From Paramacrobiotus metropolitanus (lineage: Eukaryota > Tardigrada > Eutardigrada > Parachela > Macrobiotidae): a stretch of 64,000 bases of DNA. This document shows, in pieces, positions 1 through 64,000 of this stretch (positions are counted from its first letter, which is position 1; each line of letters starts with the position of its first letter). A program made the position numbers and the translations under genes. The stretch covers positions 1-64,000 of the forward strand of contig NW_026570348.1 of NCBI RefSeq assembly GCF_019649055.1. Reading direction: 5' to 3'. The notes under the pieces are model-generated. The model had not been told where the DNA came from. It saw nothing but the letters and a program-made list of their open reading frames with translations, and did not search any database.

Positions 1-489
1 TAGGTTCGCAAATCGTCAAGATCTTAGTAGCGAAACGGAAATTTTTAGCCTCTTGGAAATACTTGACGAACTTAACTATTTGTAAATTTTGGAAAAAAAT
101 ATCGAAGCTTAGCGGTAACGAAAAATATTTTGCTTACTAAAAAGCGGAACCGAGCGAAAAATTTAAAAGAAAAATACTTACTTAAACTAAGTCTAAATTT
201 TGCTCATGTAAACTTTAAACCAGGCAAACACTGTCGAAGGCAATACAGTCTTTATAGGAAGAAAATAGCCTAATATCGCTCGTAGCTAACGGACATATTT
301 GTTTAAAATCTGCCAGAAATTTGAAAAAAATTCGAAAAAATAGCGAAATCTTTAGCGAACGAAAGTATCAGTAATAACGTGTTCGATTAAAAGCTGCAGT
401 GCCTCGTTTAGCTGGCTGCCTATCTCTGAACGTTAACAAACATCAAATAACCGTACGGAATGATGCTTCACAATGTTTAGGTTTAGGTT
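1..489. other. AT-rich sequence, no gene seen
   Basis: I see no open frame, repeat or RNA gene here. It lies beyond the 3' end of the minus-strand LINE and may be host DNA or the LINE 3' UTR. The stretch TTTAGGTTAGGTTTATTG near 480-497 may mark the LINE 3' boundary, but I see no clear tail or target duplication. Confidence 0.4.
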
Positions 490-3008
490 AGGTTTATTGT
501 TTAACGTCCCTAGATACAAGGAATCACTCCTTATCGTGATCTACAGACAATCAGTGCAAAAGAGAATTAAAAGAGCAACATAAAAACACTGAAATTAAGA
601 GACACTTGCAAACTTTAAGCGTTATCGAAAACCGATCTTTAAAACTGATCTTGAGGCAGCTGTTCCTTAATCCAAGCAAAATTTTCCCATGATACTTCAT
701 CCAGGGCCTTCTGGAAGGTCCGTATCGAGCGATACGCTGTTACATCAAAATTCAGTTCATTCCACAGTTTCGCAGTCCAACATGAAAAGTCGACTTCGCT
801 TGCTGGTACAGTTTTGCCACAGAAGGTGCTATCGGCGGGTAGAATCGGAAATGGATGTTCTGCCATGCGGGTAGCATTCCGTGTATTTCCTGCAACATTA
901 TCAACGGCAGTAACCGATTCATAGCTAACAAAAGGAATCGCAAAGGGAATCATACCAAACACTAATTTGTAAGTTAAAACCAAAGAGTGCTTTATGCGGC
1001 GCAGCTGAACACTATCCCATCGGCACTCACGAAGACGACCACGGTAGTCATCCGTAGCGCAGCCTAAGCGTAAGCGTTTAAGAAATTTTAGCGCACAGTC
1101 CTCGAGATCGTCTTTGGGTAATTTAAAAAAGGATTTACAACGGGGCTGCAGTAGTCGAACAAAGGAGAACAAGAGCCTTATATAGGCATATTAAAGCGGC
1201 CGAGTCGTAGTGGTAAAACATGGAGAATATGTAGCCGATACGCTTGCGAATTCGCATGCACAAATTCTCAGTATGTTCACTCCAACGCAATTTTCTATCA
1301 ACTACTAATCCCAAATATTTAGTAACATTTTTCTGCTCAATTTCAACGTTGTTTAAATAATATTTAGGGACAAAGGTCATGTCGCGTTTTAAGGAAAAGC
1401 GCATGTGCACTGACTTTTCGGGTTGAAACTTAAACTTTTTTTACAGCGCCATCGTAAATCGCGTTTATATCTTCCTGAAACTTTTCGCGATCATCGTCAT
1501 TTACGATTACCCGGCACAGGAAAACATCATCCGCAAAAATGAAAATTTTACTTCCGTTAGGCAAGACAATTGTAAGTCCGTTTATTTCACAGTTGAAAAA
1601 GATTGGGCCGACTATTGATCCTTGTGGTACACCGCTAGTGACAATGCCGCTTTCAGAAAAACTGCCATTTATATTCACTACCTGCCTCCGTTGTGTTAGG
1701 TAGCTGCTTATCAGCCGCACGAGATCGGTAGGAACAGAAAAGGAAGTCAGTGTATTCAACAGAGACGAATGATCGATTTTGTCGAAAGCTTTTGAACAGT
1801 CGAAGAAAACAGCATCGACTTCGTAACCGCTTTCAACAAAATCCTTAACGAATTTGGTGAGAAGCAAGCACTGCAACTGTGTATTTCTTTTCGCTCGATA
1901 CCCGAATTGACTGTCGCTCAACAACTTATTGGATTCAAGGAAAAATGTTAAATAATTTGCTATGCATCGTTCAAAGATTTTGAAATGGGATGTAAAATGG
2001 CAATCGGACGGTAATTATTCAAAACAGTTTGGTTGCAAGAGGATTTCGGAAGTGGCGAGATAAAGGAAGTCTTCCACGCGGATGGGAAAGTTCCAGTTTG
2101 AATACAAGAATTAAATATTTTAACTAAAGGAGTAACAATCTTGAGGCCATGCGTTTAACAATGAATTAGAAATTTTAAAAGGGCCAGAAGAAGTAGAAAA
2201 CGAGACTGATTGATTGCATGAACAACATCGTCATCGTTAATGGAAAACGTCACAGAGGATTTTTCAGTATAGGAAGTATCTATAGAACAATGCTTTAAGC
2301 AAATATTTTGAGAATCCAAAAACAATTTATTAAATGCATTCGCCTTCTCAGTATCAGAAATCAGGATTTTGCCATCTGTAGTTTTAATAGGGGGAAATGG
2401 TTTACGATCAACACTACATTTTACATACTGCCAAAATTTTTGGGATTATTACGTGTTGCAGAAACCACATCAAGAATGTTATGCCTTTCATGAGCGCGCA
2501 GAAGAGCGCCGACTTTTTTCGACGCTGTTTTCCATAACTGTCTGGCACTTTCTTTTCCGCGGGGAATTTTCTTTCAGAAACTGTTTGTATAGTCTGTTAC
2601 GAGAGTTCACAGCTTTTTTTATTCGAGCGGGATACTTTAATTTTTTTTGGTGTTTTGTTTACCAAATCGGAAAAATAAATCAGCAGTTGAAATAAGCTTA
2701 TTTTCAAATATCTTAGCCAAGATAGAGGATCGGTGTGAGTTAAAATAACAGACCAATTTATAGAATTCAAAGCATTTTGAAAAGGAACAACTTTAGCGGA
2801 TGTTATCTTCCATGTATCTTTACGTACTTTGTTTCAAGAGACCGGGGTTCAACGTGCAGTAAAACTGAAACGCAGAGTGGTCATTTGTCGCTGACGGGGC
2901 GAAATGACTTCTACGTCCGTAACCAAACAGTACGTTGATACGCAACAAAGGTCCAGGATGCTGTTTCTTCTAGTTGGAGTATCTATTATCTGGCGAAAGT
3001 TAAATTCC
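490..3008 (-). pseudogene. Decayed non-LTR retrotransposon (LINE, CR1/Jockey-like ORF2)
   Basis: Read on the minus strand this is a broken ORF2. Near 2830-3006 a frame gives an endonuclease C-terminal region (QIIDTPTRRNSILDL...). At 1430-1924 is the reverse transcriptase core, with an AFDKIDH fingers motif, VPQGSIVGP and the catalytic FADDVF. At 1135-1410 a KYLGLVVD thumb-type segment follows in another frame, and at 639-1172 the C-terminal tail (YKLVFG...F.LLP) in a third. At least three frame changes and stops between 1925 and 2830 make it non-functional. Family placement among CR1, L2 and Jockey clades is by motif style only. The upstream endonuclease half is missing because the LTR element begins at 3009, exactly where the LINE frame stops. 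Confidence 0.85.
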
Positions 3009-3333
3009 TGTGAGCGCAGGCGTACATGCGTACACCCTCGCTTTGGCAGTCTGTTGTGTTTTGCTGCACGCCCGCCTTACGCGTGGCGGAAGCACTGTTC
3101 TGCACGCACCCGCACTGTGTGGCGGCTACGTGCGCATTTTCCACTTGCTGCAGTCAGCAATGCGGAGTTGTCGATGAGGAAATTCTATCGAATTTAGTCT
3201 GTTCATAAATTCTAGCAGTCACGCCATTTCTCGCTTTCTATAGCGTAGGCGCTTTATAGCATTGCTAGGCTTTTGGCAGGCAGAATTCCGTCAATTTGTT
3301 CCTACGCGTGAACCTTCACCAGGTCCACGCTCA
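3009..3333 (+). repeat. 5' LTR
   Basis: Starts TGTGAGCGCAGG and matches 27116-27448 along its length with small indels, for example the shared blocks GCAGTCAGCAATGCG and CCTACGCGTGAACCTTCA. I place the end at ...CACGCTCA (3333) because a TGG primer-site-like triplet follows at 3336. It contains an AT-rich TATA-like stretch near 3200-3260 but no convincing AATAAA. The exact 3' border is uncertain by several bases because the two copies diverge there. Confidence 0.85.
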
Positions 3334-3335
3334 TA

Positions 3336-3350
3336 TGGTAGCAAGTCGTG
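3336..3350 (+). other. Putative primer binding site
   Basis: TGGTAGCA lies 2 bp after the proposed LTR end. It matches the complement of the 3' end of initiator-methionine tRNA for eight bases and then diverges (AGTCGTG). TGG at this position is the usual start of a PBS. The tRNA assignment is an inference from a short match. Confidence 0.35.
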
Positions 3351-3484
3351 TTTCTCCAGAATAATCTCTGAAGTTTTTTCCCGTCCATTTGACGAGGTGT
3401 GGAAGAAGTCTCCGCGAGAAAGGGCTCGCGTACTGATCGGTGGCGAAGGAGCGTCTGGATCTCAGCAGATCAGCATCAGTGTGT

Positions 3485-3499
3485 CTCTACTGAGTAGAG
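3485..3499 (+). repeat. Leader palindrome CTCTACTGAGTAGAG, copy 1
   Basis: A perfect 7-bp-arm palindrome. The same 15-mer occurs again at 3655-3669. Between them, 3520-3547 forms a longer hairpin of about 13 pairs with one G-U (arms GATCAAGGCTACT and AGTAGCTTTGATT). Confidence 0.85.
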
Positions 3500-3591
3500 C
3501 ACGCTGTACTGACCGACGCGATCAAGGCTACTGAAGTAGCTTTGATTGGAGGGGGCACAAGCGCCGAGAAAGATCGCCGCAAGAGGCAGAA

Positions 3592-3605
3592 GCCCGAAGG
3601 GGGGC
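3592..3605 (+). repeat. GAAGGG-loop hairpin, leader copy
   Basis: GCCC-GAAGGG-GGGC. First of about 14 copies with this hexaloop; see the finding for the full list. Confidence 0.7.
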
Positions 3606-3654
3606 ACGAGTGGGCAAGCCACTTTGGCTGTCGGGTGTGGAGTTTCAGGTGCGT

Positions 3655-3669
3655 CTCTACTGAGTAGAG
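3655..3669 (+). repeat. Leader palindrome CTCTACTGAGTAGAG, copy 2
   Basis: Identical to 3485-3499 and extended by flanking GCG/CGC pairing. Self-complementary leader sequences are the kind used for RNA dimerisation in retroelements; that role here is inferred. Confidence 0.8.
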
Positions 3670-3935
3670 CGCACACATTATACGCGCTCTCCCAAAGGGT
3701 GATCGAGCGCCCCTGTCGTTGCCAACGTTAAGGCGCGACAGAAGACCCGCAGCCAGCAAGCTATTTGGTCGACGCACCGTTGCGTCCCGTTGAGGCGAAA
3801 CGGAAGGGGTTATCAGCTGGCCCAGGAGAAGTCAGCTTAATCGCTGGAGGATTGGAGGAATCGCGGAAGGACGCGCAGGATCGATTTCTGGATCACGGAG
3901 ACGATCAGGTCAGATTTTCGTTTATTAATTTAGCT

Positions 3936-4203
3936 ATTGGCTGATTGGTAAAATCCTCAATTCTTATTGGTCGGTGATGAGCTGAGCGAAAAAGTAGGCG
4001 GTACTTTTGCGCACGGCGCGCTAGCTAAAATTTTCGATTTTCGACGTGACGTCACTCTGCCTTATAATCTGAAAACAACGTTTCTGATTGGTCAGTTATT
4101 CGCACTGTGATTGGCGCAGTAGCGTAGTTAGGAAATTAGCCAATAGAAGCTGAGATTTCGATAGAGGCGGAGTTTTTGCGCACGGCACTTAAGATCGTGA
4201 CGT
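3936..4203 (+). promoter_or_regulatory. Duplicated CCAAT / GC / CRE module in the leader
   Basis: ATTGG or CCAAT pentamers occur at 3936, 3944, 3966, 4087, 4110 and 4140. A 22-bp unit AGGCGG(N2)TTTTTGCGCACGGC-like is present twice (3996-4017 and 4165-4186), each followed by a TGACGT core: a perfect CRE TGACGTCA at 4047-4054 and TGACGTAG at 4198. CCAAT is the NF-Y site and TGACGTCA the CREB/ATF site in animals. Location downstream of the LTR suggests an internal promoter or enhancer; this is inferred. Confidence 0.5.
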
Positions 4204-4983
4204 AGCCAGCTGAGAAAATTTTCTTAAACTGACTGACGAGAAGTTGACCTTTACCAAAAATTCTCGACGAGAATGATGACCTTTTATTAAAAGTTGAAAG
4301 CTGAATTAAATAACGTTTATTCTGAGGAAATCTAAGTTGATTCTCAATAAAATCGAAAAATATTCTCAGGTTAGACGTTCAGAACTTGAAGTTGATAGTG
4401 ACCTTTAAAACAGAAAAGTTCTGAAGGAAAAAGTGACCTATAACGCTAAAACTAACACACGTGTCAGAAATTATTAGCATCGTCCAAGTTATCCGATCAT
4501 CAACGGAAGCCAAAGATATGGACAAGACACAGACGGTAATGAACCGGTCTCATCGAGCAGTCAGAGAACGGTCTCAGGGTTAGAAAACCCTTACGAACGG
4601 AAACTAAAGCCGTACACACGGCCGTGGAACATGAAAGAGCAACTCGAGCTCAAAGACCTTTGGGAGGAAGGACACCAGAGGCTCAGAGGCCACATATCAA
4701 ACGGCCCTGAGGGAAACTCAGAACGAAAGCTCGAGTGACGGAAATGGAAAAGCTCCGAACGACATGTCGGAGATAACACGGTAGACCAAGCAAAGGTCAC
4801 CGAAGAGAACGGCTTCAGATGGACAGAACAAAGATGACAAGAAGGCCGAGACCGGAGGAATGGCACGGTCGGCCGAAAAGGTCAAGGAGGAAAACGCGGA
4901 TCAAGTTGAGAGGAAGTGACGAAGTCAGTCAAAGGTCACCGAAGGTAGTGGCGCCGTCAGCAGCAACGAGCTGATCGACGAGG

Positions 4984-5035
4984 AAAGGTCAAACAGGATG
5001 ACCTTTCGGAAAACTCACTGTTCTTACAAGAACAG
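4984..5035 (+). repeat. Inverted AAAGGTCA pair and adjacent hairpin
   Basis: AAAGGTCA (4984-4991) and TGACCTTT (4999-5006) form a perfect 8-bp stem with a 7-nt loop. Right after it, CTGTTCTT/AAGAACAG (5018-5035) forms another perfect 8-bp hairpin. Confidence 0.8.
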
Positions 5036-5127
5036 CTGGAAGAGAACGGTACCAGCCCCACGTCAAGTGACAAGTTTACACTGACGATGAAGACGAAACG
5101 ACAGTACAGACGTCTTTCCATACGGCA

Positions 5128-6415
5128 ATGAAGGAGGCAAACTTAACGAAAGGGATGTTTGATACGACCCTCCAGGACAAGCCAGAAGAGACCTTTGAAG
5201 GAATGGCGTCAGGAAGAGCCGACGACCGGGACCAAAGGTCACCATCACCAAAAACATCCGTAATGAATGGATTAAAGCAGCGTGTCAAGGATCTCGAGCA
5301 GCTACTTGACGAGAAAGAGAGCCAAGCATTCGCTGCCATTCGAGAACAACGGAATAAAACTATCGAAGTCGAAGCAAGGCTGTATGTGATGGAGCAAGAA
5401 AAGGTCACGCTCGAAGACGAAGCGCAACAATGGAAAGTTAGATTTGAAGTTCAGAAACAAGCGGCGGAAGATCTAAGGAAAATGGTCGAAGATCGAGACG
5501 CGGAAGGCATACTCACCGCAGAAGAAGACGGTCTGTCCGAGGAAGCAGCTGAAAGGTCACAGTAGCAGAATTGAGAAAAATGAGCGTGACCTTTACAGTC
5601 AAAGGTCAAGGAGGCCGAGAAAAACGTGACGAATCTCTAGCAATGCGACGAAGTTCACTGGAAGGTCACCAGCTTGACGGCTGACATCTCGAAACTGAAG
5701 GATGACCTTAAATTACGCGAAGACCTTGTCAACACGTTACAAACAGAATTAAAGAGATGAAAAGGAAACACAACGAAGCGGAAAGCCAGAGATCAAGCAG
5801 CAAAGGAACTGCTTGAACTGGCTGAAATAACAAAAACTGAATTCAAGCGACTCAATGACGAAATCGACAACCAAAAGAAAGAAGCAAAGTGGTTGAAGGA
5901 AGCACAACGGTGTGACGAACGGGTCACTGTGCTAGAAGTCGTGAATAAAGAAGGAAAGACAGAAAATGAAAAAACAAAAGAAGAGATCAAATTGAGCGAT
6001 GAATCAGTGGATTGGCTACTTCCGTAATGGAAAAGGATGATAAAATTACGGAACTAAAGTCCAACTGAAAGCAGTTGAGGAAGAGTGCCAAGCGAGAGGA
6101 AGGACCCTCGCAGACAGAGCGGATCGTATTACACGATTGGAAGCAGAAGCTGAGATCCTAAAAGCAGCGAAAATGGATCTCGATAAGACCCTTGATAACA
6201 GGGCCAGTACAATCCTCGAGCAAATGAGAAAGGTCACCGAAGCAAACAACGATTACGAGAAACTGCGGAAGGACGCAAATGAAACCGTGAGACAGCTACA
6301 AGAAACAATTAAACAAAGAGACGAAGAAATCAAGACTCTCAAACGCTCGGCAAAACAGAAGGAAACTGAGATCCAACAGCCGGAACGAATCGAATCTCCG
6401 CCCTGGATACGGTGA
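5128..6415 (+). pseudogene. gag N-terminal coiled-coil region, frameshifted
   Basis: Three frames together encode a strongly charged heptad-type coiled coil. The first is 5128-5565 (145 aa; LKQRVKDLEQLLDEKE and EVQKQAAEDLRKMVEDRD). A frame without ATG follows at about 5785-6026 (AAKELLELAEITKTEFKRL). The last is 6137-6415 (92 aa; LDKTLDNRASTILEQMRKV). They lie where gag starts in Ty3/gypsy elements, upstream of a capsid-like segment. A coiled coil of about 400 residues is long for a gag N-terminus. Frame changes near 5566-5780 and 6027-6136 break the reading. AAAGGTCA copies fall inside in different frames, reading as KVT, ERS or VTF. An accessory coiled-coil protein rather than gag is possible. 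Confidence 0.55.
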
Positions 6416-6830
6416 AGTCCACACGTCGAAGGTAGCTTTCATTTCCAAGCTCCCTTAAAGACGGGGACTGGCCGAGCGACGGCCATGATAAAGATAAGGT
6501 CAAAGCTGAAAAGGTCACCGACGATACTGAGTTGGCGAAGGGGCACTCAGGACCGACCGGTGGGGTCAATCCTCGGCAACAAGAAACAGGACCGAGGAAA
6601 CAATCGTCTACAAATCTGACCATCAACCAGATAATCATGAAGATCCACGAGTTCGCCAAAAGCAGGAAAGGGTAGCTCGTGAAGAGAGAGGCGAGAAAGA
6701 GAATACCGCGCGGAATACCACGCTGAGGCACAGCGACTCCGTCGCGAAGAACAATTCAGAGGTTACATGAGAGCCATGGCCGGAAATCCGCGTTGATCGA
6801 CTACAACGGCAACCGAGAAGCTTTACTTGG

Positions 6831-7412
6831 TTGGATCAGGTCAAAGGAGACTCAGAAGACGGACCTTTCGGATGCAGCAATGATGCTGAAGTCGCCAACG
6901 CAGTCAAAGGGACGCGAAGGCATGGTTTGACGCGGAAAGAGATCGATGACGAAGAAGAGGCGGAAGAGTTAACCGTCGATGAATGGATGACAAAGTTCAA
7001 AGAACATTTTGGCGATCGTGAAAGGTCAACGCCTTAAGAGAAGCGATGACGAAGAAAGTTCGAGGCTGGCAAAGAAACGCTTGACCAGTTCTATCAGGCG
7101 ATCATGCGCTTCAAGTCGAAACGGATCATGAGAAGCAGGCTATCGGATTCCTGATTCAAGGATGTAAGAATGACAGTGACCTTTATAAGGCACTCGAGCA
7201 CAGAAATTCCATAACCCAATGGATATCAAGGAATTCTTCCGCACCTGGTCGACTGGCGAAGAAAAGTATAAGGTCACGAGAGGCAATCGAGTCCAAGATG
7301 ATTGCGTGATCATCCGATCGGGCCAGATCGAAGAAGTCGCGAATGGGCGAAAGAACCAGTCGTGCTCGGCGCAGGCGTCAGGATACAATACGGAATTTCC
7401 GCCGTTAGGCAC
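6831..7412 (+). pseudogene. gag capsid-like region, frameshifted
   Basis: ORF 6831-7037 contains LTVDEWMTKFKEHFGDRE, resembling the W...F...F pattern of the retrotransposon gag domain. In a shifted frame about 7075-7215 carries ETLDQFYQAIMRFK, typical of the second half of that domain. At least two one-base shifts separate the parts. In this family the domain forms the capsid lattice around the RNA. Assignment rests on these motifs and on position between the coiled coil and the Gly/Gln-rich nucleocapsid. Confidence 0.6.
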
Positions 7413-7599
7413 TCAAGAAGTGACCTTTGGCAACGGTCGAAATGAAGGTCAAGTATCGTACGCGACGATCGCGGCGATCCAAACAGCCGTCAAAAGTAGC
7501 CAAGCCTGCGATCGCGGCGATCCAAGCATCAGCTCAGCAAGCAGCAAGGCCGAAACAGAATCCACAAGAAACGTGCAGAGAAATGCCCTGAATGGAGGT

Positions 7600-8520
7600 G
7601 CTCGGTGGCAAGGAATAGGCTCAGGCGAATCCGGGCTTTGCTGGCCAGGGATTCAACGGTGGCGGAGGAAATCAGGGAAATTTCCGACCGAACTGGACAA
7701 AGAAATCAAGGACCACGATACGGGTCGCGAGTAGAGCGCCTGTTCACCATGATCGACGGATGGGTGGTCAATAACGCTGACATGCCAGAACTGCATGTAC
7801 GGCAACCACTACCTAGCGTTCGTTGGGAACACCGTGGAATCAGAACCCCAACCGGGTCGTGTATGAAGAATGGTTGATGCTGCGTAACAATCATGGCGGA
7901 TGGCGCAACGCAATAGCAAACGGATACGTGCCACAATCACGCCAAGGCGGTCGGTATGCTGGTCAAGGTGGCCAAGGAACTTCGCCGGTCAAGTGTGGGC
8001 CAACCTAACAATCAAGGAGGCCAGGGCAATTTTGGCGGCCAAGGGAATTTCGCTGGTCAAGGTGGCCAGTGGAACAACGGAGGTCAAGGCGGCCAGGATA
8101 ACTTCGGAGGCCAAAACTTCGCCGGTCAAGGTGGCCAGGCGGAGGAAACGGCGGATATGGCCCGGTTAGAGGCGGCTTCGAGGTAGAGAGCAGAGCCGCG
8201 GCGGCAATCGGAAATCAGCGGTGGCCAATGGAATGGTGGTGGTCAAGGTGGCCAATGGAACGGTGCTGGTCAAGGAGGCCAGTGGAATAATGGTGGTCAA
8301 GGTGGCCAGAATTTTGCCGGTCAAGGTGGCCAGGGCAATTTCGCCGGTCAAGGTGGCCAGGGCGACTTCGGCGGGCAGCAAGGCGGCTTCGTCGGTGGGA
8401 ACCAAGAACGGTTTCGGTCAGCAAGGCGGAGGTTTTAACTTCGCCCCGGCGAATGGTGCCAGTCAGGCGCAAGGTGCGCCAGTTCAGGGAATGGCCCAGG
8501 GAAACGTTCAAGGTCAGTAG
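7600..8520 (+). pseudogene. Gly/Gln-rich nucleocapsid-like region
   Basis: Encodes repeats of GGQGGQ, GNFAGQ and WNNGGQ type, in at least three frames (7956-8186, 7900-8169, 8221-8520), built from a recurrent DNA unit GGTCAAGGTGGCCA. Near 7783-7821 the sequence reads C-x2-C-x4-H-x4-F, a zinc knuckle in which the last cysteine is replaced by Phe. Such low-complexity and CCHC segments bind RNA in gag proteins. The DNA repeat is conserved across frames, so the frame switches are recent or the DNA repeat itself is under constraint. Confidence 0.55.
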
Positions 8521-10480
8521 GCGCCGGTGAGCCTACTGATCGTCGGAACCGAAAACCACCGGATATAGAGGAGCAGGTGCTCCGCTGCAGGACAGAACCG
8601 CAGCGAGAAGGGATGCTGCGAAAGTAACGCAAAGACCGGAAAAGAAATCCGAGGATTCGAGAAAGTAACTCGAAATCGAGCGAAGGGGCTCATAAAGGTC
8701 AAGAGAAGGGTGTTAAAAGATTGCCGCAAGGACGGAAGAATTTGACCGAAAGGTCACCGCAGAAAGTAACTGCGGGGAGTCAAGAAAGTAACTGACTCAG
8801 CCGGGGCCGACCGAAGGTCACCGCAGAAAGTAACTGCGGGGAACAGGGTTGACGGAAGGGCCTCAACTCTGCATCCGGACAGCAGAAAGTAACTGCAAAT
8901 CAAGAAAGTCACGAAAGTAACGTGACGCTGGGACAGCAGACCCAAAGGTCACCGCAAAGTAACTGCGAGCAAAGGTCACGAAAGTAACGTGACGCTGCAA
9001 GGACAGCAGACCAAAGGTCACCGCGGAGCAACCGCGAGGAAGAGTGAAGCTACTCTGCGAAAGACGCAAGCGGAAATCTCAAGCGAAGAGGATGATGAAC
9101 ACATCACGCGAGATTCCGAAAGTTCGTCGAAAATACGTTTGAAGTTGACGGAATGACCGTAACCGTACAACGAACGCACGAAGGCGGTCCAGATAGACCG
9201 AAATTCCTTGAGCAGATGGCAAAAGTATTTCAAGCAAGAGCTGCTGAGGAAGATCACGGAAGGGCCGTGACTGCGCAAGGAGCGCAAGAGACCGAAAGGT
9301 CACCTCAAGCGAGAAAGAAGAAGTGAAAGGTCACGAGAGATTGCCAGTGCAGCAGACTCAAGAGTCACTGAAAGAGAAAGGTCACGGTGAAGTCGCCGAT
9401 GAACCGAAAGGTCAAGAAAGTAACTTGACTCTGCGATGGCGCAGCAAACAGTGAAACAGAGCGAAGGGGCACAGCAAGTCTCAGATGACTCTCTCGATGA
9501 GGCAAACACTCTACAACAGAAGATGAGTGGCAAAAGTCGCTTACAGGCCGAATGGACGGCACGGTATGTGGAAACCAGTTCCTCCGCCACAAAGGTCACC
9601 GCAAGATGTGAGAATCTCAGAGAAGCTTACTGGGAAGAAAGAGAAACAAGATTGGCGGATGAGAAAGCATCTCGAGGAAACGGTTAAAGCTTCACAACCG
9701 AAAGTACAAGAGTACTGGAGAAGAGAAGTCAATGCGACGAAAATAACCGTCAGTTTCGAGAGCGGATTGAGAGGGTGAATTACCGCCTCAGTATGGTGAG
9801 AAAGTGCCTTTAAAGGTCACTAAATGGTGGATTTTTCATGTCAAGACCAGAAAGGTCACCGGACTTAGCGCAAACTCCGCAGAAGGAGAAGTCATGACAT
9901 GACAGAAGCAATCCGGAATGACAACGAAAGGTCACCGCCAAGAACTGACGGATTGTCATCTCAAATCGATCAACTCACTGAATAACGAAATTGCGAAGAA
10001 AATTACGGATTGGATGAAAACGACCATAAGATGGTTGTGTACGAAAGGTCACCAGAGAAAAAAGTAGAAGATGACGAGATGACCTTTGCGGATGAAATTA
10101 CACAAGAGATAATGGCAAAGTTGCAAGAAAAAACCGTCCAAAGATGTGCGCAATGAAAGGTCACAATACGAAGTTATTGCGCAAGTGATAAAAGGTCACG
10201 AGAACGCACAAGAGAAGGGTTTAATGTGCGAAGTGGCAAAGGTCACGGGTAAAGACGCTGCGAAGGAGCAGGCGAATATCTTACCGAAATCAAAAGGATC
10301 GAAAAGTTCTCAGATGTGCGACCCGACGTACCGAAACGGATAGATCGTTGGAGCTCAAAGGTCTGATAGAGAGCAAGCATGCTGCACCAATCCCAGTCAA
10401 GTGTCGAATAAGAGTCTTGAAACTCGAAGATGGAAACTTACCGAAACGGATCAAGCTTATACACATGAAGTCAAAATTGG
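8521..10480 (+). other. Hairpin-dense spacer between gag and protease
   Basis: No long frame I trust; short frames give Lys/Arg/Ser-rich strings. The first 950 bp hold the densest hairpin array in the window (8599-9446), and AAAGGTCA occurs about every 80-100 bp to 10490 (for example near 8752, 8943, 8971, 9012, 9294, 9377, 9408, 9590, 9852, 10043, 10156, 10191). Frames 9436-9687 and 10146-10343 look compositionally protein-like but match nothing I recognise. Confidence 0.6.
8599..9444 (+). repeat. Array of AAAGTAA-loop hairpins with differing stems
   Basis: The heptamer AAAGTAA is the loop of successive stems: TGCG/CGCA (8617-8631), TTCGAG/CTCGAA (8656-8674), CCGCAG/CTGCGG (8757-8775), GAGTCA..TGACTC with one bulge (8777-8798), CCGCAG/CTGCGG (8821-8839), GCAG/CTGC (8882-8896), GTCACG/CGTGAC (8908-8926), CGCA/TGCG with loop AAGTAAC (8953-8967), GTCACG/CGTGAC (8975-8993) and GTCAAG/CTTGAC (9411-9429). 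Interspersed are other small stems: CGCAGC/GCTGCG (8599-8620), TGACC-GAAA-GGTCA (8743-8756), GCTG/CAGC (8927-8937, 8994-9007), CGCGG/CCGCG (9022-9036), AGAGT/ACTCT (9041-9056), TGCGC/GCGCA (9272-9286), GACTC/GAGTC (9355-9366), CTGCG/CGCAG (9431-9444). Stem sequence changes while complementarity and loop are kept. Confidence 0.9.
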
Positions 10481-10800
10481 AAATAAAAGGTCATGGCAAT
10501 GCTTGACACTGGCGCAGAGACGTCTTTGATTTGTCAACAGTTCTGTGAAGGAACAGCCTCCAGACTGTCAGACTACCACCGAAAAGAAGGTGATGATCAA
10601 AGGGATCAGTGGAACGTCAGGCTTTGAAGTAACGCACTACTGTAGCACCTCAGTGACCTTAAGAAGGAAAACCAGTCAACACTCGTTCCGTCAGACCAGC
10701 GTCAGACGACGTCCAAGTCCTACTGGATTCGACTTCCTCGCAAAGAAATTCGTCCTGATAGACGGACGACGAGGAAGAACGAGAAACTGAAGCTGAAGAT
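10481..10800 (+). pseudogene. Retropepsin-like aspartic protease region
   Basis: A frame around 10490-10545 reads MAMLDTGAETSLICQQF. DTGA (codons at 10505-10516) is the catalytic aspartate motif of retroviral-type proteases, with the usual hydrophobic residue before it and S/T-L-I after it. The following frame 10545-10790 does not continue the fold cleanly, so the frame is broken just after the active site. The role in the family is cleavage of the polyprotein. Its distance from RT (about 3 kb) is abnormal; normally protease and RT adjoin. Confidence 0.75.
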
Positions 10801-10940
10801 GACGAGCCAAAATCATCCGCAAAAGTTAATGCAGGAAAGGTCACCGAACTTCAACCAAGAAATAATTCGGGGCAAACGGCTATCAGTACCAGAGGCACAG
10901 GATCGAAGGAAAATAAACAAAATGAGAATGGTGAAAATCT

Positions 10941-10967
10941 AATCCCAGTACCAGAGGCACAGGGATT
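10941..10967 (+). repeat. AGTACCAGAGGCACA-loop hairpin
   Basis: AATCCC/GGGATT, a perfect 6-bp stem, encloses AGTACCAGAGGCACA. The same loop core recurs near 10884-10901 with ATC/GAT and near 11115-11135 with CCCAGT/ACTGGG. Confidence 0.75.
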
Positions 10968-11333
10968 AGAAAATACTGAAAGAAGCAAAAGGTCACCGAA
11001 GTCTAAAGGAAATCAAAGGTCACCAACGATGAAACAAATCAAGATAATGCAAGCAGAAGCACTGATTGCAAAGAAACAGTCGCTAGTGCCAGGAATGGAG
11101 TGGTCAAGGCTACTCCCAGTACCAGAGGCACTGGGCACGAGAATGGTTGGGCCCAGGACAGAGCCAGGACTGATGAACAGCGACGAAAGAGCACTATTCT
11201 CGGAAATACGAGATCAAGCCATAAAAGCAACTGGATGCAAGGAAAACGGAGCATGGTGCTCAACACACTTTCGAACCACGTGATAAAGCAGAGGGCGGAT
11301 GAAGGTCGAGACACGCGCCTGCGCAAAGAGGTA

Positions 11334-11373
11334 GCAGAGAGTAGTCGTCGTCTTACTTCGAACCACGCTCTGC
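11334..11373 (+). repeat. GCAGAG(CG)...(CG)CTCTGC hairpin, copy 1 of 7
   Basis: Ends GCAGAG/CTCTGC flank a conserved core containing GTAGT and TTCGAACCACG. Other copies: 15346-15386, 17017-17051, 17065-17105, 17275-17331, 17338-17378, 22916-22956. Terminal complementarity is GCAGAGCG/CGCTCTGC in the best copies. Confidence 0.85.
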
Positions 11374-11961
11374 AGATGAAGAAATCAAGTCATCGAAATA
11401 TCATCAGATAACAGCGTAATCGAAATCGAAAAGATGACGAATGGACAGATACCGATTCCGGAGAAACGGATAAGCGAGTTATCGTCCGTCCTGAACCGAG
11501 ACAACGGATGCCGGAAGGGAACAATCGCGTCATTTCCGCAAACCAAGAGAATGGACTGCGGAAGAGAGCAACCTCTTGCCATCACGATTGGCACGACAGC
11601 GATGACCTTTCGATAGCGCGACCTCAAGAAAGATGTGCAAAATGCATGCAGAAATGACACAAGATGACCTTTCGGAATGGCCGAAATGCAATGCAGCAGT
11701 GCGCGTCATAAAGACAAGAAGAAATAGAGGTCAAAGTCGATTATGAGAACACTTCCCATGCCGGAACTGTCAAANAAGCAACTTACCTTTGGCAATGTTA
11801 TCGAGAATGGTTATCGGTAGTTAAGAACTACATCATCTCCAGGAAAGTGGCTCCATCATTGGCAGCAAGAAGCGGATAACTTCATTCCCGAAAAGGCGGA
11901 TAAAAGCGACCCGTGGTATACAAACCCGATTACAAAGCTCGACAGAGAAAGGCGACGAGCA

Positions 11962-12552
11962 ATGGAAGAGAACGAAATATGGGAGCAAACGAGAGTTGAC
12001 TTATTTTGGGAATTCAGAGTCAATTATCTATGGAAAGGTCAAGGACGAGCAATCATTTTCCCAATCGGACTCGGCACAGTAGTGTACGAATTATTTGACC
12101 TTTACCAGGCCTGCCTCAAAAAGGGAAATTTAAGAGAATGGAACAAACAATGGGGCAAAATCCTCGAAGAAGTACCGATATATACAGGAGAAATCCCTGA
12201 ATTAAAGGTCACGCGAAAAAGACGCGAACTCGGATTATTTGGCTATCTGAGAAAAAAGGTGACCTTTGCACCAGATCCAGATGGAGTGGAGTATCCCGAA
12301 AGAGGCGGAGATACTTGGTGCATGTATGAGACGGTACCGAACAATGACTGGACTACAGAAGAACTGATGGCAAATTGCGTCTTTATCGGCGATAAGAGAC
12401 CGAAAGGTCACAGCACAAGCGCTGAAAAAGAAAGCGGCACAAGCGCCGAAGAAGAAAAGAACAAAGATAACGGCACAAGCGCCGAAGAAACCAAAGAAAA
12501 AAGAACAAGAGGTCAGCACAAGTGCTGCTCAAGAAAACGGCACAGGCGCTGA
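11962..12552 (+). CDS. Unknown ORF between protease and RT
   Basis: 196 codons, open, with balanced composition in the first two thirds (LFWEFRVNYLW, IIFPIGLGTVVYELFDLY) that looks like a folded domain rather than random sequence. The C-terminal third is a run of GTSAEE-type repeats followed by a basic end. I do not recognise the family. The repeats are built on ACAAGC-loop hairpins in the DNA. It sits where no gene is expected in Ty3/gypsy elements. It may be part of an extended protease-RT polyprotein or an accessory protein. A frame change after 12520 suggests it continued downstream (frame 12522-12728). Confidence 0.45.
   Translation: MEENEIWEQTRVDLFWEFRVNYLWKGQGRAIIFPIGLGTVVYELFDLYQACLKKGNLREWNKQWGKILEEVPIYTGEIPELKVTRKRRELGLFGYLRKKVTFAPDPDGVEYPERGGDTWCMYETVPNNDWTTEELMANCVFIGDKRPKGHSTSAEKESGTSAEEEKNKDNGTSAEETKEKRTRGQHKCCSRKRHRR
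12411..12551 (+). repeat. Five ACAAGC-loop mini-hairpins
   Basis: CAGC/GCTG (12411-12424), CGGC/GCCG (12435-12448), CGGC/GCCG (12471-12484), CAGC/GCTG with loop ACAAGT (12514-12527) and CGGC/GCTG with loop ACAGGC and one G-U (12538-12551). A sixth, GGC/GCC around ACAAGC, lies in the leader near 3554-3565. Each is about 14 nt and encodes G/S-T-S-A-E in the first three. Confidence 0.85.
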
Positions 12553-12777
12553 AGAAGAGGAACCAACGCACGGCGTATGAGTTGGCTCAGATGATCAAGG
12601 AACTGAACCAGGCGCTTCGGGATAAGGAAAACGGAATCCCGGTAACAGAGGCAAAAAAGGCTCAAATGTCGCCGCAAGAGAAGAAAGCAGCGTCGTTAGT
12701 GGCTTCACTATTAAAGGTCACTCGGTAACGGTGAGGAAGGGCCACCAACCGAGAAGAACGAAAGGTCACTAAACGCG

Positions 12778-13831
12778 ATGCTGGAAGAGGAGCCAGAAAG
12801 GTCAGTTCCGAAAGTTGACGAAGAGTCACCTGAAACTGGCGAGGAAGGACCGCCAGTTGGAAAAGCAAAAAGGTCACAGAATACCGCTCAAGCAGATGAT
12901 AGCTCGGAAGACGATGAAAGGGATAGGTCACGAGCAAGGATTCGTGCAACACGAACAAATCCAAGGATAGCTGCACGAAACGGACGGAAGTCCAAGGAAA
13001 CGGACAAATCTCTGCCCGAAAAACGAAAAGCTAAAAAACTTAGCGCTTCCAAGGATGAAAGCGATGACCTTACAACAGAAAGTGAAGATGAAGGCGTCGA
13101 CGAGCGACCAATTGGGAAAAAGGAGTGAAGGTCAAGCGCTTGAGGTTAATAATAGCAGCGAATCCGACTCGGAATTCTCGAGCACAAGTGACAACTCGAC
13201 CACTTCTGAAGATTCTGGAGTGAGTGACCTTTCGGATCAAGAAGATCTGCTTGACCTCGACGAAGACGATGAAAAGAACGAACAACAAGAGAAAGAGATC
13301 ATTGTTCGAAGAATTAAAGTGCAGAAAGCAAGAATCCCAGAAGGAGCGATCAAGGTTTACAGCGATCAACGAGTTAAGCTGAGACCAAACCTTGGCACTC
13401 GCGTGAAGGTCAAGATGGGCGTTCATGTGCCACGGAATCAGAAGCTGATGTATACAGCAACTCCTCAAAAGGATAATGAAGTCCAACCGAGAACGGGAGT
13501 CACGGACCATAACGGCACTCGATTCGAAATCATTATCGAAAACCGAAGCAAAAGCCGAAAGACCGTAAGGAAGGGCCAATTTCTCGGTTACGTAGAACAT
13601 TACGAACACCTCGAGAATGTAAAGGTCAACTCGGCTACTGTCGTGAAAAACATCCTTGAAGATCCCGAAGTGGACGCAAAGACGAAAGAAGAACTGAACG
13701 ACATAATTGAAAGATTAAAGTTAGGACCAGACCTAACTGAGGAACAAAAGAATGACGTGCGAAACGCATTTTGGGAGTTTTGGAAAGTTCTCCCACGTCA
13801 AAGAAACCGTATGGCGACGTCAAAGGGGTAA
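12778..13831 (+). pseudogene. Acidic region plus pre-RT linker
   Basis: Frames 12778-13128 (116 aa) and 13055-13831 (258 aa) overlap by one shift. The first part and residues 1-80 of the second are runs of Ser/Glu/Asp and Lys (SSESDSEFSSTSD, LDEDDEKNEQQE), likely disordered. From about 13370 the protein becomes globular (RVKLRPNLGTRVKVKM, then FEIIIENRSKSRKTVRKGQF), resembling the beta-rich segment that precedes RT in Ty3/gypsy polyproteins. Residues near the end (NAFWEFW) run into the RT by a further shift at about 13780. Confidence 0.55.
12834..12858 (+). repeat. Hairpin with 8-bp stem, AGGAAGGAC loop
   Basis: Stem AACTGGCG/CGCCAGTT is perfect. Just upstream, 12721-12753 forms a two-tier stem (CTCGGT/ACCGAG outside, GGTG/CACC inside) around AGGAAGGG. 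Both loops are variants of the GAAGGG loop, and both lie at the edge of or inside an open frame. Confidence 0.8.
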
Positions 13832-15130
13832 CGCACACTATTGACACAGCCGATGCCAAACCGGTTAAATGCAATCCAGCAAGAACAAGTTGGAAAGGTC
13901 GTGAATTCATCACAAAGCACATCGAAGAGATGCTACAGCAAGATGTTATTGAACCATCCGATGCGGAATGGAGTTTTCCGGTCGTACTCGCCGCAAAGAA
14001 GAATGGCGACGGAACTATGGGAACAAGATTCTGCGTCAATTACATTTTGCTGAACAAGCTGACGAAAAAAGAACAACTATCCACTGCCGAACCCAGACGA
14101 ACTGCTTGACGCATGCGCGGGAAACAAGTACTACGGCAAGATGGACTTACAAAGTGGCTTCTGGCAGATCCCAATGGATCCAGCCTCGAAAGATAAGACA
14201 ACTTTCGTCACGCAGGACGGAATGTTCCGTTTCAAAAGAATGCCTTTTGGAGTCTGCAATGGACCTGCGACCTTTCAACTTTGTATGGATAAAGTCTTGT
14301 CGAACGCAAAGAGAATGGGATGCGTTTTCGGCTATATCGACGATGTGATCTTCGCAGGGAAGACCTGGGAGATCTTCATGCAGAACTTAAGGAACGTCCT
14401 CCAAAGTTTAGTCGACGCAGGCTTCACAATTAAGCCGACGAAATGCGAATTTGGCATGCGCGAAATGGGATTCCTGGGGCATATCCTCAGCGAGAATGGT
14501 ATTAAAATGGATCCCGAAAAGGTCATGGCAGTTAATGGCCAAAAGAAACCGACAACTGAACGGCAGTTAAGGTCATTCCTCGGATTAGCGAACTATTACC
14601 GAAAGTTCATCCTTGGATACGCGCAAAAGACGGCGCATCTCTACGAATTGCTAAGACATGACAAGAACATCAAAAGAGATTGGTCAGCAATCCATGACCA
14701 AGAATTCAATGACCTTAAAGAAGCGCTATGCAAGGATCCAGTATTAAAGAAGTTCGATCCGACAAAGCCGACAGTGATCGAGTGCGACGCATCAAAGGAA
14801 GGGCTAGGTGCGATCTTGTCCCAAGATGGACATCCCATTGCATACGCGAGCCGCGTTTTGCATGGAGCGGAAAAGAATTACGGAGTAACAGAATGGGAAT
14901 GTCTGGCGGTAGTCTTCGCCGTCAGAAAGTTCAAGTCGTACATCGACTACTCCGAATTCACAGTGAGAACGGATCACAAAGCTTTGACGAACCTTTAAGG
15001 TCGGAGTCGAACAAGTCATGCATGAATCCCCGATTGACAAGATGGGCATTGGCACTGCAAGGTCACCGATTCAAGATCGAATACAAGCCGGGCAAATACT
15101 GCGACAACGCAGATGCCCTTTCAAGAGCGC
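13771..15130 (+). pseudogene. Reverse transcriptase and RNase H (Ty3/gypsy), frameshifted
   Basis: RT begins in frame 13771-14109 (VKCNPARTSW..., EMLQQDVIEPSDAEWSFPV, then ILLNKLT), shifts near 14095, and continues in 14141-14998 with LQSGFWQIPMDP, FGVCNGPATFQ and the catalytic YIDD at 14333-14344. RNase H follows in the same frame: VIECDASKEGLGAIL (first catalytic Asp), AEKNYGVTEWECLAVV (Glu) and TDHKALTNL (second Asp). A stop and shift near 14998 move the remainder, RWALALQGHRFKIEY...ADALSR, into the frame reading through 15018-15130. The order and motifs are diagnostic of Ty3/gypsy. All catalytic residues are present, so decay is by frameshift rather than by active-site loss. Confidence 0.93.
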
Positions 15131-16969
15131 CAATTGAAGGTCCCACTTGCAACGAAGAAGAGTACGACGAAATCCCAAACTTCGAAGATTACAAGAACGA
15201 ACTCAACAGAGAAGAACCTCCGATTGAAGTTTGGCAACTTTTCGTGCAACTAGCTGAAGAAAGGGAAGAAAGGCTGAAGGCCGACATGAGAAGGGTTGTG
15301 TCGGAAGAGAAAGGAAGCGGAGATATGCGCTCGAGCATAAACGAAGCAGAGCGTAGTCGTCGCCTTACTTTCGAACCCCGCTCTGCTACCAAGATAAAGG
15401 TCAACAGGGTGAGAAAAGAAGCTTCCGAACGAAAAGATGGAAAGGTCACGAAAGACGGTCAGAAAATGGTAGACCAGAATGACCTTCGCGAAGCAGAAAT
15501 TCTCTCCGAATACATTCCGGAAGAGTGTCCCATCAGATTGCTGAGATTCCCAAAGAAAATCGAGAAAGGTCACAAGCCTCTTCCGAGATGCAAGGTCATC
15601 AAAGACTGGAATGAACTCAGCACTCCAGTGGTCCGCATCGTCAACCTTCAGGGAGATGAAGAAGAAGAAGATGATACGAACTTGCAGTTGCGGAACAAGC
15701 AGCTAAAAGATCCGCACTTAGCAATGATCATCGATGAATTGGAGCACCTGCAAGATGCAGATAAAAGGTCAAAGTTTGAGACGCATTATCAGTTATGGAA
15801 TGGCATACTGTATCGCGTCAAAGACCAAAAGGAAGACTTGAAAGGACATATGTTGTACCGCTGCAAATGAGAAGGGCTATCATCCATGCACTGCATGATG
15901 AAAAGCAGCAGGTCACCTCGGCTTCGAAAAGACGTTGTCCGCGATCCGGCTCAGATATTACTGGGACCGTATGAGCACGGATGTGAAGAATTACATCCTC
16001 GCATGCCAAGGATGCCAGTTCATAAAGACGCCAAGAAAATGTCCACCCGGAAAGCTCCAAGAGATCAAAGTTGGTCATCCATTCTTCAGAGTCTATGCGG
16101 ACTTGAAAGGACCTTTACTCCCAACAAAGAAAAGGGGATATAAATACATCGCGGTCTTTATCGACCAGCTGACGAAGTACGTCATAGCGGAGCCAATGAA
16201 AACAGCCACCGCAAAAGAATTCGCAAAGGTTTTCGTGAAACACGTAATCTTGGTGCACGGAGCGCCCCATATCCTCCACACGGATCGCGGAAGACATTTC
16301 ACCGCAGAAGTACTGAAAAGGTCACCAACGTGTTTAAAATCAAACACACGTTTGGAACAGCGTACCATCCTGAGGGCCAAGGACAGGTTGAAAGACAGAT
16401 GCAGACCATCAGCGATGGACTGTCGCAATACCTGAAAGCGGGAAACGAAAGGAAGTTTAACAAATATCTTCCATACGTCATATCGGCAATGAACCGTGCA
16501 GTACACGCAACGACAGGGTACTCAGCATACTATATGCTCCACGGAAGAGAGATGACCATGCCAGAAGACGTCGTAACAAAGACGAACGTTCCCGACGATT
16601 ATGGTGCACCAGATGAATGGGTGGAAACCATGAAAAGAAATTTGACCTTTTCAGAAGAAGTGGCGAAGTGCAACATCAAAGATGCATATGAAAAGCATGC
16701 AGAAATCTACAACAAGAAGAAGTCAGAACCTGAATTTAAGGTCGGAGATAGAGTCTTAATCAGACTGCCTAAAGATACAAAGCAAGGAAAGAAGGAAAAT
16801 CAAACTGACTTCAAAAAACAAATACGACAAAGTGTGGAAGATTCTCAGCTTTCCGAGACCGAACGAAGTCGAGGTCATCGAGCAAGATGCGGTAAAGAGC
16901 CGGACTTACGGGTCGTTTCGGTAGATCGTCTAAAATCGTGGCACCCGCCGTTACCGGTTCAGAAAAATC

Positions 16970-16987
16970 AAGCTGGAAGGGCAGCTT
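16970..16987 (+). repeat. GAAGGG-loop hairpin inside the integrase tail
   Basis: Stem AAGCTG/CAGCTT, perfect 6 bp, loop GAAGGG, inside an open coding frame. Confidence 0.8.
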
Positions 16988-17064
16988 CGGAATCACCTGA
17001 GAAAGGTCATGAAATTGCAGAGCATGGCTCTCATACTTTCGAACCACGCTCGCGTAACGACATA

Positions 17065-17378
17065 GCAGAGCGTAGTTGTCAGCATACTTCCGAACCACGC
17101 TCTGTACCAGCTATGGCAGAAGAGCCGAAAGAGGCAGAAGAGCCGAAAGAGGCAGAAGAGCCAAAAGAGGCGGAAGAGCCAGGAACGAAAAAGAGAGGAA
17201 GAAAGAAGAAAGAGAATAAAGATTTCGAAACACCAGTGACAATGAAGCTGAATCAAGAGGCAGGAGACCTCGAAGCAGAGCATGGATCTCAAGTGGCGCC
17301 TAAGTCAAAGCTTACTCTCGAACCACGCTCTCAAGTAGCAGAGCATGATTCCAAAGATGCTTTCGAACCACGCTCTGC
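17065..17378 (+). repeat. Cluster of GCAGAGCG hairpin repeats in integrase tail
   Basis: Three copies (17065-17105, 17275-17331, 17338-17378) plus a partial one at 17017-17051. They add AE(R/H)..FEPRS peptides to the open frame. Between the first and the next pair an 18-bp unit GAAGAGCCGAAAGAGGCA repeats about three times (about 17117-17170). Confidence 0.8.
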
Positions 17379-17744
17379 CACCAACGGCAAGAATGACCTT
17401 TCAAGAGCGGAACAGATAAAAGCCGTCAAAGAACAAGCCGACCGACTTGGCCAACGGATCGCGAACGAAATTGAGAAGCGAAAGGTCAAGAAAATGAAGA
17501 AAACTCCGAAGCCGACTCCAGAACAGATTCTGAGAGGAGAAGTCCAAGACGAAGATGAAGCCGACAAAGCATTACTTGATCGGATAACTAAAGGACGAAA
17601 ACAAATAAACCCGAAAATCAGGCTTATAGGAGTTTATGATATTAAGACTGGAAGTTGGGACGGCGTAAAGGTCATCAGAAATAAACCTGCTAATCGGAGT
17701 CATTTTCGTTGTCGTAGTAGGTTTGTTTAGCGATAAGCTGAGGA

Positions 17745-18551
17745 ATGGAGAGTCAAGGTGGCAGAAGTTATTGGAATCCGGGAACGCCGTCATCGACGAG
17801 CGGAACGATTCAGGACCCGGACTTATATGACGATTCAATGAATACGGAAGGAACGTACGAAGGGGGATACGACCCGTCTACTACGTATCAACAATCCGAC
17901 GTGGGAATGAGCTCGAACACATGGGGGACTTACGGCACGCAGGTCGGGCCCCAAGGGCAAATGATGCCGAATCAGATGATGCCAAACCAGATGATGCCAA
18001 ATCAAATGATGCCAAATCAGATGATGCCGAACCAAGGAATGATGGGACAGAATTTCCCATTCCAGCAATTCCCACAGATGTACGGCCAAAATATGCCCAT
18101 GATGAACCAGGGTCAACCGATGCAAGGTCAGTTCGGATATGGAGGAATGGCCCCATTTCCGAACCAGATGCAGGGATTCCCAAATCAGATGCAGGGATTC
18201 AACCCTCAGCAAAGTCAAGGGCAATTTCGAACACCGAAACCGTCAAGAGGTCAACGTTACCCGGGAGACAGACAAAACACACCGCGAAGGGGCGGTCAGT
18301 CGTCTACTCCGAGAGCGTCGACGAGTGGCCAGGGAACGAGAATGAGATCCCATCACTTACACCAGTCCAATCCACTCGCCAAGATCGACCGGAAGTATTC
18401 CGTGGCAGTGTTAAATGCACCCAGATTCAACGACCCAATCACGGAAACGGATCCAGTACAACATTGTGATGGATCCAGTCACCTCACAGAGAAGAAAAGA
18501 AGGCTGTGGCGGAGTTTAATGAAAATGCCGCGAGTTCGTCCAGCTGCATAA
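17745..18551 (+). CDS. Met/Gln/Asn/Gly-rich low-complexity protein with MMPNQ repeats
   Basis: 268 codons, open from ATG at 17745 immediately after the integrase stop. Residues 1-70 are Gly/Ser/Thr/Tyr-rich. Five tandem MMPNQ pentapeptides follow (15-bp DNA repeat, about 17960-18035), then PFQQFPQMYGQ and PNQMQGF repeats, then a basic RGG-like stretch near residue 165-205. Composition is prion-like and RNA-binding-like, as in condensate-forming proteins, but I recognise no domain. The last 60 codons change character and may belong to another frame. A second nucleocapsid-like protein is one possibility. Its neighbour is integrase upstream, and the next readable segment begins at about 18620. 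Confidence 0.6.
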   Translation: MESQGGRSYWNPGTPSSTSGTIQDPDLYDDSMNTEGTYEGGYDPSTTYQQSDVGMSSNTWGTYGTQVGPQGQMMPNQMMPNQMMPNQMMPNQMMPNQGMMGQNFPFQQFPQMYGQNMPMMNQGQPMQGQFGYGGMAPFPNQMQGFPNQMQGFNPQQSQGQFRTPKPSRGQRYPGDRQNTPRRGGQSSTPRASTSGQGTRMRSHHLHQSNPLAKIDRKYSVAVLNAPRFNDPITETDPVQHCDGSSHLTEKKRRLWRSLMKMPRVRPAA

Positions 18552-19655
18552 CGATATCAACGATAATCAAGATCAGTACAGGACGGTCGAAGAACTCACA
18601 AGATAACCAGGGGAACCCACCTCCACATGAAACTGGATAAACATCGAGGCGGAAGAGTTGCGAAAAGAAAGAGGTGTTGAAATCAGAACACTGAAGAACA
18701 GTAATCCAGTGTTGCGCAACAGGGAATGGCCGAGCGCAGTAAAGACGATACTGATCTTCATGAACCTCATTCCCGGAACCAAAAGAAGAAGAACAGAGAG
18801 AGGAGTCAAAACTCCGGCATAGGAAAGCCCCACTAAGGAAGAGCATACGGCCAAGCGAACGAGGAATGTTTCAGCCTGAGGACCTGTTGGTAACTCGAGA
18901 GAGAACTGTTGAGAAAGGGATAAACTCTGGACAGAGAAATTATGGAATTGAGGTCTCGTACGACATCGGCAGTACAATCAGGATCATCGCGTGCCAGCCC
19001 AGCGAGAGAAACTCAATCCAAATTGAAATACGAAAAAGGGTCAACTCCCGGTGGAGTGAAGGCACACCGGCTAGAAGAGAAACCGAAAAGTCATCCCATG
19101 CGAGCACGCGAAGGCGCAGCTCGGAAACAAAGTAGATCGCACACCAGAGTTTTCCGGCTTAAAGATAAAACGGAAGGAGTAGTCAGCGCATTCCTAGTCC
19201 ATAGAGACACTGATCAACCAATTCCATCAATGGGGAAGGAGCTGACGAGCCGTATCAGCTGATGTGCAAAGAAGCCAGCGATACAGCAGAGCAAGCGATT
19301 GGTGAACTCATTAAGTCAGAACGGAATAACTCGACCATGATAGGAAGAATCCTGAGAGACCTGTTGAGAGAAACAGCATTCAAAGAGAAGGAATATCATG
19401 GTCACAATTGATGAAGGGTAGAATGGAGAAACAACTCTATAACCCGCAAGGCGAAGATTGATATGCTCGCATGGAGCATATCCGGCGTCAGGCGCGAAGG
19501 CACGAGGCGGAAGAAGAAGGAGAATGGGAAGATGTGGAGAAGATGAAGAAACCTGCCATACAGAGAGATGGTGTGTAGATGTCTAAAGGTCAACTATCAC
19601 ATGGCAGACGGAGATGAGGATACGTCCACGGTTTTATCATTGACCGACGACCTAT
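18552..19655 (+). other. Accessory region, broken frames, function unknown
   Basis: A frame without ATG at about 18627-18820 (NWINIEAEELRKERGVEIR, then LIFMNLIPGTKRR) looks coding; 18866-19135 and 18942-19262 overlap it in other frames and are Arg/Ser/Glu-rich. No domain recognised. AAAGGTCA is sparse here (near 19584). Confidence 0.4.
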
Positions 19656-20372
19656 ATGCCGATCCCGACAGCAGGAACGAATGCGACTCCTCAAGAAATT
19701 GATTGGCAAACACAGAAGTCGTATAGTGACCTTAATAGATCTCTCAATCTCCTGCCAGAGGACCAGCGGAATGACACTGCTGCGAATATACAAGCAGTGA
19801 TGAGTATCCTCAGGCACAGGGCCGAAGAAGACCGAGCCTATTTGGTAGTCTTTTTGAAAGATGACGAAGGAAAGTGGAAATCACTCTTCGACTCCAAGGG
19901 CAAAGGGCTCTATTTTCCGGAAAACTTCCAATTTAACCCGACGGCGGAAGAGCACATTAAATATTACTCTGGTGACCTGCCGGCCCAAGCCGAAGCCATG
20001 GAGACTCAAGAAGAAATCGATAGGGATCACCATGTCGACGCATCGACTATAAATTCATGAATCAAGAAGGAAGAAGGGATCCTCAGAATCGAAGTGGTCG
20101 ATCCTCAGACGGGACAAATGGTGTCAAACGCAGGCTTCACTCCAGAAGAGGAGGAAGAGGAAACATCAAAACTCATGCAAGAGGTGGAGCAAGTACTGCA
20201 GGTCCTGCCACAAGAGGAAGAGCGCGAAGAATTCGAAGCCATAACCGAAGTATTGGTTAACGTCATGATGCCAAGAGCACGCCAGGACGGAGCATACATG
20301 CGCTTGACCCATATTGACCCTTCCATGGAGAAGTGTACAAGCAGCTTTACACTTCGAGAGGCGAAACACTGA
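19656..20372 (+). pseudogene. Unknown accessory protein, one frameshift
   Basis: Frame 19656-20060 (134 aa; YSDLNRSLNLLPEDQRNDTA, AYLVVFLKDDEGKWKSLF) continues by a shift near 20050-20070 into 20094-20372 (92 aa; acidic helix EEEEEETSKLMQEVEQVL, then EREEFEAITEVLVNVM). Together they give about 225 residues of well-behaved, mostly helical sequence. I do not recognise it. It lies 2 kb after integrase in a position where env or accessory genes sit in other elements, but I see no signal peptide or membrane segment. Confidence 0.45.
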
Positions 20373-21652
20373 CCAAGCTGTCGGGGGCGAAAAAGGTCAA
20401 GAAACCGGCTGAGAAGGGTCAGCCTGAGCAAATTAAAGCAGAAGAAAAGGTCACGAAGAGAAGAAAGAAACGAAAGGTCAAGAGATAAGGAAAAATCATG
20501 AGAACGGGAGATCAAGAAGGCGAACATCCGACTCAAGAAGCGCGGAAAGGGTCAAAGCGATAATTGCGAAGAAGTTCAACCGCACTCATGCAACGACCCT
20601 AAATGTGAAAGATGTCAGAAAGACGAAGAGAAAAGAAAGAAGATCAGAAGAAGAAAAAGGAAACCAGTTAAGGTCACGGCACGAGAAGGTAGCGCGGTGA
20701 AACTTTTGTCAGACAGCCGAAGTTACTGGGAGTTATGGAAAGAAAAGAGAAAACCCGAATCGGACTCTGAGCCAGAACAATTGGCTATCAACGCAAAGCA
20801 GGGTCGTCACAAGCCGAGACCGACGAAGAGAAAGACAAGGTCAATCACGCAAGGTGATGGAGGAAGCGATGACGATGCAGCCGATCTATGCGTCGACGAT
20901 GAAAGAACGCAAGGACAAGGCTGATAAAGAGAAGAAGAAAAGGGATACTTCTGTCGAATCGGCGAAATCGGAAGTCAGCGTCGCATCGTCGAAGTCGTCA
21001 ATAAAAGAGAAAGATAAAGAAAGAAAGGTCAGAGAGACACAAGAAAATCCCGACCAGCTTGGCAGATTATATGGATGCACAGAAGAAACCAAAGGTCACT
21101 GCCAGAACACTCTTATCGGACGAGTCGATGCAGCTGACATCGTGAACTGGAGACCTGTCGAAGGGGACAGCGAATTGGATTACACGGACGACGAATACGA
21201 TGACCGATTCTTCGTCTGCGAGTCGAACGAACAAACAACAATCGAAGAAATTGACGAAATCCTCATCGGAGCAACAGCAGATTGGGGAAAGGCGACGAGA
21301 TCAGTTACATCGAAATTCAGAAAGGACGTCAAGGCGTATTGCGAAGAGACGAATAAAAGACTGCCGCAGAGCAAGTACAACGCCGTCCTGGAATATGCAA
21401 GAGCACAGGAAAGTCCTCCAGAAACATCCGAAATATGGCTCCAAAGCGAAGCTGTACATCACCGGGAACAATAATGAGCGGAAGTTGGCTACAGCAAACG
21501 CAGATATCCGAGAACGGATTGAACGCGCCATTATCGGGATGTGCAGTCCGATGGGCACGACGAAACACCGCGCAGTTCATTAATGGAGTCTGGAGCAAAG
21601 AGAAGGAAATGCTTCAGTCATTGAAAGGTCACTCGGAAGAGCGCTAACACAG
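20373..21652 (+). pseudogene. Unknown Lys/Glu-rich accessory protein
   Basis: Frame 20854-21474 (206 aa) starts with a charged stretch (KERKDKADKEKKKRDTSVES, then SVASSKSSIKEKDKE), followed by a possibly folded part with VDAADIVNWRPVEGDSELDY and EEIDEILIGATADWGKATR. A related continuation lies in 21435-21647. Upstream, 20373-20853, is Lys/Arg-rich in broken frames. No family recognised. It carries GAAGGG hairpins at 20407-20424 and 21155-21170. Confidence 0.4.
20407..20424 (+). repeat. GAAGGG-loop hairpin
   Basis: Stem GGCTGA/TCAGCC, perfect 6 bp, loop GAAGGG. Other accessory-region copies have different stems: ACCGC/GCGGT (18281-18296), CTGTC/GACAG (21155-21170), TAGC/GCTA (22972-22985), CTTAGC/GCTAAG with loop GAATGG (22990-23007), CGTTGA/TTAACG with one G-U (23133-23150), CGCAG/CTGCG (25173-25188). 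Confidence 0.85.
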
Positions 21653-22840
21653 ATGGTGGCGGAAAAGAAGCTGCACACCACAAACCCGCACAAAGGTGTT
21701 ACCATCAGATACAGCTCATTGAACGCCGTCCCAGAAGAATTGAGACAATATAAGAAGGAAGAGATGAGCGAAGATATCACCATTATATTGGATCCGAGAC
21801 TCGATGCGGAATGCCCCATCTTGAGTCACATCAAATTGGACAGTGAAAAAGCGGCAAATTCATCGAAGAAAGAGAAAGAAGAGCAAATAGAGGAATCAAT
21901 GGTCGTTGAAGAAAATGTCGTTGAAGAAAAAGAGGCAGAAACGGTAGAGAAGGTGAACCGAACTGCATGCGCCGAAATCGGCTGAAGAGGCTATTGCGTT
22001 GGTGGGACCACCGAAACCGATGTCGGTACAGGGAAGCACTTGCCGCCGTACGAAGTCAAAGGGCAAGTGGATCCAGTTCAGCAGTGGATACCCAAAAGAT
22101 CCACCGATCGACAACAGCACTGACATCGTTAAAGGCAGCACACGAAAAAGCGACGCAAGGAAAAAACGACGTTAAAGGTCATGCTGCGGAAGAAACAGCT
22201 AAAGGTCATCAGACTTCAGCGCAAAGTGGAATTGAGGAGAAAGGTCATCCGAGCTCAAGTCAAGAGAAGATGGCCCAGCCTACTGGATCGCAACCACCGG
22301 TAGAAGCTACACAGCAAGTGCAGTCCCCATCGCAGAAAGAGGAGACGGACGACGAGCTAAACGAGAGTAACGTCCCGTGGATGACAATTTACGCTGCGAT
22401 CGGTGCAGCCCCGTCGAGAGAAATGGATAAGACGGATATTTCAAAAGCAGTCGGCGACGCCGGAGTCAGCAGGACACAAGTCAACAAGCTCATAAAAAGA
22501 GCGTATAAAGAAGGAAAGATCGGTGTACGATACACGAACACGAATCAACCGAACTACTACATTCTCCGGCGGAAGAACAACGAAAGCAGAGACCGAAACC
22601 AGGTCCCCAGGCTTGGAAGGACGCTTTGACTAAAGATGCCATGCAGAACATAGGCGGGACTAACGGGTTCACCGCAGAAGACCTCTCAATTACATGGCAG
22701 TTCAGTATGATTCCGGCCAAGAAAATATGAACGGGATCGATTCAAGATCCAGAACGCGTTGGACAGTTTGGTCAAAGACGGAACCATCAGAACATGGAAG
22801 AAGGATGGAGTCGACCAATACGACTGGATCGCGAAAGCGT
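21653..22840 (+). pseudogene. Accessory protein with two winged-helix-like units
   Basis: Frame 21653-21985 (110 aa, acidic end) passes by a shift into 21967-22629 (220 aa). After a low-complexity Gln/Ser/Glu stretch with three KGH peptides encoded by AAAGGTCA, residues about 135-205 form a helix-turn-helix pattern: MTIYAAIGAAP, TDISKAVGDAGVSRTQVNKL, IKRAYKEGKIGVRY, then NQPNYYIL as a wing. By two further one-base shifts a second unit follows (about 22600-22842): GFTAEDLSITWQF, then FKIQNALDSLVKDGTIRTWK and DQYDWIAK. The layout, helix-helix-IxNxL helix-GKI/GTI-wing with P-x-Y or Y-x-W at the end, is that of winged helices. A Z-alpha-like relation is conceivable from the N in the recognition helix and the closing aromatic, but a Tyr is missing. 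Nucleic-acid binding is inferred. Confidence 0.45.
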
Positions 22841-22915
22841 AAAACGGAAGAACATGTGTGGGAGGAAGGTCCACCACACAAAAAGAAGAATCAGAATCAG
22901 AAAAGAGAAGAATGA

Positions 22916-22956
22916 GCAGACCGTAGTTCTCAAATTACTTTCGAACCACACTCTGC
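22916..22956 (+). repeat. GCAGA...TCTGC hairpin, copy 7
   Basis: Contains CGTAGTTCT and TTTCGAACCACACTCTGC; the stem end is slightly eroded. It is followed directly by two GAAGGG-type hairpins at 22972-22985 and 22990-23007. Confidence 0.75.
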
Positions 22957-23274
22957 AAAAAAGAGTTGAATTAGCGAAGGGGCTATTTACTTAGCGAATG
23001 GGCTAAGATGAGAAAGGTCACCATACAGTTGAGAATGGTTCAGTCAAAGAAGGATGACAAAGGTCATCATGAAACAACGAGAAAGTCTCAGCTCAGCACT
23101 GCATAGCCTAGTTACTATAGGCAAAAAATAGGCGTTGAGAAGGGTTAACGTAAAGGTCATAGCATTATAATGTTTGAGATTGCAGGCTGAGACATCAGAA
23201 TGGCTGAACGGAGCCAACCCAACCAGAACGTGGCGAAAAGGGACAAAGACCAGCGGTAAAAGAAGGTCACGGGG

Positions 23275-24165
23275 GATCCTTTGACGAATTACAACGAGGA
23301 CTGCCCGGATTGTAAACGAAATAACATCCTGTCGAACGAACGTTTCCCATGCTGGACTTGCGTCGTGGCAGTACCGAACCAAGCAGTAGTGGTACCAGAA
23401 GAGGCGAGAAGGGTAACCTCGATGTGTTCCGGCATTTGGTTACGGGAGACACATGGATGAAACTGTCACCAGAAGACCGGATGATACTGGAAGATAAATA
23501 CAGAATGTGGGTCGGACGCAGACCGGGATGGGATATCACCCTTGAACCGCCGAGAACACCGGAAGCGGATGCGTTCAGGAAGAAGTTTGAAGAAGACACG
23601 ATGAGAATGGTACAGGAAAAGCGCGAGGCAGAGCGGCTAGAAGAAAGAGAAAGCTGCGGCAGAGAAGGGTCTAGCCGAAGCAGCTAAAGGTCACGCACCT
23701 GCCCCATTTGCGATATTGAAGAAACAAGATGAAGGAGAAGCAGCTGTAATCAGACAGTCGCTGATACAGCAGATTGACATCATCTTGCAAGATCCACTCG
23801 CGGTATCGAAAGAGGAATACAAAATCTTCCTGGACGAAAAGGTCAACCTAACAAAAGGAAACAGACCATCCCAGGTTATCAAAATCGCGATCGAAGAACG
23901 AATCGACAGGATGCGAAACTTTCGAAAAAGAGAGAAAGATGTGGTTGAGGCCCTTCGGAACTTCAAGAAAGAGGAGTTCAAACGCCCAAAATCGCCTCAA
24001 AGAGATGATCGCAACCGCGGCTATGAAAGGTCATCAGACCGCTCCCGAGAAAGGTCATGGGAAAGACATCATAACGACCGATACAGTGGATATGCGAGAG
24101 ATACGCGTACGTCGGAGCAAAGAAGGGATGAAGAACGTATCCGACGTGAAAAGAACAAAGAGTAG
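23275..24165 (+). pseudogene. Zinc-ribbon protein and helical Arg-rich protein, broken
   Basis: At 23302-23361 a frame encodes C-P-D-C, twelve residues, C-W-T-C, a zinc-ribbon pattern. A frame change just after it leads into 23349-23687 (112 aa; WMKLSPEDRMILEDKYRMW, then EADAFRKKFEEDTMRMVQEK). Next, 23716-24165 (149 aa) is helical (VIRQSLIQQIDIILQDPLAV, IAIEERIDRMRNFRKRE) with an Arg/Ser/Asp-rich tail (SSDRSRERSWERHH) like RNA-binding RS tails. Family unknown. The zinc ribbon plus basic tail suggests nucleic-acid binding. Confidence 0.45.
23652..23685 (+). repeat. Extended GAAGGG-loop hairpin
   Basis: AGCTG+CGGC+AGA pairs with TCT+GCCG+CAGCT, with a bulged A and a 3-nt bulge on the 3' side, around GAAGGG. 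Twelve base pairs in 34 nt. Confidence 0.8.
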
Positions 24166-24489
24166 CGACGCTGAAAAGAAGCGCAGAAAAGCGCCGCCAA
24201 GAAGAATACAGGAAAACGCAGAAACGCGGAGGAATACAGAAAATCAACGAAACCTGTAATAGGCAGCAGGAGAAGGAACGGGCTGCTAAGGAAACGCAGA
24301 ATCGCGATTCACAGAATCGAGAAGGAAGAAGTGAGGCTCGAGTAAATCAACATCCTCAAAGGGGCCATATGATCAAGAGTGGGTCCAGGATAACTTGAAT
24401 ATGGATGATTATGAGTTTGGAGATATATCTTACAACAGTAAAGGTCATCCAGCTCAGAAAGCCACCGCACGCCTAAGAGCCCGCGCAGA

Positions 24490-25844
24490 ATGCAATCAGT
24501 AGTTCATTCTGTTTGTTCAACGTTCAAGTCAGCCGAGAAACAACCGGCACAGCAGATGGATGAGGTCATGGAATGTAGTCCAGCATCCTCAAATGTCATT
24601 GAAGTCCATGGAGACGAGGACATGCGACCGTCGAGACGAAACATCATCTTCGATCTGGAGCGACAACTTACAAGCGCAGAGACGGCGAGTAATGCACCGC
24701 CAGAATCGGAATCAGAGAAGGGCGACCAGAAAGGTCAATCAAAGGTCACGGCTCCGAGGAGACAATCCCTACAAACCATTGAGCTGGTATATGAAATGAA
24801 CGACATCATGGAACAGACGAACGAGATTTGCCGTTCAGTGGGCATTGCTCCGGATAATAAAGAAGAATTCGATAAGGTGTACTGGCTTCTCATGAACTTG
24901 CGCCAGGTCATCAACGATTCGGGATATGCGAAGGAGTACGAGTATGGGCAATGGGAAGATCTGATCATAACGCAAGAGTCAGCGAATCTTCATTACTTCC
25001 CGACGAGAGAATGCGGCCTTGTCAGTTTGATCGACCTGAGTCTCTTGGAAACACCGTTGGACACACCGGATCCAACAGGAATGACACAGTTCCAGTATAA
25101 AGACATCAAGGAAAGACGTCTGCACGTGGCACAATTTGTGTTACGCCATGTAAATCCGGCGCTGAGACTCCTCGCAGGAAGGGCTGCGTTGGGATTAGTG
25201 GTGAAACCAGATTCGCCACCTGATCACCGTGCCACGATTCAAAAGATTTTGCAGCAAGGCTTGGCCATTACGAAACGCACCACCAGTTGAGAAAGAGCGC
25301 TCAAAGAGGCACGGAGATACCGCCGGCACTGACCGCGCAGGTCATAAAGTTGGGAACGCCAGTTGCGAACTTTAATTCTTCGGAAACGGCCAAGAAGCAG
25401 CTAAAAGACGTCCAAAAGGCGATGAAATTCGATGATAGCCTGCGACGTCAAGCACAAATGCATGCCCACCGATGTGCGGAACGGATCAGAGTCACGATGG
25501 GAACACGGTTCATCCAGCCATCCGACTTCGTCTACGAATTCATTCAAGAGATCAGCGTTAACAAAAGCAGCTATCGACCGGAACTTGCGCGACAGCCGCA
25601 GGACAATGAAATGAGTCGACGTGGACGAAGAAACCAGCAGCTGCACTTGGATTATGTCGAATTGTGCAAAAGGTCACGAGACAATCCATACGATGAAGGA
25701 TTGAAAGCGCGCATGGTCGACGCGAGAGATCACCTGATCCGTATCCAACGCAGACGTGACCGAAATCGTCACAGTGCTACTAGCAGCCGGAGCGAAGGAG
25801 ACGAGCTGCAAGAGAGGAAAGGAACCTCGAGATCGAACGTCTGA
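24490..25844 (+). pseudogene. Unknown accessory protein in two frames, about 450 aa
   Basis: Frame 24490-25290 (266 aa) reads from an ATG. It has a disordered N-terminal 90 residues, then a helical domain (IELVYEMNDIMEQTNEICRS, FDKVYWLLMNLRQVINDSGY, RRLHVAQFVLRHVNPALRLL). The stop at 25288 overlaps a continuing frame 25287-25844 (LKDVQKAMKFDDSLRRQAQM, RIRVTMGTRFIQPSDFVYEF) ending Arg/Ser-rich, so the two are best read as one protein with a single-base shift. It is the longest, best-preserved accessory gene and last before the 3' region. No homologue recognised. It carries the GAAGGG hairpin at 25173-25188. Confidence 0.5.
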
Positions 25845-27115
25845 TCGTAATGAAAAGAAAGACGTTTCGATCGGAACCGCGACAATGGTTCAAATGATCA
25901 GTGATGACCTTTAGGGCATCGCTGATGTGCTAGTTACGGCCATCAGTCGGCAGCACGAGAATGGTGATAAAGGTACAGTATCAGGGCGAAGGAGACATAA
26001 CTTGTTGAACTGTCATATCGTTTGTGTTTCTATTGGTTTCAGAGTTTTGTTGCAGAGGATCAAGGCGATCCGAAATATGGGGAGTTACGGAGGTCATCCG
26101 GCCCTCGAAGCAGGAAGAGTAACGGCGCTAACCGGCCTTCCTCATTACATTTAAAACGTCACCTTTAGAGTGTAGTTGCGGCCTACTGAGTCGGCACACT
26201 CTCGCGGAATGACAGAAGCCACAAGGGTGAAAAAGAGAAAGAGTTCAAGAAAATAGGAGTAAAACTTTCAGATGTTGAGGTTACGGCGATAACCGGCCTC
26301 AGAAGAAAGAGGAGTTACGGCGTTAACCGGCCCTCGAACCTGGTAAGGAAAGAAGAAAAGTGCGCGTCAATTTGCACTATAAGGAAAAGAAAAGGATGTG
26401 CGACCGAAGAAAATGGTTGAAAAGAATGATGACCTTTGCAAGGGAGGCAAGCAGAATTGCTTGAAAGCCAAAAATCGGCTAAGTTCCTCCATGACCTTTA
26501 ATACGGAACTCATTATGGAAAAATGGATGACCTTTTGGGATCGTCACGGCCCAAACGAGTCGCACATCAGAAGAGAAAAGGATGACCTTTGAGAACTTCA
26601 CTGCTCAACGAGTCATCAATCAAAGTTCAAGAGAATGACCTTACCAGGGAGGAAGCATCAAGCTTGTCTTTCAAGACGTCCCTCCATGTCTACGAGGAAG
26701 AATCTCATTTTGCAGAAGTCGTACTTGATACGCGAATTATCCAAAGATGAAGCAGCAGTATTCGGAAGTCGTACTTGATACGCACCAATTCCTAAGAAGC
26801 GGATCTCTCATTGTGATGATAAAGATTGCTCAAAAGAGCGGAATGAACCAAAGCGGATTACGGTTGACAGGACCCAGTGACCTTTTAGGAGTCGGAGGAT
26901 CCTAGTCGTTTTGATAATGAATTCTGTTGATATTTTTTTTACTGTTTTTACTTTTGTTCCGAGATCTCTTTATTCACACATGTAATTGGAATTTGTGATG
27001 TTAAAGGGAGATTAAATCTCGATGTTTTATTAATCGCACAGACGAGCCGTCAAGGATCCCAAGGAATTGGACGTGGATTCTGCTTCGACGGAGCTCAGCC
27101 TCCCTCCCAGAGGCA
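25845..27115 (+). other. 3' non-coding region of the LTR element
   Basis: Short frames only. It holds four GTTACGG hairpins (26081-26335), a 19-bp direct repeat (GAAGTCGTACTTGATACGC at 26715-26733 and 26765-26783), TGACCTTT copies near 25905, 26430, 26491, 26528, 26580 and 26878, and a T-rich stretch near 26930-26960. No clear polypurine tract adjoins the 3' LTR; the bases before 27116 are CCTCCCTCCCAGAGGCA. Confidence 0.6.
26081..26335 (+). repeat. Four GTTACGGCGNTAACCGG hairpins with differing stems
   Basis: The core is flanked by AGGAAG/CTTCCT (26112-26142), TGAGG/CCTCA (26276-26301), GAGG/CCTC (26309-26335) and, in a diverged form, GGG/CCC (26080-26104). The core itself can pair GTTA/TAAC in the last two. 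Confidence 0.75.
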
Positions 27116-27448
27116 TGTGAGCGCAGGCGTACATGCGTACACCCTCGCTTGGCAGTCTGTTGCGTGTTCATAGCGCGCCCGCCTTACGCGTGGCGAAAGC
27201 ATGGTGTTCTGCGCGCACCCGCATCATGTGGCGGCTACGTGCGCATTTCTCACGCTTGCTGCAGTCAGCAATGCGAAGTTGTCCATGAGGAAATTCTATC
27301 GAATTTAGTCTGTTTTATAAATTCCTAGCAATCACGCCGTTTCTCGCTTTCCGTAGCGTAGGCGCATTTATAGCATTGCTAGGCTTTTTGGTAGGCAGAA
27401 TTCCGTCAATTCTGTTCCTACGCGTGAACCTTCATTGGGTCCACGCTT
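27116..27448 (+). repeat. 3' LTR
   Basis: Starts TGTGAGCGCAGGCGTACATG like 3009 and follows it to ...GGTCCACGCT. Substitutions and small indels are spread along it. It has TTTATAAATTC where the 5' copy has TTCATAAATTC. The right end is set by loss of similarity and may be off by a few bases. Confidence 0.85.
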
Positions 27449-27604
27449 TCTGTAGTAATGTTTATAGTTGCCGGACACGCTAGCAACAGGGACAATGCCC
27501 TTACAATTTGATTACGAAAATCAGTTTTGCCCAAGCCTAAATGCGCATAAGCTGCATAAAAAACTATTGTCCCATATCGATAACAAAGAAATCCGGATAC
27601 TTAC

Positions 27605-27894
27605 AGAATGCCGAGATCGACAACGGCGGTTCCCAACATATAACACCGTGCAGACGCTTTCCACTTGCGCAGACCGCGCATTAGAATAACCAGACTGAGT
27701 ATGTTGGCGATGGTGCAAACCAGCAAAAGAGATAAATATGCGAAAATGTAGAATAGGTACACCTGTTCTATTTGTTGTTTGTTGTACTGACAGAGGATCC
27801 CACTTCCGACATCGTCTCTTGACGTCCAGTTTACACTGCATGGCGCAGTAAGTGAAGTATTGTCTGTGTCGTTTCCCAGTGCAGTATTGCCCAT
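27605..27894 (-). pseudogene. Exon-1-only relic of the local GPCR family
   Basis: Minus-strand ATG at 27894 (MGNTALGNDTDN...) through TM1 (FYIFAYLSLLLVCTIANIL) and ICL1 (LRKWKASARCYML) to VDLGIL, with an intact donor CT|GTAAGT at 27603-27605. Length is 290 bp, identical to exon 1 of the copies at 34945 and 42539. Exons 2-4 would lie at lower coordinates, but only about 155 bp remain before the 3' LTR, so the gene is truncated. It is inverted relative to the five intact copies, as is its upstream flank (28193-28260 resembles 42185-42245 reversed). Confidence 0.85.
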
Positions 27895-29307
27895 CTTCCA
27901 GTTAGCTACTTTTTGGTATGGGAACCTGTTACTGGGAATAATCAACACTTAATCCAAAAAACTCCACAGGTGCGCAAATGAATATGACCTAATGAAGCAC
28001 AAGGAAATCGAATAAAAATATTAATAGATAAGACAGCGAGACGGATCGGTTAACGTGCAAATTTCAGATTTGAGAGGAGATGATATGTCTTCTTGTTAAT
28101 CAGTCTAAGTACTAACAAATTGTTTACAACCAGGAAAAATTATGAGAAAGACAAGAATGACTATTCAAAACCCTGATTGTCACTTCGCAAACTGGTGGAG
28201 CAAAATTATCCTTCCGGCAAAACTTCTTCCGAACTGGTTTATAATTATCATTAGAAACATTTTTTTATTTCTGTTGATACTGCCCATATAAGCAGTTTCG
28301 AACAGAATCTTGGTACTCGTAGATATGAGGCTTAACCCTAACGTACGTAAGTAGCGTTTGGCGGATTCCATAATAATATGGACAGCAGTAACGAAGTGAT
28401 TTACTGTAGTAGATTTACTTTTATAAAAACGCGCTCTGCTGAGCGCTTTAGGATAAAGCCTCAGCACTCCAGCACTACAGCAAGAGTACGCTTCTGTTGG
28501 TCGGTTCAATGTCACGTGGTAAATTTTTTCAGTGTGTCCTTTTAATGGCACACAACGGGCCAGTTAGTGGTGAAGCAGGCACTCAGAATACGGTCAATCT
28601 TTATTAGCTCACAATCAGGTAAACTCCTGAACAATGACAGACTGAACATATACAGATACATTATTAAAGCGGATGAATGTTGAAATTTTCTTCTTAATCT
28701 GAGTTTGGCTTATTACGGTTTACAGTATACCTGTTTATTCGAAGCGGAATGAAGTGTGGTTAAAGTTAAATTCGTCGACAAGATTGTGAAGATAACAAAA
28801 AAAGGAGGAACCAGCGTATTACGTATACAACACCGTTTAGGCACTCACTGGGGAGAGGCTTATACGAAAAGGTGTAAATTCGAGGATATTTCACGATAAC
28901 TGGTGCATTTTTGCAAAAAGTTTTGTTTTTTTCTTTCTCTGTAAGATGGCTTGAGGCCGTTTGCGGCAGTGTCGGCATATTTGCCCACAGGAAGTGAAGT
29001 TTCGAGCTCACCATTCGCCGCTCCGTGTAGGAATAATCCGTAGCATTTGACACCCGTTTGTTCACTTTGTTGATTATAAAATTAAACTGTTCTACGTCTG
29101 GTTATCAGATTGAAACTCCTAGATAAATGATAACCAGCAAGAGATAAGAAAGCTTACATTGGTTACTAATTACTGAGTATGCACTTATCGGCTTTTTACG
29201 TGTAGCTTAATTACCGCACTGTTTGTAGCTTTTAGCATTTGTTTTGCCGCAGTTAATGTAAACTTATGCGGCTTTAAATAAAAAAGTGAGTCCGCTGTCT
29301 GTTAATC
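27895..29307. other. Intergenic, diverged GPCR-gene flank
   Basis: No gene. The stretch around 28190-28300 is the reverse complement of blocks found upstream of the GPCR genes (37390-37450, 42185-42245, 46020-46080), so it is the inverted 5' flank of the exon-1 relic. A TTTAAATA box lies at 29273-29280 upstream of the UGT gene. Confidence 0.55.
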
Positions 29308-30778
29308 ATGGAAAACTGTAAAAGGAAAAAGCACGTCTTGGCCATTGCGTATCCCGCTTACGGGCATACCACGCCGCTCCTGGGACTATGCCGAAAATTA
29401 TGTCGGTACCACAACGTTACATTCGCCGTAAGTGGTTTCATAGCTAATCGCATGCGTGAGCGAGAATTCCGGAACCTTGAAGCTGGCGAATCCATCACCC
29501 TGTACCCCATCGACGACGGCGCCCCCGCGGATACCCAGTTCAAAGTGGACAAATGGCACAAAGCCCACGATGTCTTGATGAATCATGTGCACCCGGGTGT
29601 TCGACAACTCATGTCGCAAGTGGCCACCCTCAACCAATCAGGCACCGCTTTTGAAATCACCCGACCAGTTGATGTCGTCATTTTTGATATGTGGTTCGCG
29701 CCTACGGTCATGACGACAAAGGTCCCGGGGATTCTGTACTACTATTTCAACGGGACGCCGTCATACTTTCTCCGCTACTTGTTACTGCTGAAAGATGTCA
29801 CGGAAACCTGTCCTGTGGAAAAACACGATTGGTTCCAGGATTTGCCGCCACCCGGGAAGATGCTGGGCCCGCAGCTGGACATGCTCCTGTCCGAAATGGG
29901 ACCGCTTGGCAAATATCTCCCGCTGGTGGATGGTGTAATCAATAATTCGCATAGAGCGGTCGACCAGCAAGACATTGAGATCTTGGAGAAAGACAGAGGT
30001 ATGCCGGGTGTGAAGATTTTCTGTCTGGGACCGTTCCTATCGGATTCCACGACTCCGGTAACCGATGAGATGGATGCGAAACTTGTACGTTGGTTGGATA
30101 AACAAAAACCCCGATCTGTACTGTATATTTCGTTCGGGTCGATGGCTGCACCAACTGAACAGCAGTTACACGAGATAGGGACGGCTTTGTTGGGCTTGAA
30201 TGTGCCTTTTATTTGGACGCTTCGAAAAGGTCACGAGGAGAAATTACCACATGAAATCCTCATAAAAATGTCAGATCAATCGGAAGTAAGTAACTGGTAC
30301 GGATAGTCTCGTAATTCATTTGGCTACAGTATTAGTCTCGCGCACGAATATAAGTTATGACGATGAGTACCATTTGCAGGACGACAGTAACCGATCCTTC
30401 TGGATCGTTCCATGGGCGCCACAAACAGCTATTCTAAATCACCCGTCAACAGGCGCGTATTTATCGCACTGTGGCTGGAATAGCGCCCTGGAAAGCATGA
30501 GTGCCGGTGTACCCATTGTGGCCTGGCCGCTTTTTGCTGATCAACGCTCTAATGCCAGAATGCTGGTCAAACGCGGAGCGGCCATTATGATGGAAGGAAC
30601 CAACATTCTGTTCAAACGTTTGGTGCCGACAAGGGAAATTGAGAAAGCCATTGAGGCAGTTTTGTCCGAGCCAGCGTACCGAAACAGCATGGATGTATTC
30701 CGCGGAGAGATTACTGATGCTCTCTCGGAAAGCGGTTCATCCACAAAAGAATTACACGAATTTGTTCAATTTGCTTAA
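29308..30778 (+). CDS. UDP-glycosyltransferase, PSPG-box (plant/bacterial GT1) type
   Basis: Two exons, 29308-30285 and 30380-30778, joined in phase 0 by a 94-bp GT-AG intron, give 458 aa. The N-terminal acceptor domain starts HVLAIAYPAYGHTTPLLGLC (His-22-type catalytic region, G-H-x-x-P). The C-terminal donor domain carries WIVPWAPQTAILNHPSTGAY, then LSHCGWNSALESMSAGVPIV and WPLFADQRSNA, which is the 44-residue PSPG signature with HCGWNS...E...GVP...W.FADQ. Animal UGTs usually have a signal peptide, H-G-G-x-x-S/G in place of HCGWNS and a C-terminal membrane anchor; all three are absent, so this is a soluble cytosolic enzyme. The family moves sugar from a UDP-sugar to small hydrophobic acceptors; substrate unknown. 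Origin by horizontal transfer with later intron gain is plausible. Length is typical of plant and bacterial members. Confidence 0.92.
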
Positions 30779-31880
30779 GAGCTGTGTGTTCATTTCGTCA
30801 CAGCGTTATCGCATCTTGATTTCTGAAGATAACGGAATTTCTGGATTTACTTATCAACGGTCTTCACATACAAATGATGTACAAGGTGTGTCAGTATTTG
30901 GTATGCTGTGAAAATCTATGTGATTCTGATGGAGGCATTTTCCTATGCCCCAAGTTGGAAAATCATAATATCCCTTTTGCGTTTTTCAATGTGTAAAAAA
31001 ACCCTCTGGGATTTTCAGACAGCAAATTAAACAAGGTACTGCATTAACAATTTTGCCACTTGTACTTAATTGTATCTGTATTTGGGATTACTGGCCATGT
31101 TGATATACAGTAAATGTCAGTAACGGAATAATTTTGTGGTTATTCGATTATGTTTTTGGTTTATGCTTCCGCAATACTTTAGATGTCTCCATTATTTGTT
31201 ATTACGTAAGGTATTTCCACTTCAGACTGCCGGCAGGCGGTTTGTATACGGTTTCCACCACTCTCCACTAATCATTACCGGTTTACGTTTAATAATTTGC
31301 CCTGTGGTTAATCAGCAAGTAAGTAATCAGCCTTTGTCAGCGCTTATAGGACAATACTAGTCCTGTAATGTGCTGTGCGTATAGGCTACGCTGCTTACCC
31401 TCTCGCAAGAACTGCAGTAACGCTTGATAATGGAAACTGGAAATTCTATTTCCAAGCGTAATTCTCGATGTTGTGGTGTAGTACTCGTGCTATGAGTATT
31501 CGGCTTCTCTTAATACCTTTCTCCCACGAGTAATGATAAATCGCAAGATGCAACATGCATGCTGTATTTCGTATTTCATTGTGGTAGAAACTAGAAAATC
31601 CACTTGTGTCGAAAAATACGGTACATACAGTAGTATTCATTCTTTTACGCTTGTCGTTTTCAGTTTGTGAGAGTTTTGAAGCCTTAAAGATTATCCAGTT
31701 CTCAATTGGAGGTATCGTATACGACGTATAGCCAACGAACAATAAATTGCCAAGCGTTCTTACTGAAAACGTACAGAATACTGCATGATATGACATTGTG
31801 TAACCAGATATTTCATGCCATCTTATGTTCGGCCCTCGGAGTGATGGTGGGCGCAGATTTACGAGTCAACTACTGCAGAA
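30779..31880. other. Intergenic, no gene seen
   Basis: Between the UGT stop and the first GPCR start. Short frames only, low coding character, no repeat I can define. Confidence 0.5.
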
Positions 31881-34082
31881 ATGAATGAAATGAATAACAC
31901 CAGTGTGCTGCCTGATTTTGTGAAACCAACTCACAACATTTGCGTTTCGAGTTGGAATGTCGCAAATACAAGCACATCCGTTCGGTGCCGATACAATGAT
32001 CAGCAAATGTACCAAGCTTTCTTATTCTACACTTTTGCGTATCTGGTTCTTTTGTTCCTGTGCACATTCGGGAATCTTCTTAACCTGGTCATCCTAACGC
32101 GCCGTTTACGAAAGTGGAAGACATCGGCCCGCTGTTACATGCTGGTTACAACGATTGCTGACCTGGGTGTTCTGTAAGTGACAAAGTATGATTAATTTTA
32201 CTGTAGTTCGGCAAAAACCTGACAACTCGAAAACTCGAGCACGTCGCTCATTTATGGGTAGTACTTGCAATCTGTTAATGCATTAATACAAATGTTTAGC
32301 GTAAAGACCACAAGCACTTAATGCTTATTTGAATCGAATCCTGTCAGAATACCAGGACAAAAACAGACAATTACAGTGTGGTTCTAGTATGACGGATATT
32401 AAACAGTGAGTGTCGTTTTCTTTAAAAGGATATTGTTCCACTAGTACTCTTGTATCCAATATAGATATCCATAACTGTCGTTTATACAGACTTACAGTTA
32501 GTACACTGTAAACGCTACTCATACGTCTAGTCTATTTACGCATATTCGTTGGCGTTGCTCACGATCAGATTGTTTACTCTCTAATAACATCACCTCGCAT
32601 ACGGGAATGTCAAAGCTGCTAAAAAATGTAAATAATGCGAAGTATATAGACCGCGTATTGAGTATAATGGCTCGTAGTATTCGGTTCTTACCAACCACCA
32701 CCCAAATTTGAAATCATGACGGTGATCCCTACACAACCTTCGATTCTTATGCGCATTAGCGCGGATTGCTGGAAGTTGCTCACCTGGAGTGGATCCCAGT
32801 GCGCACTGTCTGAAGAATTGCTCCCAGCATCTTAATCCTTGTTCTAATGTAGATGGTTGGGACTTCCGAGTTGCGTGTGGAATATTGGCATGTTCTTTCG
32901 GCTATCCTTTAATTCCCCGAACAATGAGCCAGTGATTACGATGCTGACGGGAGTGACTTTGTGGGCTCAACAAGCCTGCATGCGCTGGTCTGACTGGTAG
33001 GCGCAAAAACTTGACAGGTTCATAAGCAACAAACCGTACTTAGTATTTGGCAATTACAAGTATTATTAACACAACGGTTGTTTAGTGTAACATCGGACTA
33101 TTTTAACCTTTGAGATGTTCACACTTGCGAATTTACGTTGTTTTGTGCAGGGTTCTTGTGGTTTTTTCGCTTGAAAGATCGTTAATCATTATGTATCCGT
33201 TCCGATTCAAACCTTTACAGCAAATTCGGGCAGCACGGATGGCCAGTGGCATTCTGGCCGCAGTGTCCGCGATATATGGCATATTTGCTTTTGTGCAGCA
33301 TTATTTGTATTACCAACACCAAAATTACGATGTTATGACCAAGCTCCACAATGCTCCTTATTGGTTTCTGCCATGGCTAGAGCTGGATAATACTGCGAAA
33401 GTAAGAAGCGGCTGCCGTACAACTTCAGCTAGTTATACTGCACTACCTGTACATGCGCGTATAGTACTTCGAAAATGAATGCAACGGTAAATCAACTGAC
33501 GCTGCCATTGACGGTTTTTCCTGATTTAAGGGCAGCTAACTTCAAAAAACTTAGTTGGCTTTTTTTAATTAGGTCATTGTGCAAGTGTTGACCTTTTTCC
33601 TTATCCTGGCTCCGAGTGTTTTTCTGATGGTGTTCCTTGGCCACCAGCAGGATACGAGAATGATTGAAATGCGGTCACAACAACAAGCTAGGCACAACCA
33701 GAAATTCCAGCGCAGCAGATCTCACACCCCTGTTGGTACAAACATCATCTTAGTGAGCAGTGCGGTTCTGTATCTCGTCACCAGATTTCCGCACGTCGTC
33801 AAGATGTGCCTCTTCCAGTTGGCCGACTCCCATTATGACTGGTCTGTGGTGTATTATGTCTCAGCGTTCACGGATGTCGCCGTGTATGTCGGGTATTCCT
33901 TTACTTTCTTCATCTATCTCCTCACCGAAAAGAGCTTCCGAATGCATTTTATCCAACTAATACAGCCGTTGTTGCCCCAGGATAATTCTCATGTGCACTA
34001 TACCGGACGCAAGTGGGTTTGTAGATGCATCGAGATTGGTCAATCAACATCGGCTTCAGCTGCTGAAATACATGGAAAGTAA
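31881..34082 (+). CDS. Divergent rhodopsin-like GPCR, copy A
   Basis: Exons 31881-32173, 32853-32996, 33151-33400, 33573-34082 (398 aa). All introns are GT-AG with phases 2, 2 and 0, shared with the four paralogues downstream. Exon 1 gives an N-glycosylatable extracellular tail (NNTS), TM1 with G-N (LFLCTFGNLLNLVIL) and ICL1 (RKWKTSARCYML). Exon 2 holds TM2 and ECL1 to TM3 (WLGLPSCVWNIG, then WAQQACMRWSDW). Exon 3 has the TM3 end VVFSLERSLIIMYPFRF and TM4. Exon 4 has TM5, a basic ICL3, TM6 and TM7 (DVAVYVGYSFTFFIYLLTEK). The DRY position reads LER, and TM7 lacks NPxxY. Closest in style to FMRFamide-type peptide receptors, but I call it orphan. An AATAAA lies at 34226-34231. Confidence 0.8.
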
Positions 34083-34944
34083 ATCCAATGACATGACGAC
34101 GATAAATTAGCCAACAAACAATTCGCATTGTGAATCCCTAAATCTAGCTGGCGAGAAGAACTTGATCACGTTTTGGGCGTGATGTTGGTTGATAATGTTT
34201 TTCTACTGTCACTTCACATAAAATGAATAAACAGTTATTGGAAACGTTTTACCTTTACCTGATTATTCAACACTTACCTCTGTACACTATTAACGAAGAA
34301 ATATTACAAAGGTCGACGCTTACTGACCTTAAGAGAAGCTGCATTAGAAATAATTTACAAGACGCTATTTCTAGCAACATTTTTAGCAAGTCAAAACGTT
34401 TCAGAATGCCATTTATTTAGCCGACAGGCGTAAAAAGTGTTCATACGCTGGTTGCAATTGTTGACTAACCATAAGTCTTCGCAACAAGTATTTGTAATTA
34501 ATTATGCCCTATGGCAACCACCACCGATGCTTTACCCTATAAAGAAGACTAGCAGGTTCGCTTAGGAAACGTACTAAACATTTTTGGGTTGATTCACAAT
34601 CAACGGATTAAAAACCTCGTAAATTACTCGTGTACCATGAACCGCTTGTTTCCAGTGCTGTCATGTGCCGGGTACTGTAATGTGTATACTTGTTGTTCAG
34701 GTATGCTACGTCAGTTAGTGCGGTTAAGTTATGATGCCGTTTTAAGTTCCCTTTTAAGTTCCCTTTTAAGTTCTCTTTTGCAAACGTCTTCATTATATCG
34801 TACGCTGCATATCAATCATAATCAATGGCAGTGAACTGATCGGTGTTGCAGCGATATCTCGAGAACTGCAGGGTGGAGAAAGGTTTAGAATCGACGTACA
34901 GATTTTTACCGATAATTTAGCTGAAAGATTACGGGTTATAAAGA
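34083..34944. other. Intergenic with short tandem repeat
   Basis: No gene. AATAAA near 34226 likely ends copy A. At about 34740-34780 a 14-bp unit (TTTTAAGTTCCC) repeats three times. Confidence 0.6.
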
Positions 34945-36648
34945 ATGAACAACACTTCACGGGAGCTCACAGATCCGTTGAATTCCTGTGTTTCCAACTG
35001 GATGGATCGGAATACTACTGATACTGGTGCTGCCGGTGTTCAGTTGTGCCGATACAGTGACGAACAAATGTTTCAAGCGTACATGTTTTATACGTTTTCG
35101 TTCTTGATACTATTGTTCGTGTGCACCATTGGCAATGTACTGAGTTTGGCTGTCCTGTTGCGCTGCCTACGGAAATGGCGAACATCAGCACGTTGCTATA
35201 TGGTGATCACTGCCATTGCCGATCTCGGAGTTCTGTAAGTGTATTTGCTATGACCATTTTTCGGCCTATGCAGTTGCTTTCAAAACCAGATAAAACGGTT
35301 TTCGCTATACGCATTCAGAACGAATCAGAATTACTCATTACAATGCAATGGTCCACAAGCCTTAATTGCCGTTGCTGTTTAATTAAGCTTTGCTTTACTG
35401 TAAGTTAACGTTTTGGGTACTCCTGGATGCCAGTTTTACATATAAATATTAAACGACGTGCGTTTTTATTTGTAACTGACACGTTATTGTAGATGGCTGG
35501 GACTACCAAGCTGCATTGTGAACATTGGTCTGTTTTTCAAGTTGCCATATTACTCAGTGAGCAACCTGCCGACCATAATGATTATGGGAGGAATTACGTC
35601 ATGGGGCCAACAAGCGTGTATGCGCTGGTCTGATTGGTATGTAATAAATTGGGGTTTGTCCAGCCACGGAATTCTGCAAAGACACTGCTATGAATAACAA
35701 CACATATCCGTTAAACTTGCAAAATGAGAGCCATAGCTCTATACTACAGTCTGTGGATATGTGTTGCTTCTGTTGTCATTTTTTGTGTTCTTCTTAGGGT
35801 ACTTGTGGCGTTTTCTATGGAGAGGTCACTAACCATAATAAATCCTTACCGACTTGAACCGTTACAACGAGTGGCGACGGCTCAAATTATTACTGCGTTT
35901 CTGCTTATCCTGTCGCTGGCATATGGCATGTTTGCGTTTGTAAAACGTTACCTCTACTATATCCATTGGATAAATGATATCTCTGCAAAACTGGACAACG
36001 CCCCCGCTTGGTACCCTGGCTGGGATGAAGTTGATAGCGCTGCCAAGGTAAGTGACCGGCGAATTACAGAAACCTCATTTGCACCCCAACAGATTGTCCG
36101 CGTATATTCAGGTTATAGTTCAAATCGTCACCTTTCTACTAATCCTGATTCCCAGTGTCATCCTCATCGTGTTTCTTGCAAGACACCGCAAGTCAGCAAT
36201 TAGTACAATGCGTCTGCAACAAAAAAAGCCATTGCGTGTCACCGTAAAAAGAAGCAGTTCTCGCTCCAAAGTGGAAATCAATATCATTTTACTGAGCAGT
36301 GCTGTGCTCTTTCTCGTCACAAGATCTCCGAGTGTTGTCAAAACGTGTTTATTCCAGCTGGCAAATCTCAGTTTTGACTGGTCAGTTATATATTTTGTGT
36401 CACCTTTCACCGATGTGGCTGTCTATGCTGGATACTCGTTTACGTTTTTCATTTATCTCCTCACCGAGCGGAATTTTCGAGAGAATTTTCTCAAATTAAT
36501 TTCTCCTTTCCGGTCCGATAATACCTACATTCGCCGTACTGGGACGAAGCGATGCGGTGAACATTTTCAGATGGGACTATCTACATCGGCATGGGCGGCT
36601 AGTGCTTGCGTTGAACGGCCAACGACTTCCACCTGGTGCAGATCATGA
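34945..36648 (+). CDS. Divergent rhodopsin-like GPCR, copy B
   Basis: Exons 34945-35234, 35493-35636, 35798-36047, 36112-36648 (406 aa), same phases as copy A. TM1 (FLILLFVCTIGNVLSLAVLL), TM2 start (AIADLGVL), TM3 end (VAFSMERSLTIINPYRL, with MER at the DRY position), TM5 (VTFLLILIPSVILIVFLARH), TM6 after a Lys/Arg/Ser-rich ICL3, and TM7 (DVAVYAGYSFTFFIYLLTER) without NPxxY. The C-tail ends in a Ser/Thr-rich stretch. It is closer to copy A than to C, D and E. Membrane receptor; ligand unknown. A decayed copy of its last exon end lies near 44995-45105. Confidence 0.82.
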
Positions 36649-37708
36649 CAAAAATGCGTTTGATTTTATGAAGTTTATATAAAGTCGTGCGGTGTAAAAC
36701 TAGAAACCTAAAGCGATTCTACAAAATGTCACTATTTCTGACTTTTCTGATGCGCATTCAACTTGATGACTATCGCGCCATTTGAAACTGCGATATTTTA
36801 CTCAGACCTGGAAATCCGTCTTTATTACAGAATATTAATTTATCATCCACTGTATGGATGGTGCAAAGAAAATCTCCACGGGCGTTTTTACCGGCGAATA
36901 AATCATATCTGAATAACTGCATGAATAAATTTCGTTTTGTTGAATATCAGACTATTTAAAACCTCTCAGCAAATATAAGTTTTTCTTCATTCTTTCCAAC
37001 GATCTACTGTACCTCACTTATCAAAAGGTCGCCCGTATGCTGAACCAACTGCTTGGTACTTTGCCCCGCCTGCAAAATTTAAAAGGACAAGTTTACAGAA
37101 TAATGTGCCATCAATGGAAGCGTACTTCTTCCTGTATGTGAATCGGCGATGCGTCAAATGCCCAAAAGACCTTTGCCTAAGGCACTTTACACCGTGACTA
37201 AGTGTGTTTTTCATCCAAAGGCATTATAATTTACGGTACTTCGGTAGCGATACTGAGAAATCCGTCTAACGTTAATGGAAGTTAGCTTCCGCTCGGGGTT
37301 GGCGTTATCTCTACCAGGCGGTATTTCTAATAAAGTCGGCATTAATTCTGTTTGTTCAACAAAAATCAGAATAATACCAATGATGGTAACTGGTTTATAA
37401 TTGCTAAAAACCAGTTCGGAAGGACTTTTGCCAGAAGGATGATTTCGCTCCGCCAGTTTATGCATTATCCTGAACTTTCTTTCGAATAGTTGCAATAGTC
37501 GTTACTAGTACTGTAGATTTTTGAATAGTCATTCTTGTTTCCTCATTTTCTGGTTGGCTACCATCTGTTATTACTTACGGTTGGCTGGTTCACATAAGGA
37601 TATATCACAAGCTGCAGTATTGAAAGTTAAAAATTTTTATTTGTACTGCACAGCCCCAGTGCAAACTAGCCAGTCTCTCTGTATTTTTTACGTTATGTTT
37701 TTTATTTT
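36649..37708. other. Intergenic, block shared with other GPCR flanks
   Basis: No gene. 37200-37260 (TTTACGGTACTTCGG...GAGAAATCCG) and 37385-37450 recur upstream of copies D (41970-42250) and E (45820-46080), so this is duplicated 5' flank. 36730-36850 is the undisrupted counterpart of the palindrome region at 41390-41600. AATAAA near 36895 may serve copy B. Confidence 0.6.
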
Positions 37709-38114
37709 GTGACCACTCCGTACACACCCTTTCACTACCTTTTACTCCGTACACTACCTTTCATTCAGTGCACAACCATTTGGCACTACCTTTATCTGCG
37801 CGCACTACCATTTATTTTTTTTATTTTTTCACAGCAAAGTTATTTCAGGAACTGCCGTTTTTTCGTTAACAGCTGTTAGTGCTGCTTTTTCGATGGCAAA
37901 CAGAGTGAAGGTCGTACTCTGAGAGCTGAGATTTATCAAAAACTTCTTCAAACTGACTGAATATTTGAAACTGCGCGCTTTGTAATATCGCAAAATGAGG
38001 ATTAGAATCCACACTATTACGAGTACAATCACAATCTTGTGCACGGTTGAAAGATTGTGCAAAAGGTTGTGTACGGAGCAAAAGGTAGTGAAAGGGTGTG
38101 AACGGAGTGGTCAC
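37709..38114. mobile_element. Non-autonomous TIR DNA element (MITE-like), about 406 bp
   Basis: The left end GTGACCACTCCGTACACACC... (37709-37758) is the inverted copy, with three or four mismatches, of the right end (38065-38114). The inverted repeats are about 50 bp. The inside shows CACTACC sub-repeats and no transposase frame. Flanks are T-rich (TTTATTTT left, CTTTTTAT right), so a target duplication cannot be read securely. It lies 133 bp before the ATG of GPCR copy C. Confidence 0.8.
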
Positions 38115-38246
38115 CTTTTTATTTCTCTGTTCTGCATTTTATTTGAATTGTTACATTCATCTGTACGGCTGCTGAATTTCTGGATTTAAGAGTGGATTGT
38201 GTTCAGTTGAATGCTTGCCAGATGAAAGAGTTCATTAGCTCACTGG

Positions 38247-39947
38247 ATGATGGACGTCACAGCACTGGCAAACGACACAAGCGATCCATTAAATGCTGCG
38301 TTATGCAGGGCCAACTGGACTTCAGGATCCGAAGTGGGAAGTGGTATACTCTGCCGGTACAACAACCAACAAACACAACAAGTGTTCTTATTCTACATTT
38401 TCGCATATTTATCTCTTTTGCTGGTTTGCACCATCGGCAACGTACTCAATCTGGTTATCTTAACGCACAGTCTGCGCAAGTGGAAAACATCTGCGCGATG
38501 TTATATGTTGGGGACTGCCGTTGCCGATCTCGGTGTTCTGTAAGTAACCTTTGCATCTCTGCACTAACGGTTTTTCGTGGCTGCATATGCATATTTAAAG
38601 TTCCAAACATTGAGTGAGAAAAAAATGGTTTTCGCAGTCAGGTTGCAGTAGCATCAGTCCTCTTTGTTGGCTGTTGCTAAAACGTCAGGTTAAAAAACAA
38701 ACCGTTAATTATACAATGTGATGGATTCTACAAGCTTCAGTACAAATAATCACATTCTATACGACTGCAAAATTCATAGCTTTTCGTCAACTTTAAAAAA
38801 TAGAGAATATAATAATTTAAAAAAAAAGCTAATTCTTAAATTATCGATCTGCAGCTGGTTTGGACTGCCATCATGCGTGGACAATATAGGGCTATTGTAT
38901 CAACTACCGTTCGCGAAGCCAGGGAACTTAATACACGCAAGTTTAGGACTTTTGAAAGGATGCACAGCATGGTTTCAAGCTATCTGCTTGCACTGCTCTG
39001 ACTGGTAAGCCTTAAGATCACACAAAATTGACAAAATCAATATTCAGTACGAATTTGTACGGTCATCATTGGTGTTGATTCCTCAATGATTCTGTTTCCT
39101 GATACATTTTATCCAGGATGCTAATGGCCTTTAGCTGGGAAAGGCTACTAATCATTATCAGTCCATTCCGATTCGGACCGTTGCAACGGGTGTTGACTGC
39201 CTGGATGATAATAGCAACCCTATTTCCCGTAGCGTTACCGTTTGGCATACTCCAGTTTGCGATTTCCTACTGGTACTATTCCCTCGATAACAAAGATCAA
39301 GACGATATTGTTTTTCTTGCCCATCCACCAATTTGGATTAGTCGATGGTCAAAGATCGACAATCTGGCTGCGGTAAGGAACCCTATACCGGCCTAGCTTG
39401 TGGTTTTCAAATACACCATTGTATTTGCTTACACAAAATTGTTTTTGTATAAATTCTATAATTTTTTCGCTGATAGGTTATTGTGCAACTAGTGACCTTT
39501 ATCCTTATCTTTATCCCCAGCGTTTGTCTGATCGTGTTTCTCAGCCGGCAGCACCGCTCCACCATCAGCCAAATGCGCCTTCAACAGGCACAGTCGTCGC
39601 GGTCGCAGCCCAGCTTAAAGCAAAATGATTCTCGCCCCGAAACGGGCACTACCGTCATCCTGCTTAGCAGTTCGGCACTGTATCTTGCCACCAGATTCCC
39701 CATGGTCGTTAAGTTATGCTTGTTTTACTTAGGCGCTGTACAGTACGACTGGACGGTTGAGGTTGTTGCCGGGCTTATTACCAATATTGCCATGTACGCC
39801 GGGTATTCATTTACATTTTTCACTTATCTTGTCACCACAAGGAATTTCCGTGAGCATTTTTTTAAACAATTTACACTTCCGATGTTCAGTGACGGAGCTT
39901 ATATATGCCCTTCTCGATCAACGATTTTTTCTCTATTAAAACGGTAA
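38247..39947 (+). CDS. Divergent rhodopsin-like GPCR, copy C
   Basis: Exons 38247-38539, 38855-39004, 39117-39372, 39477-39947 (389 aa), same phases. N-tail with NDTS and NWTS sequons; TM1 (YLSLLLVCTIGNVLNLVILT); TM2/ECL1 (WFGLPSCVDNIGLLYQLPF) with the conserved ECL1/TM3 Cys (KGCTAWFQ); TM3 end MAFSWERLLIIISPFRF, with WER in place of DRY; TM5 (LVTFILIFIPSVCLIVFLSR); ICL3 Ser/Arg/Gln-rich; TM6 (TTVILLSSSALYLATRFPMV); TM7 (IAMYAGYSFTFFTYLVTTR). The C-tail is short. The TIR element sits in its promoter region. Confidence 0.83.
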
Positions 39948-41405
39948 AGCGGATGAATGTTGTCTAAGCGGTTCAACATGTGTGACTACCTGTTCTGACC
40001 AGCTTGCCGTGAGCGTAGCATGACTAGACACATTATCGGAAGCTGCCCATTCTACTTCCAAACCTGATTTTAGTTTGGTTACTTCTTCCGTTCTTACGGG
40101 ACGTCGTTCTAATAAATTACTGTAGGCCTGCGATCTGGCCGCACAGTAATTGGTGTTTCTCTCGCTTCTGGTAATCGTAATCTTAGCTGTTTCGTGACCT
40201 CGCATTCTTTTCCAACATAAACAGTCGCTTGCTTGGAAACGCTGTAGGTGTAAGCAATTCCAGTTGAGATGCTTTAAGAGCATCGTTTTGATATGCTTCG
40301 AAACAGGACTGTCAAACGTCCTCGTATGCCGCGAAAGCTAATGGAAATGCTGACCAGTAGCTGCGTGACAATAACGTCTACCAAGCTAATCGAGATCCCA
40401 CGAAGAATAGACATTGAGAATGCCGCTCTTATACTCGTACTTAAACCGTCTACACTGGAAAAAACGTCAAGCTTTACATTGTCTTCCAGTCCACATTGCA
40501 AATCGCTTATGTCAGCTTTGTTACTTAACTACAAATTACTCGTATGTTACAGATACTGAAATAGGTCGATGAATAATGATACAGCTGATACTCGTATTGA
40601 AAGTCGCCTCCCTACCACGCTTGCATTATTATTAGTTGTACATAAAAAGTGTAATTAAGCATTCATTTGTTTAGCTGCACAGTTTCACTAAACCATGTGC
40701 GGCCCAGATTCCTGCTACTTTGTATTATAATAATCGGTGGTGTCCCAAAAATGGTGGCCCCATACAAAACGTGGTGTAAAAGTGGTGTCGAGAGCTTAGA
40801 GAGTGGTGAATGGTGATGTCCGGAGACCGGAGCATTCTCCATTTAAATTTACATTTCATTAATAAGACAAGATAAACAGTTATCGTACCCGCAGGCTGCC
40901 AACTTTCAGCTATCACGCATCCAGCTCTCTCGCACTGAAAATACAATATAGCTCTTGTGATATCTTTCGATTTTTTCCAAACCATGGTCATGAAGTACGC
41001 GTAGTGCGGTTTGATAATCAAGGCACCCACCCGTAAATGATTTCTCCCAGTATGGGTCCGGGATCTCATTGTCGGTCGCATCGTCCGCAGTGGAACTGGA
41101 ATGCAGTGACAAAACATTTTCTCTACAGAATGGTACAGGTGCTTACAGACGTCTCATGAGCTATTTCCAATTGTGGCATAACGCATTCATGTTTTTTTAT
41201 GACTGTGGTATAACGCATTATCTGGTACCGAGAAAATGGCGGCTGTTACACGAACGGCAAGCGACTTCCAGCTTTATGACAAATATACAAATTCGGGTCA
41301 CACTGGTAGTGTTCAGTTTTTAACGTAATTCACTGAACAAAACGGAAAACATTTAGCTGATCATATCTTACTGCTGTTCCTGACTATTCTAATGTACGAT
41401 CAACT

Positions 41406-41477
41406 TTGATAACTATCGCGCAAATTGACCCTGCAATATTATAATATTGCAGGGTCAATTTGCGCGATAGTTATCAA
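41406..41477. repeat. 72-bp perfect palindrome
   Basis: Arms of 36 bp with no spacer, centred between 41441 and 41442 (TGCAATATTATAATATTGCA at the centre). Confidence 0.95.
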
Positions 41478-41487
41478 TTTTTTTAAT

Positions 41488-41555
41488 TTTTACGTCTGAC
41501 TGGTAGTGATGAGTAAATTAATTAATTTACTCAACACTACCAGTCAGACGTAAAA
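41488..41555. repeat. 68-bp near-perfect palindrome
   Basis: Arms of 34 bp with one mismatched position (GTGATGAG against CTCAACAC), centred at 41521/41522 in TTAATTAA. It lies 10 bp after the first palindrome. Confidence 0.93.
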
Positions 41556-42538
41556 CTCTTTACTGCAGAATGGTAATTTATCATGTACTGTATGGGCTTG
41601 TATCAAGAAAATCGCCAGTAACATTTCTACCACCAAATAAATTATACCTAACTAATTAATAAAACAATTTCCTTTTGCTGAATATTAAAAACTTTCAGCA
41701 AATATCGAAGCTGTGCTGCATACTCAATCGGATAAGCGGAGCTTACCTCAACTACCCAATGGTCGGCCGTATGCGGCAGCAGGTGCTTCGAACGTTGCCC
41801 GGCGTGTAAAAGGTGGAAAAACACGCTTACAAAATATTGCAACATGTAACAACCTTCAATAGAAGCGCACATCGTCCTATAATAACATATGAATCAGTGT
41901 ATGCGTCAGTTGCCGGAAGACATTTCTTTGACCCAATGCACTCAAGTTTCAACAGAGTGAAAGTGTGTTTTCATCAAGAAGAAATATGTAATCTACGGTA
42001 CTTCGACATCGAGAAATCCGGTATTGAGAAATCCGTCTAACGTTAACGGAAGTCAGCTTCAGTTAGGATTTAGCTTTGTCTATAACAAGGCGATAATCGA
42101 AATTAAAATCGGCGTTAGCTGTGGTTTGTTTAACAGAAATTAGAGTAAGGCTTATGACATTAATTGGATTACAATTACCATAACTGGTTTGTAATTATTA
42201 TAAACCAGTTCGGAAGGATTTTGCCAGTAAGATAATTTTGCTCAATCAGATTATGTGGCAGTTATTACGACTTCGAATGCTTATTCTTGTCTTTCTCAAT
42301 ATTTTTGTGGTATACAAAATTGCAACAATCTGTTAGTTCTTTATAATAGATTGATTGACATAAGGGCACAATATTATCACAACCATATTATTACATTGTA
42401 ACGCACAGTGCAAAATTACTGGTTCAACTGCGTCTTTTTTCTGTTCTGTGTGATATACTGTTTTGCATTTTTTCGATATTCATTTGCAGAGATGCTGAGT
42501 TCCTGGAATATAAACTGATTCTGATTAATTGCTGGAAT

Positions 42539-44582
42539 ATGGGCATCACAACACTGGCAAACGGTACAAGTGCTCCGTTAAATGCTGCGTTATGCAGGGC
42601 TAACTGGACGTCAAGAACCGAAGTGGGAAGTGGTATCCTGTGTCAGTACAACAAACAACAAATACAACAAGTGCACTTATTCTACATTTTTGCATATTTA
42701 TCTCTTTTGCTGCTTTGCACCATCGGCAACGTACTCAGTCTGGTTATCCTAATGCGTAGTATGCGCAAATGGAAAACATCTGCTCGGTGTTATATGTTGG
42801 TAACTACCGTTGCCGATCTCGGCGTTCTGTAAGTAACCTTTGCATCGAAGCTGTATAATAAACGGGTTTTCATGGCAGCATATTCACATTATTCATGGGT
42901 ATCAGGACAAAAATGGTTTTCGCAGTAAGACTGTAGTGGTATGAGTTCCGTTGGCTGTTTCTAAATTGTTAGGTTAAAAAACAAACCGTTGTACAGTGTG
43001 ATGCGTTGTAACAATCTTTCGTTACCACCTTATGTGTACTGAAAAGATAGTATATAGAAATAGCGGAGAGTCAGCTATTTCTTTGATTATCCTTGTGTTT
43101 TGCGCGATCGGAAAATCAATGGCTTTCACTTCAGATACAGCTAATTCTTGAATTATTTGCAGATGGTTGGGATTGCCGTCGTGTGTGGACAATATAGGGG
43201 TGTTGTATCACCTACCGTTTACGAAGCCAGGGAATGCACAAAAAAGTATAAGAATACTGAAAGGCTGCACAGTATGGTTTCAACAAGTCTGTATGCACTG
43301 CTCCGACTGGTAAGTCTCATGTTTATTCGTACTGAATCTTGTCAATTGTATTATACAATTGACAAGATTCTGTACGAATTTGTACGGTCATCTTTGGAGT
43401 TTCACTCTCACTTGTCAGTGATCCTGTTTGAGTCTGTTTCTTCATACATTTTATCTAGGATGCTAGTGGCGTTCAGTTGGGAAAGGCTACTGATAATAAT
43501 CAACCCATTCCGATTCGGACCGTTGCAACGAGTGTCGACGGCCTGGGTCATAATAGCGATCCTATTCCTCGTAGCGCTACCGACTGGCGTATTCCAGTTT
43601 GTGATTTCCTACTTGTACTATTCCTTCGATCATAAAGACGATCTTGTTTATCTTACTAATCCGCCATCTTGGATTATTCGATGGTCAAAGATCGACGGTC
43701 CGGCTACGGTAAGGAAGCTTATAATTATATACCGGACTAACATTTGCATCGTACGGCTGTTTGTTTTACTTGAGTTGCAGCGCTGTACGTATACGCTTGT
43801 CCACAAAACGAACGACCAGTGTAAGCGTCGACAGTATGAGGAGACCATCGGTATTGTAGAAAATGACGTAGTGCCCTGGCTTCAGGTGTATGGTACATTA
43901 ACGAATTTTGCGGGAGGGATATCATGGGCAGTCAAGGTGGCCGTGTGTGCACTCCTTAACTGCACTCACTGAGCTGCAGCGGGTAGTATTTTCAGTGTCG
44001 CAAACTTCTGATTTTCCCCGCTTACACGGGTCGGTTGCTTTGTGGAGAGGTCTGTAGTTTTCCGGATGCAGCACTGTTTTTGCTTGCACGAAAGTTGTTT
44101 TTCTGTATACCTGTTAGTTCTTTTTTCGCTGATAGGTTATTGTGCAACTAGTGACCTTCATCCTAATCTTGGTCCCTAGCCTTGGTCTGATCCTATTCCT
44201 CAGTCGTCAGCACCGCTCAACCATCGGCCAAATGCGTCTGCAACAAACACAGTCGTCGCGGTCGCGGTCCAGCTTAAAACGAAATGATTCTCGCTCCGAA
44301 ACGGGCACTACAATCATCCTACTTAGCAGTTCAGCACTGTATCTTGTCACCAGATTCCCTGTGGTCGTTCAGTCATGCTTGTTTTACTTAGGCGATCGCG
44401 ATATACATTACGACTGGACGGTTGAGCTTGTTACCGCCCCTTTTGCCGATATTGCCATGTACGCCGGGTATTCGTTTACATTTTTCACCTATCTTGCCAC
44501 CACAAGGAATTTCCGTGAGCATTTGCTTAAACTGGTCACAACTCCAGTGTCCAAGGACAGTGCATACGTACGCCATTCTTGA
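42539..44582 (+). CDS. Divergent rhodopsin-like GPCR, copy D
   Basis: Exons 42539-42828, 43163-43309, 43459-43708, 44136-44582 (377 aa), same phases. N-tail with NGTS and NWTS sequons; TM1 (LSLLLLCTIGNVLSLVILMR); ECL1 (WLGLPSCVDNIGVLYHLPF); TM3 end VAFSWERLLIIINPFRF; TM4 (AWVIIAILFLVALPTGVFQF); TM5; basic Ser-rich ICL3 with LKRNDSRSETG; TM6 (TTIILLSSSALYLVTRFPVV); TM7 (IAMYAGYSFTFFTYLATTR). Intron 2 contains a 53-bp foldback (43326-43378). The C-tail stops right after helix 8. Confidence 0.83.
43326..43378. repeat. Foldback palindrome in GPCR-D intron 2
   Basis: 25-bp arms with one mismatch and a 3-nt loop (43351-43353). Copies C and E lack it at the same intron position, where only the right-arm-like sequence TACGAATTTGTACGG is kept. 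Confidence 0.92.
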
Positions 44583-46299
44583 TCAGGGAGGTGTTCTGAA
44601 TGCTTCGAAACAGGACTATCAAAATTTCTCGCCTGCCGCGACAGCCAATGCAACTGTTGACAATCATCTCCAGCTTAATGAGCTTATATTAAATGTCGCC
44701 TTACTGTTACGCTTATACACTGTACATCGTACATCGTATATAATCAACTCTGTACATCGTACATCGTATATGATCAAGCATTTGTTTAGTTTGCACTGTT
44801 TTGCTAATTTGTTTCGTGGCGATCCAGATTCTTTCTGTTGCTGTGTACCTTAACTAAAAAACCCATAGGATTGTAATGGATGGTACTGATACATTATTAT
44901 TATTATTATTATTTATATTACATCTATTATGAGTAGAAATTACTCTTCTTAATTACTGCTTTTTCTTATATTCTTATGCAACTCATGTCACAAAATCGGA
45001 AAGCGATGTGATAAATGTTTCGAAATCGGACTAGCAACATCCGTATCGGCGGTTGTTGCTTGCGATGGGCGACCAACGACTTCCAGCTGGTGTTGGTAAC
45101 GCAGCTGATCATGATAAAATGTAAGGTTTGGCGGTGTTAAATGTTATAAAGGCGTGCAATGTAACAAATAAATCATTAAAGTTATCCTACGTCTTATTGC
45201 TATTCCTTACTTTTCTAATTTTGATACTTACGATTACTACTGTCCAGTTTCAGGCAATGTTTGTAAGTTTTCGCGGATTATAGAGTAACAAAACAAGTCA
45301 ACACGGTATGTCAGCTTAGGCGTATTTCGGCATCTGTTCTGATCTGCAAAGCTTATTTTCGTAGTAAAACTGTAGTGGCGCCCTTGTTGCTGAAGTGTTC
45401 GACAACAACAAACGAATGTAAAGCGCGAAGCATAGCGCATCGTTATTTCCTTAACTTGTCCGTATACGATGTAGTTTTGCTGATCTATACTTGTATGTAG
45501 CTTTTTGTATACAGTTTTGTGACCTGCGCAGCCAAACTCCTGCACACAGAGTCTGGACTCTCGACGGGCCTGAGAACAGGGAGTCCCGAGTTCCTGCAAT
45601 TCCAGTTGTAACTGGTCCGAATTAGCCCAACAGTTGAAATAAGAATTTTTTCAACCGGTTGTGTCATAACCGGCACTGGATGCATTCTACCGCACCGCTA
45701 CACATTAAGTATGCTTTTACTCAACAATCCTACAATATACGAGAATTGAATGTTATGTGAATTAGTAAAAGCGTGAGTTGCCGAAAGATCTTTACCTAAG
45801 GCACTAGACAGAGTGACTAACTGTGTTTTTCATCGAAAAGCAATAAAATCTCTGTACGGTACTCCGGTATCGATACTCAAGAAACGGCTGGGATTGGCTT
45901 TATGTCTACCAAGACGCTGTTCTAAATTAAAATCGGCATTGGTAGTACTAAGTACTACTAACTCTACCCTAGTCAGTTCAACAGAAATCAGAGTAAGACT
46001 AATAATAATGATAATGATAAACATCATAAATCAGTTAGGAAGGATTTTTGCCAGAAGGATAATTTTGCTCAACCAGTTAATGTAGCGAGCATTCGACTTT
46101 TGAATAGTCATTCTTGTCTGTCTAATAATGTTTCTCTGTCGTCGACAACAGTCCGCTAGTTCTTCCGTTATTATTGTTCTCCCGTTTTCCGTTTTAATCG
46201 ATAGTTCAATATAAGCATCACAGCTGCTGAGCTGGGCTAACAGTGGATTATTTCCAGTTAATTAATTCCCTGACCAAGGAGTAATCCGCTATCTGAAAG
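44583..46299. other. Intergenic with tandem repeats and a GPCR relic
   Basis: A 34-bp unit containing TACATCGTACATCGTATAT is duplicated at about 44722-44772; a TTA microsatellite lies at 44897-44920. 44995-45105 decays from a copy-B-like C-terminal exon (pattern C..CFEIGLATS...RPTTS). 45820-46080 is duplicated GPCR 5' flank. Confidence 0.6.
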
Positions 46300-48151
46300 A
46301 TGGACATCACTGCATTAGCAAACGATACGGAGTACATTACTTCATTGGAAAACGATAAAGAGTCGATAACTTCATTGGAAAACGATACCCGTACAGACAG
46401 TTCTCCATTTCCTACGAGTACGTCATGCACTGCTGACTGGACATTAAGAGCCGAAGTCGAAAGTGGCATCCCTTGTCAATACAACTGGCAGCAAATAGAA
46501 CAGGCGTATCTGTTCTACATTTTCGCATATTTACCTCTTTTGCTGGTTTGCACCATCGGCAACGTACTCAGCCTGGTTATCCTAATGCGCAGCCTGCGCC
46601 AGTGGAAGACATCTGTCCGATGTTATATGTTGGGAACTGCCGTTGTCGATCTCGGTGTTCTGTATGTACATCTTTGCCAATGTTGTGCGGGTGTTGATGT
46701 TATACAGCTATGCCCATTAAGGCTATTGTACTGATTAGCATACAGCTGATTTTCGCGTAGTGAAATTGTAGGGGCATCATCGCTGTTGTTAAAGTGTTAT
46801 ACAACAACTAACGATTGTAAAATGTGGAGTATTGAGCATCAGTAACTTTATCTTCTTGTCTGCGCATAGTGAGGTTTGTCTTAAACTATGGTTGTATTCC
46901 CACATCGCCAAATTATGGCTTCTGGTTACAAATTCTTCAATTATCTAGATGGTTAGGATTGCCATTCTGCGTATGGAATATAGGGATGTGGTACCACCTA
47001 CCGTTTGCAACGAAAGCGGACGTAAACGCCAGCATTAGCCTCCTGGATGGGAGTACAGCATGGTTTCAGCAAATCTGCATGCACTGCTCTGACTGGTAAG
47101 CATCATAATCAAACAAAAATGACTACCCAGTAGATCATTTGATTACGAATTTGTACGGTGTTCTTTGGTGCCTTGTCCTCAATGGTCCCGTTTCCTGATC
47201 TATTTTAGGATACTAGTGGCATTTAGCTGGGAACGACTACTAATAATTATTAGCCCCTTCCGATTCCGACTGTTACAACGAGTGTCGACGGCCTGGATTA
47301 TAATAGCGATCCTATGTCTCGTAGCGCTACCGATTGGTGTATTCCAGTTTGTCTCTTCTTATGAGTATTTGTACTATGTCCATCGTGCAGACGATATTAG
47401 GCACCCTACGTCCAGCGCGCCAGTTTGGTTTAATCGATGGTTAAAGATCGACGGAGAGGCTACGGTAAGGAAGTTTATACCACATTGTAAGTGCCCGTAA
47501 TTCCGTAACTATTAACACGCACTACGGCTTAAATTTAGTGTGACCATCAAGTTAAAGGCTTGATACTTATGTGACTGTTGCGGCGCTGTAGTTTCCAAAT
47601 GCATGCTTTATTTCTTTGATACAAGGCTATATTTCACCATGGATGTTTACTGGCAGGTCATTGTGCAAATCGTGACCTTTATCCTTATCCTCATGCCCAG
47701 CGTTTGCCTGATCGTGTTTCTCGGTCGTCAGCACCAATCAACCATCAGTCAAATGCGTCTCCAACAGTTACAGTCGGCGCGGTCGCGGCCCAGCTTAAAC
47801 CGAAGTGATTCTCGCTCCGAAACGGGCACTACCATCATCCTGCTTAGCAGTTCGGCATTGTATCTTGCCACCAGATTTCCCACGGTCGTTCAGTCATGCT
47901 TGTTGTACTTAGGCGATGTACACTACGACTGGACAGTTGAACTTTTTGCTGGAGCTTTTGTCGACATCGCCATGTACGCTGGGTATTCATTTACATTTTT
48001 CACTTACCTTGTCACCACAAAGAATTTCCGCGAGCATGCCTTTAAACTGTTTACTCCTCTGTTGTCCAAGAGCTGTTCGTGCTTATACCATCCTGGATCG
48101 TGGTGGTTTTGTGTGTGCTTCCGAACGGGGATGTCGCCGCCGCGTGAATAG
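46300..48151 (+). CDS. Divergent rhodopsin-like GPCR, copy E
   Basis: Exons 46300-46661, 46949-47095, 47209-47464, 47657-48151 (419 aa), same phases; the exon 1 donor is CT|GTATGT. The N-tail is longer than in the other copies, through a duplicated 36-bp unit encoding repeats of SLEND (about 46330-46390). TM1 (YLPLLLVCTIGNVLSLVILM), ECL1 (WLGLPFCVWNIGMWYHLPF), TM3 end VAFSWERLLIIISPFRF, TM5 (IVTFILILMPSVCLIVFLGR), TM6 (TTIILLSSSALYLATRFPTV), TM7 (IAMYAGYSFTFFTYLVTTK). The C-tail has a CSC-rich stretch. AATAAA lies at 48196-48201. Confidence 0.83.
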
Positions 48152-51100
48152 TGCAGCTGCGGATATTTCCGTGACAAAAATGTCCAGCTTTCATTAATAA
48201 ATTCGATTAAGAAATCCATACTGTACCATCATGCTTGTACCGAATAAAACACAACGTGTTTATAAACCTCTGCGCAGGGTCACTGCCTCTAGAGGTATTA
48301 CAGTAGCTGATGATCGTAATATTCGATAAGGATTTCACAACAGTACTGGGACGTACTATTACATACTATTAGTATGTAATAGTAATTTAAGTTACTATAA
48401 GTATGTAATATTAATTACTATTTATTACGAATGCGACTGACTTTTTGCGTGGTTAACTTAAACTAATAAGAAGCCGTTACGAGCTGATTTTTACTGTTGT
48501 GCGCGAAACCTCTTTCAAAATCATAATACTTCTTTGTGCTTACTTCTAGATCATAAGTATAAGGCAGAGTACCGGTCCAAATTTTTGCAACAGTCACGGC
48601 GCTCTACATATGTAGTGTATGTCAATTTAAACAACTACTAAAAGAATGCAAAGATGACAGTAACTACTGTTGTTCAGAATTTTCGTAGCCGTTCAGCTTT
48701 TATTGATCGAGCACTGCTATGTACTCGTATGTGTACCGTTTTTTCATTTTTGTTCTAAACCGTAGTCACGAAGCATTACTAGCAAATCACAGCAGTTACG
48801 AGCAAGGCGCGTGTTGATTGAACAATGGCTCGGTGTGTAATAGTGTATGGAATTGTGAAAAGATGTATTCGACTGATTATGGATCAAATTACGCTGTCAT
48901 GAGCGGTTAATCTAGTGCTGACCGCATAAATCGCACCAACCGTCACAGCATCACGAATAATTCACTAAAACCGTTTCTCTATGGAATCATGCAGCCGCCA
49001 ACAAACGTCTCATGAGCTGTTTCCCAGCGTGGCACAGCGTATTCGGTGCACCAAATCTTGCGGGAACATCCGGCACTGTAGCACTCGCTCCGCCTCCATG
49101 TCCAACCGACCAATAACGATCCACCGCATCGGTCGCGTGGTGTCCATTTCCAATATCTGTTGCATCAATTTGTACAGTCAAACGCGGGATCCAGTTCAAG
49201 GTAGCCGTTAGTGGCTAGAATAAACACATGCAGCACACTACTGTGTTTAATTTAACCAAGCTAGCACACGATGATCGCGTTGAGTTTACACACACTACTG
49301 TGTTTGGTTGTTGTGTTTTCGCTTCTTTAAACAAGTCACGATACTCCAAGCCAGTTGACTTGATCTGCTGTCATCCTTGACAACAATCTGGACCAGACTG
49401 TATTCTTGACGTTGTCTTACTTGTTAAGTGTTATACCCACTGTGCTGCTGTGTGTGGCCAAGATTACACTCGTGAATGACCAAAGACATTTTGTTCGCGT
49501 TGTTGGCAAGAAAGTGGGTCTGTTGTCGATCTCCAAGATAGTGCAATACCGAAGCTGCTTCTCCTCAACGGCATTTTCTGGATTACACTCCATCTTGATT
49601 AATATTCATTGATAGATAAACATGACGATAACATAACTCGATAATAGGTGTATATGTTCATTGTCGGATTGTACATCTTGGTGCTATATATTCCGGTAAG
49701 CGAAATCTGCACATTGCATTTATTATTTTATATAAGGTAAATTTTGCTTGCGTGCTATATCTCAGAATTTAGACGTTGTTTAAAAATCCCGCACACATTC
49801 GTCATGGGATCGCAGCAAAAGCGAAAGACGAAAAATGTAACATCCTAATCATGTTACTGTTAATGTGATGATAAATTTAATTTTTAATTTTTTTAAAAGA
49901 GCTTTACTGCAGTTGATTTATTTCGAAAAAAATATTGTAGCCTTAGTTCGCTTAATACTTGCATAAGGAGGGCGGCATTTTACGAATTCGTGTGACGAAT
50001 TTAGTGGTGATATTGCTTCGTTGATGAATTGAATTCAGACATCTCGACACAAATGATGTCTCATTGTAAAACGTACAACAGCCTCGTAATTAATAACGAT
50101 CAATATGCGGCGCATAATGATAACTGCGGAGGAGATGGTTCACTAAGACAGCCGATGATGCGGCATCACGTTTTCTGCATGATTACTTGGTGTGCTATAA
50201 ACCAGATTCTGGAGAATAATTTATGGACACATGGAGCACACCAGTGCAGTCACACATGTTCACCTTGAAAGCATCAAGAGTCAAACATGCTGCCAGACAA
50301 TTGCCGATGCAATATACAGTTTTTTGTCTGCAGGTTGTGAGAATTGTTATAAGTGCACTCTCTTTGTTGACATATCGTTTGCATATAGCGCAACAACGTC
50401 AAGTAGACAACATACAGCACAGGTACATAATATACATTCTCCGTCAAATGCTTTTGTGCAGGAAAACAACCGGCAAAAACAACTTGCTGCTTCGAAAGGT
50501 CATTATGCAAGTTATGATTCTAAAATGTAAAGCAAAAATCGCTAACAAATTATGTTGATAAAGCAGCAACATGTGTAAAATCTGTCTCACGGGCATACAA
50601 AAACAAGTGCTCTGCGTTTTGGAAATCATTTTATAAAATAACCAGCCAAGCAGCGAACTTAACAGAAGTTAAAAGTTTGCGGCTCTTTCATTTGTCTCCA
50701 GCTTAAGATCACTTTACTTGTAAGAATGTTCGTAAAATATAAAGTTTACGAAAGCCGTGTTATATGTACAGGATATAAATCTTAGATTTCTGCCTGTTTT
50801 ATGTATATAGTAGCAGCAACAGTCTAACAAGTTCGCTCTATTTGCTCCGAATATTTAACTATGGCATACACGCGACTGTACATATTTCCCAAGTTCGTTT
50901 GAATCCGTCCAGCGTTTACTCCAGCCTCGGAGTACGACAAAAGCTCCCATCCATCATGGTTATTGTTACAACGACTTTCTCCGCATACAAGAGCACCTAT
51001 CCGCACATGCTGATCGACCGCGAGTAAAAACGCTTAAGACAAACAGATCAACAATGGTCATCAGTGTGTAATTTGTCAGAATTATGCACACGTGAACAAG

Positions 51101-52645
51101 CAGTCGGTTAGTACTGCATAGACGATGACTATACACAGTCACACACTGTGTCAACAATAAACGGCAGTGGATAATTGTTGATGGAAATGGTCAACAGTAG
51201 CTCTACATAGACGGAGACCGGCTATTCGCTGCACATGGACACAGTGTCATGGTCAGCCGGTGTCAGTAAGTGATCATTTGCTATTCAATTAGCCATTCTT
51301 TACATTTCCTTGTTTTACTTATTGATTCGTCGGCTAATTACGCTCTGTTGGTTAATTGCTCCAAGTGACTACCGCTTGCTCTTTGTGACAAGGACAATCC
51401 AATGGCAGGAAAAGTGCTGGAGAAAGTATTTTCGAAAGTGTATATGCATTCGTTAACCTTTCATCTCCACTGCTGTAAACTGCGCAAATGTATCTAAAGA
51501 ACAGGATATGCATCAAATTAGTATTATCCGAACTGCTTGCAATAAAACACCTTATGATCTTATAACTTTTTGGACATTTGACTTGAATCCTTGCAAAATT
51601 CTCCTTCAAAGGTTTGTACGTATAACTTTGTACTCCTATTCTTACTAATAGATGTTTTTTTAATAAAAACTGCGTCGTTATCTCTCAAGAAAGGCCGTTT
51701 GACAAAAAAGGCCGTTTGACAAATGCACCGATATTTTTTTGACATTAGCTCTTATCAGAAAGGATAAAAATTTATATGTTTTTGGAATGACTGATAGCAC
51801 AGGACAGTAACCTTTAATTATTTTGGTTAGTGTTGCAAGTGTTAGCTAAGCGTAACTGGATACACTCACCGGCTGTACGTATTATTGTAAATGCCGATGA
51901 CGTGAAGCACTTGGCCAATATTTGTCCTTTGTGAGCGCACCAAATAACTCTGATCAGCCGTAAAAATCTGTGCGAACCCTAAACGCTGTGCAGCCATGCC
52001 GGCACGGTGTACTGCAGCGTACTCTGCAGCGTCTCTGATCTGTGAACTCCCTCGACCGGAAGGATCAGTGGCTGCCGGATGGATTACACTGACCAGTCTA
52101 TTACAGTATTCTACAGCTACATCGCTCCGCTCCGGCTTGATTTTTATACAACTCACAACTATTACCTGTTGCTTAATCCAAATCCAACTTGTTCACTCTT
52201 TGTATTGTCTTAGACGGTGTTGCTTTATTAAACTGGTTATTTGCTTGCAAACGGTTATTCATTGTCGTGAAAACCGTTTTTTAAGTAATAGTATGACGTA
52301 ATCTAAGGTGAGGAGGACATAGCGAAGTAAATACTAAACACCTGCAAACCGAAAAACCTAATATGTGAAAAACGTTCCTACTCACGTAATTTTATACTTT
52401 GGTTTTGCTTCCTTAAGTTGCGTAAATATACCTACGCGGTTTCTAGACTTTGTTATGTACGTATTTTAAAGGTATTTGGATTGTTATTATCATTTTAATA
52501 GTACGTATGCCCATCGTAATTTGTAGGTAACATGGATATTTGGTGAACTTGGAATACTACCCTATCTGTATTTTTTTGGAAAATGGATTCGCGTGCCGGC
52601 TGACGCTCTTCGTTTTGGATAAGCCTTCTCAAAGTGGCAAGAAGC
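48152..52645. other. Gene-poor 4.5 kb between GPCR cluster and cadherin gene
   Basis: Only short frames with no domain. A perfect 31-bp palindrome with a one-base centre (TACTATTACATACTA arms) lies at 48354-48384, followed by decayed copies of GTATGTAATA to about 48415. I see no tRNA, no cluster of splice-bounded frames and no element boundary. It may contain the cadherin promoter and 5' UTR exons. Confidence 0.5.
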
Positions 52646-55600
52646 ATGACGCAGTCGCAGCCGCGACGGAGTGGTTCATTGGTTGATTATTTATCTGTGA
52701 TATGGCTGGTGGTGGTTGTGCATACGGATGCGGCCAAAGGGCAAAGTCACCATCAAGGGACTACTGCACTGCCTTCCGGTTCCATTAACACCATACCAAA
52801 ATTTGATCCCAACGCCAATATGGACAATCTGCAGATCAGCGAAGATACACCAGTTGGTATGTCATCGTGTATTCACTTTTATTAGTTTTACTACTTAGTA
52901 TTTGTTTAGCCAGTTTTTTTATTTTTTAATAATCGAATTGAAAATCTGTTTTAATTCTGCAACAAATAAGCAAAAACTTTCAAGGAAAACTAACGATAAC
53001 TCGCGAATTTTCTATAAATGCACCACAAGATTTTGCATACGGCGCTCACGCCATGCCGGTGATAATCTTGAAATAATCCCACTTTGTTATTAACGGTTGA
53101 ACGTGATATTATAATGGTACATGACCGCATTACTATATCTTTATACCATGTGCTGGGAAATACGAGTTATGTTTTGTGCGAAAGCCAAGACAGCTTGTGA
53201 CTATACCGAATGCCGATGTCCCATTTATGTATGCTAAAGGGTTCGGATTAAGCGTTCCTTTTGAAAAAAAGCTCGTTTGTCTGTGTTTTTCTGAAATATG
53301 ATCCACCGAGGTAAAAGGTAAACAGAGCGGAGATGTCATCAGTGAGGCTGACTGCTTACTAGGTTCATGTTTAACTTCGAAGCTATATCGTATGTTTAAA
53401 TCATGGTGCGCGCGAACGTTTCCATCGTAAAAACGATAGTTTTTTATCGTAAACTTAAGTATTTTGTACGTGTTCTTGCTGCGTTTTTTAGTTTTTTGCA
53501 CTGATAGATTCCATTACAGTTTCGTAGGAATATACAAAGTAAATCTTCCTGTTACAATTTGTGCAATACAGCTGACACTGGGCCGTAGAGTAGTATTTCA
53601 CATAAATATCGTAACAAACGTAGTGAGGTGGCGCATATCCGTTGGGACTTCGTTGTGCATGACCATAATGTAATAATACAATACTTCTACCGAAGAAAGA
53701 GCTACAAAGATCTGATGTATTTTGACAGGTGTAAATTATAATAATAGCTTTTTTTGCAACACCACTTAGCTGTTTTTAACAGCAGTTCGGATTAGCAGTC
53801 AGTAAAACTGCGAAGAATTACCGATCTCCCTGTGATGGACACTTTGTATCGATCACCTTCGCTTTGTATCGATATACTAATTTCTCGCATATACACGTGC
53901 ATAAACATTTCAAATAGTCTTCGGCGTTGCACCAGCCATTAATGCTAATGGCATTATAATGTTAACTAATTTCACTGCTTAATCGGTGTGTGTGTTTTGT
54001 GATCATGTGCAGGAAGTATTATTTACACACTGCGAGGCATTGATCCTGATCCGAACGCCACATTGACATTCGGCGTAAGCGGCGAGGGATCGGATGTTGT
54101 GCAGATAATCAACAGCCAACAGCCGGGCTCCCACGAGGCGAAGGTCCGTCTAATCCGTAAACTCGACCGTGAGGCCCATACGTCGCATCTCATACGGCTG
54201 ACCTTAACCGACGGGATTATCAGTAAACCCATAATCCACGATTCGACGCTCTATGTCGGCGATGAGAACGATGAGACGGTAAGTGTAATGTTCTAAACGG
54301 CACAGCGCAATTTGATTACAGCGTAATTTGAAAACGACAAAGGGACCGACACCCAGTATTTTGCAATAAAAAGTGTAAGATACCGGCAGATTTAAGAACT
54401 TAGTGCAAGTATAAAACTTTAAAATATTGCAATATTAATCGAACTCGTACGTATAAACGCTTCAGTGCTGCAGCTGGATTTCGCCAAGGAAACATATACA
54501 AATAAAATAAAGTTTATTAACTCCCGCTTTAGTTTTTGCAACTTCAGTAAACAGCTTGTCACATATGAAAGACGAGTTCCACCAGACAATGTGCTCAAAC
54601 TCTACAAATTCAGAGCCACGAAACAGTTCAAATCAAATCCGGCCCTGACTTCTGAAATGGAAAAAAACGCTGCTCAATGTTTATTTTATCCCTGTGATAT
54701 TCTGCACTAATAAAATTAAAATAGTCCGTAATACTATAAAATGGCATATGTGTAAATTCGGAATCTTTAATTAGTATCTACCAGCGCAGGCTTGCTGTTC
54801 TGTTAAATGGCATATTGATGCGACCGGTAAAGTTTGCTGGGAACGTCAGGCCCAGAAAGAAAACAAGAACAGAATTCAAATTTTAAAAAAAATTATTTTT
54901 GCAGCCTCAATTTGTCGATTATAACACCACCTACTACGTGGCCGAAAACGCCCCACCCGGCACCGTCATCGGGACCCTGTCGGCGCGCGACAAAGACCAG
55001 GGCATCTACGGGATGATCCGCTTCGACGAACTGGACAACGCTAAGACCTTTAAAGTGGAGACACTGAACGCCAACACCGGCACCGGCCGCATCATTCTCA
55101 CCGGCCCGCTGGACTACGAGACACAACCCATGTACCAGCTGCGCATCATCGCCATGGACGGGACACCGGCGCTGCAGCGCGTCAACACCGCCACCCTGGG
55201 GGTGGTAGTGCAGGTGCTGGACACCCAGGATACGCCCCCGCACTTTATCATCTACCCGAGTGTGCAGTATGTCCCGGAGAATGTCGCGATTGGGAAGGAG
55301 GTGTTCAATGTACTGGCGCAGGACGGTGATCGTGGTGTCCCGAAACCCATACAGTATTCCCTGCAGCCGGTCAATTCACCCTTTGCCATCGATCCACAGA
55401 CTGGTGTGGTGTACGTATCGCAGCCGTTGGATCGCGAGGCACACACCAACGGTGGAACCATGGTGTTGACGATTGTGGCCACGGAGCTGCCGGTCACGCC
55501 GGGAATGTCGGCATCGGTGCAAGTCAGTATCATTATCGAGGTACGGTCTTAGGTGTAACGTATTAAGGGTATCGCAAATTTTAAGATCCTGCTTTCATTA

Positions 55601-58600
55601 TTTTTATGCATACCGAACTGCCAAGCGAACGACACAATTCTATATTTTATAAATAAATGCGCATAAGCTTAATGTACACTGTGGATTTACGCTTAATGAT
55701 AAACAGTAATTGATTTAGAAATTTTTCGAATTTTGTACCAAAGTGTATTGATTTTTAATGATCATTCTGTTAAGGATGTTAACGACCATCCTCCGCAATT
55801 TTATAACGGCATCCACCCAACCGACACATATTCGGCATCCATCCCTGAAAATGCTGCCGTCGGCGCCTTAGTTAACATGGAACCGGGTATTACGCCACGC
55901 GTCTTCGACCCGGACCAGGGCATTAACGGCTCGTTCGCCCTGACCATCACCGGCGAAGGCGCTCCCGCCTTCGACATCACCCCGGCTGCCGTCATCAACG
56001 AAGCGCTCTTCATGATCCGCGTTAAGAACACCTCGTATCTCGACTTCGAAACGACCAAACAGTTCCACTTCACCATCGTCGCACGGGAGACCGCCACCCC
56101 GGAGAAGTACTCCAGCACCGCCAGCGTCACCATCACCGTCCTGGACGTCAACGACCACATCCCGGTATTCCGACCGGACTACTATGAAGTGCACATGAAG
56201 GAAAACGCCCACACGGGAACTTTGGTTATCCGCGTTCAAGCGTACGACTTTGACTCCGGCGAACAGGGAGTGGTGTCCTACAGCAATCTCCAGGGGAAAT
56301 ACGCTGATCACTTCTCACTGGACGCCAATTCCGGGGAAATTCGAGTGGCATCCAATGGCGAGATCTTCGACCGGGAGGTCACACCGGAGATTTTCTTGAC
56401 TGTCGAAGCCCGCGACAGTATTGGGAAAGGTCACCGAGCAACAGCCCAAATCCGCATCATCCTGGATGATATTAACGACAAACGCCCGGTATTTGATCAG
56501 GATATCTACGAAGCCACCTTAATCGAGAACCAGATGACCTTTTTACGACCGTTAGTCGTCCACGCTACGGATCGGGATGACACGAAAACTGGCAATGCCA
56601 AAGTGACGTACGCGATCGCTCGTTCCAAATATGCGGATCATTTTGTCATTGCAATCACCGGTGAAGTGTCAGTGGCTAAACCTCTCAATTACGAGGATGT
56701 GGTGCACGTCTTCAACGAATCTTCCGGGGTCCTCGATATTCAGATTGTGGCATTTGACGCCGGGGAGCCGCCCCTATCGGCCAGTTGTCTGGCGCGCATC
56801 TTTGTGCAAGACGAGAATGACCACGCCCCGCACTTTCTGCAGAACCACTATACCGGCATCGTGTCGGAAAACGCGCCGATGGGGACGGCCATCGTAACGG
56901 TATCGGCATTGGACAGCGATAAGTCGAATTTGTACGGCCGGGTGGTGTACCGCATTGAACGGGGTGCACAGGATAAGTTTGTCATTGACGCTCAGACCGG
57001 GATTATTGCCGTGGCTAGTGGGGCTAATTTGGATCGGGATGTGCAGGCGGCATACGAATTGAAGGTCAGTTAAAGTTACAAAATGTTGGAAGTTGTAACA
57101 TGTTTTGAGTTTTAAAACATCTCACTTCAGCATCACCAATTACTCCTATACCAGAAAGTAGCTAAACTTTAAGTTTGCTATTAGGGCTGCAGAATCAAGC
57201 AGCATTTACGGTAAAATGAGTGTCACCAATTTTGTTTCTTACATGTGTTGGACGAAGTCGTAGTTACTAGTCTTTGGGTAGCCCAACCAAAATTTGGTGC
57301 TAAATGACGGCTGTATGCTATGCTCTACTTCCTATCACCTTAACGAACCGCAGACCTTTCAGCTGACTATTTTAACTTTACGCGACGCACAGGCAACCTA
57401 ATGCAGTATCATGTAATCTGATGTAAAAAAACACTTATGGCGCACGTTATTGTGCGGATAATCTGACATGGTGAACCAACAAGCAAACTGTGTACAGTGA
57501 ATAATATAAAATAACAAGAGGACAGGAAAAAGTTTATTATAAAAACGTCCAAAGTACTAGCTGTGCTCAACGGGGGTAATGGGACACAGTGCGCAAATCG
57601 AGACAGCAAACCAAGAAAAAGCAGAAATCAAATCTGCTCCCTGCCTCCTTCGTCTCATCCAAATATCCATCGTTTCAATCGGCTCCGGATACCAGGGCGA
57701 CTGGTCTCCACTTTGACCTCTGCGTGCTCCGCATGCGCGGCCTTCCTGACTTCCTTCATAAGCTCCAGGAAGTTCTTGATCTTCGGTCCGCTCTTCTCCA
57801 GCTTGAACAAGCTCTCCACCGCCTGCGTTACCGCCTTGGCCGAAATATCCGCACCGCTCTTTCTCTGAGCGTACGCTTTGGCAAAGGTATCCTTTTCTTG
57901 GCGGTAGTGCTGCAGTGAATTCTCCAAGTGGAGCGCGTTGGCACGAATCTCCGCGCTATGACTCTGCTTGTGGTTTTCAATCAGGTACTTCAGATAGTCT
58001 TCATACGCGTCGTTGAACGGTGTCAGCGCGTTATGGCTGAGAAAGCAGGCAAAGATCGACAGGCAACGATTGATTTCCTCGTTCTCCTTCTTCCACTGCG
58101 CGATAGTTTTCTCCAGATCTCGCACCATGGCTTCCTGGACTCTCTTCTTCTCCTCATCCGAATTGATGCGCGACTGCTTAGCCTCGTCGCGCACCTTAAT
58201 ATTACGCCGCTCGGTGACGCTCTCAATGTGCAAGTGTACCTGATACGAATGACCACATTGGAAGCAGTTCTCAGATTTCTCCCGTTCCGCAGTAAATCCC
58301 TCGACTAAACCATCCTCTCCTACGCTTAATTCGTTATCGGGGTGGAAGCTGTCCGGCCGATAGCGTGCGGTTTCTCCTATATTGACGTATTTATTAAATG
58401 CCTTACAATCCAGCAGACCCTTATTACCGAGCACGTTGCTATCGTCATTGGCAAGATAGCAGTGATTATGACAAACGGATTTATAGTGGGTTTTCTTGAC
58501 ACCGTTGACGTTGACCGTCTCGCAGCAGTCAGCGTGACCACATACCGTGCGCGGATGCGCTAACGGTGTGGTGATGATATCCACCGCCGGCGTAAATAGC

Positions 58601-61600
58601 TCCTTGCGTAGCTCTTCAATGTTGCCTTGGAATTCCTTAACACGCTTTTTCTGTATCTCGCACAAGCGCACGCTCTCCGCAATCTGCATACTGATCTCGG
58701 CTAGCGGTTGTGTCAGCGCCTGGATGGAGATGCGGGCGTTGCTGACGGAGATCATATCCTCCACCGGATGCGGCGGCAGTTCGCGGATGTACCGCATCAT
58801 CGCTTGGCACGTGGTCACGCCGCGCTCCCAGCTCGCGCCGTAATCGCGCTCGTTCTCCGCGGAGAAGCGCAGATTGTTGGGCGGGGCTTTGGCCATCAGG
58901 AAGCGGAAGGCTTCGTTGTCGAAACAATAGACATTCTGCGGGCCAAACTGAATGCTGACATGGGGCGGACGATTCTTTATGGTGTCCAAAATCTTCGTCA
59001 GGGTGGGTGCCGTGTCGCCGGGCGCGTAAAACGTGCTCCGGGAGTTGGTGAAGAGAAACAGGATGTTCTGACTGGCGGTCTTGTTCAAGTTCTTCAAGAG
59101 CTCGAAAATGCAGTACTGAAAGACGACGGAGACGCGGGCGCTGTTGGGTTTCAGGAGGATGCAGATGGCGTTGATTTCCTTGTACTGCGAGATAAACGCC
59201 AGGAGGTTGCGCATATTCGTGCCGTCGGTGTCGCCGATGCCGGGTGTATCGATCAGCCGCACCGTGCCTTCGCCGGTTTCGAATGTATAGCATTTCGGTG
59301 ACTGGGTGCCTGACTCGCCGCCGGTTTTCTCGTTAGAGTCCGGTTTCCCCAGGGTCACTAGAGTGGTCTTAAAGGTCTGTGGGTCAGAGTGCGTGAAGTA
59401 GGATGGGATCAGACAGATGACGTTCTGCAATGCGTCTTGCATATTTTCATGACATAGATAATTGGCGAAGGCGTTGATAAAGGTTGATTTTCCCACGCCG
59501 GTCTCGCCCAGAAGAAGGATGGTAATGTCTTTGCTGCTTCCGGATGATTCGCCGCGAAAGGTCGGTGTTACAGGCTCATCTTCATAGAAATCGATATCCT
59601 CCATGTTGGTTTCTAAAAACAAGCACACTGGTCTTTTGGTTCCCCCTTGATCACCTCAGCAACTACCGGTATTTACATACTGTACGTACTCTGTAAAATT
59701 AATGTCTTCGGATTGTATGAAGCATACGGTATTACAGCTTATTGCTGCGACAGTTGAACTTCGTCGGTCGGACGGATGCTTGATTTCATACGCTATGCTC
59801 GGTTGCACATAAATTCAAAATAATGATAGCTTTGACTTACCGGCTAAAGAGCTGCTGACAACCTGTTAGAAAAACTCGTCTTGTGGATATATAAGAAGCT
59901 AGAAAATTGGCGGAGACCAACGAAGAACTGCAATATTAACTGAACTGTATTGTAGGAACTGTAGAAAGGTTGGAATTTTATAGCGGGCAAAGTGTTGGGT
60001 ATGGCTGCGTTAAGATGTCACAGCGGATGTCGCAGTCGTTGATGACAGCAAAGTACAGGGAAGTGAAGCAACCAAGCCCTCGCATGCGAAAACTGTTGCT
60101 AACGAATGACTTAATATGAGCAGCGTGTGAACTGCGCCGCCTACGTTTTTGTTTCGCAGTTCTTTTTGCCCTTAATGATTCACTGAGTTGGCTTGGCTCT
60201 GAGCGATCATATCACGGGAAGCGCGCAAAATCAGTTGAACTTTACAAGAGATTGTATCAGTACGAAATTCTGTGAAACTGACATAGCAGACTGTCGGAAA
60301 TTGTATTTGGTGTGGCGAATAAATTTATTCTGCGTTTAGCTCGACGATCTTCATAGTGATATAAACATTATGTTCAATAATCTCAACATATGTATTTATG
60401 TAGCACGTTTTACATTTATGTAGCACGATGTTATAGGAAAACATAATTCGAAATAATCGAAATATGCTGCTTTTAAAATCAGTAGCATTAAGAGAAAGGT
60501 CACAATACTGTGCAAATCCAGACATACCTTACTGCTACAGTACGTATAGATCAACGCATTGTTGAATAAAAAACCTGAACTTCCTAAAAAACTGATTGAT
60601 TTGTGAATATTATGATAATATTTAGGTGGTTGCACTGGATGGCGGTTTCGGTGTAGACCAGAAAACCGGAACCACCCAAGTGACCATCACCGTCACCGAT
60701 GTCAACAACAAACCGCCCGTCTTCCCGCCGCACCCCACCGTTGACGTCAACGAGACCGCTCCGGTGGGCTCCACAATTATGCGTATCGAGGCTACGGATC
60801 CCGACCAGAATGCGCACTTAACATACAGCTTGGTGGACGTTAGCGATGCCCTTTCCGAATCTCTTGTCCCGGTGCGAAAAGAGGATTTCAACTATACAAA
60901 ATGCTTCGGGATGCGCGCCGACGGAATTCTGTATGTGGCCGCGCCCTTGGACCGAGAGGTGTTTGAAACCGTAAAGGTCACCATCCGGGCGGAGGATACG
61001 GCGTCGGAGAACGGACTGCAGACAGCGTTAACCACGGTGAAAATTCGCGTGGTGGATGTGAATGATAATCCGCCGCATTTCATCTTTCCCTTGACAAACT
61101 CGGGACAGTATTATGAGAATTCGGTCATCGAGAATTTCGTGCCAACATCACCGATTTTCCACATTGTAGCCGCCGATAAAGATAAATCCCGGCATATCAA
61201 ATATTCAATAGAAAACGTAAGTCAAGTAATAAATATTTCCAGATTTACAATATATGTAAAACCGGCAGTAAAGCCTGTAATAAAACCGAAGATAAAGAAA
61301 TACAGGCAAACCTTCGAGCTATAGTATCTTTTAACTATCATTTGATACTTTTATTCTTTCGATCACATTTATATATTTAAAGAATTATTGGAACGTAACC
61401 TTGTTTTCTAGCTGGCCATGTCAGTGCAAACATTCTTTAAAATGAATCCCGACACCGGAGAAATCACCTTACTGAAACCGTTGGATAGGGAACAATTTGA
61501 TTGGATTAACTTTACGGCTCGCGCCACGGATTCCGGCATTCCGCCATTATCCAGTATCGCACCAGTGTATTTGTACGTCATCGATGTCAATGATAACGTA

Positions 61601-64000
61601 AGATTTCGTCTTAATAACTCTCGATATTTTTCATTTTCTGAACAGTAATAATTTCACAGAATCCGAATTTCACCTTTGCACCAAGCGATGTGACCGTCCG
61701 CGAGGACGTCCAGATTGGGCAGGAAGTGACGACGGTGCGGGCGGTGGACCCCGACTCCGGTCCATACGGTCACGTCAGTTACACGCTGGATCCTTCGACA
61801 GCGTTTGGAAAATTCGTTATTGATAAGGACACCGGGACGATTACGGTGGCGGGCCGGTTGGATCGGGAAGAGCGCAACTCTACGCACTGGTGGTCAATGC
61901 GGTGGACGACTTCCAGAATGGATTTAACCGCGCCAGCCGGAAGTCCTCAAAGACAATTCGGATAACCGTTGAAGATGTCAACGATAATGGTAAATTAAGA
62001 TACTGCCCTAGTAATACGGAACAGCACGGTGACCTTTTCTTTGTCTTAGCGCCTATTATCAACACGGATGACCTTACTGACTGCATTCGGTTAATCGAAA
62101 CGGACGGTGCCGGTACGCAGTTCTACACTATCCGGGCAGTTGACCTCGACCAACCGGGGACGCCAAATTCCGAGATTCGCTTTAAAGCCAATGGTGGGAA
62201 TGGATCGAGTAAGTATTTGCAGTGTGCCGCCGATAGGCGATATTTGACAGCCTTATTCGCACAAAAAATTCTAGCATTTATTGAACGATTTTACTTTAAT
62301 TTCCGTAGAAATGTTTGATGTATCACACAATCACGGAGCTCTAATGACGATTGTACCCCTAAACAATAAGTATGGAAATTACACTCTGGATGTGGAGGCG
62401 CGGGATCAGGGCTTTCCGGCTCTCTTCACCAACCGGACATTCCATATCTGTGTCGAGGACTTCAACGACAATGCACCGGTTTTTGTGCATCCAGTGGCCA
62501 ATGAATCCGTCGCAGTGTGGGAGGTACGAGACTATAGTAGAAATATTGCACAGCGCCGAAAATGACAGTTAGTGCCTACTGTAATTTTTATTTTTTTAAA
62601 ATTATTTCATCAAAATTTTTTTAAAAATCACCCGAAGAATGTGGTACAATGGCTTTGAACGCGAGCGACTACACTACGTTATAATGCCATTTCTAACAGA
62701 ATGTTGTCAAACATTGATTGTAATTCTAAACCTAGCATATCACAATGTTGATTTTTTCAGTCCAACGACGCAAATAAAATTCGTTATTTTAATCTTCTCC
62801 AACAGAATGCCACGATCGGTACGAAGATTGTTCAGGTCAAAGCGGTTGACAACGACATTGGCGACAATGCCGTTGTTCAGTATTCCTTTTTAACGGACCA
62901 GAACTACGACTACCAGACATTCGAGCTGGACAGAGATTCTGGATGGATCACGCTGATCCGTCCGCTGGACAGGGAACGACAAAAGCAGTACACGCTCTAT
63001 GTCGACGCCCACGATCTTGGCGTGCCGCAGCGGAACACACTGCAACGGTTTGTCGTGCGGGTTATCGACATCAACGACAATGGTGAGTTCACGGCTGTCG
63101 GATTTTCTCCTCGCTTGCTGCAAAATGTTAATAACTCAATGCATACTCTTTTACTTTAGAGCCGATTTTCCGAGTGGCAAGACAAGAATTCCATGTCGTT
63201 GAAAATTATCCTCCAGGTATGTAGGTAACCCAGAACAGAAGACAAAAAGAATAAAAAGCCAATAAAAGACCCTATATCCGTTTAAAGTCCGTTAAAGTCA
63301 ATAAGCTGGAAAGAAGAAGTCTCTTTTGGTATTTACTGTGTACAGGTAAATTCTTTAAAATATAATAAGTCAATGTTTGGAAATGGTTGTACAATGAACC
63401 TGCAAAAAACGCGCAAAGGTCGCCTTTATATGTGATTTCGTTTTTCGAGTTTAGTCACATTTTCAAAGTAAATGCAATTTTACAGGAAGTATAATCGGAA
63501 AAGTTGCCGAAGCGTTCGACGAAGACGGCGATGCCGAACATACGCAGACTTGCTACTTTATTGTTGCCGGCAACACCAACAAAACTTTCTCCCTGGACAA
63601 ACACTCACGTGATCTCCGGCAGCTGGTGACCTTAGATCGCGAGCAGACCGCCGCTTATGAGCTGACTGTTAAGGCATCCAGCAACTGCAATTATTTAGCA
63701 CCAGGTGCACCAGTTCCTTTAACAACGAAAGATCACTCGCTAATGCAGGCGGTGATTGTTGTGGATGACGTCAATGACAATCCGCCCAAATTTCCACGGA
63801 AGGAGTATACTGCCGGCGTCACCGTGGAGAGCAAATATGGAACCAGAGTCACGAAACTGACGGTACTGAAATGAATGCTAAGTCAATTGTTACCTGACGC
63901 AAATTACGAAATACCGTTTTCTGGTTAGACATCTGGAAGACAGCAATACGTAATACATAATGCCGGTGCTTATTGAATACTTTTCCACATAGGGTATCTA
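52646..64000 (+). CDS. Cadherin-23-like protein, N-terminal part, runs off the edge
   Basis: Exons: 52646-52856 (ATG after an in-frame GTG; signal peptide with LSVIWLVVVV), 54013-54278, 54905-55540, 55775-57064, 60626-61216, 61412-61597, 61660-62208, 62309-62523, 62806-63082, 63160-63216, 63486-about 63862, and a probable next acceptor at 63992. All are GT-AG with matching phases. They encode at least 13 cadherin repeats with calcium motifs (LDRE, DVNDN, A-x-D-x-D variants), none with a membrane segment yet. The first repeat (SEDTPVGSIIYTLRGIDPD, LTFGVSGEG), the seventh (VVYRIERGAQDKFVIDAQTG), the eighth (TAPVGSTIMRIEATDPDQNA) and the last (LTVKASSN, then EYTAGV) follow vertebrate cadherin-23, including its first and near-last repeats, so it is a shortened orthologue by content. 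Role in the family: extracellular tip-link-type adhesion, calcium-dependent. The exon at 61660 carries a one-base frameshift near 61871-61877. Confidence 0.88.
57065..60625 (+). other. Intron 4 of the cadherin gene
   Basis: 3.56 kb, donor AAG|GTCAGT, acceptor TTTAG|GTGG. It holds the antisense GTPase gene at 57655-59604. The remaining 59605-60625 and 57065-57654 show no other gene. Confidence 0.8.
57655..59604 (-). CDS. Large P-loop GTPase, single exon, nested in a cadherin intron
   Basis: 649 aa from the ATG at 59602-59604 (an upstream GTG at 59628 is in frame but unlikely). G1 is GETGVGKST, G3 is DTPGIGDTDG, and a G4-like TNS lies in LFLFTNSRS. This is a TRAFAC/AIG1-septin-like G domain of about 230 residues. 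After it comes a Cys/His-rich segment (CGHADCCETV, then CHNHCYL and NCFQCGHSYQVHLHIES, residues about 350-475) that could bind zinc. Then a long helical coiled coil (VQEAMVRDLEKTIAQWKKEN) and a basic C-terminus. I know such G-domain plus Cys-rich proteins from several invertebrate genomes as unnamed families; function unknown. It has no intron and sits antisense in an intron of the cadherin gene, so a retroposed origin is possible. No frame damage. Confidence 0.85.
   Translation of the reverse strand: MEDIDFYEDEPVTPTFRGESSGSSKDITILLLGETGVGKSTFINAFANYLCHENMQDALQNVICLIPSYFTHSDPQTFKTTLVTLGKPDSNEKTGGESGTQSPKCYTFETGEGTVRLIDTPGIGDTDGTNMRNLLAFISQYKEINAICILLKPNSARVSVVFQYCIFELLKNLNKTASQNILFLFTNSRSTFYAPGDTAPTLTKILDTIKNRPPHVSIQFGPQNVYCFDNEAFRFLMAKAPPNNLRFSAENERDYGASWERGVTTCQAMMRYIRELPPHPVEDMISVSNARISIQALTQPLAEISMQIAESVRLCEIQKKRVKEFQGNIEELRKELFTPAVDIITTPLAHPRTVCGHADCCETVNVNGVKKTHYKSVCHNHCYLANDDSNVLGNKGLLDCKAFNKYVNIGETARYRPDSFHPDNELSVGEDGLVEGFTAEREKSENCFQCGHSYQVHLHIESVTERRNIKVRDEAKQSRINSDEEKKRVQEAMVRDLEKTIAQWKKENEEINRCLSIFACFLSHNALTPFNDAYEDYLKYLIENHKQSHSAEIRANALHLENSLQHYRQEKDTFAKAYAQRKSGADISAKAVTQAVESLFKLEKSGPKIKNFLELMKEVRKAAHAEHAEVKVETSRPGIRSRLKRWIFG

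Follow-up and report, generated by a model that had tools for sequence, protein, structure and literature searches.

Among the closest described systems are the single-stranded RNA viruses, and published passages on MS2, enterovirus and parechovirus describe packaging signals that are dispersed through their genomes (PMC6281560, PMC4751978, PMC7793301, PMC5431903). The retroelement analysed here resembles these viruses, as portrayed in those passages, in carrying many stem-loops genome-wide that share a short loop motif on variable stems, but it differs in being an LTR retroelement of about 24 kb whose loops are lineage-specific and for which contact with a coat protein is putative. A narrow literature search for packaging signals in retrotransposons found nothing. 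Burro elements are giant gypsy-like retrotransposons of planarians, and the element is like Burro, as the latter appears in passages of its description, in being a gypsy-type element that exceeds 20 kb, has additional coding capacity and is present in many copies; however, ORF1 of Burro encodes a single polyprotein of 4,873 aa to which BIR, BCL2 and other domains have been added, and no dispersed hairpin code is seen in the Burro passages (PMC6431247). A single ORF1 of about 5,000 aa with added BIR/BCL2/MATH-type domains, as in those passages, was not found here, and relatives of the element instead have several long frames. The DNA transposons Ac and Spm carry subterminal repeats composed of many short words in both orientations. 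Here too many short words lie in both orientations within one element, but this element is an LTR retroelement and its words run throughout the body, coding sequence included.

Results

The window (the whole 64,000-nucleotide stretch of Paramacrobiotus metropolitanus DNA that was analysed) contains a giant Ty3/gypsy LTR retrotransposon of about 24 kb at 3009-27447; the animal genome, of 169.8 Mb, contains many relatives of it. One GTPase frame, taken as a guide to the host, comes closest to proteins of tardigrades and oribatid mites. Its forward-strand terminal repeats (3009-3331 and 27116-27447) are 89.8% identical over a 333-column alignment, and a Ty3/gypsy-type reverse transcriptase with RNase H was found in the window by Pfam (RVT_1, RT_RNaseH and RT_RNaseH_2; 14141-14998, forward strand). 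Four of six relatives have terminal direct repeats, and two of these have repeats that are 100% identical, over 308 bp in one and 350 bp in the other. Long frames number about four in the relatives, and the pol order PR-RT-RH-IN was seen in both that were scanned (C1m and C44m), these four being the only domains above cut-off; the frames outside pol in C1m and C44m gave none. In a reverse transcriptase tree lineage A, lineage B and C44m form a fork without clear order. Rfam at gathering score gave no match and ARAGORN no tRNA.

A first-pass annotation had described many GAAGGG-loop hairpins with unrelated stems spread over the element, and all 13 places that it listed carry the sequence that it gave. 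GAAGGG occurs at 30 forward-strand sites from 3596 to 25178, while CCCTTC occurs four times in the whole window and twice inside the element. The expectation that GAAGGG might be no more stem-flanked than other hexamers was not borne out, as at least four strict Watson-Crick pairs flank 8 of the 30 sites, compared with 124 of 23,759 for all hexamers, and by this fraction GAAGGG tops the 653 hexamers with 10 or more occurrences. When each hexamer was forced to be the loop and counted at a minimum free energy of -4 or below, 14 of 30 GAAGGG sites folded, compared with 734 of 23,624 (3.1%) for all hexamers, and of 3,824 hexamers ranked GAAGGG came first and GAATGG second (9/36). Shuffling the flanks of each GAAGGG site gave a mean of 1.3 of 30 and a maximum of 5 in 200 rounds, and GAANGG folds as a loop at 29 sites, compared with 4.7 expected with shuffled flanks. 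An unbiased scan of loop lengths 4-10 again placed GAAGGG first among 58,768 loop/k-mer tests (Bonferroni 4e-9), and the same scan on a 20 kb flank (27450-47450) gave nothing under Bonferroni 1. Chance or base composition as the source of the hairpins is rejected on the evidence of the other hexamers and the flank-shuffled controls. At -4 the antisense and sense folds are nearly equal (13 and 14 of 30), whereas at -6 the sense folds are more stable (14 vs 9), an advantage that is also present at -8.

Eleven of the 13 annotated hairpins are among the 14 that pass the forced-loop test. The other two are real but fall outside it: TCACGG-AAGGG-CCGTGA (9254-9270; this and all hairpins below are on the forward strand) has a five-base loop on a six-pair stem, with one inner pair A.C in four of seven other copies, and CTCGGT..GGTG(A)G-GAAGGG-C-CACC..ACCGAG (12721-12753) has a bulged A close to the loop, an inner T-A having become C-G in L018 and L020. 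Sequence check and folding agree for GCCC/GGGC (3592-3605), the bulged GAGT(TG)GC/GC-ACTC (6529-6548), AAGCTG/CAGCTT (16970-16987), ACCGC/GCGGT (18281-18296), GGCTGA/TCAGCC (20407-20424), CTGTC/GACAG (21155-21170) and CGCAG/CTGCG (25173-25188), each closing GAAGGG. The hairpin GAGC-GAAGGG-GCTC (8678-8691) is identical in all seven other copies read, and in GTTGA(C)G-GAAGGG-C(C)TCAAC (8848-8867) copy L007 turns the inner C.C mismatch into T-A and an outer pair into C.A. Two adjacent hairpins with loops GAAGGG and GAATGG lie at 22972-23007, where loop base 4 varies among 17 aligned sequences; CGTTGA-GAAGGG-TTAACG (23133-23150) has lost its stem in many of 16 other copies; and a bulged hairpin of 12 pairs with loop GAAGGG occupies 23652-23685.

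Further GAAGGG hairpins lie beyond the annotated list, at 10214, 14798 and 15290, and additional GAATGG or GAACGG hairpins include those at 11141, 15798 and 23206. The first, CGCACAAGA-GAAGGG-TTTAATGTGCG (10205-10230), has nine pairs and a bulge, with one pair A.C in four of seven other copies, and the hairpin CCGACATGA-GAAGGG-TTGTGTCGG (15281-15304), also of nine pairs, has a C-G changed to T-A in L019 and is weakened in L021-L023. The architecture at 12721-12753 recurs in AACTGGCG(A)G-GAAGGA-C-CGCCAGTT (12834-12858), which is missing in L021-L023. The 35 GAANGG/GAAGGA hairpins occupy all three codon phases (8, 4 and 9, with 14 not placed), and because all phases are used a peptide motif is ruled out as the origin of the window's hairpins.

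Comparison between copies defines the true loop as GAANG(G/A), with base 4 variable and bases 1-3 and 5 mostly held. Over 14 hairpins the substituted cells at loop positions 1-6 number 7, 2, 3, 31, 8 and 14 of 169 each, a count that leaves out gap rows but covers the rows of the window itself and those where the hairpin has been lost. The 117 changed stem cells in 10 hairpins comprise 20 that form another Watson-Crick pair (five through a double change), 11 G.U, 26 A.C and 60 in other states including gaps; with A.C exceeding G.U, wobble pairs do not support a choice of the sense strand. Compensatory double changes occur at three sites, and one at 22972/22985 was discounted as the hairpin is replaced in the copy concerned. 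A formal covariation count on three hairpins and 17 sequences beats slid controls but does not clearly beat shuffles, 20 to 467 of 500 of which reach the observed values. Some hairpins are kept in copies up to 18% diverged, and those at 15290, 12834 and 23133 are among the ones weakened or lost in diverged copies. The annotation's view that structure is held against protein constraint is therefore not fully supported, resting mainly on enrichment and loop conservation and being weakened by the weak covariation and the decay of some hairpins. Conservation in other copies was likewise found in part: the loop is held and 14 other lineage-A copies have hairpins, but compensatory changes are few and some hairpins are lost.

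The distribution of the hairpins among relatives is uneven. Over pol, such hairpins number 2-5 in each of the 14 other lineage-A copies read and 0-2 in 15 lineage-B copies, and this near absence in lineage B means that GAANGG hairpins are not a family-wide feature. The pol stretch of L022 has no GAAGGG hairpin. C44m has a weaker enrichment of GAAGGN (9/51, plus 2/7 for GAAGGG, vs 3.4%), which was first spotted in an open list and tested afterwards; its hairpins are phase-biased, 10 of the 14 placed ones sharing a phase, which 48 of 97 placed hexamers of that kind also have. Some lineage-B copies present a different loop, AATGGTA, on near-identical stems, significant in C162 only.

A second dispersed code, stronger than the hairpins, consists of the exact 8-mer AAAGGTCA, which occurs 70 times forward and 21 times in reverse orientation (as TGACCTTT) between 4245 and 26885, compared with about 1.3 expected. 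Between relatives its per-base conservation is 92-99% at exactly eight positions in both orientations and about 77% beside them. The word falls in all codon phases, which rules out a peptide-motif origin, and it behaves like a double-stranded DNA word. C44m has no copy of it, and at one site three lineage-C copies are without it. Copies of AAAGGTCA begin 3 nt downstream of the hairpin at 8678-8691, at 23152 after that at 23133-23150, and at 23686, next to that at 23652-23685; measured from centre to centre, 7 of the 14 GAAGGG loops have a word no more than 30 nt away, compared with 2.9 expected (p 0.016), an effect confined to 30-40 nt (20 nt, p 0.36; 60 nt, p 0.06), and for strong hexaloop hairpins with a different loop the distance to words exceeds expectation. 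Letter for letter, the word is identical to the NBRE, the NR4A nuclear-receptor site as given in passages on that receptor (PMC3281863), but in the element, where it is known from sequence, it is repeated exactly some 90 times along 24 kb, in either orientation. A literature search found nothing linking LTR retrotransposons with AAAGGTCA.

ORF1 of the relatives encodes one CCHC zinc knuckle near the C-terminus, RGG tails and a capsid-like region that can be aligned. In the knuckle, seven lineage-A copies and C44m have CQNC, and five lineage-B copies CQYC or CQHC. Pfam gave nothing convincing for the product and a PDB sequence search no match; it appears Gag-like, a label assigned by eye and from the knuckle pattern.

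Discussion

We tentatively propose, at a little short of an even chance, that the same-loop hairpins form a dispersed RNA recognition code of packaging signals read by the element's own Gag. Some 20-25 stem-loops would present GAANG(G/A), the loop and its pairing mattering and the stem sequence not, and the putative Gag, with its capsid-like region, one CCHC knuckle and RGG tails, would read them as RNA. Many weak contacts along the 24 kb genome might then allow each lineage to package and condense its own RNA and not that of co-resident lineages. The non-random hairpins, the conserved loop with its variable base 4, the use of all codon phases and the lineage specificity are observed, and dispersed packaging signals are the best candidate explanation because the ORF1 product of relatives appears Gag-like, having a zinc knuckle and RGG tails. 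The compensatory double changes, the weaker enrichment in C44m, the different loop of some lineage-B copies, the knuckle variants and the greater stability of sense folds at -6 also speak for this proposal; the weak stem covariation, the excess of A.C over G.U, the decay of some hairpins in diverged copies and the near equality of sense and antisense folds at -4 speak against it.

The same enrichment and loop conservation would fit sites for a host RNA-binding protein that aids export, stability or translation of the unspliced 24 kb RNA, and different lineages could employ different host factors. Constitutive export elements serve the export of unspliced RNA, usually through one or a few sites, whereas these hairpins are spread over 22 kb; their near absence from lineage B in the same host is also awkward, and we regard this explanation as rather unlikely. 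Unlikely too, and slightly more so, is recognition at the DNA level, with single-stranded cDNA or cruciforms being read by reverse transcriptase, integrase or a DNA-binding protein. The excess of A.C over G.U changes, which leaves tolerance of G.U in sense RNA without sign, the double-stranded character of AAAGGTCA and the proximity of half of the GAAGGG loops to that word speak for it; the excess of GAAGGG over CCCTTC, to which base composition contributes, and the greater stability of sense folds at -6 and -8 speak against it.

It is quite improbable that the hairpins are mutational leftovers, functionless short stems arising for example by template switching at GAAGGG during reverse transcription. 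Such an origin would suit unrelated, lineage-specific stems and the decay of some hairpins in diverged copies, but all copies compared show a conserved loop in which a single base varies, compensatory changes are present, and the retention of some hairpins in copies up to 18% diverged already shows, in part, persistence beyond neutral expectation. Purine-rich composition or codon usage can be given almost no credence: the forward strand of the element is indeed rich in A and G, yet no other hexamer, flank shuffle or control reproduces 14 of 30, all codon phases are used and the homologous lineage-B stretches are nearly without hairpins.

Returning to packaging by Gag, this proposal may be extended, at somewhat less than an even chance, to two lineage-specific codes superimposed in coding sequence, the hairpins as an RNA code for Gag and AAAGGTCA as a double-stranded DNA tag recognised by a nuclear receptor of the host or by a protein of the element, with possible roles, for instance, in transcription, nuclear entry or retention of the 24 kb cDNA. 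In the comparison of three lineages, A and B have the word, and the hairpins are present in A and, at a weaker level, in C44m, a single copy, so that the two would be separable modules. AAAGGTCA shows that selection acts on nucleotides, in the face of protein coding, at about 90 sites, and raises the question of which protein reads the element's DNA along its full length. If the hairpins are packaging signals, a 24 kb element with one loop beside lineages that lack or replace it provides a natural comparison, which makes the idea testable by sequence data and binding assays.

Other loops also reach significance. In the window these are AAAGTAA, the seven-base loop of nine forward-strand hairpins on several different stems, partly in tandem units (8615-9430; folding, scan and alignment), and CAAGGTGG-type loops that resemble the tandem repeats at 8.0-8.4 kb. 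Among relatives they are AGAGGC and TGGTAC in C162, CCTGTG in C44m (Bonferroni 0.02-0.04) and CCAGAG in C9b (0.04).

A dispersed, lineage-specific loop code

The element at 3009-27447 carries dispersed hairpins that share a loop code on unrelated stems, differ by lineage and occupy all codon phases. Every GAAGGG hairpin listed in the first-pass annotation was found where it had been placed, and such sites prove far more often stem-flanked than other hexamers: at least four Watson-Crick pairs border 8 of the 30 GAAGGG sites in the element, against 124 of 23,759 sites for all hexamers. When the hexamer was held as the loop and 17 bases on each side were folded, 14 of 30 GAAGGG sites reached -4 kcal/mol compared with 734 of 23,624 overall, while shuffling their own flanks gave an expectation of 1.3 of 30 and a maximum of 5 in 200 rounds. 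Across 58,768 tests of loops of 4-10 bases GAAGGG ranked first (Bonferroni 4e-9), followed by the seven-base AAAGTAA; the same scan of a 20 kb flank returned nothing. Other GAANGG hexamers, pooled, fold at 15 of 100 sites versus 3.4 with shuffled flanks. The hairpins at 9254 and 12721 are real yet do not pass this strict criterion, the first having a five-base loop and the second a bulge. Codon phases of the 35 GAANGG/GAAGGA hairpins number 8, 4 and 9, with 14 not placeable.

Terminal direct repeats (89.8% identity over 333 columns) bound the element, which encodes a Ty3/gypsy-type reverse transcriptase (RT) and RNase H at 14141-14998; with its repeats at 90% this copy is old, and the longest of its listed frames has 466 codons. 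Giant gypsy elements such as Burro and Ogre are already known (PMC6431247). A search of the same genome (169.8 Mb, 533 contigs) with the window RT scored 136 places among 1,514 candidates. They fall into three lineages: A, which includes the window, at mostly 92-100% identity, B at mostly 81-87% and C at about 71%. Six relatives were sampled in three pieces apiece. The least broken have some four long frames. ORF1, of 1,231-1,277 aa in three of the six, has a single CCHC knuckle together with RGG tails; ORF2, an overlapping frame, carries PR-RT-RH-IN; and the two others contain no recognised domain above cut-off. Terminal repeats are identical in two relatives (308 and 350 bp), which are therefore recent insertions.

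Over a homologous stretch of pol, the lineage-A copies compared (the window plus 14 others) have 2-5 GAANGG/GAAGGA hairpins apiece, those of L022, one of them, not including GAAGGG, and 15 lineage-B copies have 0-2, none with GAAGGG. The relative C44m has GAAGGN loops at 9 of 51 sites and GAAGGG loops at 2 of 7, against 3.4%; GAAGGN is not enriched in C162 (3/48), C58m (3/42) or C9b (2/33), where GAAGGG scores 0/7, 0/8 and 1/7. Several B copies use AATGGTA as an alternative loop, mostly on CGCAG stems, significantly so in C162 only. Common to A, B and C44m is the nine-base loop ACCAGAGGC on a CCCAGT-type stem (CCCAGT-ACCAGAGGC-ACTGGG, 10870-11138 in the window).

The loop consensus is GAANG(G/A). 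Drift within lineage A is mainly at position 4: substitutions at positions 1-6 number 7, 2, 3, 31, 8 and 14 over 14 hairpins and 169 cells, a tally that includes the window's own rows (L001, L014) and hairpin-lost rows and excludes gap rows. The expectation that structure is held in other copies was mostly upheld for loop positions 1-3 and 5, and only in part for the stems. Three sites show compensatory double changes: two copies have C-G in place of T-A at 12732/12744, and T-A takes the place of C-G at 15285/15300 in L019 and at 22990/23007 in L072. In hairpin 8855 T-A replaces an inner C.C mismatch in L007. Against compensation, 20 of the 117 changed cells in the 10 hairpins tallied are another Watson-Crick pair, 26 being A.C, 11 G.U and 60 other, gaps included. 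For three hairpins in 17 sequences a formal covariation count gave no clear excess over shuffles, but 83% of cells are paired versus 28-47% with slid partners. Hairpins 15290 and 12834 are weakened or lost in L021-L023, as is 23133 in many of the copies.

What the hairpins may do

Dispersed packaging signals have been described in small RNA viruses (PMC6281560, PMC4751978, PMC7793301, PMC5431903), and the element likewise has many same-loop, different-stem hairpins across a genome that encodes a putative RNA-binding Gag. On this resemblance our preferred reading is that the hairpins are packaging signals, and we give it somewhat less than an even chance. They would then act as RNA, the element's own Gag would read them, and the purpose would be assembly or self-recognition. 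That host RNA-binding factors read the hairpins instead is less likely, and a role at the level of DNA slightly less likely again. Sense folds are the more stable at -6 kcal/mol (14 versus 9 antisense of 30), and the strands are near parity at -4 (14 versus 13). Seven A copies and C44m have the Gag knuckle sequence CQNC, and five B copies have CQYC or CQHC there (rows L002-L008, L039, L042, L045, L048, L051, L054). CQNC goes with the lineages having GAANGG-type loops, a one-residue correlation that merits a test and no more.

A second dispersed code

The exact 8-mer AAAGGTCA occurs 70 times on the plus strand and 21 times in reverse within the element, between 4245 and 26885, where dinucleotide shuffles give about 1.2 and 0.15 (about 1.3 overall). 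Five of the six relatives have 64-68 plus and 24-37 reverse copies; C44m has none in the pieces sampled (L051-L053). C44m is itself a recent insertion with identical terminal repeats, and its pol protein shares about 80% identity with that of copies containing about 90 words.

Retention was compared in 11 of 42 ordered copy pairs, none involving the relative C103. Five B-B pairs (80-91% identity) retain the word at 80-92% (plus) and 68-90% (reverse), and control 8-mers 10 bases away at 16-57%. From C162 to C9b the counts are 44/48 plus, 26/29 reverse and 51/153 flank; from C1m to C58m, 41/47, 21/26 and 24/142; and from C1m to C162, the closest pair, 59/67, 24/27 and 106/187. A-B comparisons (about 75% identity, 5.7 kb aligned) give a retention of 54-78% (plus) and 60-70% (reverse) versus 9-17% for controls; towards C44m retention is 0/41 from C162 and 0/12 from the window. 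When four B-B pairs are pooled, exactly eight positions are conserved at 0.92-0.99 per base, compared with about 0.77 (0.66-0.90) for the flanks, in both orientations. Plus-orientation words occupy all three codon phases. That the word is conserved whichever way it is oriented speaks for its being read as double-stranded DNA, and AAAGGTCA is identical to the NBRE, the NR4A site (PMC3281863). Genome-wide it occurs 42,562 times versus 15,522 for the reversed word.

Among 12 word sites at 12.6-16.6 kb, four recur in 18-20 B rows, of at most 20 (with one element represented twice), and are mutated in C44m; two align with B yet are missing there, and six are not alignable to B. At one of the four A/B-common sites the word is missing from three lineage-C copies. 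For 7 of the 14 GAAGGG loops the centre is no more than 30 nt from that of a word, versus 2.9 expected (p 0.016); proximity at 20 or 60 nt is not significant. No paper on either code in an LTR retrotransposon was found in the open-access literature searched.

Other motifs and surroundings

Nine AAAGTAA-loop hairpins on several different stems cluster at 8615-9430, some as tandem units. A motif around ACTTTCGAACCACGCTCTGC recurs in up to eight copies (11245-22956); at 15345 it pairs with GCAGAGCG upstream across a variable insert, and TTCGAA is reminiscent of a tRNA T-loop. Beyond the element, two adjoining stretches are self-complementary (41406-41477, 72 bases; 41488-41555, 68 bases). The flank at 38236-48054 contains repeated units, mostly 77-87% identical, some of which recur inverted just past the element (27595-27908). 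Further on lie cadherin domains (55-61 kb) and a GTPase frame (57.7-59.6 kb), both indicative of an animal genome; the top-scoring named relatives of the GTPase are oribatid-mite proteins, with the tardigrade Hypsibius exemplaris also among them at 51% identity.
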